Source: Promethearchaeota archaeon (GTDB taxonomy: Archaea > Asgardarchaeota > Lokiarchaeia > Sigyniarchaeales > SOKP01). Taken from it: a stretch of DNA of 33,582 nucleotides. The position numbers and the translations under genes were made by a program. Position 1 is the first letter of the stretch. Every line of letters starts with the position of its first letter. Shown piece after piece: positions 1-33,582 of the stretch. The DNA is taken from positions 1 to 33,582 of the forward strand of contig JAFGGO010000188.1 in assembly GCA_016930515.1 (NCBI GenBank), written 5' to 3'. Below the pieces are notes generated by a model. The model saw only the letters and a program-made list of their open reading frames with translations, was not told the DNA's origin and did no database searches.

Positions 1-1
1 A

Positions 2-2029
2 AAAGAAATTGAAAAAATAAAGAACTACAAAAAACAATTTTTGAATTATCTTCAATTTGAGCTTCATTTTCTAAAATTTCAAATCGTTGAGACTTTATTC
101 AGTTTTATTTTCGCTTTAGAAAAGGGTGATGATATAGATTTATGGTTTAATCTCACATTTCCAAAAAATATTAGCAACAGGAGTTTTGCTGTTTACGATA
201 AAATTTCAGAATTTAAAAACCGTTGGAACTTAGAGGAATATCTTAAAAAAGAAATTGATTTAGAGCAAAAATCTATCCCTTATTGGAAGTATGTTTTTTT
301 TTACGATAAAGACATATCCGCATGTGGGGTAGATCCCATTGTTATTGAAAATAATATCATTATATTATTGCTCCAAATGGCACAGACATTTTCTGATAGG
401 GAGGATTATAATGCTTATAAGCATGGATTAAGATGCTATTCATCCTCTATGACAGTATCAATTAAACCAGATAATGAAAAGATTTTTACTCAAATGGGTT
501 TTGCAAAAAACGGAATGAATTTTCTGACTAAAAGTAAAAATAACGGAGATATTCTCATTAATTCAACATTTAAATCGTTTTCTCCCAAAGAAGATTTATA
601 CATAATTGAAGAAGCATCAAAACTTTTGAAAAATATCATTAATGTAAGAAAATCTCATTTTAGCGAAGAACAGAATGTCGATATATATTATTGTGAACGT
701 GAAAAAAAGTTTTTCTATTCAGACGATTATACATTATTAGGATTTTCAAAATCAGCAACCTCATCAATTACAATTCTAAAACAAGCAGATATATCATATC
801 AAAAGGGTAAATATGAGGAAGCCATAGTTCGTTTTCAAAAAGTATTACAAGTAGATAATTCCTGTGATATTGCCATTATGGGGTTAGGATATTGTTTTTA
901 TCGTCTTAATAAGTTTAATGAATCCATAAATTATTTCAAAAAATACACGAAAAATAATCGAGCCGAATATTGGAATAGAGCACAATTCACATTAGCTCTT
1001 TGTTATCTTGCTAAAAACGATTTAAAGTCAGCTGATGAAGAATTAACGGTTCTTATAAGTCAATGTTCTGAAGATGACAATATTCTTACTATTTCCAGAT
1101 ACCTCCTTGCAAACATAAAATTGAATCTAAACGAGCAATATTTTAATGAAACGGGAAAAAATAATTCAAGCTATATCAAATCAGCATCGAAATTATTAAA
1201 TAAAACAGAAGAAAATGGTTTTGATAAGCCCGAAATATGGTTTAAACTAGCGCTTGTTGAGACATATTTGAAGCAATACGAAAAAGCTAAGATGATATAC
1301 AAAAAAATAGAACACAATTTTCCAGATGATATTGCAGCTAAATTGAACCTTGCTCATTTAGAAATAGATTTGAACAGAGATCTATCACTTGCCGAGACAT
1401 ACTTAAACGAATGTTTAGAATTAGATGATAATCACTTTAATACATTGGTAGGTCTCTCGGTCATAAAAATGAAACAAAAAAAGCAAGACGAATGCTATGA
1501 AATTAGTCAGAAATTACTTTCTTTAGCCAAAAATCCCATAGAAAAAAAGATTGCTTTTAACAATATGGGATGGTATTACTTCGAACTTGGAAATAATGAA
1601 GAAGCATTAAAGTATTTCAAAAATGCTCTTAAAATAGATGATTCTTTTGATAATTCCATAAATGGATATATGGATTGTTTGTGGAATCAAGGAAAATTTA
1701 ATGAGATTATAGAATTTACAAAGAATTATGAATTTAAAGATAAAAATAAATTTTATTTAAAAAAAAGAGCTTATGCTTTTTCACAATTGAATGACCACGA
1801 AGAAGCTATAGGCATAATTGATAAATTGATTGAACTTTTTGATGATGATAAAAGATTTTTAAGCGATTTATACGATTCCAAAGCAGATATTTTAGAGAAA
1901 AAAGGGGAGATTGATGGTGCATTGAATTATTTTCAAAAATCATTAGATACGGGAACTGGAGATTATGAATTTACTCCTGAAACAAGGGAGAAGTTAGAAA
2001 ATTTAAAGGCAAAATATAAAAAAATATAG
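2..2029 (+). CDS. TPR-repeat protein, 5' end outside the window
   Basis: The frame is open from the first bases of the window, so the true start lies upstream; the TTG at 41 is only the first internal start-like codon. About 250 N-terminal residues are not recognisable. From about residue 255 (counting from TTG 41) tetratricopeptide repeats follow, with typical cores such as GKYEEAIVRFQKVLQVD, WYYFELGNNEEALKYFKNAL and GEIDGALNYFQKSLD. TPR arrays are protein-binding scaffolds, probably cytoplasmic here since no signal peptide or membrane helix is visible. The gene ends 38 bp before the convergent AbrB-type gene. It may belong to flanking chromosome rather than to the mobile-element block, but nothing in the sequence settles this. 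The partner is unknown. Confidence 0.85.
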   Translation, partial: KEIEKIKNYKKQFLNYLQFELHFLKFQIVETLFSFIFALEKGDDIDLWFNLTFPKNISNRSFAVYDKISEFKNRWNLEEYLKKEIDLEQKSIPYWKYVFFYDKDISACGVDPIVIENNIIILLLQMAQTFSDREDYNAYKHGLRCYSSSMTVSIKPDNEKIFTQMGFAKNGMNFLTKSKNNGDILINSTFKSFSPKEDLYIIEEASKLLKNIINVRKSHFSEEQNVDIYYCEREKKFFYSDDYTLLGFSKSATSSITILKQADISYQKGKYEEAIVRFQKVLQVDNSCDIAIMGLGYCFYRLNKFNESINYFKKYTKNNRAEYWNRAQFTLALCYLAKNDLKSADEELTVLISQCSEDDNILTISRYLLANIKLNLNEQYFNETGKNNSSYIKSASKLLNKTEENGFDKPEIWFKLALVETYLKQYEKAKMIYKKIEHNFPDDIAAKLNLAHLEIDLNRDLSLAETYLNECLELDDNHFNTLVGLSVIKMKQKKQDECYEISQKLLSLAKNPIEKKIAFNNMGWYYFELGNNEEALKYFKNALKIDDSFDNSINGYMDCLWNQGKFNEIIEFTKNYEFKDKNKFYLKKRAYAFSQLNDHEEAIGIIDKLIELFDDDKRFLSDLYDSKADILEKKGEIDGALNYFQKSLDTGTGDYEFTPETREKLENLKAKYKKI

Positions 2030-2067
2030 TCATAAAAATTTAAATTATTATACAGTTTACAACCTTT

Positions 2068-2217
2068 TTATTCTTCTTCAAACTTTTCCACGGTCAGCTG
2101 CACATAGTCCCCCTTGCTCAGGCCGAGCACCTTGAGTATTTTCTTGTCCAACACGACCCCCAGCGAGTTTCCAACGGTGGTGATTTTTCCAACTGTTTGT
2201 GCTTTTTTCGATGTCAC
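2068..2217 (-). CDS. AbrB/MazE-type swapped-hairpin DNA-binding protein
   Basis: The 49-aa product starts at GTG 2217; no in-frame ATG exists before the upstream stop. It matches the SpoVT/AbrB-MazE pattern: VGKITTVGNSLGVVLDKKIL, then a Leu-Gly-Leu turn, GDYVQL and an acidic tail. In this family two chains swap hairpins to form a DNA-binding barrel, acting as antitoxins or as plasmid and phage regulators. No toxin gene lies beside it. The divergent neighbour at 2383 is an unrelated 128-aa protein, and the region between them is packed with GTTATAA boxes. I infer a local transcriptional regulator that controls itself and the operon at 2383-6898. The alternative is an orphan antitoxin. Confidence 0.7.
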   Translation of the reverse strand: MTSKKAQTVGKITTVGNSLGVVLDKKILKVLGLSKGDYVQLTVEKFEEE

Positions 2218-2270
2218 GATCGTAAAAATACAACCAAGTTATTAAAATGTTCGCATTTGATTGCACCCTA

Positions 2271-2350
2271 ATTATAACTAAATTATAACTCTCTCGTTTT
2301 TTAAAAGCTAACCAATACTTGTTATCATATGGTTATAACATATTATAACC
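2271..2350. promoter_or_regulatory. Divergent operator cluster of GTTATAA boxes
   Basis: TTATAAC occurs at 2272-2278 and 2283-2289 as a direct repeat. A perfect inverted repeat GGTTATAA-CATA-TTATAACC lies at 2331-2350. The cluster sits between the AbrB-type gene (minus strand) and the operon starting at 2383 (plus strand), which is the usual place for operators of an autoregulated divergent regulator. Binding by the AbrB-type protein is an inference. Confidence 0.5.
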
Positions 2351-2382
2351 TCATAAAATAAATTAACAAACAAAAAAGCGAG

Positions 2383-2769
2383 TTGTTTAAAAAAGTGAAA
2401 TGTACAACATCTACAAGCTTGGCTTGTAAAAACGACGAGGAATGGGAAGCAGAGATATTGAAAGCGTGGACGAACTCCGAGGGTGTTGAATGTCGCTTAG
2501 TTTTTCAATCGAGATCGCAAGACATTGCAGATTCTCCCGTTCCAAAAGACGAAAAAAGCCAATCGAACAGGCCGATTTTTCGAGGACTTCGATGGGCGTA
2601 CACCACGCCGAAGGGGGGCGTTTTGTTCAAGCGAAACTCCCACGAGGCGTGGATACCAGAAAAAGCTATCGCAGGTAGCTACGATAAGGATAAAGGCATC
2701 CTTCAAGACATCTCGGTTTACTCGTGGTTTACCGTTAATTGGAAAGAATCGATCGCTCGAGGAAGATAA
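2383..2769 (+). CDS. Hypothetical protein, first gene of the nuclease/ATPase operon
   Basis: The 128-aa product uses TTG at 2383; GTG at 2395 is an alternative. Third-position choice and codon use match the downstream genes, whereas two overlapping frames of 62 and 110 aa in the same stretch look like shadows. I recognise no family. The sequence is mixed alpha/beta and rich in Trp and Ser, with RGLRWAYTT and SVYSWFTVNW stretches and no membrane segment. The stop is 2 nt before the TTG start of the nuclease-like gene, so the two are probably co-transcribed and translationally coupled. It may be an accessory protein of the plasmid-like module. Confidence 0.55.
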   Translation: MFKKVKCTTSTSLACKNDEEWEAEILKAWTNSEGVECRLVFQSRSQDIADSPVPKDEKSQSNRPIFRGLRWAYTTPKGGVLFKRNSHEAWIPEKAIAGSYDKDKGILQDISVYSWFTVNWKESIARGR

Positions 2770-2771
2770 AA

Positions 2772-5132
2772 TTGATAGAAAAAAAAGAAGCGAAAGAACG
2801 CAAGGCGATAAGGAGCAACCTGCTTCCGAGCAAACGATCAAAATACTCTTTAAATAAGGCGGGTCAGGAGCTCTACGAATTCGTGCTTTTTCAATACCTC
2901 AAGTCCGATGTAGAAGAGCTCAGACTCTCGGCAGCATACGAATCGCTCGCAATAGAGATATATCGAGATGCTCTCAAGGAACAGGTTGATTTTAGCTCTT
3001 TTTACAAAAAGCTAAGCGTTAAAGAACCAAAAGTCGTGTCAGCTGCGTTAGTTTACATCAGCATTCAGGTGAAAGGAATCTATATTTCGTTTCCAAAATT
3101 CTTAGAGCACTTTAATCAACCCGTTTCTCGCTCTTCAATCGGTCAAGGGCAGGCAAGCTTGTTTCGAATGTTGATTCGCCTCGAAAAATATAAAATTCTG
3201 TACGAATTCAGCTCGTTCGCACTTTTAAAAGACAATTACGATGAATCAGTTGAAGCACTCATAAATATCTACGGCGATCGCTTATGTGCAAAGGACATCT
3301 TGTCGCAAAAAGAAATCGCCTCTATCATATCTTTTTTTCGAACCAATAAACGCTTTTTCGAAAGAAAAAACACGAGCCATTATTTAAAAAATCCCAAAAA
3401 TGCAGCAGCAATTTCATGTTACGCTTATCTTTTATTTGAAAAAGACCTTGAAATACCCTTGGTGGACTTTTCGAACTCGATAGAATTCAGGCTTCGCTCA
3501 CGGTTAGACGAGACCCTTTCGGAATCGAAAACGACATATCAAAACGCACCAGATACCCTCAGGAGCGCCAAGCCCGAATTCGTCAGGTTATACTATAAGG
3601 AAGACCTTGAGAATTACAAGAGAAAAGTTTCCTACTGGATCGTGCACTTCGTTCAACTCCTCAAAGATTGGATCTTCTCGAAATCAATCCCGAGCAAGGA
3701 CCTTGAACTCGTTCGAGAATGCTTGAACGGCGAATTCGTTCGGGAATGCGAGCTCTTATTTGATTCGGTAGTAGATAGGGGATTCAAGCCGAGTTATTGG
3801 GGAAAAAACGACATATTCTACTATTATACTCCCAAAATGGCAGCCTTATCGGTCGTATATCGCTCCTGCAGGATTCAAAAGCATCTACAAACTTTAGTTA
3901 ATAAAGCAACATGTAAAGCTCTTGAAGAGGAGGGACTCATCTTGAAACACGAACGAATTAGCTCCGATTACATTTGGAGGAACGACAATTGGCTTCACGA
4001 CAAGCTACGAGACCTCGTGAAAACGAAAAACCAGCGATACACGAGACCGTATTTCACATCCCTTTGCAAGAGGCTGTTAAGGCGATTTTATCACGAGGAA
4101 ACCGATTTCCTGCTCCAATTATACTCCAAAACGGATTTGGAACCCCAAGAATTCGCGGAAAAGCTTAATATCTACGGTAGAACCATTACGTGGCTGGTAC
4201 GACTAATGGAAACGCACAATAAATTCACGGAAGCGCGCGTTTTTCACGCCATTCGACGGTTTATTGAAAGTCACATCCCCAAAGAATCCAAGAATGGCTT
4301 TCTCGCATGGTTAAAAAAGATGCAACAAACGAGGTGCACCTACCTTCGACACAACCACTTCTGTTATCAATTCAAGTACGACCTCTCAAAAGTAGACTCC
4401 CTTCCAGGCTTGAAATCGTACTTGAACGACATTTACGAGGGAAATTTTCCACGAGCGTTGTTCGGGGACCCAAACAGCTTGGGCATCTCTGACCTGAAAT
4501 TCACGGGTTCGAAGACGGAACCCATCACCGCAATATCCGTTAAAGCATATTTCAAGGATATCGTAAGAGAATCTCACTCGCACGAGCTTATCGGTCTTAC
4601 AAGAGCGGTATTCAAGCAATTCAAGGAGAGCAAGATGGGACGCAAGCCCGATCACCCCACCGTTCAGGCACACTTGCTTCGCTATCACGAAAACACGCTC
4701 GCCATTGAAGTCCCCGTTTGGTTGAACGCAGTCGACGGAAGGAAAGCGTTTCGGGGACACATCGCTCTTCTCCTAATTAAAAAAAACACGCTAATGGTGG
4801 TAGATTACAAGCGCGATAAGAGCGAAATGTTCAAGTGCATCCCACAAGTAACTGCCTACGCTCTAGTACTTCAATATCGCTTGGAACAATTAAGCAAGAC
4901 ATCTTTCGAATATAAGTGCGCATCGTTTTCAAAAGATCATTACATCGAATGGGATCTCGCAAGCGCGCTCGAAAAGATCGTGGAATACACCAAACTTCAA
5001 GACGCTTCGAGAAACACCCCACTGACCTATTCAAATAGTTCAGTGAATCTCAACCTAACAAGCGTGTTAGATTCGTTGAAACAGTCGCTCAAATACGATA
5101 AAGTAAACGATTCCAAAAAAATCGAAGTTTAA
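2772..5132 (+). CDS. Large protein with C-terminal PD-(D/E)XK-like nuclease signature
   Basis: The 786-aa product starts at TTG 2772, with GAGG about 10 nt upstream; TTG 2739 would add 11 residues and overlap the previous gene. The first 600 residues are helical and unrecognised, with a basic N-terminus (KKEAKERK). Around residues 640-700 there is a run typical of RecB/Cas4-like nucleases: a Glu in LAIEVPVW, the strand GHIALLLI, VVDYK at about 676-680 and a QVTAYA motif. The usual GxxD aspartate is replaced by a GHI context, so catalysis is not certain. The gene lies 29 bp upstream of the membrane ATPase, suggesting a shared role in DNA processing or transfer. A defence nuclease coupled to a HerA-like ATPase is an alternative. 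Confidence 0.65.
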   Translation: MIEKKEAKERKAIRSNLLPSKRSKYSLNKAGQELYEFVLFQYLKSDVEELRLSAAYESLAIEIYRDALKEQVDFSSFYKKLSVKEPKVVSAALVYISIQVKGIYISFPKFLEHFNQPVSRSSIGQGQASLFRMLIRLEKYKILYEFSSFALLKDNYDESVEALINIYGDRLCAKDILSQKEIASIISFFRTNKRFFERKNTSHYLKNPKNAAAISCYAYLLFEKDLEIPLVDFSNSIEFRLRSRLDETLSESKTTYQNAPDTLRSAKPEFVRLYYKEDLENYKRKVSYWIVHFVQLLKDWIFSKSIPSKDLELVRECLNGEFVRECELLFDSVVDRGFKPSYWGKNDIFYYYTPKMAALSVVYRSCRIQKHLQTLVNKATCKALEEEGLILKHERISSDYIWRNDNWLHDKLRDLVKTKNQRYTRPYFTSLCKRLLRRFYHEETDFLLQLYSKTDLEPQEFAEKLNIYGRTITWLVRLMETHNKFTEARVFHAIRRFIESHIPKESKNGFLAWLKKMQQTRCTYLRHNHFCYQFKYDLSKVDSLPGLKSYLNDIYEGNFPRALFGDPNSLGISDLKFTGSKTEPITAISVKAYFKDIVRESHSHELIGLTRAVFKQFKESKMGRKPDHPTVQAHLLRYHENTLAIEVPVWLNAVDGRKAFRGHIALLLIKKNTLMVVDYKRDKSEMFKCIPQVTAYALVLQYRLEQLSKTSFEYKCASFSKDHYIEWDLASALEKIVEYTKLQDASRNTPLTYSNSSVNLNLTSVLDSLKQSLKYDKVNDSKKIEV

Positions 5133-5161
5133 ATCTTTTTTATCAAATACCCATTTATAAT

Positions 5162-6898
5162 ATGGAACCATATTTTTATCTCGTTGCTTTCATTTACGCA
5201 CTCGTTTTAATCGCGATTGGTGCCCTGCGCTTGTTGGTGAAATATATTTACGCCAAGAATAACAAGACGGAATCTAATAGAATCATTATATTGTTTTGGA
5301 TCGTTTACGGTGCTTGCTTGGTGGTTCTCGGAATTTTCACTGGATTGGCAATGGTTTCTTATCTAAACGCAAAAAAAGACCTTTTAAACGCCTTGTACAT
5401 GTGTGCGCTCGGACTCTCGTGGGCCGTCTTGATACCCATCGTTCGAAACTCCCGCAGGTTCAAGACCAAGTACCAAATTACAATGGATATCCCGTCAAAA
5501 TGGAAATCGAAGGGCACGATCCGCTTGGGCAAGGTCTTTTATAAAAACAACACCAAGCACCCTTTTTTCTTGAACTTGGAGGACATGGCGCAGCACGTGT
5601 TCGTGTGCGGCATCACGGGCACGGGCAAGAGCAACTTCATGCAAAACTTGCTCTTACAGTTTTCAAGACAACACGGTGAAGTGCCGTTCCTGTTGGTGGA
5701 ATTCAAGGGAGAATATCAGCACCTTCAGAGCAGCATCGACGACCTGCTCATCCTCAAGCCAGGCGTGAACTTCTCGATCAACATTTTTAATCCCGAAAGA
5801 AGCGACCCGCACATTCACGCCGAGCGCATCTACCAGATCTTCGAAAGCGGGGGTCTTCTCGAAAATGTGGACTACACGCCACAGATGGAACGCGTTTTCG
5901 TGGACATCCTCAACAAGGTAGTCGAAAATAAGAAAAACAGGAGCTGGAAGAGGTTTCAGGACATCGCACAACAATATGCTAGCGACGAGCATAATAACGA
6001 CATCACGTTTAAGAAAAGCGTGGTTGCCATCGAAAACAGGATACGCAGGTATAGCGTTGGTACCCTCAAGCACATTTTCGACAAGAAATCGCTCGACGTG
6101 CGAGAATTGTTCAAGCACAAGGTCCTTCTCGACCTCAGTTCCATCATAAGGCTTGGTGGCGAAAAAGAAGACGCCTTGTTCTTCCTCAACATGATCCTCA
6201 AATACCTGTGGGATTGGAACTTGGAACAAGGGAGCAAGAACTACAGCGGCATAAGACATGTGACGGTGATAGAAGACGCTCAATACTTCGCACCGCAGGA
6301 GCTCAGCTCTCGAACGAAGCTCACGAGCTACCTCGAGGACATTGCCCTCCTGCTAAGGGGTACGGGCGAATGTCTCATCACGCTCGCAACGAGGCCGAAC
6401 CTGAGCAAGGAGATCCTCGCCAATTGCGGAGTGTTGGTGGCATTCCAGATCCACATGCAAAAGGACCTCATGCAAGAGCTCCTCAACTTGACAGACTGGC
6501 AGGTAAAATACTTGTCAGAGCTCAAGAAAGGACAATGCATCATGCGCATTAATTCAATTGAAAAACCGTTCGCCCTTCAATCGTCGCTCGTGAAGCGTAC
6601 TTGGCCTTCTGATGAAGAAATAGCAGAAAAAAACAAGTTAATTTTAAGGAAAATAGGGACGAATCTTTCGAAAGAAAAAAGGAGCAACGAGATCGAATCC
6701 ACAAACGAAATGAGCAACAATAAAGTGTTAGTATCTGATCAGTCGCTAAATTTAACAGGTAAAGTAAAACAAGATAAGTTTTATTGCAAATTATGCGGGA
6801 CCCCTTTAAGCGAAGAAACGATTTATTGTAAAGGTTGCGAAAATCGACTCGAATTGGAAGACCTCGTTAAAGAGTTGTACAATAAACAGAACAATTAA
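5162..6898 (+). CDS. Membrane-anchored HerA/VirB4-like AAA ATPase with C-terminal zinc ribbon
   Basis: The 578-aa product has three N-terminal hydrophobic helices (about residues 5-28, 41-67 and 77-95). An ATPase core follows: Walker A GITGTGKS at 150-157, Walker B VTVIED at 367-372 and the LATRPN segment at 408-413, typical of the HerA/FtsK/VirB4 clade. The C-terminus carries a CxxC...CxxC zinc ribbon (CKLCGTPL, CKGC). Membrane helices plus a HerA-like motor resemble type IV coupling proteins that pump DNA across a membrane. The preceding nuclease-like gene and the HUH Rep further right support a plasmid or integrative-element origin. HerA-nuclease defence pairs exist too, but their ATPases usually lack such membrane helices. 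ATG 5162 is close behind a TTTATAAT box. Confidence 0.85.
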   Translation: MEPYFYLVAFIYALVLIAIGALRLLVKYIYAKNNKTESNRIIILFWIVYGACLVVLGIFTGLAMVSYLNAKKDLLNALYMCALGLSWAVLIPIVRNSRRFKTKYQITMDIPSKWKSKGTIRLGKVFYKNNTKHPFFLNLEDMAQHVFVCGITGTGKSNFMQNLLLQFSRQHGEVPFLLVEFKGEYQHLQSSIDDLLILKPGVNFSINIFNPERSDPHIHAERIYQIFESGGLLENVDYTPQMERVFVDILNKVVENKKNRSWKRFQDIAQQYASDEHNNDITFKKSVVAIENRIRRYSVGTLKHIFDKKSLDVRELFKHKVLLDLSSIIRLGGEKEDALFFLNMILKYLWDWNLEQGSKNYSGIRHVTVIEDAQYFAPQELSSRTKLTSYLEDIALLLRGTGECLITLATRPNLSKEILANCGVLVAFQIHMQKDLMQELLNLTDWQVKYLSELKKGQCIMRINSIEKPFALQSSLVKRTWPSDEEIAEKNKLILRKIGTNLSKEKRSNEIESTNEMSNNKVLVSDQSLNLTGKVKQDKFYCKLCGTPLSEETIYCKGCENRLELEDLVKELYNKQNN

Positions 6899-6933
6899 TT
6901 ATGAAAGGTCAAAATAAAAAAATATTAAAATTT

Positions 6934-6976
6934 AGAGTAAGATTCATTGCAAATGAATGACAACCTACTCTTTTTC
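6934..6976. terminator. Convergent terminator hairpin
   Basis: A stem with ATTCATT (6942-6948) and AATGAAT (6952-6958) around a GCA loop is extended by AGAGTA (6934-6939) pairing with TACTCT (6966-6971). A T-run follows on the plus strand, and A/T-rich runs lie on the other side. It sits between the convergent ATPase and the 45-aa gene and overlaps the latter's 3' end, so it could serve both directions. Confidence 0.55.
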
Positions 6977-7102
6977 TTCCTTGTATTCGGGATTGTTCGG
7001 ATTTAATTGATTCGACCTATTATCGACCGAAGCTTGATAAGCAGGGTTGTTCGGGTTCATTGAGTCGGACCTATCGTCGTTTGAACTGCGATTTTTTCCC
7101 AT
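6965..7102 (-). CDS. Small hydrophilic protein with two NPNNP repeats
   Basis: The 45-aa product starts at ATG 7102. A strong AAAGGAGGT Shine-Dalgarno lies just upstream, which is why I prefer it to the longer frame starting at 7168. It contains two copies of a short motif, DDRSDSMNPNNPAY and DNRSNQLNPNNPEY, and is otherwise polar and probably disordered. Similar RSxQxNPNNxAY motifs occur in many small uncharacterised prokaryotic proteins (from memory, not searched). It lies 38 bp downstream of the CD-NTase-like gene on the same strand and could be the last gene of that unit. Function unknown. Confidence 0.7.
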   Translation of the reverse strand: MGKNRSSNDDRSDSMNPNNPAYQASVDNRSNQLNPNNPEYKEEKE

Positions 7103-7140
7103 AAACTTTACCTCCTTTTGATTGTAATTTTCATAAGCGA

Positions 7141-8052
7141 TTAAAAATTTCCAAAAAGTGTCCTCCACTCTTCTCTCGTTGCATGACCAGAAGCTTTCTT
7201 TAGGGTATTATAAAATTCGTTCAATACCCCTTTAGAATAATCGTCTAATATGGATCTATTGGGATATATTTTATCGGGTATTAAGATCTCATTTCCAATA
7301 ATAAAAGTTGCTTGGTTAAAAAAGGTCTTTAAACCATTTTTCCAATCATTAATTTTAGACTTGAGAAAAATTTGTTCCACGAGGCGCTCTATTACATAGG
7401 ATTTCAAGGGCTTTCCCCAATGAATGTTCCAATATTTAAGCAGTAAGATGAGCTTGGTTGCTTTTCCGTTCCTTAACTTGTTTATCGCGCTCAAAGCTCT
7501 CAAATCCAAGTTAGGATTCACAAATTTCAAGTCATTCATTCCATTAGGCACCCGTAACACATCGTTGTTGTACTTGATAGCTGGAATGCAATCAAAATCG
7601 CTCGACTGAGAGTCATTAAAATATATTCTAATGGGTATGGCGTGGGCGTATGGAAAGTCTTTCAAGATTTCCATGTCAACATTATATCGATTTTTAAGTA
7701 TATCCAAGTGAGTTCTTAGCATGACGAACAATTGACTTCCACGATTAACTCGGTTACTGACGAAATTTCCCGCATAACCTTTCTCAACATATACGAGATA
7801 CGCGTCTACATCGTAATGTTTTCGAATGAGCGTGTGCCTATCAAAGCTTCCTCCGTAATTAAAGTGAAGCAGTTCCATGTCCAATTGATCGTTGAATGCG
7901 GGAAAATACATCGAGCGAGGTTCACGCGATATAACCTTGAGGTGACGAGTGAGATACGCAGTTAGGTTCTTGATGTTCTCTACTTTCCCTTCAGTCACTG
8001 AGATCCTATTAATTAACCGTTCTAACCTGTGTTCGATACTTTTTGGAGACAA
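7141..8052 (-). CDS. CD-NTase/OAS-like nucleotidyltransferase
   Basis: The 303-aa product has the core of the DNA polymerase beta-like fold as found in CD-NTases: GGS at 67-69 followed by DRHT, paired acidic residues in HYDVDAYLVYV (Asp81, Asp83) and a third acidic site in SDFDCIPAI (Asp152/154). The helical substrate domain has LILLLKYWN and LKSYVIERLVEQ, typical of OAS/cGAS/DncV relatives. In CBASS such enzymes make cyclic or linear oligonucleotide second messengers on phage infection. A nuclease gene lies immediately upstream on the same strand, as an effector would, but it is broken. The start is TTG 8052, with a TTTAAATA box about 30 nt upstream. Another template-independent nucleotidyltransferase is possible; the protein is too short for a standard archaeal CCA-adding enzyme. 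Confidence 0.75.
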   Translation of the reverse strand: MSPKSIEHRLERLINRISVTEGKVENIKNLTAYLTRHLKVISREPRSMYFPAFNDQLDMELLHFNYGGSFDRHTLIRKHYDVDAYLVYVEKGYAGNFVSNRVNRGSQLFVMLRTHLDILKNRYNVDMEILKDFPYAHAIPIRIYFNDSQSSDFDCIPAIKYNNDVLRVPNGMNDLKFVNPNLDLRALSAINKLRNGKATKLILLLKYWNIHWGKPLKSYVIERLVEQIFLKSKINDWKNGLKTFFNQATFIIGNEILIPDKIYPNRSILDDYSKGVLNEFYNTLKKASGHATREEWRTLFGNF

Positions 8053-8138
8053 ATCACTTATTGAACGATCATTATTATTTAAATGTTATGATATTCCACG
8101 AGTAGAATAAAGAAATTATAGAGTAGGACTACTTCAAA

Positions 8139-8810
8139 TTAAAACAACTTCGTTTGATTCGATTCACGCACGATGGGACACTCAACATACCTCCATCCCT
8201 GCTCCCTGATGATGCTTTCGTACTTTTTCAAGCCACTATATTGAGGCGCAACTATGAAAAAAAAGTTGTACGATTTCGTTGATGGTACGGAATTTGAAAC
8301 ATACTTGGAATACACGTTGAGCTGCCTCATCAGGTCCCCTAAAGTGATGCTTTACGCTTTTACCTCAAAGATCAAGTTCACCAACGATTCTCCCTCCACT
8401 ACTTGAACCACTCCATTACCATCTGCTCTCCTCGGTTTGGGGTGGCTCACGCTGCACGAGACGTGCAAGTCTACGAACCCAATGTCTCTTCCCTCATCGT
8501 TTTCAACTGGCAATTCGAGCGTTTTTTTATGCGGTAGAAACTTCATTTGGTATCGTATTAATAACTCTTCAATGCGATCGTCGTATAAAGACTTGAAGTT
8601 AATTTTAACTAGTATTGGAAGTACCCATTCACGACATATCTCTTCAAGGCTTTCGTCCTTATACAACCACGTGATTATCTTGTCGTGAGACATTGACTTG
8701 AGATCAGGGTCCTTATAACCCATCTTTCCCATCCACGTGGCGTCCGCATTAAGCTTTTTTCTATAACGAGAATTGCTGCGATCGAACGACATTACAATAC
8801 TCTCCATCAT
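8139..8810 (-). pseudogene. PD-(D/E)XK nuclease gene interrupted by an in-frame TAA
   Basis: The reading frame runs from ATG 8810 to 8139 (223 sense positions) with one TAA at 8352-8354. The part before the stop has DIGFVDLHVSC and ends in LIFEVKA. The part after continues SITLGDLMRQLNVYSKY and FFFIVAPQ. Together they give the D...ExK...GxLxRQ..xY order of many PD-(D/E)XK nucleases, so the stop falls directly behind the catalytic ExK. Either the gene is inactive, or both pieces or a read-through product are made. It lies 86 bp upstream of the CD-NTase-like gene on the same strand, consistent with a nuclease effector. No SAVED or other ligand-sensing domain is visible in these 223 residues, which weakens the CBASS reading. 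Confidence 0.7.
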
Positions 8811-9004
8811 TTAATGTTATTTAAAGAAAAAAAAAACAGATTCTGTTAAAACTGAAAATGAAATTGTAAGCTGGTTGATGAGAATTCTGAGATCCTGAAC
8901 GTCTGCTATTTAGAATTGTATTACTATAATCGCTCAAAATATCAATCTCGAACTTTTTAAGGTAGATTCTAGACCATTTTGTAAAACCATTTAGAATTAT
9001 CTAA
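8811..9004. promoter_or_regulatory. Divergent intergenic region before rep
   Basis: This 194-bp AT-rich gap separates the minus-strand nuclease gene and the plus-strand rep gene. It contains ATTTAGAATT twice (about 8908 and 8989), and ATTCTA (8966-8971) inverted against TAGAAT (8992-8997) just before the rep ATG. These could be Rep-binding or operator sites. No nick-site hairpin is obvious. Confidence 0.3.
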
Positions 9005-10216
9005 ATGATCGTTGATCCTAAACCCAAGAGCAAGGCGTTCGATTGGATTTCCACCCAGATGAAAAAAGGTGAGAAATTAGAGTTCGAACGGCTCGGGAAC
9101 TGGGTAATCGCGGGTTCGGGAAACTACGAAAAAACTCAGATCGACGGAAGGTACAGGGAAAGTTGCAACACTTATCGAGGGGCAATCACCTGCGAGCACC
9201 ACAAGACCGAAAGTCTGACGCCTCAATTCACGAGATGTCGCAAGTTTGACTGCGAAACCTGCTTTCCCGCCGCAGCCTCCGAAAAAGCGAGAGACATCGA
9301 ACAAAAATTGTTATCATTTAAGGAATCGGCAATGGATAAAGGAATCGACATTGGAAATTACGCAAGTATCGTCTTGACTTACAAGGCACCATTAACACAC
9401 CTAAAAACCTACGACGCCTTTAAAAAATTGAGACGGAAAGCAGGTTCGATCTTGAAAAGCAATGAACTTTTGGGTGGAGTAATCATTAATCACGCTTGGG
9501 TATTGAAGTGCGGTCATTGCAATCGGAAGCTAGCAGAGTGCCAATGCGAACAAACAAAACTGAAAGCCACAATTAATCACCACTTTCACGCCATCGGGTT
9601 TGGCTTCCTGACGCACTCGAAAGAGTTTCAGAAAAGAAATCCTGGTTGGGTGTACGTGAACCACGGCAGGCGAAAAAGCCTCCACGAAACCCTTTTTTAT
9701 TGCCTGAGCCACTGCGCGCTGTGGAGAAAACCAGACGGAAAATTATATCCCGCTTATGCATACTTCGGGTGGCTCAGCTCTCGCAAGTGCAGGATCGTGG
9801 ACATCAAAACCTCGTGGAGGGCTGTTAGATGCGGTCAATGCAAGAAAGAACTCAGGGAAATAACCGACGGGCTTTCTGTTTCGGGCGACTTACCTTTCTT
9901 CCCCGATAACACATCACTAAAAACGAAAGCCAAGAAGCTCGGAATCGCAATCGAAGGCAAGACGCCCAAAAAAATCAAGCTAGAAATACAAAAACGAGTG
10001 GTAAACAATCAAAATTTCAATTGCTCCCTCGACGAGAGCAGGGTGCGCTTTGGAAATCTCGTGAAATATCGCATCGTTTCGATAGCGTACGAGATAGCAG
10101 ACGTTCAGGATCTCAGAATTCTCATCAACCAGCTTCGCGCGTATAGAAAACGGGATCGAAAACGAGCGATAGAACTAGCAAAACTCGCTCTAAAAGCGAC
10201 TGGAGAATACGGATAG
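9005..10216 (+). CDS. rep: HUH-superfamily rolling-circle replication initiator (Rep)
   Basis: The 403-aa product carries the HUH metal-binding motif in NHHFHAIGFGF (His193 and His195) and a catalytic-tyrosine motif FYCLSH (Tyr232), the pair expected of archaeal plasmid and virus Rep proteins, which nick the double-strand origin and bind the 5' end covalently. Several Cys pairs are also visible: CRKFDCETC near residue 78, CGHCNRKLAECQC near 169 and CGQCKKEL further on. These probably form small zinc knuckles, seen in related archaeal Reps. The gene stands alone on the plus strand after a divergent promoter region. It is the best evidence that positions 2-10 kb derive from a plasmid-like element. 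Its stop codon sits inside a perfect 16-bp palindrome. Confidence 0.85.
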   Translation: MIVDPKPKSKAFDWISTQMKKGEKLEFERLGNWVIAGSGNYEKTQIDGRYRESCNTYRGAITCEHHKTESLTPQFTRCRKFDCETCFPAAASEKARDIEQKLLSFKESAMDKGIDIGNYASIVLTYKAPLTHLKTYDAFKKLRRKAGSILKSNELLGGVIINHAWVLKCGHCNRKLAECQCEQTKLKATINHHFHAIGFGFLTHSKEFQKRNPGWVYVNHGRRKSLHETLFYCLSHCALWRKPDGKLYPAYAYFGWLSSRKCRIVDIKTSWRAVRCGQCKKELREITDGLSVSGDLPFFPDNTSLKTKAKKLGIAIEGKTPKKIKLEIQKRVVNNQNFNCSLDESRVRFGNLVKYRIVSIAYEIADVQDLRILINQLRAYRKRDRKRAIELAKLALKATGEYG

Positions 10217-10227
10217 TCATGACTATC
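10212..10227. other. Perfect 16-bp palindrome over the rep stop codon
   Basis: GATAGTCATGACTATC is a perfect palindrome that includes the TAG stop of rep. It lies exactly between the plasmid-like block and the first copy of the dispersed repeat. It could be a terminator fragment, an operator or a recombination site; the sequence alone does not say. Confidence 0.35.
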
Positions 10228-10257
10228 GTATATATTCATTGGAACGCACATTCAAAC

Positions 10258-10449
10258 TTACTTTTCATCTTCTCGTTTTCTAATATCTCTGATTCTCACT
10301 AATTCACGGAATTCCTGCTGTTTTTGCCTTATGATCTTTCTCCGCTCGACGATCCCTATCCTGTTTTTCCTCAGCAAGTCCTCCAATTTCTCGGTAAACT
10401 CTTCGAGCGTCAGGTTCTTGTCCATGACCGAGTCGTAGTCGATGCTCAC
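10258..10449 (-). CDS. Repeat-encoded small charged peptide, copy A
   Basis: The 63-aa product starts at GTG 10449, preceded by GAGGTGAT. The conserved module begins MSIDYDSVMDKNLTLEEF and continues through EKLEDLLRKNRIGIVERR to a RQKQQEF end. It is a short, highly charged and mostly helical peptide of unknown function. The repeat has no stop, so the frame runs out of the repeat and gains a private basic tail RELVRIRDIRKREDEK before the TAA at 10258. This is one of the longest tails in the family. The promoter is inside the repeat (TTTAAATAA, 10510-10518 region). I recognise no homologous domain. Confidence 0.6.
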   Translation of the reverse strand: MSIDYDSVMDKNLTLEEFTEKLEDLLRKNRIGIVERRKIIRQKQQEFRELVRIRDIRKREDEK

Positions 10450-10561
10450 TGTGTGGTAATCACCTCAACTAATCTGTTAAAACGACTTGTAACGTAATTT
10501 TACAAGGGTTATTTAAACGAAATATCGAGCCCGCCTTTATATGTGATTGCATTTCGAAAGG
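10310..10561 (-). repeat. Dispersed repeat, copy A (complete)
   Basis: This is the reference complete copy. Its left edge is AATTCCTGCTG and its right edge is GATTGCATTTCGAAAG. Read on the minus strand it has, in order: TTTCGAAATGCAATCACATATA, a TTTAAATA TATA box, the inverted repeat CTTGTAA/TTACAAG (10486-10492 and 10500-10506), the Shine-Dalgarno GAGGTGAT, GTG, and about 140 nt of open frame without a stop. Similarity continues weakly for about 50 bp past the right edge (GAGGAGTTTTATAAGATCC) in copies A, B, D, M and O. No terminal inverted repeats or target duplications are evident. Confidence 0.9.
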
Positions 10562-10661
10562 AAGAATCGAGGAGTTTTATAAGATCCGTTCGGATTGATA
10601 GATAAACGACCATGTTTCGAAGGCAAGATAATGCAACGATAATAACAAATTCAAGGAGAAA

Positions 10662-10778
10662 ATGCGATTGATGACTCTCGAGACCGAAGAATTCAACGAG
10701 AGAAGAACTTCCGAAATCGATCGATTCAGTTTCGTACCATTTACCTTTAAATACGAGATTCGTCTAATGAATATATAA
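10662..10778 (+). CDS. Possible small upstream ORF before propeller gene 1
   Basis: The 38-codon frame starts at ATG 10662 with AAGGAG just upstream and ends at TAA 10778. Its last 19 residues (RFSFVPFTFKYEI, then LMNI) are almost identical to the end of the small frame at 12826. The conserved DNA also contains the TTTAAATA box and may be constrained as promoter rather than protein. It could be a real leader peptide or a coincidence of a conserved promoter. Confidence 0.3.
   Translation: MRLMTLETEEFNERRTSEIDRFSFVPFTFKYEIRLMNI
10718..10760 (+). promoter_or_regulatory. Shared propeller promoter element, copy 1
   Basis: The core TTCAGTTTCGTACCATTTAC followed by CTTTAAATA is nearly identical to 12894-12936 and 30906-30937, each upstream of a propeller gene. 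TTTAAATA is a TATA-like box, and an ATATATAA box follows at 10771-10778, about 27 nt before ATG 10805. A common activator or repressor site is inferred. Confidence 0.55.
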
Positions 10779-10804
10779 TAAAGACTAAATTGAAATTTAA
10801 AAAA

Positions 10805-12439
10805 ATGAAAAGTATAATTTCGAAGAATAGAACAATTTCAACGCTTTTTTTTACGATATTCCTTTTCTCTCTCTCACTTGGGTTCACGATATCTTTTGGA
10901 GGGATGATCAATGGAGATGCCAGGTACATTCCGATGAGTTCAAATGTTCTTAAAACTTCGCAATCTCCAGATTGGAGCTCGGAAAAGGTTGCAATATGCA
11001 CGAAAATAGGAGAGCAATATAAATCCGAATCAATAATTGACGAAGATGGGAATATATTCGTTGTATGGAGAGATAATAGAAATGATGTGGAATCTTTTGA
11101 TTGGGATATTTTCGTTCAAAAGATCAATTCTTCTACAGGAACAGTTCAATGGACGGAAAACGGCGTAGCTGTGTGTGTATCGTCCGAAGAACAGCATTCG
11201 TACAAGCTCATTAGTGATGGTGCTGGAGGGGTGATTATCGTATGGGAGGATTTTAGGAATGATTATTCAGACATTTACGCCCAAAGAATTGATCCTATTG
11301 GTAATCCCCTATGGACTCCAAATGGAACAATTGTGTGTAATTCCATTAGTTGTCAATATAATCCTGGCATTATAAACGATGGTTCTGGAGGTGCAATTAT
11401 TGTTTGGGAGGATTATAGAAGCGGAAGCGGAAAGTGTATTTACGCCCAGAGAATTAACTCCACGGGACACGCGCAGTGGACTGCAAACGGAACGGTAATC
11501 CGCGCTGAAACTGAAAGTCAAACTAATCCCATTTTAATCAATGACGGTTATAATAACGCCATAATTGCGTGGGTAGAATACTCCGATCCTAGCATCTTAT
11601 TTGTTCAAAAAATAAATTCCTCAGGACAACCACAATGGACACCTGAAGGAGTGATAATCAGTACCGATGTAGAAGGTTATCAATTCCACAAAATAATAAG
11701 TGACGGTCTTGGAGGCGCGATAATCACATGGGAAGATATAAGAGAAGGGGAAAATGACGAAAACATATATGCACAGAGATTAAACTCAAGTGGATATGAA
11801 CAATGGGCTTCGGGAGGTCTTTCTGTCTGCAATTCAACAAATAGTCAAACAAGTCCTTTTCTTATAAGCGATGGTTCTGGAGGAGCAATCATTATTTGGG
11901 AAGATGCAAGAAACGGTAATTACCATGATATTTACGCTCAAAAAATCAATCGAATAGGTCAAGAGCAATGGACCAACAATGGTGTAACAATTTGTTTTCC
12001 GTGGGCTCATTCGAGCTTTCACCAGTCTCAAAAGGCCACAGAATTTGTCTTGGGTTTGTGCGGTTTGGTTAGTGATGAAACAGGAGGCACCATTATATCT
12101 TGGAAAGAGTGGAACGGAAACACGGGAAGAATCTATGCACAAAAAATTGATACTAAAGGCAACACCCAATGGAAAACAAATGGTGCTACAGTTTATACAG
12201 GATATTCGGTATCGAGTATGAATTTAGTTAGCGATGGTTCTGGGGGAGCCGTTGTTATCTGGGCAGAATCATCATATCCAGATATTTACTGCAAGCACAT
12301 TCCGTCTCAGGGATTTCCAGAATCCTCTGCAATAGCGGGATATGAATTACATATTATATTGGCGTCTTTGGGAATCGTAATGGTCGTGATTGGAATTTTA
12401 AGAATTAAAAAACGGAATTTTCAACACGAACTCTTTTAA
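10805..12439 (+). CDS. Surface protein 1: eight-repeat beta-propeller with C-terminal membrane anchor
   Basis: The 544-aa product starts at ATG 10805, about 27 nt after an ATATATAA box (TTG 10790 is the alternative). It has an N-terminal signal peptide or anchor (SIISKNRTISTLFFTIFLF). Eight degenerate repeats of about 52 residues follow, with consensus NG..VC....Q..P..ISDG.GGAIIVWED.R...DIYAQRINS.G..QW. The count of eight fits an eight-bladed beta-propeller. Repeat 7 is longer, with a 10-15 residue insertion. The C-terminus has AIAGYELH, a hydrophobic helix and a basic tail (RIKKRNF), so the protein should be anchored outside the cell. The ligand is unknown; adhesion or recognition is plausible. 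It lies directly right of repeat copy A. Confidence 0.85.
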   Translation: MKSIISKNRTISTLFFTIFLFSLSLGFTISFGGMINGDARYIPMSSNVLKTSQSPDWSSEKVAICTKIGEQYKSESIIDEDGNIFVVWRDNRNDVESFDWDIFVQKINSSTGTVQWTENGVAVCVSSEEQHSYKLISDGAGGVIIVWEDFRNDYSDIYAQRIDPIGNPLWTPNGTIVCNSISCQYNPGIINDGSGGAIIVWEDYRSGSGKCIYAQRINSTGHAQWTANGTVIRAETESQTNPILINDGYNNAIIAWVEYSDPSILFVQKINSSGQPQWTPEGVIISTDVEGYQFHKIISDGLGGAIITWEDIREGENDENIYAQRLNSSGYEQWASGGLSVCNSTNSQTSPFLISDGSGGAIIIWEDARNGNYHDIYAQKINRIGQEQWTNNGVTICFPWAHSSFHQSQKATEFVLGLCGLVSDETGGTIISWKEWNGNTGRIYAQKIDTKGNTQWKTNGATVYTGYSVSSMNLVSDGSGGAVVIWAESSYPDIYCKHIPSQGFPESSAIAGYELHIILASLGIVMVVIGILRIKKRNFQHELF

Positions 12440-12472
12440 ATCATAAAATTATTTTTTTAAATGTAATAATAC

Positions 12473-12625
12473 TTAAGAGATGATAAATTCCTGCTGTTTT
12501 TGCCTTATGATCTTTCTCCGCTCGACGATCCCTACCCTGTTCTTTCGCAAAAAATCCTCCAATTTCTCGGTAAATTCCTCGAGCGTCAGGTTCTTGTCCA
12601 TGACCGAGTCATAGTCGATGCTCAC
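12473..12625 (-). CDS. Repeat-encoded small charged peptide, copy B
   Basis: The 50-aa product starts at GTG 12625, with GAGGTGGT upstream. The conserved module is intact (EKLEDFLRKNRVGIVERR), with Leu-to-Phe and Ile-to-Val changes relative to copy A. It leaves the repeat after QQEF and gains only IIS before the TAA at 12473. Function unknown. Confidence 0.5.
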   Translation of the reverse strand: MSIDYDSVMDKNLTLEEFTEKLEDFLRKNRVGIVERRKIIRQKQQEFIIS

Positions 12626-12736
12626 TTGATAACACCACCTCAACTAAAACGATATTTTGCCTTGTAATAGCATTCTACAAGGGTTATTTAAAAAGAAGAT
12701 CGAGTCATCGTATATATGTGATTGCATTTCGAAAGG
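12486..12736 (-). repeat. Dispersed repeat, copy B (complete)
   Basis: This complete copy lies between propeller genes 1 and 2. The hairpin is CCTTGTA...TACAAGG around 12660-12681 and the TATA-like TTTAAATAA lies next to it. The left edge AATTCCTGCTG begins 46 bp after the stop of propeller gene 1. Similarity to copy O extends past the right edge through the whole upstream region of the following propeller genes. Confidence 0.9.
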
Positions 12737-12825
12737 AAAAACGCGAGTGGTTTATGAAGTTTGGTTCTCAGTGAATAATAAACAATCGAACTTGACGAGC
12801 GAGAATTAACAATGAGGACGCTAAA

Positions 12826-12954
12826 ATGGAAGTAAAACCGAGAAGAACGCTTGAAACAATCGAGAAATTAGACGGAAAAAGAAGGCACACAAACGATCGA
12901 TTCAGTTTCGTACCATTTACCTTTAAATACGAGATTATTCTAATGAATATATAA
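12826..12954 (+). CDS. Possible small upstream ORF before propeller gene 2
   Basis: The 42-codon frame runs from ATG 12826 (GAGGA about 8-10 nt upstream) to TAA 12954 and begins MEVKPRRTLETIEKL. The C-terminal FSFVPFTFKYEI...LMNI matches the frame at 10662. The related frame before propeller gene 6 (30833-30886) starts MEVKPRRTL but stops after 17 codons, which argues that peptide conservation is not strict. Confidence 0.3.
   Translation: MEVKPRRTLETIEKLDGKRRHTNDRFSFVPFTFKYEIILMNI
12894..12936 (+). promoter_or_regulatory. Shared propeller promoter element, copy 2
   Basis: The core TTCAGTTTCGTACCATTTAC plus CTTTAAATA is the same as at 10718-10760. An ATATATAA box at 12947-12954 stands about 27-30 nt before ATG 12981. 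Matching upstream DNA suggests these propeller genes are co-regulated. Confidence 0.55.
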
Positions 12955-12980
12955 CCTAAGATAATTTAAATAAAAGAAAA

Positions 12981-14801
12981 ATGAAAACGAAAACTTCGAA
13001 AAAAAACATCCATATTAAGTTCTTGTTATCGATACTCCTCATATTTCTTGCCCTTGGATTTTTTTCTAATTTAGGCGTTTTAAACCCCGAGAACGATGAA
13101 AACAAACTGATGGATTCAAATCTTAAAACTTCCCAATCCGTTCATTGGGATTCACGTGAGGTTGCTATATGCACGGAAGACGGAGATAAGTATTATTTTA
13201 CATCAATCTACGACGAATTGGGCTCGAGCTTTATCGCGTGGACTGATCAGAGGGACGAAAGTGAAGATAGGTTGTATCTGCAAAAGCTCAATTCGTCCAC
13301 GGGACAAGTTCAGTGGATCGAAAACGGCTTGTTAATTTCTAATAATGTTATGTATCATGATGGAGCATATATGATTAGTGATGGTGCTGGTGGAGTCATC
13401 ATTGCGTGGGAAGACCATAGAACAGGAAGCGCTGACAAGTACGGCGATATCTACGCCCAGAGAGTTAATTCTACTGGAGATATTCTTTGGACAACTGGTG
13501 GCGTGGCAATCTGTTCCACTAACGATTCTCAATGTCAACCTCATATCGTTAGCGATGGATGTGGTGGTGCAATTATCACGTGGTCTGATGGAAGGAATGG
13601 AGCATATAATTACGATATTTACGCCCAAAGAATCAATTCAACGGGACACACGCAATGGATTGCAAACGGAACAGCCGTTTGTAACGAATTGAACTCTCAA
13701 GTTTACCATGCGGTCGTTAGCGACGGATTGGGAGGGGCAATCGTATTATGGCAAGTTTATCTTGAATTAAACGACGCTCTTTTTGCCCAAAGAATCAACT
13801 CCACCGGAAATGTGCAATGGATCGAGGAGGGCGTTAAAATATCCGATTACCTCGGATCTTGGGGCAATTTTCAATTAATTAGCGACAACAATGGAGGCGC
13901 AACCACAGTCTGGCTTGATTGGGAGAATGGACAGTTTAATCCGAAGGTTTACGCACAGAAAATAGATTCAAATGGGACCTTGCAATGGGGGAATTATGGC
14001 ATCCCAGTTTGTACATCAACGGGGAATCAAAATGCTCCAAGAATCATAGGAGACGGGGATGAAGGCGTCATCATCTTGTGGAAGGACGATAGAAACGGAA
14101 ATTACAATATATACGCTCAAAAAATTAATCTTAATGGTGAAGAACAATGGACTCACGATGGCGTTAAAATATGCAATCCAAAATTAGTTTATTCATTAAA
14201 TTTGGTTAGCGATGGGACTGGAGGAGCCATTATTGCGTGGTTAGAATGGAGCGGAAACACGGGAAGAATTTACACTCAGAGAATCGATGACGAAGGTAAT
14301 ACAAAATGGACTCCTAATGGTGTTGCTGTCGTGACGGCATCTGGGATGGAGCGCATGTCATTAGTTAGTAACGGGCTTGGTGGTGCGATCGTATTCATGA
14401 ATAAATACGAGTACCCTTATAATAACATATACGCTCGTTGCATTCCTCACGAGGGCATTGCCAATCCATCTTCTAATCTCGAATTAATCTTGATCATAGT
14501 ACTTTCAATTGTGATAATTTCGATCATAGCAGTGAGTATTTTCGTGGTTCTTAAAAAACGAAAAGCTGGAAAACTCTCTGGTGAAGCAGCTCGCGATAAG
14601 ACCATAGAAAAATTTATGAAAAAGCATAATAGACAAACTCTTGATCCTGATTTTAGGTTAGGATTAGCGCGTCATTACCAAGATAAGGGAGATATCGATC
14701 AAGCGATTCTTAATTACAATATAGTACTCGAGTTAGACCCAGACAATCAAGAAGCCCGAGCGAGCTTGAATTCCATCAACCCTCTCAATCACGAATCCTA
14801 A
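12981..14801 (+). CDS. Surface protein 2: eight-repeat propeller, membrane helix and cytoplasmic TPR
   Basis: The 606-aa product has a signal peptide (KKNIHIKFLLSILLIFLAL) and eight propeller repeats of the same family (for example DGAGGVIIAWEDHR and GDIYAQRVNSTG). A strong membrane helix follows at about 500-524 (ILIIVLSIVIISIIAVSIFV), then KKRK. Unlike its paralogues it continues for about 78 residues that should be cytoplasmic, including a TPR motif: FRLGLARHYQDKGDIDQAIL and ELDPDNQEARASL. This layout could pass an external binding event to an internal partner or tether an internal complex to the surface. The partner is unknown. It lies between repeat copies B and C. Confidence 0.85.
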   Translation: MKTKTSKKNIHIKFLLSILLIFLALGFFSNLGVLNPENDENKLMDSNLKTSQSVHWDSREVAICTEDGDKYYFTSIYDELGSSFIAWTDQRDESEDRLYLQKLNSSTGQVQWIENGLLISNNVMYHDGAYMISDGAGGVIIAWEDHRTGSADKYGDIYAQRVNSTGDILWTTGGVAICSTNDSQCQPHIVSDGCGGAIITWSDGRNGAYNYDIYAQRINSTGHTQWIANGTAVCNELNSQVYHAVVSDGLGGAIVLWQVYLELNDALFAQRINSTGNVQWIEEGVKISDYLGSWGNFQLISDNNGGATTVWLDWENGQFNPKVYAQKIDSNGTLQWGNYGIPVCTSTGNQNAPRIIGDGDEGVIILWKDDRNGNYNIYAQKINLNGEEQWTHDGVKICNPKLVYSLNLVSDGTGGAIIAWLEWSGNTGRIYTQRIDDEGNTKWTPNGVAVVTASGMERMSLVSNGLGGAIVFMNKYEYPYNNIYARCIPHEGIANPSSNLELILIIVLSIVIISIIAVSIFVVLKKRKAGKLSGEAARDKTIEKFMKKHNRQTLDPDFRLGLARHYQDKGDIDQAILNYNIVLELDPDNQEARASLNSINPLNHES

Positions 14802-14832
14802 AACGATTTCAAATTAAAAGAAATTTTTTTCA

Positions 14833-15003
14833 TTAAAATAAAAATTTATAAGTGAAGGTGCGAAACTCTTGGGTCTTAACGCGTATGATCTTTCTCCGCT
14901 CGACGATCCCTATCCTGTTCTTCCGAAGCAAATCTTCCAATTTCTCGGTAAACTCCTCCAAGGTTAAATTCTTGTCCATGACCGAGTCGTAGTCGATGCT
15001 CAC
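14833..15003 (-). CDS. Repeat-encoded small charged peptide, copy C
   Basis: The 56-aa product starts at GTG 15003 behind GAGGTGAT. The module is intact, but its end differs (IIRVKTQEF) and it gains the tail RTFTYKFLF from unique DNA before the TAA at 14833. The region NLTLEEF uses different codons (aat tta acc ttg) for the same residues as copy A, a sign of protein-level constraint. Confidence 0.5.
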   Translation of the reverse strand: MSIDYDSVMDKNLTLEEFTEKLEDLLRKNRIGIVERRKIIRVKTQEFRTFTYKFLF

Positions 15004-15114
15004 TGTGTGGTAATCACCTCAACTATTCTGTTAAAACGACTTGTAATGTAATTTTACAAGGTTTTTTAAATAAGACATCGAGTCATCGTATATATGTGAT
15101 TGCATTTCGAAAAG
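14862..15114 (-). repeat. Dispersed repeat, copy C (complete)
   Basis: This complete copy lies between propeller gene 2 and a plus-strand TA operon. The hairpin is CTTGTAA/TTACAAG as in copy A, and the two share the same leader variant (GTGTGGTAATCACCTC), so A and C form a subgroup. The left 20 bp is more divergent (ACTCTTGGGTCTT). Confidence 0.85.
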
Positions 15115-15207
15115 AGCGTAAATGCATTAAAAATTAACAAATGAAACAATAAGCGTTCAAGAAGACAAATATATAAGATTAAATAATTAATTTTATATTA
15201 GTGATCG

Positions 15208-15435
15208 ATGATGAGTAAGATTACGAAAAAGGACTTACACGACCTTATTGAACGAATGCCAGAAGGATTTACATTAGAAGACCTGCAATATCGCTTGTTT
15301 GTCCTTCAAAAGTTGGAGAAAGCAGAAGCGCAACTGAAACAAGGACAAAAAACGACAACGCTCGACGAGATGAGAGATTTGGTAAAACAATGGCGCGGTG
15401 AAATGGAACAAGGAAATACCAGGAACGTTCAATAA
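15208..15435 (+). CDS. Antitoxin of a ParE/RelE-type module
   Basis: The 75-aa product starts at ATG 15208. It has a predicted N-terminal helix pair (KKDLHDLIERMPEGFTLEDL) and a C-terminal charged helix. It shares the pattern LPxxxSxEDixYxLxxxxKI...G......E......W with three other antitoxins in this window (21001, 27303, 28024). It is 16 bp upstream of the ParE-like toxin, the standard antitoxin-first order. Such antitoxins wrap the toxin and repress their own promoter. Confidence 0.75.
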   Translation: MMSKITKKDLHDLIERMPEGFTLEDLQYRLFVLQKLEKAEAQLKQGQKTTTLDEMRDLVKQWRGEMEQGNTRNVQ

Positions 15436-15451
15436 AAAAAATCACTAAAAA

Positions 15452-15736
15452 ATGATTGAAATCCGCTTTCACCCGATTGCAACCGAAGACATGAGGGACA
15501 TTTACACCTATCACGCTCAATTTTCCTTGCAATACGCCGATTCTCTTATAGAAGGGCTTTTAAACACGATAGAAGTTCTCAGAGAGTTCCCCGAAATAGG
15601 TCGAAAATACCCAGAGAACGAACTATATCGTCAATTAATTTATCAAAATTACAGAATCATATACAAATTCGATAAACAAGAAAATAAAATCATCGTGATG
15701 ATCATCGTGCATTGTTCTCGACAATTAAGAATCTAA
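15452..15736 (+). CDS. ParE/RelE-superfamily toxin
   Basis: The 94-aa product has the family pattern: an N-terminal strand IEIRFHPIATEDMRDI, a helical hairpin, EFPEIGRKYPE, then the core RQLIYQNYRIIYKF and C-terminal VHCSRQLRI. RelE members cleave ribosome-bound mRNA and ParE members poison gyrase; motifs alone do not decide which applies. The frame is intact. Repeat copy D abuts the stop codon directly. Confidence 0.85.
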   Translation: MIEIRFHPIATEDMRDIYTYHAQFSLQYADSLIEGLLNTIEVLREFPEIGRKYPENELYRQLIYQNYRIIYKFDKQENKIIVMIIVHCSRQLRI

Positions 15737-15903
15737 AGGTCTCGAGCGTTAAATTCTTGGTTGTCCGTGACCGATTCGTGGTCGATGCTCACTGTTTCAA
15801 CACCACCTCAACCAATCTATAGTTAAGCCTTGTAATGCTATTTTGCAATGGCTTTTTAAACGAAATATCGGGTTGTCCTTTACATGTGATTGCATTTAGA
15901 AAG
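15737..15903 (-). repeat. Dispersed repeat, copy D (3' half missing, +4 bp variant)
   Basis: The promoter, hairpin (CCTTGTAATGC...GCAATGG), Shine-Dalgarno and GTG (15792) are kept, but the C-terminal half of the peptide is gone and the copy begins immediately at the ParE stop codon. It carries the 4-bp GTTG insertion (plus strand) that changes DKNLTL to DNQEF. The leftover frame is 19 codons (15733-15792). Confidence 0.85.
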
Positions 15904-15980
15904 AGAAAATTAAGAGTTTTTCAAGATGATTTTAAAGAAAATTAAAGTAGTCATTACAAATGAGTTAAATTTATAATTTA

Positions 15981-16058
15981 GCTAGCGCTGGAGGATTTGG
16001 TCAAGATCCTAATGGTTATATGGAGCAAAAACATAAATATTTTGAACTTATAACATAA
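15981..16058 (+). other. Orphan 25-codon coding-like remnant
   Basis: In the 169-bp gap between repeat D and the next TA operon an open stretch ASAGGFGQDPNGYMEQKHKY ends at TAA 16058. It lacks a clear start and looks like the 3' stump of a lost gene. Support is weak. Confidence 0.2.
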
Positions 16059-16072
16059 AATGAAGAAAACTT

Positions 16073-16303
16073 ATGACAACCATACCTGTTGATAAAGAAT
16101 TTTTAGACGATTTGATCGATTTCAAGTTGAAAGCTCTCAAGGAAGAGGTAAATAAAATCCTAGAAAGATGGGATTATAAATCGTCGAACTTATTTCTCCA
16201 GCACGCCATGGACGGTACGATCAACGAAGCAGAAGAGGATGCAATTATATTAAAAAATCTTCAAGATCAAATTCTTGATTTAACGAATAAAAAACAAGAA
16301 TAA
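16073..16303 (+). CDS. Putative antitoxin partner of TumE-like toxin
   Basis: The 76-aa acidic helical product (VDKEFLDDLIDFKLKALKEE, then a C-terminal helix ILKNLQDQILDLTNKKQE) lies 10 bp upstream of a TumE-like gene, in the antitoxin position. I do not recognise the fold with confidence; known TumA partners of TumE are small and DNA-binding. ATG 16073 is close behind an AT-rich promoter. Confidence 0.6.
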   Translation: MTTIPVDKEFLDDLIDFKLKALKEEVNKILERWDYKSSNLFLQHAMDGTINEAEEDAIILKNLQDQILDLTNKKQE

Positions 16304-16313
16304 CAGGATTCAA

Positions 16314-16646
16314 ATGAACGCTTTAGAAAAGCTTAATATTGCCAAACTCTTGCTGGAGGAATATTTGGAAAACCTTATCATATCAATATCTGTTAATTAC
16401 GATTTCAAGCGAATCCATGTCCTTTTGAAGGACGGTGTTAACATATACATCGTTTATAACAACCACGAAGAATACAGCTATTCCGTTATTTTTTCCAAAC
16501 TAGAGCTCGATCGTTGTAGGTTTGATAATTACGACAAGGTTTGGGACGTTCCTTCTCGACCGCATCATTTTCATCCAAGATTTAAAAACGAAGCTGTTCA
16601 AAGCAGCATGACGGGCGACCCAAATCAAGACATCCCTCTTATGTAA
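16314..16646 (+). CDS. tumE: TumE-like toxin (DUF6516 family)
   Basis: The 110-aa product shows the family layout: strands carrying IYIVYNNHEEYSYSVIF, then KLELDRCRFDNYDKVWD, and a His/Pro-rich C-terminus RPHHFHPRFKNEAV followed by MTGDPNQDIP. The PHHFHP...GDP..D signature is what I know from TumE/DUF6516 toxins. The gene is coupled to the preceding small gene (AGGAT before ATG) as expected for a TA pair. The frame is intact. Assignment is from memory of the motif. Confidence 0.65.
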   Translation: MNALEKLNIAKLLLEEYLENLIISISVNYDFKRIHVLLKDGVNIYIVYNNHEEYSYSVIFSKLELDRCRFDNYDKVWDVPSRPHHFHPRFKNEAVQSSMTGDPNQDIPLM

Positions 16647-16703
16647 ATTATTAAAATCAAGAAAATTAATCAAATGATATTAATATTAGTTTGAAAAAGG
16701 GTA

Positions 16704-16815
16704 GAATTCCTGCTGTTTCTGCCTTATTATCTTGCGCCGCTCGACGATCCCTATCCTGTTTTTCCTCAACAAATCCTCCAATTTCTCGGTGAATTTCTCG
16801 AGCGTCAAGTTCTTT
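16704..16815 (-). repeat. Dispersed repeat, copy E (3' half only)
   Basis: Only the C-terminal half is present (NLTLEKFTEKLEDLL to QKQQEF); promoter and start are missing. It lies 9 nt downstream of the DUF5615 stop codon on the same strand and in the same frame, so read-through of a single TAA would fuse it to the toxin. The protein sequence is conserved despite the missing start. Confidence 0.85.
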
Positions 16816-16823
16816 TTATAATT

Positions 16824-17186
16824 TTACCTAATCCGTATGTTATTTTCTGAAATAATGATTAGTTTATTTAGATATTTATTTTGCTTTAAATCAATATTTT
16901 GCAAGGCTTTTTCTAAAAGCGCATTTGTTGCTTTTGGATGAGGTGATACAACTTGAAGCACTATGATTAATGGTGGTGTCCCCTGAAAAAAGCGATGGAG
17001 CACGCCGAATCCTCTATCGTGAGTTAAGATCGGCAATTTTTTTAAGATAGCGTGTTCAAAAATTTTCTCGTCTTCGATTCCAGCCTGTAAAATATCTTCG
17101 ATTTTTAAAACTTTAAATCCAGCTTTAATCAAGCAGGAAATTGTTGATTTAGCCAGACATTCGTCAACAATTATTTCCATCGACAT
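16824..17186 (-). CDS. DUF5615 PIN-like toxin (VapC45/Mut7-C type)
   Basis: The 120-aa product has the N-terminal acidic strand MEIIVDECL, KAGFKVLKIEDIL, EDEKIFEHA and the late motif PILTHDRGFG, the D...E...THDxDF-like order of DUF5615 PIN-like RNases. ATG 17186 follows the DUF433 gene by 12 bp. Together they form a DUF433-DUF5615 antitoxin-toxin pair (VapB45-VapC45 type). The frame is complete, unlike the second such toxin near the right edge (32781-33139). Confidence 0.8.
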   Translation of the reverse strand: MSMEIIVDECLAKSTISCLIKAGFKVLKIEDILQAGIEDEKIFEHAILKKLPILTHDRGFGVLHRFFQGTPPLIIVLQVVSPHPKATNALLEKALQNIDLKQNKYLNKLIIISENNIRIR

Positions 17187-17198
17187 CCCATTAAATGG

Positions 17199-17441
17199 TT
17201 AAGTGTTAATTATTTCTTCTTCGGGATGATCCATGATATAGGCGGAATAATCTAAAACTGCCCGTATATCTTCGTCCGTAATTCGAGGATATTCCTCAAT
17301 TATTTCTTGAAAAGAAGCACCGTCTCTTAGCATCGTTAAAATAATTGACAACGGTATCCGAGTTCCTTTAATAACTGGTTTACCAGATAAAATTTTAGGA
17401 TCGACAGTAATGCGATCGTTAAATACCTTCATTTTCCTCAA
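17199..17441 (-). CDS. DUF433 antitoxin
   Basis: The 80-aa product carries the hallmark of the family: ITVDPKILSGKPVIKGTRIP, then ILTMLRDGASFQEIIEEYPR and a TDEDIRAVLDY helix. DUF433 proteins bind DNA through a winged-helix-like fold and pair with DUF5615 toxins; the partner lies 12 bp downstream. The GTG or ATG choice at the start makes only a few residues of difference. Confidence 0.85.
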   Translation of the reverse strand: MRKMKVFNDRITVDPKILSGKPVIKGTRIPLSIILTMLRDGASFQEIIEEYPRITDEDIRAVLDYSAYIMDHPEEEIINT

Positions 17442-17518
17442 TAATTATAAAAAAAATCGATCAAATAAACCTTACTATATTCTTAGAGTTAAAATTGACA
17501 AAATTAATATTATAAAAC

Positions 17519-17715
17519 TTACGAAGTAAATCCTCCAATTTCTCGGTAAACTCTTCGAGCGTCAGGTTCTTGGTTGTCCGTGACCGAGTCGTAGTCGATG
17601 CTCACTTGATATAACCACCTCAACCAATCTGTAGTAATGCCTTGTAATAGCATTTTACAAGGATTTTTTAAAAAGAAGATCGGGTCATCGTATATATGTG
17701 ATTGCATTTCGAAAA
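17519..17715 (-). repeat. Dispersed repeat, copy F (3' end missing, +4 bp variant)
   Basis: Promoter, hairpin (CCTTGTAATAGC...TACAAGG), GAGGTGGT and GTG 17605 are present. The copy ends inside EDLLRK and carries the same GTTG insertion as D, J and M, so its frame (MSIDYDSVTDNQEPDARRV) stops at 17519. With copy E it brackets the DUF433-DUF5615 module; the two share about 55 bp, so this is not a simple insertion into one repeat. Confidence 0.85.
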
Positions 17716-17768
17716 ATTCCAGTTTTATGCCAGATGGATTTTTATTTCTAATAAATAATAAGAATGAT

Positions 17769-19676
17769 ATGAATAAAGTAACTAGTCAATATCTCAAAGT
17801 AAATAAAATCATTTTAACCATAATAATAATACTCTTAATGTTCGTCTTTATTAACTCTTCTAATTTATTCGAAAAAAAAGCTCAATATAAACCTCCAATT
17901 GAGCAGGACGGGCTTTCAATTTCTGAGAGCGTGCTTTGGGGCCCTAACGGTCTTTTCCTTAATAATGGAACGTTATTGGGCATTTTAAATACCGATTCTA
18001 ACGAATCGATTGTTTTATGGGGGAAAAACCAACATTTATATGTTCAACTCATCAATTTGACATGTCATGCAAAATGGAATCCCAATGGCGTGTTAGTAAG
18101 TACAACGGGAAATCATTCAAATGCTCAAATGATAAGCGATGGAGAGGGAGGTGTCATTATTACGTATGAAGATTTGAGAAGCGATTGGTATGGAATATCT
18201 GCCCAACGAATTAATTCAACAGGACATGTTCGATGGGGTAAAGAGGGCATTGTTCTCAGTAACATGAATTTTCAAAAATACTATCCCGAGGTGACAAGCG
18301 ATGGCCTTGGAGGGGCAATTGTCACTTGGCAGGATTCTAAAAGCCCATCTCCCTTTTCTTCCGATATTTACGCCCAAAGGATAGATGCTGATGGAACAGT
18401 GTTATGGATACCTAACGGAACGGTCGTTTGTAACGCTACAAATAAACAAATGTCTCCTAAAATTATTAGTGATGGACACGAAGGAGCAATTATTGTCTGG
18501 CAAGATGTGCGAAACGAATGTTTCGATATTTACGCCCAAAGGATAGACACTGATGGAAATGCGTTATGGAAACCAAACGGAACGGTCGTTTGTAATGGAA
18601 CTTTCTTTCATACTGAACTACAGATGGTACCTGATGATGAAGGGGGCGCCTTGATTGCGTGGAGCGACTCTAGAGACAATTGGGATATTTACGCACAGCG
18701 ATTAAACTCCGATGGAATTGCACAATGGACGCCTAACGGAACAGCTATTTGTAATACAAGTTATAAAGAAAAAGATTCAAAAATGATTGCAGATGGTTCT
18801 GGAGGCGCTTTCTTGGTATATCACAAATATAATGGAGAAGATCACGGTAGTTACGCTCAGCGCTTCAATTCTTCTGGGTTTATTCAATGGAATCCAAATG
18901 GTTCGATCGTATGTAGCAAAGGTTGTAATCAAAAGCAATTAACCTTAGATGGTGATGGAGGCTTTCTGATAACATGGGTAGACATAAGAGATTATAGCAG
19001 TCGCAATATCTATGCTCAGAAAGTTAATTCTGATGGATATTGCATGTGGCTCGCCGATGGGACGCTGATATGCGATGCAAAAAACGATCAAACTAATCCA
19101 CAAATAATTTCAGATGGTATAGGGGGTGCTTTTATTATTTGGTCTGATCCCAGAGATTATCCTCAGGTTAAATTATACGCACAAAGAGTCCTGGTAAATA
19201 ACCGCCCCGTTGTAAATCACCCCAACGATATTACAACAACTGTTTTGGGAACTGAGACTATTGAATGGGTGCTGAACGACGATATTGGAACAGGAAAGTA
19301 CCGAGTAACGATTACAGATTCCTTGGAACATTCGTATATCCATTTATCGTGGAGAACATGGGAAAACAACACGAATCTTAATGTTCAAATTAATCGTTCA
19401 AGCGACGGAGTCTTTAATTACACGATAGAATATACTGATAATCAAGGTTTATATGGGCAACTAGATACAGTGATAGTCATCATAAATCCAAAAAACGATG
19501 ACAATATACCAATAGATGACCCAAATGATGACAGTGAAGATCCTGACGATGGAGCAGACACGGCAAATAATAATGAAACAATTCTCGGATATCAAGTATT
19601 GACGATTGGTATCATCACTGGCTTAACATTGGTTTCAATTGCTTTTGTGATTCGTAAAAAGATGAGAATCAAATAA
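17769..19676 (+). CDS. Surface protein 3: eight-repeat propeller plus Ig-like domain and anchor
   Basis: The 635-aa product starts at ATG 17769, giving a normal signal peptide (KIILTIIIILLMFVFINSS). ATG 17727 is an alternative and sits about 30 nt after a TATATA stretch within repeat F, which could supply its promoter. Eight propeller repeats (for example SDGHEGAIIVWQDVR, DIYAQRIDTDG) are followed by an Ig- or cadherin-like domain (IEWVLNDDIGTGKYRVTI, GVFNYTIEYTDNQG), an Asp-rich linker, LGYQV, a membrane helix and RKKMRIK. The domain after the propeller is shared only with surface protein 5. An extracellular recognition or adhesion role is inferred. Confidence 0.85.
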   Translation: MNKVTSQYLKVNKIILTIIIILLMFVFINSSNLFEKKAQYKPPIEQDGLSISESVLWGPNGLFLNNGTLLGILNTDSNESIVLWGKNQHLYVQLINLTCHAKWNPNGVLVSTTGNHSNAQMISDGEGGVIITYEDLRSDWYGISAQRINSTGHVRWGKEGIVLSNMNFQKYYPEVTSDGLGGAIVTWQDSKSPSPFSSDIYAQRIDADGTVLWIPNGTVVCNATNKQMSPKIISDGHEGAIIVWQDVRNECFDIYAQRIDTDGNALWKPNGTVVCNGTFFHTELQMVPDDEGGALIAWSDSRDNWDIYAQRLNSDGIAQWTPNGTAICNTSYKEKDSKMIADGSGGAFLVYHKYNGEDHGSYAQRFNSSGFIQWNPNGSIVCSKGCNQKQLTLDGDGGFLITWVDIRDYSSRNIYAQKVNSDGYCMWLADGTLICDAKNDQTNPQIISDGIGGAFIIWSDPRDYPQVKLYAQRVLVNNRPVVNHPNDITTTVLGTETIEWVLNDDIGTGKYRVTITDSLEHSYIHLSWRTWENNTNLNVQINRSSDGVFNYTIEYTDNQGLYGQLDTVIVIINPKNDDNIPIDDPNDDSEDPDDGADTANNNETILGYQVLTIGIITGLTLVSIAFVIRKKMRIK

Positions 19677-19798
19677 AAGTTCTAATATTAAGCAATTATT
19701 CAATTAGATTTTTTTTAATATAATATAGAGAATTTAGTAAAGAAACACTCAGATTTATAAGTATGTAATGCATATTTGCATATATTGTTGATGATTCC

Positions 19799-19999
19799 AT
19801 GAAAGATAAGTGGTGGGATGTTAAAAAGGAAGCTGCGAGATTAAACATGAAAATTAGCGAATATATCGTTTTCTGCCACGAAATTAGAAAGAAAACCGAG
19901 ACAAAAGATAAATTATTGGAAATTTTAGAAAATCCTCTCGAGAACGGAATGAAAAACATCGATGCCATAGTTGCAAGCAAAAACATGTGGAAAACATGA
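19799..19999 (+). CDS. vapB: VapB antitoxin, copy 1, N-terminally shortened
   Basis: The 66-aa product starts at ATG 19799 and is nearly identical to the VapB at 28720 from KDKWWD onward. Comparison shows about 17 bp missing upstream (copy 2 has MRTSIIIDD here), so the start codon and the DNA-contacting beta-strand of the ribbon-helix-helix fold are lost. The upstream operator is also altered by one base. It overlaps the vapC start by ATGA. It probably cannot repress well. Confidence 0.75.
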   Translation: MKDKWWDVKKEAARLNMKISEYIVFCHEIRKKTETKDKLLEILENPLENGMKNIDAIVASKNMWKT

Positions 20000-20403
20000 A
20001 AGGAATAGACTCAAACATCATAATTTACGCTTTAAATAAGGATTTACCAGAACACGAATCTTGAAGGAACCTCCTTGTAAAAGTCGCCAAGGGACTTGAA
20101 ACAATAGCCATACCTACCGTTGTTTTAATGGAGAGTTATCACGTTCTCGTAAGAGCGTACAAGTTCGCACCTTCCGAAGTAAAAAAACGCTTGGTTTCTA
20201 TCATTGAATCAGAAAACATAAACATATTAGGAGAGGGATTATCTTCGATCTTGCTGGCCTTTGATGTTGCTGAAGAATTTGATACGGGTGGGCGCGACTC
20301 GCTCATTGCTGCCTGTCTATTGGAAAACAATATAAAAGAACTTTACTCACACGACAAAGATTCTGATAAGATTAACCTCATAAAACGAATAGATCCCATA
20401 TAA
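19996..20403 (+). pseudogene. vapC: VapC PIN toxin, copy 1, with in-frame TGA
   Basis: The frame from ATG 19996 matches the intact VapC at 28947 along its length (KGIDSNIIIYALNKDLPEHE, MESYHVLVRAYKFA, GGRDSLIAA, SHDKDSDK). Codon 23 is TGA at 20062-20064, where copy 2 has TGC (Cys), a one-base change. PIN toxins cleave RNA with a cluster of acidic residues, and the first (Asp of GIDSN) lies before the stop, so neither piece can be active alone. With the shortened VapB this module is decaying. The tail of the peptide frame of repeat G runs antisense through its 3' end. Confidence 0.85.
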
Positions 20404-20583
20404 TCTTATCATGCATATACCAGCGGATATAAAACACATATTAAATTCCTGTTGTGTCTGCCTAATGATCTTGCGCCTTTCGACAATCCCGATGCGATTC
20501 TTCCTGAGTAAATCCTCCAATTTCTCGGTAAACTCCTCGAGCGTCAGGTTCTTGTCCATGAACGAGTCGTAGTCGAGGCTCAC
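20347..20583 (-). CDS. Repeat-encoded small charged peptide, copy G
   Basis: The 78-aa product starts at GTG 20583. The conserved module is intact apart from conservative changes (SLDYDSFMDKN, RQTQQEF), with many synonymous substitutions relative to copy A (for example AAT CGC ATC GGG ATT). It has the longest tail (NMCFISAGICMIRLYGIY and on), which is antisense to the end of the vapC pseudogene and therefore probably fortuitous. Confidence 0.45.
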   Translation of the reverse strand: MSLDYDSFMDKNLTLEEFTEKLEDLLRKNRIGIVERRKIIRQTQQEFNMCFISAGICMIRLYGIYSFYEVNLIRIFVV

Positions 20584-20693
20584 TGTTGTAGTACCACCTC
20601 AACCAATCTTTAGTTACACCTTGTAGTACGATCCTACCAAGGCCATTTAAATATGACATCGAGCGAACCTTTACATGTGATTGCATTTCGAAA
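20444..20693 (-). repeat. Dispersed repeat, copy G (complete)
   Basis: This complete copy lies after the decayed VapBC module. The hairpin arm is the CCTTGGTAGG...CTACAAGG variant also seen in M and N. It starts 40 bp after the vapC pseudogene stop. Confidence 0.9.
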
Positions 20694-20729
20694 TACATCT
20701 ATCTATAAAAAAATTACTTTTTATGATAA

Positions 20730-21013
20730 TTATAATGACAACATACTCGAACTATGAATTATCCTTAAGATTTGAATTTTTTCTTCAAAAATCCCGTATA
20801 TAATGCGATAATTTCCAAATATTAATTCTCTATAATTGGGATCGTTTAATTCGGGTACTTTTCTTCCCATTTTCTTGAACTGAATTAAATTTTGTACTTT
20901 TTCGCGAACTTAGTCAAAAAAGGAAAGGGGTATTCAAGAGAATCTTGAGCGATATAATCAATAATTTCATTCAAGTCGGATTCTGCGAGCGAAGACCATT
21001 CTATTTTAGCCAT
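20730..21013 (-). pseudogene. ParE/RelE-like toxin with frameshift
   Basis: From ATG 21013 the frame reads MAKIEWSSLAESDLNEIIDY and then FPFLTKFAKKYKI before a stop. In the next frame it continues VREKVQNLIQFKKMGRKVPE, then YRELIFGNYRIIYGIFEE and IHSSSMLSL, ending at 20730. A single-base change near codon 38 explains this. It overlaps the antitoxin gene by 13 nt, as do the related pairs at 27.3 and 28.0 kb, which confirms the start. The toxin is inactive unless frameshifting occurs. Confidence 0.85.
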
Positions 21014-21201
21014 TTTTCTAATCTCTTTTTCGCGTTTTCCATGACTTTCTCGTGAGGAATTACATTACCCTGCTCAATTTGCTCGACTCCTGCAATAATT
21101 TTCTTTCTTACACATAAATGATACATGATATCATCAATAGACGAATCATCGGGTAATTTTTTAATGAGATCTATGATATCTTCCTTGACATTTATGGTCA
21201 T
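21001..21201 (-). CDS. Antitoxin of the frameshifted ParE/RelE module
   Basis: The 66-aa product (KEDIIDLIKKLPDDSSIDDI, YHLCVRKKI, C-terminal KRLEKWLK) is related to those at 27303 and 28024. The frame is intact although the toxin is broken. A TATA-like tract precedes ATG 21201. The C-terminal Lys-Trp-Leu end overlaps the toxin start in a conserved manner. Confidence 0.75.
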   Translation of the reverse strand: MTINVKEDIIDLIKKLPDDSSIDDIMYHLCVRKKIIAGVEQIEQGNVIPHEKVMENAKKRLEKWLK

Positions 21202-21289
21202 GATACCTCATTTATAATAGTGATTTTTTCTATTAAATTTAATCTTTAATAAAAACCTTTTTTTAATCAGATATAATCCTAGGTTTTTA

Positions 21290-21463
21290 TTACAAGAAAA
21301 TGCTTAATGAGGGAATAAACTTTAATTCCCACGTCTTTTGCCTCATGATCTTGCGCCGCTCGACGATCCCAATGCGGTTCTTGCGCAGTAAATCCTCGAG
21401 TTTCTGGGTAAACTCCTCGAGCGTCAGGTTCTTGTCCGTGACCGAGTCGTAGTCGATGCTCAC
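21290..21463 (-). CDS. Repeat-encoded small charged peptide, copy H
   Basis: The 57-aa product starts at GTG 21463. The module is intact (SVTDKNLTLEEFTQKLEDLL, NRIGIVERRKIMRQ) with a divergent end KTWE and the tail LKFIPSLSIFL. It shares the Thr variant (TDKN) of the +4 bp group but lacks the insertion, so it may represent the parent of that group. Confidence 0.5.
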   Translation of the reverse strand: MSIDYDSVTDKNLTLEEFTQKLEDLLRKNRIGIVERRKIMRQKTWELKFIPSLSIFL

Positions 21464-21574
21464 TGTTTCGATACCACCTTAACTAAAACAATATTTTGCC
21501 TTGTAATAGCGTTCTACAAGGGTTATTTAAAAATAACATCGAGTCATCGTATATATGTGATTGCATATCGAAAA
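21324..21574 (-). repeat. Dispersed repeat, copy H (complete)
   Basis: This complete copy lies between the ParE pseudogene module and propeller gene 4. The hairpin is CCTTGTAATAGCG...TACAAGG. The Shine-Dalgarno region reads AAGGTGGT instead of GAGGTGGT. The right edge is GATTGCATATCGAAA. Confidence 0.9.
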
Positions 21575-21681
21575 AAATCGAATATAAATATTGCAAAAAG
21601 TACCCCCATAGATTTAAATTCCAATTACTAATCCTTTAAATAATAAGATCATAAAATCTTCAAAACAAGGAAGAAAAGTTA

Positions 21682-23334
21682 ATGGACAAAAAAATTAATA
21701 GAAATAGAAGAACGCGTGGAACGAGACATTTTGCTTTACTCATACCTATTGTTTTAGGATTGATGTTTTTCAGTGTCGGAACTATTTCCAGCATTGATAT
21801 AATTTTTAATAAGGAAAGATATAAAATCGAAGAAACTACTGGAGTGGACCGCAAGCTCTCTGTAAGTGTTTTAGAAAGCGGCGAAGGAATTCCCATTTGC
21901 AGCGCTGATGGTTATCAATTTGATTCTCACCTAATAAGGGACGATAATGGAGGTTATATCTTTGTTTGGACTGATAATCGAAACGGGAATTATGACATAT
22001 ACTGCCAACGAGTGGATTCCGAAGGAAACTCAAATTGGGGCACCAATGGGGCACCTATTTGTACATTAGCGGAAAATCAAATGTTTCCAGAAATAGTGGG
22101 AGACATTACTGGTGGAGCCATCGTTGCGTGGCTTGACAATAGGAGCGGTAATGGTTATGAGATTTACGCTCAAAAGATTGATAGTTCGGGAAACTTGCAG
22201 TGGTCCGCAAATGGCGTCTTGCTCTCTAACAGGATTGCGTGGGCTGAAAGTCTCAAGTTGACAAGCGACAATAACGGCGGAGCCATCGCAACTTGGTCTT
22301 ACGATTTGGATGGTGTAGGATTCGACATATATGCCCAAAGGATAACGTCGGACGGACAGGTGAATTGGACGGCAAACGGCATTCCCATTTGCGATTTAAG
22401 TGGGACGCAATCTGATTCCTGCATTGTTAGCGACGATGTCGGTGGAGCTGTCATTTTTTGGGACGACTCGAGGATCGGAAATGATGGTATTTACGCCCAA
22501 CGAGTGAATTTAACAGGGCACGCGCAATGGGATTCTAACGGGACGGCCGTTTGTTCCGTTTTGAACGAGCGTGGTTGTTATCCCCGCGCTATTAACGATG
22601 GAACTGGAACGGGAAATGTCATTGTCACGTGGTGCGATTATCGAAGTGAAAATTACGATTCGTTTGCTCAAAAAATCAACTCAACGGGACACGCTCAATG
22701 GCTTCCAGAGGGCGTTCCGATTTGTACGGCTTTAACACATCGCGATCATGCATCTCCCTTAGTCGGTGACGGAGCTGGTGGTGCCATAATTGCGTGGGAC
22801 GAAAGTCGGGTTCTTGGTCTGGATTCCAGTGACCTACAACAAGTATATGCCCAGAGAATTACCTCGGACGGACAGGTGAATTGGACAACAAACGGCGTTC
22901 CCATTTGCGAAGTACCTGGGTATCAGACTTCCACGCAAGTTGCAAGCGATTATTCTGGTGGAGCCGTGATTGCTTGGGTAGACGATAGAAATAGTGATAT
23001 TGAACTTGATCACGACATTTACGCTCAAAAAATTAATATTATGGGGCACATCCAATGGGAACCTAACGGGACGGCAATCTGCCGCAAACCTGGATGGCAA
23101 GTTAGCCCGCAACTGGTTGGCGACGGTTATGGGGGTATTATTATTTCATGGATCGACCATCGTGATATTTACGCCCAACGGTTTAATTTTGATGCTAAAC
23201 GACAATGGTCTCTCTCTAGTGATTCACCAACCATTTCAGGGTTTGATTTATCGATCTTGGGTTCGTTTACCTTGATTTGTTTGCTCTCTATAAGCGTTAT
23301 TCTAATCAAAACCAAGCGTATGCGAAAAGATTAA
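21682..23334 (+). CDS. Surface protein 4: eight-repeat propeller with membrane anchor
   Basis: The 550-aa product starts at ATG 21682 and has a signal peptide (RTRGTRHFALLIPIVLGLMF). Eight repeats follow, for example DDNGGYIFVWTDNRNGNYDI and DGAGGAIIAWDESR; the last repeat is shortened (SWIDHRDIYAQRF). The end is ISGFDLSIL, a hydrophobic helix and KTKRMRKD. It lacks the shared 43-bp promoter element of genes 1, 2 and 6; a CTTTAAATAA box lies about 45 nt before the start. There is no extra domain. It lies between repeat copies H and I. Confidence 0.85.
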   Translation: MDKKINRNRRTRGTRHFALLIPIVLGLMFFSVGTISSIDIIFNKERYKIEETTGVDRKLSVSVLESGEGIPICSADGYQFDSHLIRDDNGGYIFVWTDNRNGNYDIYCQRVDSEGNSNWGTNGAPICTLAENQMFPEIVGDITGGAIVAWLDNRSGNGYEIYAQKIDSSGNLQWSANGVLLSNRIAWAESLKLTSDNNGGAIATWSYDLDGVGFDIYAQRITSDGQVNWTANGIPICDLSGTQSDSCIVSDDVGGAVIFWDDSRIGNDGIYAQRVNLTGHAQWDSNGTAVCSVLNERGCYPRAINDGTGTGNVIVTWCDYRSENYDSFAQKINSTGHAQWLPEGVPICTALTHRDHASPLVGDGAGGAIIAWDESRVLGLDSSDLQQVYAQRITSDGQVNWTTNGVPICEVPGYQTSTQVASDYSGGAVIAWVDDRNSDIELDHDIYAQKINIMGHIQWEPNGTAICRKPGWQVSPQLVGDGYGGIIISWIDHRDIYAQRFNFDAKRQWSLSSDSPTISGFDLSILGSFTLICLLSISVILIKTKRMRKD

Positions 23335-23697
23335 ATTCGTTAAAATTCAAATTCTTTTTATTTTTTTTCAAATTAACAGATTTTCAAAAAAGAGATTATT
23401 TTTAATTTTTGAATTTTGATTGAAATCAGAAAATCATTAATTTAAAGTCGACAATAATTTCAAATATGTCATTTCTTTTAATGTTGAGAAAATTAAATGG
23501 TCTTTTTTTTGTACAATCCGTTTATTTTTCTTTTTTCGATAAAAAATTGCTATATTTGATTAATTTCAGTAGTTATTCAAGTTACGACATTATTTGAGGA
23601 ATGATATTCCCATTTTTCGTCGGAATTAATTTTATGATTTTTAAAATTCGATTAAGTTTGTAAATTTAAAAATGCCCTCAAACGGAGAAATCATAAA
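23335..23697. other. 363-bp AT-rich gap without recognisable genes
   Basis: I see no convincing frame, repeat copy or hairpin here. The stretch is very AT-rich with T-runs just after propeller gene 4, where a terminator would be expected. It may hold decayed cassette DNA. Confidence 0.5.
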
Positions 23698-23800
23698 TCT
23701 TTGCGTTTTTTGTCTATGATCTTTCTCCGCTCGACGATTCCTATCCTGTTCTTGCGCAGCAGGTCCTTAAACGATATATTAGTGCCTTATATGTTGAGAA
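23698..23800 (-). repeat. Dispersed repeat, copy I (internally deleted)
   Basis: The 3' half (DLLRKNRIGIVERRKII) is followed directly by TTAAACGATATATTAGTGCC and TTATATG, which resembles the promoter edge of complete copies (TTTAAACGAAATATCG, TTTATATG). The middle, with hairpin, start and N-terminus, is deleted. It lies downstream of the minus-strand VapBC module. Confidence 0.7.
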
Positions 23801-23822
23801 TTCCTTATTCAAAAAAGTATAA

Positions 23823-24257
23823 TTAGTCCCAAAACTCTACTTGAAAACTTGTATTCAGGTTATTTAACTTTTCAAAGTGTTTTTTATCAGAAGTAATGAG
23901 CTTAAAGTCGTTTAAAATGGCAATTGTTCCAATTAACAAGTCCATAATTGGAATAAGGGTTCCCTTTCTTTCGAGAGAAAGCTTGAGTTCGGCAAATTTT
24001 TTTGCTCCCTCGCGAGTTAAGGAGAATATCTTTTTGCGCTTGTCGAATTCATTAAGCATAAGATCAACTATTTTAAGTTGTTCTTTCATTCGTGCTGGAG
24101 ATTGTACTCGATTAATACCATCAAATAATTCCGCAATGTTATAAACGGTTATGCTCTTGTCTATTTGGCTTCTTGTTAATTTGTTATATTTTATGACGAT
24201 ATCTTCTCTTCCCCGTAAAAACCCTATTATTATATTAGTATCCAATAGAACAGTCAT
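23823..24257 (-). CDS. vapC: VapC PIN-domain toxin
   Basis: The 144-aa product starts at ATG 24257, overlapping the vapB stop by ATGA; the longer frame from 24323 would run back into vapB. PIN features are MTVLLDTNIIIGFLRG (first Asp), YNIAELFDGI (Glu), and PIMDLLIGTIAI with ITSDKKHFEKL (further acidic residues). The expected activity is cleavage of tRNA or rRNA loops by a metal-dependent RNase, restrained by VapB. All acidic positions are present. Confidence 0.85.
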   Translation of the reverse strand: MTVLLDTNIIIGFLRGREDIVIKYNKLTRSQIDKSITVYNIAELFDGINRVQSPARMKEQLKIVDLMLNEFDKRKKIFSLTREGAKKFAELKLSLERKGTLIPIMDLLIGTIAILNDFKLITSDKKHFEKLNNLNTSFQVEFWD

Positions 24258-24499
24258 TTGGTTTCCTCTGATATTAAATGACGATTCCGTTCTTCTTGAA
24301 TCGTGTCTTCTACTTCTTTCCAATATTCTTCGTCGTCTTTAAATACTCCTACATATTTTAAAAGAATGTCCTCGTTATTCTTGCTTTCTTGAGTATTGCA
24401 AAGACGAAGTATGAGATCTGAATAACTTTCCTTTTCTTTCTTGAATTTCTTTAATTTTTTATAGGCTTTTAAATTTAATGAGATGGTTTTTTGTGTCAT
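24254..24499 (-). CDS. vapB: VapB ribbon-helix-helix antitoxin
   Basis: The 81-aa product has an N-terminal strand (TQKTISLNLKAYKKLKKFKK) and the second helix ESYSDLILRL, typical of ribbon-helix-helix VapB proteins. An acidic C-terminal region (FKDDEEYWKEVEDTIQEE) would neutralise the toxin. It is a different lineage from the duplicated VapB at 19799/28720. It probably autoregulates the operon. Confidence 0.8.
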   Translation of the reverse strand: MTQKTISLNLKAYKKLKKFKKEKESYSDLILRLCNTQESKNNEDILLKYVGVFKDDEEYWKEVEDTIQEERNRHLISEETK

Positions 24500-24597
24500 A
24501 TGATTATTATTAAGCTAAGATTATATAAATAGATATCTATTTAGATCTATTTACTTTCATTATATGATTCTCAAAAATTATTAAATTCGATATAATA

Positions 24598-24852
24598 AAT
24601 TCCTGCTGTTTCTGCCTGATGATTTTCCTTCTTTCGACGATTCCGATGCGGTTTTTGCGGAGTAGATCTTACAATTTCTCGGTAAACTCCTCGAGCGTCA
24701 GGTTCTTGGTTGTCCGTGACCGAGTCGTGGTCGATGCTCACTTGATTACACCACCTCAACCAATCTTTAGTTAAGCCTTATAATGCTATTTTGCAATGGC
24801 TTTTTAAATACGATATCGAGTTAACCTATATATGTGATTGCATTTCCAAAAA
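24598..24852 (-). repeat. Dispersed repeat, copy J (complete length, coding frame broken)
   Basis: The length is full, but it carries the +4 bp GTTG insertion after the start (GTG 24741; DNQEPDARGV) and, in the original frame, a TAA replacing Glu in EKLED. The N-terminal frame runs on to 24571 as nonsense. The hairpin is the weaker CCTTATAATGC...GCAATGG form shared with D. The left edge is AATTCCTGCTG. Confidence 0.9.
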
Positions 24853-24951
24853 GAAATTATCATAGTACAAAATAAACGATAAAATATAAATAAAAAGCGC
24901 GATAATATAAAAAGGATTAAATTTAAGACAAAAAAACCAAGAGATATAGGA

Positions 24952-26859
24952 ATGAACAAAATAGAAAGAAAGTTCCAGAGAAAAAAGATCAAGAGATTAA
25001 AAGGAAAACAAATAAAAACAGGAATTTTATTAATTTTATTTCTTGTATTTCCATTAATAATGACTATTAATCTAGTGCTTGAAATTAATTTCATTGATTC
25101 AGAGAAAATTGAAAACCTTTATCTGAAAAATTCTTTAAGCGTAGCATGGGAAGACGATGGTACATTAATCCATTCTACGACGGAAATTATCTATGATTAC
25201 CAAATGATAACTGATGGTGAAGGTGGTGTGATCATCTCTTGGGCTGACGATAGGAGTAGTGATATCGATATTTATGCTCAAAAGATCAATTCTGAGGGTC
25301 AAATACAATGGGAAGCAAACGGTACGGTCGTGTGTAATGTATCGGGAATTCAATTCAAACCACAAATAGTTAGTGACGGTGAAGGCGGTGCAATAGTGAT
25401 CTGGGAACATTGGGGCACATATTATAAGGATCTTTACGCTCAAAGAATCAATTCCATTGGACAACTTCAATGGAACATTAATGGGGTTCCGATTTGCACT
25501 GCGTATAACAACCAAAGGAATCATCAAGTCATTAGCAATGGCCAAGGTGGTGCAATCATTGTCTGGGAGGACGAAAGAACAGGGGATTATAATTACGACA
25601 TTTACGCTCAATGCATAAATTCGACGGGTTATTTACAATGGATCTCTGATTGTGCTGTTTGTACCTCAGAAAACATACAAAAAAACCCATGCTTATCTTG
25701 CGATGGCGAAGGTGGTGCCGTGATTGTTTGGCAAGATAATCGGAGCCAGAACGGATTTGACATTTACGCACAACGGATAAATCTTGAAGGACTTGCTCAA
25801 TGGATTCCAAACGGAGTCGTTATTTGCAGCGATTTAGGAACGCAAGGAGAAATTCAAATCACCAATATTAGCTCGGAAGGCGTTGCGATCGCGTGGAGCG
25901 ACGATAGAAACGGAAACCTTGATATATACGCACAATTCGTTAACATGTCTGGAATCTCACAATGGTCCGAAAACGGCACGATTGTTTGTAACGCGCAAGA
26001 AGATCAAATTTCTCCACAAATCTGTAGTGATGGTTCTGGGGGCGCAATTATGACTTGGGAAGATTATAGAACTCCCTACGATGCTTACGAGTGGAGCAAC
26101 ATTTACGCCCAGAAAATGGATTCTAATGGCAACGCGCAATGGACTCCGAACGGTTTTACCGTATGTAATAACATTATGCCTCAATTACGCCCCAAGATCG
26201 TTAGCGACGGCTCTGGAGGCGCAATTATAGCTTGGGAAGATATGAGACGCGGAACTCACGCTATTTACGCCCAGTGGGTAAATTCATCAGGTTATTCAAA
26301 ATGGGTCAGTAACGGCACGAATATATGTGGAACATATACCATTCAATATAATATACAACTTGTTAGCGACGGTTCTGGTGGGGCGATCATAGCGTTGCAG
26401 GGAGCAGAAGATGCTTGGAGTTACTTCATTGCTCAACGGAAACGACCAAACGACGCTCCTTCAGTTAAAATCCATCCCGAAGATTTCATCGTTTCCACTA
26501 AATACCCCAGTACGATTATTTGGTCTTTAACCGATGATTCTGGTTTAGGAGAATATCGAGTGATCGCAAATGACTCTTCGGGAAATTATAACACGAAAGT
26601 AGACTGGACTATTTGGAGGAACGATGAGTATCTCTACGTTTATCCCGAAAATTTAGCTTTAGGCGTTTTTAATTTTACGATAGAATATCGCGACAATGAT
26701 GGAGAGTTTGGTCAACCAGACACGGTTATAATAACAGTAACTTACAATGTTACAAGACCGATACCTGGATATGATTCGACGATCACTATTTTTGTATTAA
26801 TTATTTCAGTTTTATCAATTGTTATCATATTCATTCAAAAAGAACAACTCAAGTATTAG
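24952..26859 (+). CDS. Surface protein 5: eight-repeat propeller plus Ig-like domain and anchor
   Basis: The 635-aa product has a basic N-terminus and a signal or anchor helix (GILLILFLVFPLIMTINLV). Eight repeats follow (for example TDGEGGVIISWADDRSSDID and SDGSGGAIIAWEDMR); the last has lost its Trp (IIALQG). An Ig- or cadherin-like domain follows (IIWSLTDDSGLGEYRVIAND, GVFNFTIEYRDNDGEFGQPD), homologous to that of surface protein 3. The end is RPIPGYDSTITIF, a hydrophobic helix and KEQLKY. It lies between repeats J and K. An extracellular location is inferred. Confidence 0.85.
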   Translation: MNKIERKFQRKKIKRLKGKQIKTGILLILFLVFPLIMTINLVLEINFIDSEKIENLYLKNSLSVAWEDDGTLIHSTTEIIYDYQMITDGEGGVIISWADDRSSDIDIYAQKINSEGQIQWEANGTVVCNVSGIQFKPQIVSDGEGGAIVIWEHWGTYYKDLYAQRINSIGQLQWNINGVPICTAYNNQRNHQVISNGQGGAIIVWEDERTGDYNYDIYAQCINSTGYLQWISDCAVCTSENIQKNPCLSCDGEGGAVIVWQDNRSQNGFDIYAQRINLEGLAQWIPNGVVICSDLGTQGEIQITNISSEGVAIAWSDDRNGNLDIYAQFVNMSGISQWSENGTIVCNAQEDQISPQICSDGSGGAIMTWEDYRTPYDAYEWSNIYAQKMDSNGNAQWTPNGFTVCNNIMPQLRPKIVSDGSGGAIIAWEDMRRGTHAIYAQWVNSSGYSKWVSNGTNICGTYTIQYNIQLVSDGSGGAIIALQGAEDAWSYFIAQRKRPNDAPSVKIHPEDFIVSTKYPSTIIWSLTDDSGLGEYRVIANDSSGNYNTKVDWTIWRNDEYLYVYPENLALGVFNFTIEYRDNDGEFGQPDTVIITVTYNVTRPIPGYDSTITIFVLIISVLSIVIIFIQKEQLKY

Positions 26860-26915
26860 TGATGAGAAGAATCATTGCGATCTTTTTTTTTTCTTACTAT
26901 TTTTTGGTTAAGGAT

Positions 26916-27000
26916 TAATTTCTGAGTCTTTTGCTTTATGATCTTTCTCCGCTCGACGATCTCTATCCTGTCTTTCCTCAGTAAATCCTCGGGCTTTTCG
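26916..27000 (-). repeat. Dispersed repeat, copy K (3' half only)
   Basis: Only about 85 bp remains: FSEKPEDLLRKDRIEIVERR to IIKQKTQKL. It lies about 30 bp downstream of the ParE gene at 27031, on the same strand but in a different frame. It shares the KDRI variant with copy L, its neighbour. Confidence 0.8.
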
Positions 27001-27030
27001 GAAAAAGAGTTTGAACTTTTTCAGAAAAAG

Positions 27031-27315
27031 TTAAAATCTAACAATTCTACTTCCGTGAACGACAATTAAAATTTCGATAAATTCTTTCCCAATTTCGTAT
27101 ACAATTCTATAATCCTTATGAAAGAATTCTCTTAGCGTTTCTTCATTTTTATCTGGAAACTTGCGTCCCATATATGGAAAGTCTTTTAGTTGTTCTATTT
27201 TTTTAAATATTTCTTTAACAAAATTCTTTGCTCTCTTGGGTGAATCTTTTGAAATATAGGACGAAATATTCTCAAGATCTTCCAAGGCACCGGTTGAAAA
27301 TCTCACTCCAACCAT
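27031..27315 (-). CDS. ParE/RelE-superfamily toxin
   Basis: The 94-aa product has the family pattern VGVRFSTGALEDLENISSYI, KDFPYMGRKFPD, LREFFHKDYRIVYEI and VHGSRIVRF. The frame is intact. ATG 27315 overlaps the antitoxin end by 13 nt. Its biochemical target (ribosome-bound mRNA or gyrase) cannot be told from sequence. Confidence 0.85.
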   Translation of the reverse strand: MVGVRFSTGALEDLENISSYISKDSPKRAKNFVKEIFKKIEQLKDFPYMGRKFPDKNEETLREFFHKDYRIVYEIGKEFIEILIVVHGSRIVRF

Positions 27316-27488
27316 TTTTTCATCCGATCCTTGGCATTTTCAAGGGAGATATGCTGTCCGCTTTCAATTTGTTGTCGTGCTCTATCGATTTTATCGTTAA
27401 GGTATAGTTTATAAGCTATTTCTTCGATACTTAAATCTTCTGGTAATTCCCGAATAAAATCTATCGCAATTTCTTTTGTTGAAGGCAT
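27303..27488 (-). CDS. Antitoxin of ParE/RelE-type module
   Basis: The 61-aa product (KEIAIDFIRELPEDLSIEEI, YKLYLNDKI, C-terminal KDRMKKWLE) is the same family as 21001 and 28024. It is intact, upstream of and overlapping the toxin start. Confidence 0.8.
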   Translation of the reverse strand: MPSTKEIAIDFIRELPEDLSIEEIAYKLYLNDKIDRARQQIESGQHISLENAKDRMKKWLE

Positions 27489-27636
27489 GTGATTTACAAG
27501 GTAGTTTAATAATTAAAATTTTACTCGTTTTTATCAGATTCTTACAATCTTTCTTATAAATTTAGATAATTTAATAAAAAAGGAAATAAAAAATCAGAAA
27601 TTTTTGTTTAAAGGGGGCTGTAATTGAAGCAAATCT

Positions 27637-27736
27637 AGAGTTTCTGCGCTTTCTGGCGCACGATCTTTCTCCGCTCGACGATCCCTATCCTGTCTTTCCT
27701 CAGTAAATCCTCCAATTTCTCGGTATACTCTTCGAG
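27637..27736 (-). repeat. Dispersed repeat, copy L (3' half only)
   Basis: The remnant reads LLEEYTEKLEDLLRKDRIG to KIVRQKAQKL and then a stop. It lies just downstream of the ParE pseudogene and in the same frame, separated by two stop codons. Promoter and start are absent. Confidence 0.8.
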
Positions 27737-27751
27737 TAATGTTTATCCTAT

Positions 27752-28036
27752 TTATAATCTCAGCAAACGACTTCCGTGAAAAACCGAGATAATTTCAACA
27801 AGATCGTCCACGATTCGATATATAATTCTATAGTTTTGAAATAATAATTCGCGAATAAGAGCGTTGTTAAGTTCTGGTACGATCCTTCCAATTTTTGGAA
27901 ATTCTACTAGTTTTTGAACCGAATCGTATAACTTATTGATAAAAATTTTCGCATACGCTGCTGAATCGCGTGCGATGTAATCCTTGATCTCACTTAAATC
28001 TTCAATGGAACGATCTGTCCATTCTAATCAAACCAT
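27752..28036 (-). pseudogene. ParE/RelE-like toxin with TGA at codon 3
   Basis: The start at ATG 28036 is fixed by the 13-nt overlap with the antitoxin, as in the two sister modules. Codon 3 is TGA; thereafter the frame is a complete family member (EWTDRSIEDLSEIKDYIARD, VEFPKIGRIVPE, IRELLFQNYRIIYRI, FHGSRLLRL). The antitoxin ends Phe-Asp in the overlapping frame (TTT GAT), and that spelling is what makes the TGA. No ATG, GTG or TTG start replaces it close by, so the toxin is probably silent. Confidence 0.8.
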
Positions 28037-28209
28037 TTTTCGATTACTTCTTTGGCTTTTTCGTTCGATACTTTCTTTCCCTCGTCTGCGTCTTTTAAAC
28101 CACGAAGTATTTTTTCTCTAGCGTATAAATGATACATGATGTCTTCTACGGAAACATCATCGGGAAGATCCTTTATCATTTGAATAATATTTTCTTTTTC
28201 TGTTGCCAT
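28024..28209 (-). CDS. Antitoxin of ParE/RelE-type module with silenced toxin
   Basis: The 61-aa product starts at ATG 28209 (MATEKENIIQMIKDLPDDVS); a longer frame from 28281 adds a hydrophobic stretch unlike the sister proteins. It has EDIMYHLYAREKI and the C-terminal EKWFD, where its sisters have KWLE or KWLK. The frame is intact. Confidence 0.75.
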   Translation of the reverse strand: MATEKENIIQMIKDLPDDVSVEDIMYHLYAREKILRGLKDADEGKKVSNEKAKEVIEKWFD

Positions 28210-28356
28210 GATACAGTCCTCAAGTAAAATATCAAAATCAAATATAATAAACCTATTGATTTTATATATTATAAAATTCATGTATGAAAAGTCATGCTTC
28301 CTCTTTCAATAAATATGGGAAAAATAAAGCCCATTGCAAAAAATTCAAGAGAAATA

Positions 28357-28609
28357 AATTCTTGCTGTTTCTGGCGTATGATCTTTCTCCGCTCGACCAT
28401 CCCTATCCTGTTCTTTCGCAGCAAATCCTCCAATTTCTCGGTAAACTCCTTGAGCGTCAGGTTCTTGGTTGTCCGTGACCGAGTCGTAGTCGATGCTCAC
28501 TTGATATAACTACCTCAACCAATCTTTAGTAACGCCTTGTAGTACCATCCTACCAAGGCTATTTAAAAAGAATATCGGGTTAACCTATATATGTGATTGC
28601 ATTTCGAAA
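28357..28609 (-). repeat. Dispersed repeat, copy M (complete length, +4 bp variant)
   Basis: The copy is full length with GTG 28500 but has the GTTG insertion, so the N-terminal frame (DNQEPD...) does not reach the intact C-terminal half (LTLKEFTEKLEDLLRK to QKQQEF). The hairpin is CCTTGGTAGG...CTACAAGG as in G. Similarity to A and D continues past the right edge (GGAGTTTTTCAAGATCC). Confidence 0.9.
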
Positions 28610-28689
28610 AGAAGAGAAATAAAGGAGTTTTTCAAGATCCTTTCTAAACGATCAATAAACATGGAGAACTTGGTAAAGAAACGCTTAGA

Positions 28690-28717
28690 TTTATAAGTAT
28701 GCAATGCATATTTGCAT
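28690..28717 (+). promoter_or_regulatory. Promoter and operator of VapBC copy 2
   Basis: A TTTATAAG box (28690-28697) is followed by ATGCAA (28699-28704) inverted against TTGCAT (28712-28717), just before the vapB ATG at 28720. The same sequence precedes VapBC copy 1 with one mismatch (ATGTAA). The position fits VapBC autoregulation. Confidence 0.55.
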
Positions 28718-28719
28718 AT

Positions 28720-28950
28720 ATGAGAACGAGCATAATCATTGACGATTCCATGAAAGACAAGTGGTGGGACATTAAAAAGGAAGCTGCGAGGTTAAACATG
28801 AAAATCAGCGAATATATCGTTTTTTGCCACGAAATTAGGAAGAAAAACGAGACAAAAGACAAGTTACTTGAAATTTTAGGAAATCCTCTCGAGAATGGAG
28901 CGAAAAACATCGACGCCATTGCTGCAAGCAAGAACACGTGGAAAACATGA
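28720..28950 (+). CDS. vapB: VapB ribbon-helix-helix antitoxin, copy 2 (intact)
   Basis: The 76-aa product starts at ATG 28720 (MRTSIIIDDSMKDKWWDIKK), which supplies the RHH beta-strand; the second helix is MKISEYIVFCHE. GTG or ATG codons further upstream lie in the operator. The C-terminus (NIDAIAASKNTWKT) overlaps vapC by ATGA. It is the parent-like copy of the decayed module at 19799. Confidence 0.8.
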   Translation: MRTSIIIDDSMKDKWWDIKKEAARLNMKISEYIVFCHEIRKKNETKDKLLEILGNPLENGAKNIDAIAASKNTWKT

Positions 28951-29354
28951 AAGGAATCGATTCAAACGTCATCATTTATGCCCTTAACAAGGACTTGCCC
29001 GAGCACGAACCTTGCAGGGTCCTCCTCGAAAAAGTAGCCAAGGGACTTGAAACTATTGCCATCCCTGCCGTCGTTTTGATGGAGAGTTACCACGTTCTCG
29101 TGAGAGCGTATAAATTCGCGCCTTCTGAAGTAAAAAAACGCTTGGTTTCTATCATTGAATCCGAAAACATAACCATATTGGGACAGGGATTATCTTCGAT
29201 CTTGCTGGCGTTTGATGTTGCCGAGGATTTCGACACGGGCGGGCGCGATTCGCTCATAGCAGCCTGTCTATTGGAAAACAACATCAAGGAAATTTATTCT
29301 CACGATAGCGATTTTGATAAAATTCGACTAATAAAAAGAATTGATCCTGTCTAA
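28947..29354 (+). CDS. vapC: VapC PIN-domain toxin, copy 2 (intact)
   Basis: The 135-aa product starts at ATG 28947. PIN motifs are MKGIDSNVIIYAL (Asp), VVLMESYHVL (Glu), DTGGRDSLIAACLL and SHDSDFDKI (acidic residues), all present. The pair with 19996-20403 is about 90 percent identical by eye, showing recent duplication of the whole module. A CTGTCTA-AA-TAGACAG hairpin covers its stop codon. Confidence 0.85.
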   Translation: MKGIDSNVIIYALNKDLPEHEPCRVLLEKVAKGLETIAIPAVVLMESYHVLVRAYKFAPSEVKKRLVSIIESENITILGQGLSSILLAFDVAEDFDTGGRDSLIAACLLENNIKEIYSHDSDFDKIRLIKRIDPV

Positions 29355-29364
29355 ATAGACAGTA

Positions 29365-29526
29365 TCATGGGATTAAAGAGGGGGTAAACTCCTGCTGTTC
29401 CTGTCGGATGATCTTCCGTCGCTCGACGATGCCGACCTTGTTCTTTCTCAGCAGGTCCTCGAGCTTTTCGGTGAACTCTTCGAGCGTCAGGTTCTTGTCC
29501 ATGACCGAGTCGTAGTCGATGCTCAC
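29365..29526 (-). CDS. Repeat-encoded small charged peptide, copy N
   Basis: The 53-aa product starts at GTG 29526 behind GAGGTGGT. The module is intact (NLTLEEFTEKLEDLLRKNKV, RQEQQEF) with the tail TPSLIP. Third-position changes such as GAG CTT TTC TCG leave the residues unchanged relative to copy A. Confidence 0.5.
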   Translation of the reverse strand: MSIDYDSVMDKNLTLEEFTEKLEDLLRKNKVGIVERRKIIRQEQQEFTPSLIP

Positions 29527-29636
29527 TTGATTACACCACCTCAACCAATCTTTAGTTACGCCTTGTAGTAGCGTTCTACCAAGGCCATTTAAAAATAACA
29601 TCGGGTTAGCCTTTATATGTGATTGAATTTCGAAAA
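29386..29636 (-). repeat. Dispersed repeat, copy N (complete)
   Basis: This complete copy lies between VapBC copy 2 and the AbrB-PIN module. The hairpin is CCTTGGTAGAAC...CTACAAGG. The coding half is the most GC-rich of all copies. Confidence 0.9.
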
Positions 29637-29785
29637 CGAGTAGTGTTTAATAATATAGGTTTTAAGAAATTTTAGAAACAAAGAACGAATAAACCAATAT
29701 TAAAGAAGAATAGAGGCAAAAGAGATGATTGGTAATATTTATTAAATGTCATTTACATTATTAAAATGACAGAGATTTTTATTAG

Positions 29786-30043
29786 GTGTTTAAAACGACT
29801 GAGAAATTAACGCAGAAAGTATCTTCAAATGGGAGGATAGTAATACCCAAGGAGTGGAGGGATAAATTAGCCATCGATGATACCAATTTAGTTGAAATGG
29901 AATTAAACGACGATAATGTAATTCTAATCAGAAAAAAGCTACACCCTCTCGAAATAGAGGATAACCTATTTGATGGAGTTTCTCCTTTCACGGACGAAGA
30001 ATTGGAAGATGTAAAAAAATCATTATTTCCAACTGAAGATTAA
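29786..30043 (+). CDS. AbrB/MazE-type antitoxin
   Basis: The 85-aa product starts at GTG 29786. It has KLTQKVSSNGRIVIPKEWRD and LVEMELNDDNVILIRKK, the swapped-hairpin AbrB core, followed by an acidic tail (DEELEDVKKSLFPTED) that would bind the toxin. The PIN toxin follows after 15 bp. It is different from the orphan AbrB-type gene at 2068. Confidence 0.85.
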   Translation: MFKTTEKLTQKVSSNGRIVIPKEWRDKLAIDDTNLVEMELNDDNVILIRKKLHPLEIEDNLFDGVSPFTDEELEDVKKSLFPTED

Positions 30044-30058
30044 TTTATTTGAATTAAC

Positions 30059-30463
30059 ATGACAGAAAAAGCAGTAATTGATGCACAAGTCCTCTTTTAT
30101 TTCCATTACAATTATAAGAAAATCCCCATGATGCTTCAGGAACTGAAGAAAAAGGTAATTGAAGGAGAAATAACCGTAATAATTCCCACTATTGCTATTT
30201 CTGAATTGATTTGGAAAATGCGAAGGGCAGGCAAATTAGAAGCAGTTAAAAAAGCCGTAGAGAGATGGGAACAATCTGAAAATGTGATCATCGACAATTT
30301 TGACATGTCGATCGTAAAGTTTATGCTTAAAAACACTAAGAGTCACGAATTACACGATGAAATCATAGCCATGATATGTAAAAAATACGGTACGAGCATC
30401 ATTTATTCTACTGATAAAAAATTTAAAGAAATATTTAATTTGAATCTGAGATCTTGGAAATAG
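30059..30463 (+). CDS. vapC: PIN-domain toxin of the AbrB-PIN module
   Basis: The 134-aa product has EKAVIDAQVLFYF (Asp), PTIAISELIWKM (Glu), HELHDEIIAMI and GTSIIYSTDKKFKEI (acidic residues), the PIN active-site order. The frame is intact. Partnered with an AbrB-type rather than RHH antitoxin, it is a separate VapC lineage from the other two. It lies between repeats N and O. Confidence 0.85.
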   Translation: MTEKAVIDAQVLFYFHYNYKKIPMMLQELKKKVIEGEITVIIPTIAISELIWKMRRAGKLEAVKKAVERWEQSENVIIDNFDMSIVKFMLKNTKSHELHDEIIAMICKKYGTSIIYSTDKKFKEIFNLNLRSWK

Positions 30464-30632
30464 AAATAGTGCAATAAAAGGATAAATCCTTAAATTCCTG
30501 CGTTTTCTGGCGCACGATATTGCGCCGTTTGACGATCCCAATACGGTTCTTGCGGAGTAGATCTTCCAATTTCTCGGCAAACTCTTCGAGCGTCAGGTTC
30601 TTGTCCGTGACCGAGTCGTAGTCGATGCTCAC
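30435..30632 (-). CDS. Repeat-encoded small charged peptide, copy O
   Basis: The 65-aa product starts at GTG 30632. The module is intact with several changes (EEFAEKLEDLL, GIVKRRNIVRQKTQEF). The tail KDLSFYCTISISKISDSN comes from DNA antisense to the end of the PIN gene. Confidence 0.45.
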   Translation of the reverse strand: MSIDYDSVTDKNLTLEEFAEKLEDLLRKNRIGIVKRRNIVRQKTQEFKDLSFYCTISISKISDSN

Positions 30633-30740
30633 TTGATAACACCACCTCAACCAACAAGTAATGACGCCATAATATCAAGTTAAAAGGGCTTTTTAAAAAG
30701 AAGATCGAGTCATCGTATAAATGTGATTGCATTTCGAAAA
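30492..30740 (-). repeat. Dispersed repeat, copy O (complete, hairpin degenerate)
   Basis: The full-length copy precedes propeller gene 6. Unlike other copies its hairpin region is scrambled (GCCATAATATCAAGTTAAAAGG), while TTTAAAAA, Shine-Dalgarno and GTG are kept. Similarity to copy B continues on the right through the next 200 bp, so repeat and propeller cassette may have been duplicated together. Confidence 0.9.
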
Positions 30741-30905
30741 GGATGGAAAGCGAGGAGTTTATCAAGTCAGGTTCTCAATAAATAATAAACAACGAAACTT
30801 GACATGTGAGAATGAACGACGAGGACGAGAAAATGGAAGTAAAACCGAGAAGAACGCTTGGTACAATCGATATATTTAATGGATAGAGAAAGCACAAAAA
30901 CTTTT

Positions 30906-30937
30906 GATTCAGTTTCGTACCATTTACCTTTAAATAT
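30906..30937 (+). promoter_or_regulatory. Shared propeller promoter element, copy 3
   Basis: GATTCAGTTTCGTACCATTT, then ACCTTTAAATA, matches 10718-10760 and 12894-12936. It stands about 60 nt before ATG 30992. The small upstream frame here (30833-30886) is cut short by a stop. Confidence 0.55.
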
Positions 30938-30991
30938 CCATTAAAACTACATAATAACATACCAAAATGTTACAAAAATTTGGAACTAATA

Positions 30992-32614
30992 ATGAATATA
31001 ACAAGAAAAAAAAGAATAATCTTTCAATTTTTAATAGGATTCACTGTTTTATTTTCTATGGGGGTATTTTTTACTATTGGAACGATATATCAAGAAAATA
31101 CAGAAGTAAAAAATAATATAAACGAAATTGATCTCAAAGGATCTAGCATCGTGCCCAACAAGGCTAAAGGAGTCTTGATTTGTAATGCAGAGTTCTTCCA
31201 ATATTATCCAGTGATCGTTTCTGATGAAGATGGAGGAGCAATAATCGCCTGGCACGACGATAGAGAAGATAGATTGGAATACGACATATACGCACAGAGA
31301 ATAAATTCTTCGGGCCATCCACTGTGGAAGACAAACGGTACGGTGATATGCAATCTCCCAGGAGATCAAAACAGAATCCAATTGACTACGGATACTTTAG
31401 GTGGCGCCATAATTACTTGGCAAGATTTTAGGGAGTCTCCTGGTCGCGTTTACATTCAGCGGATAAACTCTTCAGGACATTGCCTTTGGGGTGCCAATGG
31501 AACTATCGTGAGCAATGCATCAGGGAGTCAAAAATATCCAAGATTAATTAGTGACGGAAATGGAGGGGCAATCGTTGTTTGGGAAGACTCTAGAAACGGT
31601 AACGAGGATATATATGTTCAAAAAATAAGCCCTGAAGGTCAATTGCTCTGGGGAGAAAACGGAACTGTCGTGTGCACGAGATCCGAAAAACAGACTTTTC
31701 CAATTATTATTTGCGACGGATCTAATGGTGCTATTATCGTTTGGGACGACGAAAGAAAAGGCGAGAATGACTGCGATATTTACGCACAACGAATAAATTC
31801 ATCAGGTACAGCGTGCTGGATTCTAAATGGAGTTTCGGTGTGCAACGCCTCTGGTAATCAATTTCTTGGTGATGTAATTAACGATAACAGTGGAAACGTG
31901 TATGCTACTTGGGAAGATCAGAGATCTGGCAGAGACATTTACATGCAAAAAATAGATCAAAACGGTTTCCTTCAATGGGATAGCAACGGTTTGGTAATTT
32001 GTAATGCACCTGGGGATCAAGGACATCCCAGCTTGATCTCAGACGGAGATGAGGGTGCAATCCTGATGTGGATCGACGGAAGAGGCGAAAATCTCTATCT
32101 TTGGGACATATACCTTCAAAACGTTAATTCTTCAGGAACTATCCAATGGACCTACAACGGAATTAAGCTTTGTAATTATGTGGGGTATAAATACCGTCCA
32201 GAACTAACAAGTGACGGTAACGGAGGCGCATTTATCACATGGGAGGATCACAGGACGGGTAATGGGAAAATTTACGCCCAGAAAATCAATTCATTAGGAA
32301 TGGAACAATGGAGAACAAATGGAGTGTGTATAGATTCCAAAGGATCCTCACAATCTACTCCAGAACTCGTAAGCGATGGTACAGGAGGAATTATTATCTC
32401 GTGGTGTGGTTCTGGGCCAGGAGCTAATAATATAGACATATACGCCCAGCGCTTGAATTCTGCTGGAACCTTACAATGGATTGATCCTGCCAATTCTGCA
32501 ATTCCCGGATTTGACATGACAATTACAAGTTTAATATTAATGTTTTCAATAATTTCAATCTGCTTGATACTTTTAATCGATAAGAAAAAACAATTTAATT
32601 CATTGAAAACATAA
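30992..32614 (+). CDS. Surface protein 6: eight-repeat propeller with membrane anchor
   Basis: The 540-aa product starts at ATG 30992 (MNITRKKRIIFQFLIGFTVL, a signal peptide); TTG 30980 is the alternative. Eight repeats follow, among them SDEDGGAIIAWHDDRED, SDGNGGAIVVWEDSRNGNED and SDGTGGIIISWCGSG. The end is AIPGFDMTITS, a hydrophobic helix and DKKKQFNSLKT. There is no extra domain, so it is closest in layout to surface proteins 1 and 4, while its upstream DNA is closest to that of gene 2. Confidence 0.85.
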   Translation: MNITRKKRIIFQFLIGFTVLFSMGVFFTIGTIYQENTEVKNNINEIDLKGSSIVPNKAKGVLICNAEFFQYYPVIVSDEDGGAIIAWHDDREDRLEYDIYAQRINSSGHPLWKTNGTVICNLPGDQNRIQLTTDTLGGAIITWQDFRESPGRVYIQRINSSGHCLWGANGTIVSNASGSQKYPRLISDGNGGAIVVWEDSRNGNEDIYVQKISPEGQLLWGENGTVVCTRSEKQTFPIIICDGSNGAIIVWDDERKGENDCDIYAQRINSSGTACWILNGVSVCNASGNQFLGDVINDNSGNVYATWEDQRSGRDIYMQKIDQNGFLQWDSNGLVICNAPGDQGHPSLISDGDEGAILMWIDGRGENLYLWDIYLQNVNSSGTIQWTYNGIKLCNYVGYKYRPELTSDGNGGAFITWEDHRTGNGKIYAQKINSLGMEQWRTNGVCIDSKGSSQSTPELVSDGTGGIIISWCGSGPGANNIDIYAQRLNSAGTLQWIDPANSAIPGFDMTITSLILMFSIISICLILLIDKKKQFNSLKT

Positions 32615-32773
32615 AATCTTTTTTTTCATTAAATATAAAAAAGTCAATGGAGAGGTACGAAATTCCTGAGTCTTTTGCCTTATTATCCTTCTCCGATCGA
32701 CGATCCCTATCCTGTTTTTCCTCAGCAAGTCCTCCAATTTCTCGATAAACTCTTTTAAAGTCAAGATTCTCAT
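32600..32773 (-). CDS. Repeat-encoded peptide, copy P, with its own ATG
   Basis: Although the repeat's promoter and GTG are missing, an ATG at 32773, 7 nt after the DUF5615 stop, opens MRILTLKEFIEKLEDLLRKN and continues IVDRRRIIRQKTQEF. The tail (RTSPLTFLYLMKKK...) runs to 32600, just over the end of propeller gene 6. It could be translated as the last gene of the DUF433-DUF5615 operon. Confidence 0.4.
   Translation of the reverse strand: MRILTLKEFIEKLEDLLRKNRIGIVDRRRIIRQKTQEFRTSPLTFLYLMKKKILCFQ
32660..32773 (-). repeat. Dispersed repeat, copy P (3' half only)
   Basis: It keeps the left edge AATTCCTGAG and the C-terminal half and ends at CTCAT, where the complete copies have the NLTLEE codons. 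It lies directly downstream of a minus-strand DUF433-DUF5615 module, as copy E does. Confidence 0.85.
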
Positions 32774-32780
32774 TAAAATA

Positions 32781-33139
32781 TCAATTTTTTTCACGAAAAA
32801 CAGGACCTTCTTTTTCCAATAATAACAATTTCTCTTCAAGGACCTTTACATTCAAGGAACCAATTAATTCTTCAAAAACAGGAAGTACATTTTCGTCTAT
32901 TAATGGATGGATGCTAATTACTACTAAAAAATGTTGTCTTCCGTGCTTAAAATAGATAAAATCCTTGTCATAACTAATAAGAATTCTCCGTTCTCTTCGA
33001 GCTAATTCCATTAATTCGCTATTCTTTATCCCTTTCTTGCCTAAATCTTGAACGGTGACCGTGTCGTGTCCTGAATTTATCAAGAGTTTTTTAAGGTTAT
33101 TGGAAACATTTTCGTCTAATAGAAATCTCTATCTTTCAT
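32781..33139 (-). pseudogene. DUF5615 PIN-like toxin with N-terminal frameshift
   Basis: ATG 33139 overlaps the DUF433 stop (ATGA) but reads MKDRDFY and stops. Two bases on, the expected FLLDENVSNNLKKLLINSG frame runs to 32781 with LGKKGIKNSELMELA and RILISYDKDFIYF, the DUF5615 motifs. An extra GA pair within AGAGATTT (about 33125-33130) explains the shift. The acidic N-terminal Asp-Glu lies after the lesion, so a downstream start would lose the first strand. Confidence 0.8.
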
Positions 33140-33360
33140 GTGTGGGTACTGTTTCGTTCCTCAAGAGTCATTCGGGCATATCCTATAGCAGTAGCTATGT
33201 CTTCTCGAGATAATTGCGGATAGGCATCGATAATTTCATCGAAAGTCTTTCCCGCTTCTAACCATTCGAGAATCAGATCGATCATTATTCTCGTGCCTTT
33301 TATTCGAGGCTTTCCGTGGCAGATATCAGGATCGATTTCTATCTTGCTATTTTGCATCAT
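33136..33360 (-). CDS. DUF433 antitoxin
   Basis: The 74-aa product has the family pattern IEIDPDICHGKPRIKGTRIM, ILEWLEAGKTFDEIIDAYPQ and SREDIATAIGYA. The frame is intact and its stop overlaps the toxin ATG. It is the second DUF433 in the window, clearly divergent from that at 17199, so it is not a recent duplicate. Confidence 0.85.
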   Translation of the reverse strand: MMQNSKIEIDPDICHGKPRIKGTRIMIDLILEWLEAGKTFDEIIDAYPQLSREDIATAIGYARMTLEERNSTHT

Positions 33361-33488
33361 ACTATGAATATCATCTTCAGATTCTAATTAATATTTTACC
33401 ATTCATACACGATGGAGTTAAAAATTGAAATTCATTCGATAAATAATATCGAATTATCAAGGTATCGATTTCAATCGATAAAATAGAT

Positions 33489-33582
33489 AAATTCCTGCGT
33501 TATTGGCGCACGATCTTGCGCTGCACGACGATCTATACCATGTTTTTCCGCAGCAGGTCCTCGAACTTTTCGGTAAACTCCT
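33489..33582 (-). repeat. Dispersed repeat, copy Q (cut by the window edge)
   Basis: The C-terminal half is visible up to the edge (EFTEKFEDLLRKN) but decayed, with two in-frame stops (KNMV*IVVQRKIVRQ*). It shows that the array continues beyond the window. Confidence 0.8.

Follow-up and report, generated by a model that had tools for sequence, protein, structure and literature searches.

A Lokiarchaeal array of toxin–antitoxin and propeller genes spaced by repeats related to a small-protein gene

Tandem elements are known to accumulate at the end of a single gene, as SCC elements do at rlmH and islands do at tRNA genes. CALINs by definition have no IntI, and pdif sites are Xer sites of about 28 bp that alternate in orientation. 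Integrons and CALINs occur in archaea too (PMC9668308). In the dif (pdif) modules of Acinetobacter, toxin–antitoxin (TA) and other genes are exchangeable between repeated sites, and the modules have no recombinase of their own (PMC6449649, PMC13141974).

Here, we describe a chromosomal array of about 33 kb in a Lokiarchaeon, in which TA modules and predicted beta-propeller genes are spaced by repeats that derive from a host gene.

Layout and cargo of the array

The window is the whole 33,582-nt contig C66, from a 4.0-Mb assembly of 190 contigs that is about 94% complete. The original prediction for this DNA was an integron-like array of 17 same-orientation repeats, and all 17 copies (A–Q, about 250 bp each) do lie on the minus strand, from 10310 to 33582. 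Read on that strand, a repeat consists of R, a regulatory region and 5′ UTR, followed by L, the start and the first 46 or so codons of a reading frame. Both parts are found in 10 of the 17 copies (counting Q, which is split over two contigs); five copies on C66 have L only (at 16705, 23695, 26917, 27639 and 32661) and two have R only (at 15742 and about 17518). The features of the contig, with their strand, are as follows.

9005–10216 (+): putative HUH-type rolling-circle Rep (NHHFHAIG motif, by eye)
10258–10449 (−): gene A, sole complete small-protein copy, 63 aa, array left end; tail compared with EB_bin_12 ortholog
10310–10561 (−): repeat A, L and R
10790–12439 (+): propeller cargo of A, predicted beta-propeller
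12486–12736 (−): repeat B, L and R
12981–14801 (+): propeller cargo of B
14864–15113 (−): repeat C, L and R
15208–15736 (+): RelB/ParE-type TA pair, cargo of C (PF05016)
15742–15903 (−): repeat D, R only, begins 5 bp past the toxin stop
16073–16646 (+): TumE-like TA pair, cargo of D (PF20126, slightly below cut-off)
16705–16814 (−): repeat E, L only
16824–17441 (−): DUF433/DUF5615 TA pair, flanked by L of E and R of F
17518–17715 (−): repeat F, R and the first codons of L
17637–19676 (+): propeller cargo of F; listed start within R, true start probably further right
19763–20403 (+): VapBC, the second unit in the F interval; VapC with premature stop; related to 28699–29354
20444–20693 (−): repeat G, L and R
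20754–21201 (−): RelEB cargo of G, with a broken RelE frame; departs from the orientation rule
21324–21573 (−): repeat H, L and R
21682–23334 (+): propeller cargo of H
23695–23767 (−): repeat I, L fragment
23823–24499 (−): VapCB cargo of I (PF01850, PF02697)
24598–24850 (−): repeat J, L and R, +4 frame form, stop in L
24952–26859 (+): propeller cargo of J
26917–27005 (−): repeat K, L only
27031–27488 (−): RelEB cargo of K; matches C37:2197–2789, L included, at 82% DNA identity
27639–27736 (−): repeat Lc, L only
27755–28281 (−): RelEB cargo of Lc
28357–28609 (−): repeat M, L and R, +4 frame form
28699–29354 (+): VapBC cargo of M (PF01850)
29387–29635 (−): repeat N, L and R
29786–30463 (+): AbrB/MazE-type antitoxin and PIN toxin, cargo of N (PF04014, PF01850)
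30493–30739 (−): repeat O, L and R
30980–32614 (+): propeller cargo of O
32661–32755 (−): repeat P, L only
32781–33360 (−): DUF433/DUF5615 TA pair, cargo of P
33489–33582 (−): repeat Q, truncated by the contig end, probably continues at C37:1–170

Copy Q is cut off by the end of C66 at 33582, and a second contig, C37 (10.3 kb), opens with the missing half of a repeat, followed by more copies or remnants and a decayed R. Q is 90–91% identical in L to the next copy on C37 (S), and the C37 start and S have unusual core variants in common. Since the halves match, the two contigs, which do not overlap, probably adjoin, with Q and C37:1–170 forming one copy.

As the original prediction proposed, the repeat was sought in the genome and in relatives. 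A DNA search of the whole 4-Mb genome returned 21 matches, all on C66 and C37, rather than copies spread evenly over the genome, and no such array was found in 96 relatives. A mobile element dispersed over the genome was rejected, as there is one locus only, and an array of insertion sequences or transposons does not fit a single locus with no inverted repeats of at least 60 bp in the window. No tRNA was found, and tRNA-associated integration was rejected on that ground.

Most intervals were predicted to hold one cargo unit, and this proved correct: over both contigs, 20 intervals hold 22 units, with one unit in 18, two units in two and none empty (p about 1e-6 by a multinomial model and 1e-9 for random order), counts that are our own tally, made after the layout was seen. 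Of the 22 units, 15 are TA modules, which fall into about six kinds (five RelBE/ParE-like, four VapBC, three DUF433/DUF5615, one AbrB-PIN, one UPF0175-PIN and one TumE-like), six are beta-propeller genes and one is a signalling operon (CheB/CheR-kinase-regulator); at least 10 of the TA units are unrelated. Two stretches named beforehand as TA pairs, at 20.7–21.2 and 23.8–24.5 kb, are a RelEB pair, albeit with a broken RelE frame, and a VapB/VapC pair. A predicted beta-propeller fold that bears a helix at each terminus supports the propeller reading. There are further propeller genes at other places in the genome, without the repeat.

Cargo orientation follows a rule that was drawn from the very data on which it was tested, and likewise tallied after the layout was seen: where R adjoins the left side of the cargo, the cargo points rightward in 11 of 12 cases, and where R is absent or broken, it points leftward, into L, in 8 of 8 (Fisher p = 7e-5). 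Three cassette types, VapBC, L-RelEB and L-DUF5615-DUF433-R, are found twice, at 81–92% identity, and silent change exceeds amino-acid change in the two duplicated TA pairs measured.

The repeat, its parent gene and the left neighbourhood

Within R, a nearly invariant block, TTTCGAAATGCAATCACATATATA, is followed by a short hairpin, by GAGGTGGT, which could be a ribosome-binding site, and by a GTG start. The repeat core reads GAGCATCGACYACGA, and the L peptide is LTLEEFTEKLEDLLRKNRIGIVERRKIIRQKQQEF. A 21-bp core of the invariant block has 12 genomic matches with at most two mismatches, all of them inside repeats. A structured RNA was rejected: Rfam returned no match, the 71-nt UTR segments folded, all from R, show no more structure than shuffled sequences (z 0 to −1.6), and of the 15 pairs that RNAalifold proposed for the repeat, one shows double-sided change.

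The prediction that the repeat encodes a peptide was borne out by a conserved reading frame in L. Change in ten copies of L is mostly at silent positions (pS 0.65, pN 0.10). Judging by the seven copies in which L and the start share a frame, where pS is 0.67 against a pN of 0.10, L is coding and under purifying selection in complete copies. The L-only copies are more relaxed (pS 0.51, pN 0.17), and a 4-bp insertion in six copies shifts the frame between the start and L.

A profile search with L found small genes in other lokiarchaea, single per genome in most, and also the C-terminal domain of proteins of ~430 aa. Gene A has an ortholog in the congener Lokiarchaeota EB_bin_12 with which it shares its N-terminus and, by resemblance, its tail (FRELVRIRDIRKR in gene A, FKDLTRTRDVRNRN in the ortholog), whereas a shuffle test found no trace of this tail left of QEF in any other copy; by eye, three further codons past QEF may remain in copy O. 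On this sequence evidence, copy A is therefore the gene, and the other repeats are partial copies of this resident small-protein gene. The idea that they are decayed full gene copies was set aside for want of tail homology, evidence that gene conversion within the repeats makes non-decisive. AlphaFold models the gene A product as a two-helix hairpin (pLDDT 92.5), and no significant structural match to the model was found.

The putative Rep lies on the left of gene A, with about 40 bp between the two. It has no match in Pfam, PHROGs or NCBIfam, none of note among PDB sequences and none in plasmids. The repeat core, L peptide, Rep and HerA-like protein were also sought in viral contigs and found no match. 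We therefore rejected the idea that the array sits on a known virus or plasmid. Also left of gene A are a frame-broken nuclease-like gene, which has an intact relative beside the Rep of contig C5, a CBASS-cyclase-like nucleotidyltransferase (below cut-off) and a HerA-like ATPase. In three other genomes, the genes beside Rep relatives mostly differ from those here, and include HerA-like and nucleotidyltransferase genes; no long direct repeats were found around other Rep copies and relatives. The left neighbourhood may be read as an integrated plasmid-like element, linked to the array by position only. The TPR protein at the left contig end has weak, partial matches in two congeners. Synteny did not yield an empty site, since the HEAT-repeat gene beside the EB_bin_12 ortholog sits elsewhere in this genome.

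Recombination among copies and the origin of the array

The array was predicted to have no integrase. None was recognised in the window, and a PF00589 search of the genome gave one gene, XerA (240 bits to NF040815, cut-off 220), which scores 97.5 against the integron integrase model TIGR02249 (integrase_gron, cut-off 265). XerA is thus the only tyrosine recombinase match, and no IntI was found in the about 94%-complete assembly; the two serine recombinase matches are on other contigs. A complete integron was rejected in the absence of IntI, and the lack of an integrase is where the integron label breaks down.

Across copies, the pattern of identities in L is uncorrelated with that in R. This had first suggested crossover limited to the conserved core, an idea dropped when 30-bp blocks within L and within R proved about as uncorrelated; such comparisons, of 9–14 short sequences, are noisy and too coarse for tract lengths. 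Low block correlation is also compatible with a star tree, and our use of the term mosaic hence relies on the PHI test, which gives p = 0.002, the lowest value that 500 permutations allow, against an absence of recombination in whole repeats and in R, and weaker evidence within L (p = 0.014 at 15 bp, 0.20 at 30 bp). This test supports the copies being recombinant mosaics, apparently of short tracts, as homologous recombination or gene conversion would give, with breakpoints not confined to a core. A cassette unit of the form R-cargo-L gave no signal in a matrix correlation (r = −0.20): R(i) and L(i+1), its two ends, are not inherited together.

The left edge of L is sharp, falling within a range of about 10 nt across all copies. 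Most flanks beyond it are mutually unrelated; the left flank of C and that of P, each of which follows a propeller, are related (z 4.8). On the right, six copies share at least 30 bases past the conserved block and five end at it, so that this edge is exact in only about half of the copies. A sharp edge may be a junction, or may mark where selection and gene conversion stop. Silent-site divergence among the copies is strong, and present activity of the array is therefore doubtful.

The claim that the repeat is the recombination unit or boundary of a cassette system thus holds in part. The near one-to-one link with cargo, the single locus and the sharp left edge agree with it; site-specific recombination finds no support, as the repeat is a truncated host gene copy, the copies are mosaic, their ends are not co-inherited and the right edges vary.

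In the reading we prefer, and to which we give about an even chance, the locus is a single cassette-like array in which homologous recombination or gene conversion acts between the repeats. We prefer it mainly because there is one repeat per cargo unit across many unrelated TA families. New modules would arrive as pieces of repeat plus cargo, whether taken from related cells or duplicated inside the array, and would be joined and reshuffled through repeat–repeat recombination by the general recombination machinery of the cell; this machinery would suffice, and a dedicated integrase would therefore be unnecessary. The TA modules would resist loss and thereby stabilise the array, and the layout predicts that L is transcribed leftward from R or from a leftward TA operon. 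We count in its favour the single locus, the one cargo per interval, the 10 or more unrelated TA units, the coding character of L, the mosaic copies and the cassette types present twice, as well as the lack of an array in 96 relatives, the mostly single L in relatives, the tail absent from other copies, the orientation rule and XerA being alone. Against it, repeat–repeat homologous recombination alone cannot create the first junction between cargo and repeat edge, R(i) and L(i+1) are not co-inherited, and present activity is doubtful.

A serious rival, somewhat unlikely in our view, is an old tandem amplification of a divergent small-protein/propeller gene pair, with spacers later colonised by TA modules and edges that mark where selection or gene conversion stops rather than recombination sites. 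The propeller genes in six intervals, several with a leader sequence common to the repeat, and the related flanks of C and P (z 4.8) speak for it; gene conversion would homogenise repeats up to their edges, and silent-site divergence is high. It needs, however, the replacement of a propeller by a TA module in more than 10 intervals with none left empty, and it sits poorly with the missing tail left of all other copies and with mostly unrelated left flanks. We think it distinctly improbable that a trans-acting enzyme (the HUH-type Rep, XerA or one missing from the assembly) joins cassettes at gene A in a site-specific system, the newest leftmost. The left edge that all copies share to within about 10 nt, Rep about 40 bp from gene A and the confinement of the 21-bp motif (12 genomic matches) to repeats all fit such an enzyme, but mosaic breakpoints fall outside any single core, right edges vary, there is no integron integrase, and other Rep copies and relatives have no long direct repeats around them. 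Intact copies do tend towards the left end (one-sided p = 0.023) and identity to the consensus drops rightward (rho −0.51, p = 0.026), a gradient that is weak and was not predicted before looking. Purifying selection on L, the nearly invariant, array-specific 21-bp motif and the position of R left of rightward cargo could also be taken as signs of a regulatory gene unit, each copy making the small protein while R and the motif control it and the divergent cargo in a co-regulated cluster; with several copies frameshifted, truncated or stopped, the L-only copies relaxed and the variety of TA cargo left unexplained, we regard this as very improbable.

An Asgard platform, in which the resident gene is the insertion point, each new cassette supplies a fresh 5′ part that keeps the gene whole, and truncated older copies pile up behind it with no integron-type integrase, is an unlikely proposal as matters stand. 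If cassettes do move here, Asgard archaea, the archaea closest to eukaryotes, would have a second route to gene accumulation beside integrons, one that gathers TA and surface-protein genes at a single site and needs no integrase. Even if the array is static, addiction modules are spaced singly through a surface-protein gene cluster by host gene copies.

Comparison with known systems

With one gene or operon per cassette and all repeats in the same orientation, the locus is organised as integrons and CALINs are, being a single-locus array of roughly one cargo per cassette that is rich in TA modules; like CALINs, it has no integrase. It differs from both in a repeat of about 250 bp that is protein-coding and, by its sequence, host-gene-derived, with no IntI found and no attC-like fold seen in the R UTR segments folded, and in cargo that lies on both strands by a regular rule. 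As in pdif modules, TA and other genes form modules between repeated sites with no recombinase of their own, but here the repeats are long and all in one orientation. As at SCC elements and tRNA islands, a resident gene is partly duplicated at each junction, with the intact copy at one end; here, in contrast, the repeated part is the 5′ part with its promoter, the units are about 0.6–3 kb and an integrase is not carried.

Plasmid-like genes and further Rep copies

A group of genes of plasmid-like character occupies window positions 2739-10216, to the left of the array, and consists of the following:

within 2739-10216, large ORF without family matches
within 2739-10216, HerA-like ATPase
within 2739-10216, CBASS-cyclase-like nucleotidyltransferase
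8139-8810, nuclease-like gene, frame-broken
within 2739-10216, putative HUH Rep

A second Rep, 74% identical to that of the window, lies in the 920-2987 region of a 7.2-kb contig (L032, C5), together with an intact relative of the frame-broken gene. The third (L033, contig C101, 37995-38681) is partial and contains an in-frame TAG.

Repeats and their cargo

The 21-bp motif CGAAATGCAATCACATNTAWA, present at window 10536-10556 and at 11 other sites, is restricted to the repeats.

Within the cargo, VapC is cut short by a premature stop in the VapBC copy at window 19763-20403, whose relative at 28699-29354 is intact. The DUF433 gene that is uninterrupted at window 17199-17441 is broken in the array continuation (L022) by an insertion of ~1.16 kb at 7688-8847, and an ORF fragment in this insertion was judged by eye to look TnpB-like. 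Also inside the continuation, at 2946-7023, are a CheB-CheR protein, a PAS histidine kinase and a response regulator.

L-like domains in larger proteins

A domain resembling L, the first ~46 codons of the resident small-protein gene, is C-terminal in ~430-aa proteins of other lokiarchaea (loci L049, L055, L048 and L056); in L049, a small-GTPase-like gene adjoins the gene for this protein.

Follow-up and report, generated by a model that had tools for sequence, protein, structure and literature searches.

What is a repeat that carries the start signals and open reading frame of a gene and then runs to its own edge without a stop codon? We examined this question in the window, which takes up contig C66 (33,582 bases) from end to end. 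The contig belongs to a 4.0 Mb metagenome-assembled genome (completeness ~94%), and the closest relatives of this genome that bear a name are Candidatus Lokiarchaeota and Lokiarchaeia. An earlier note, made from the sequence alone, had described a repeated peptide with no stop codon, so that every copy ends in a private tail, and had offered two explanations, namely selection on the peptide or an origin in the 5′ end of some larger gene. The repeat is ~250 bases long and is present in 17 copies (A–Q) in the window, all 17 on the minus strand. The array, which spans ~32 kb, runs on into contig C37, whose first base abuts the last base of the window inside copy Q, with one base missing; C37 holds copies R and S, plus weaker remnants near 7.1 and 9.1 kb. 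A search of the whole 4.0 Mb genome confined the repeat to C66 and C37, always in the same orientation, and Rfam returned nothing matching anywhere in the window. Between the repeat remnants on C37 (L023:2946-7023), at the right end of the array, lie large CheB/CheR-like and PAS/histidine-kinase genes and a response regulator, putative names from sequence reading.

Copy A (10258..10449, minus strand) is a complete small gene of 63 aa with a GTG start and its own TAA stop. Its 5′ part (10450..10561, minus strand) has a Shine–Dalgarno sequence (SD), a TATA-like TTTAAATA, the palindrome CTTGTAA-N7-TTACAAG between them, and a conserved edge TTTCGAAATGCAATCACATAT, after which comes a TATA-like element that faces outward, to the plus-strand gene. 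Six other copies, all on the minus strand, consist of the promoter and codons 1–47 with the frame open: B (12486..12736), C (14862..15114), G (20442..20695), H (21322..21575), N (29385..29637), and O (30491..30741). As the earlier note reported, the seven open copies A, B, C, G, H, N, and O have the SD, the GTG, and an open frame, followed by tails of 3–31 residues (16, 3, 9, 31, 10, 6, and 18, respectively); that of O begins KDL, like the native gene of the Lokiarchaeal genome G002. A 4-nt frameshifting insertion is common to six copies: D (15742..15903, 5′ part only, ending near codon 16), F (17525..17716, 5′ part without the 3′ end), J (24596..24852, full length, with an in-frame TAA), M (28355..28611, full length), Q (33489..33582, cut by the contig end, continuing at G000:C37:1-157 and also carrying stops), and R, those in the window again on the minus strand.

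In seven copies the promoter side is gone, and each of them (7/7) is directly downstream of a co-directional gene. Among these minus-strand 5′-truncated copies, E (16704..16814) adjoins the 3′ end of a minus-strand DUF5615 gene, I (23695..23767, with a single-base deletion) lies downstream of a minus-strand VapBC-like module, K (26917..26990) and L (27639..27736) adjoin minus-strand ParE and ParE-like genes, respectively, and P (32657..32754) is downstream of a second minus-strand DUF5615 gene, with a new ATG right after the toxin stop. Only G among the twelve promoter-keeping copies has a co-directional right neighbour, so that the promoter is lost in 7/8 copies with such a neighbour versus 0/11 without (p = 1.6e-4). 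The residues EKLEDLLRKN and IGIVERR, which the note had found to persist in truncated copies, are indeed kept there (e.g., E, L, P, and S). Full copies are sharp at both edges, TTTCGAAATGCAATCACAT and CAGGAATT; nearly all copies other than A end at QEF, and many 3′ edges have the plus-strand sequence TA|AATTCC. Six copies reach into an outward-facing TATA-like element, which, judged from sequence, may serve the plus-strand cassette gene. Most full copies have an inverted repeat, CCTTGTA-N-TACAAGG, between the TATA-like sequence and the SD (window 10450-10500 and equivalents), which suggests a candidate operator.

The parent of the repeat is a small gene. A profile search with the peptide returned stand-alone genes of 60–87 codons in five other Lokiarchaeal genomes, and copy A aligns with them end to end. 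Its last 16 residues, codons 48–63, are kept in copy A alone among the copies and recur in the relatives' genes: the C-terminus RELVRIRDIRKREDEK, before the stop, aligns with QEFKDLTRTRDVRNRN, QEFRDRTRRRDMRS, and similar tails, the native C-terminus in G002 being KDLTRTRDVRNRN. Because the relatives' genes carry the same last 16 residues, copy A is a whole gene that ends at a stop of its own, and the tail is native, contrary to what the note had claimed for it. Copy A thus shares full-length homology with a small Lokiarchaeal gene family (60–87 aa), C-terminus and stop included, and the other copies are without the last 16 codons. The repeat is therefore the promoter plus the first 47 codons, the front three quarters, of a 63-codon Lokiarchaeal gene, and the private tails of the copies other than A are best read as chance read-through into unrelated DNA. 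The second suggestion of the note, that the peptide stems from the front of something larger, was essentially right, the parent being a gene of 60–87 aa and not one for a long protein. AlphaFold2 predicts two helices in the 63-aa protein (residues 15–28 and 33–61, pLDDT 83), and the cut at codon 47 falls within the second.

The small protein has no significant family in Pfam, PHROGs, or NCBIfam, and no viral contigs with the peptide or its family were found. A related domain forms the C-terminus of conserved proteins of ~425 aa, one of which is encoded in this genome. We also observed an adjacent gene pair (~345–366 and 425–430 aa) conserved in Lokiarchaeal genomes (L060:642-3048, on G000:C47; L066; L067), the second gene of which has a C-terminus homologous to the small gene. 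A HEAT-repeat gene, conserved beside the small gene in G002 and G029, was tried as a pointer to the native location; in this genome it is on C152, where the small gene is absent, and this candidate was rejected.

We compared the seven open copies codon position by codon position. Differences at positions 1, 2, and 3 were 0.17, 0.047, and 0.33, respectively, the pooled pN/pS was 0.157, and double synonymous changes (e.g., TTG to CTC) were frequent. The note had held that equal conservation in the non-coding parts of the repeat would speak against selection on the peptide; intact copies differ by 0.26 in the non-coding 5′ part, versus 0.05 at position 2 and 0.33 at position 3. The peptide was thus under purifying selection during the history of the copies, and in this respect the suggestion of selection stands (pN/pS of 0.16). 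It does not extend to their present state: six copies are frameshifted, seven lack the 5′ part, and the decayed sister pair Q–R has a dN of 0.10 and a dS of 0.12. Most copies are relics, because six share the 4-nt frameshift and seven are 5′-truncated, and to the shared lesions are added the stops in J and Q and the deletion in I. Most simply, each copy would have been under selection for as long as it belonged to a complete gene. Third-position variability was 0.10 in codons 2–15 versus 0.44 in codons 16–47, and the low variability of the former may come from recombination or from constraint at the DNA level. Codon-level conservation across repeats can come from the parent gene and need not imply that the repeats are translated.

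Order along the array was not reflected in divergence over codons 19–46 (Mantel r = -0.10, p = 0.78), nor was distance to copy A (rho = 0.25, p = 0.38), and intact copies were slightly nearer A (p = 0.046). Since divergence is independent of array order, no chronological accretion is visible, and we rejected both chronological accretion and tandem duplication on this ground.

Between the copies lie cassettes comprising six secreted repeat-protein genes, which are paralogs, and TA or TA-like modules (ParE, PIN/VapC, MazE, DUF433/DUF5615, TumE-like). Examples on the plus strand are one of the six genes for a secreted or membrane repeat protein with a DUF4114-like match (10790..12439), a ParE toxin gene (15452..15736), a VapBC-like module with a PIN toxin (28699..29354), and a MazE-like antitoxin with a PIN toxin (29786..30463). 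Other short direct repeats occur at L112:12165-12254 and 15934-16020 and at L109:321-401 and 2836-2914, the latter flanking a secreted repeat-protein gene in another part of the genome. GC3 is 0.64 in the small gene, 0.53 in the gene for the putative HUH protein described below, and 0.62 in that for a HerA-type ATPase, versus 0.25–0.45 in most cassettes; in composition the small gene resembles the HUH–HerA block and is unlike most cassettes. The HerA-type gene is left of the array (window 2739-8052), together with genes for an oligonucleotide-cyclase-like (SMODS/CD-NTase) protein and for a 797-aa protein whose C-terminus is weakly PD-(D/E)XK/Cas4-like, a group that resembles a defence cluster.

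Copy A is convergent with a gene (9005..10216, plus strand) for a 403-aa protein with an HFH motif and Cys pairs, a putative HUH-type rolling-circle endonuclease or Rep. The HFH motif is invariant across six homologs, and a candidate catalytic Tyr is present. The HUH assignment is provisional, because Pfam, NCBIfam, and PHROG gave the 403-aa protein no significant family match and its structure model was poor (pLDDT 47); a fold search with the model returned no informative match, and no HUH protein of this kind was found in viral contigs or in plasmid and phage records. Two further paralogs are present in the genome, at loci C5 and C101, and at all three loci (C66, C5, and C101) a small-gene tail (DVRKRE before the stop, or similar) lies antisense just downstream of the HUH gene. 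The tails beside the C5 and C101 paralogs are NERDVRKRE and FRKGNDVRKRDE, each followed by a stop, and at both loci the gene breaks off at roughly the same codon, the part upstream of it being absent. Divergent from the HUH gene in the window is a 152-aa fragment (8352..8810, minus strand) of a 274-aa protein that is also divergent from the HUH gene at C5.

Just past the HUH stop codon is a candidate site for this protein, ACTATCGTATATAT (10221..10235, plus strand). The sequence ATCGTATATAT is exact at the 5′, promoter-side edge of copies B, C, F, and H, and of Q on C37, with 5 exact matches in the window versus 0.02 expected. The sequence TAACTATCGTATA, or a one-base variant, is found 3′ of the HUH gene at C5, at C101 (twice), in a distant homolog in genome G150, and in the window (as TGACTATCGTATA). 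The right-end motif of the HUH element, ATACTAGTAC followed by ATACTAT, has no occurrence in C66 or C37, and the array is therefore not simply the interior of a C5-type element. At C101 (L077:8650-9750), two left-truncated right ends of the HUH element lie in direct orientation, the right end being constant and the left end variable (one retains HUH from codon 175, the other from about codon 391), with ~0.8 kb between them that includes a 222-aa ORF. This arrangement is as expected from one-ended insertion and is a miniature of what is seen in the window, with the difference that the full copies of the array have two sharp edges instead of one constant and one variable end.

The best explanation of the locus, which we hold with moderate confidence, is that cassettes accreted at a single point of the small gene in a process linked to the HUH element. 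A mobile element encoding the putative HUH endonuclease would have the small gene at its end, and the candidate site TCGTATAT at the small-gene end would also be the repeat edge. HUH-dependent insertion or strand exchange, occurring again and again, would have gathered the TA modules and secreted repeat-protein genes; every such event would have left or brought a piece from the 5′ side of the small gene and broken the gene at codon 47/48. One complete copy (A) would have remained beside the HUH gene, and the displaced copies would decay, with purifying selection having acted earlier, in the complete gene. The parent gene, the truncation point, the array, the link of the small gene to HUH at three loci, and the common site are observations; from them we infer the enzyme, its reaction, and the role of the site. 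The gene fragment, copied between cassettes beside a putative mobile-element nuclease, therefore marks where an integron-like array is joined and is no novel type of peptide. Several points count against this explanation: the HUH assignment depends on the conserved HFH motif, divergence is independent of array order, the candidate HUH site is at the edge opposite to the constant one at codon 47 and hence does not account for it, and in seven copies the site edge is absent. An array of this kind turned up in no second genome, and no excised circle or empty site was seen. A bolder version, which we put forward tentatively and think somewhat improbable, is an integron-like gene-capture platform of Asgard archaea, in which an HUH endonuclease would replace the tyrosine integrase, the end of a small element-borne gene would be the attachment site, and cassettes would bring a fresh promoter and 5′ end of the small gene.

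The serious rival is ordinary amplification, doubtful in our judgement and still a real possibility, in which secreted-protein genes and an adjoining small-gene fragment were duplicated, and later duplications, TA insertions, and homologous recombination shuffled the locus with no dedicated enzyme. That the six secreted-repeat genes are paralogs fits it, as do the likeness of their upstream regions (12740-12929 vs 30747-30936, 83%; 10685-10827 vs 12861-13003, 76%) and the homology for recombination that 250 bp repeats provide. However, copies next to each other are no more similar than copies far apart, the same sharp edges bound many unrelated TA families in either orientation, and the small-gene tail is tied to HUH at two other loci. 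The sharp edges of the full copies, one of them with an HUH-like site, and the frequent TA|AATTCC at the other would also suit a non-autonomous mobile element (MITE/PATE-like) moved in trans by the HUH protein in ~20 insertions. We regard this as unlikely: all copies have one orientation and lie in one region of a 4.0 Mb genome, unlike scattered insertions, and terminal inverted repeats were not seen at the copy edges.

The two remaining explanations seem very improbable to us. If each copy were a working peptide gene, with a function diversified by a tail of its own, low pN/pS and start signals conserved in seven copies would be natural; the shared frameshift in six copies, the stops in others, the native stop of copy A, and the complete genes that are its homologs in other genomes all speak against it, and a peptide family with private functional tails is not supported. 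A divergent integron, with the repeats as attC sites of an unseen IntI integrase (CALIN), would account for the cassette-and-repeat layout and for content rich in TA and secretory genes, and enrichment of integrons has been reported for Asgard MAGs (PMC9668308). Against this stand the derivation of the 250 bp repeats from a protein gene, the absence of GTTRRRY or RYYYAAC cores common to at least five copies at one alignment position, and the single tyrosine recombinase of the genome, the sole PF00589 match, which is on another short contig (C90:234-755), off C66 and C37.

What appeared to be a stop-less peptide family can now be read as a record of how an Asgard archaeon, from a group whose mobile elements are poorly known, captured genes. 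With candidates for the enzyme and for the DNA site, and with the parent gene in hand, integrase-free gathering of cassettes in archaea becomes testable.

The array works in the manner of an integron or of a tandem island, and it invites comparison with three known systems. Archaeal integrons reported so far have IntI and attC (PMC9668308). The repeated boundary elements in one orientation between cassettes that mark integrons and CALINs are present here, as are single-gene or TA cassettes, TA-rich content, and an adjoining gene for a putative DNA-processing enzyme. Unlike integrons and CALINs, the array has genes in both orientations and no order gradient, its repeat is a 250 bp fragment of a protein gene, and it is not filed as an integron because there is no integrase of the IntI type on its contigs and no attC core.

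IS91 and ISCR are rolling-circle elements with HUH transposases that leave one-ended solo ends, capture neighbouring genes, and have an outward promoter at the element end. The Lokiarchaeal locus may resemble them in these features, its HUH-type protein being putative and its pairing of a constant with a variable end being seen at C101 and not in the C66 array. It differs in that the repeats in the window are just a 250-bp piece of the element end and not a transposase, and in that no model of a known HUH family matches the 403-aa protein. The third comparison is with genomic islands that stand in tandem at a single attachment gene, such as SCC at rlmH and islands at tRNA genes. The array fragments differ from theirs in being 5′ ends with a promoter, and a search for integrases of the tyrosine type found none on C66 and C37; as in such islands, insertion is inside a gene, one complete copy is kept, and fragments mark the junctions.
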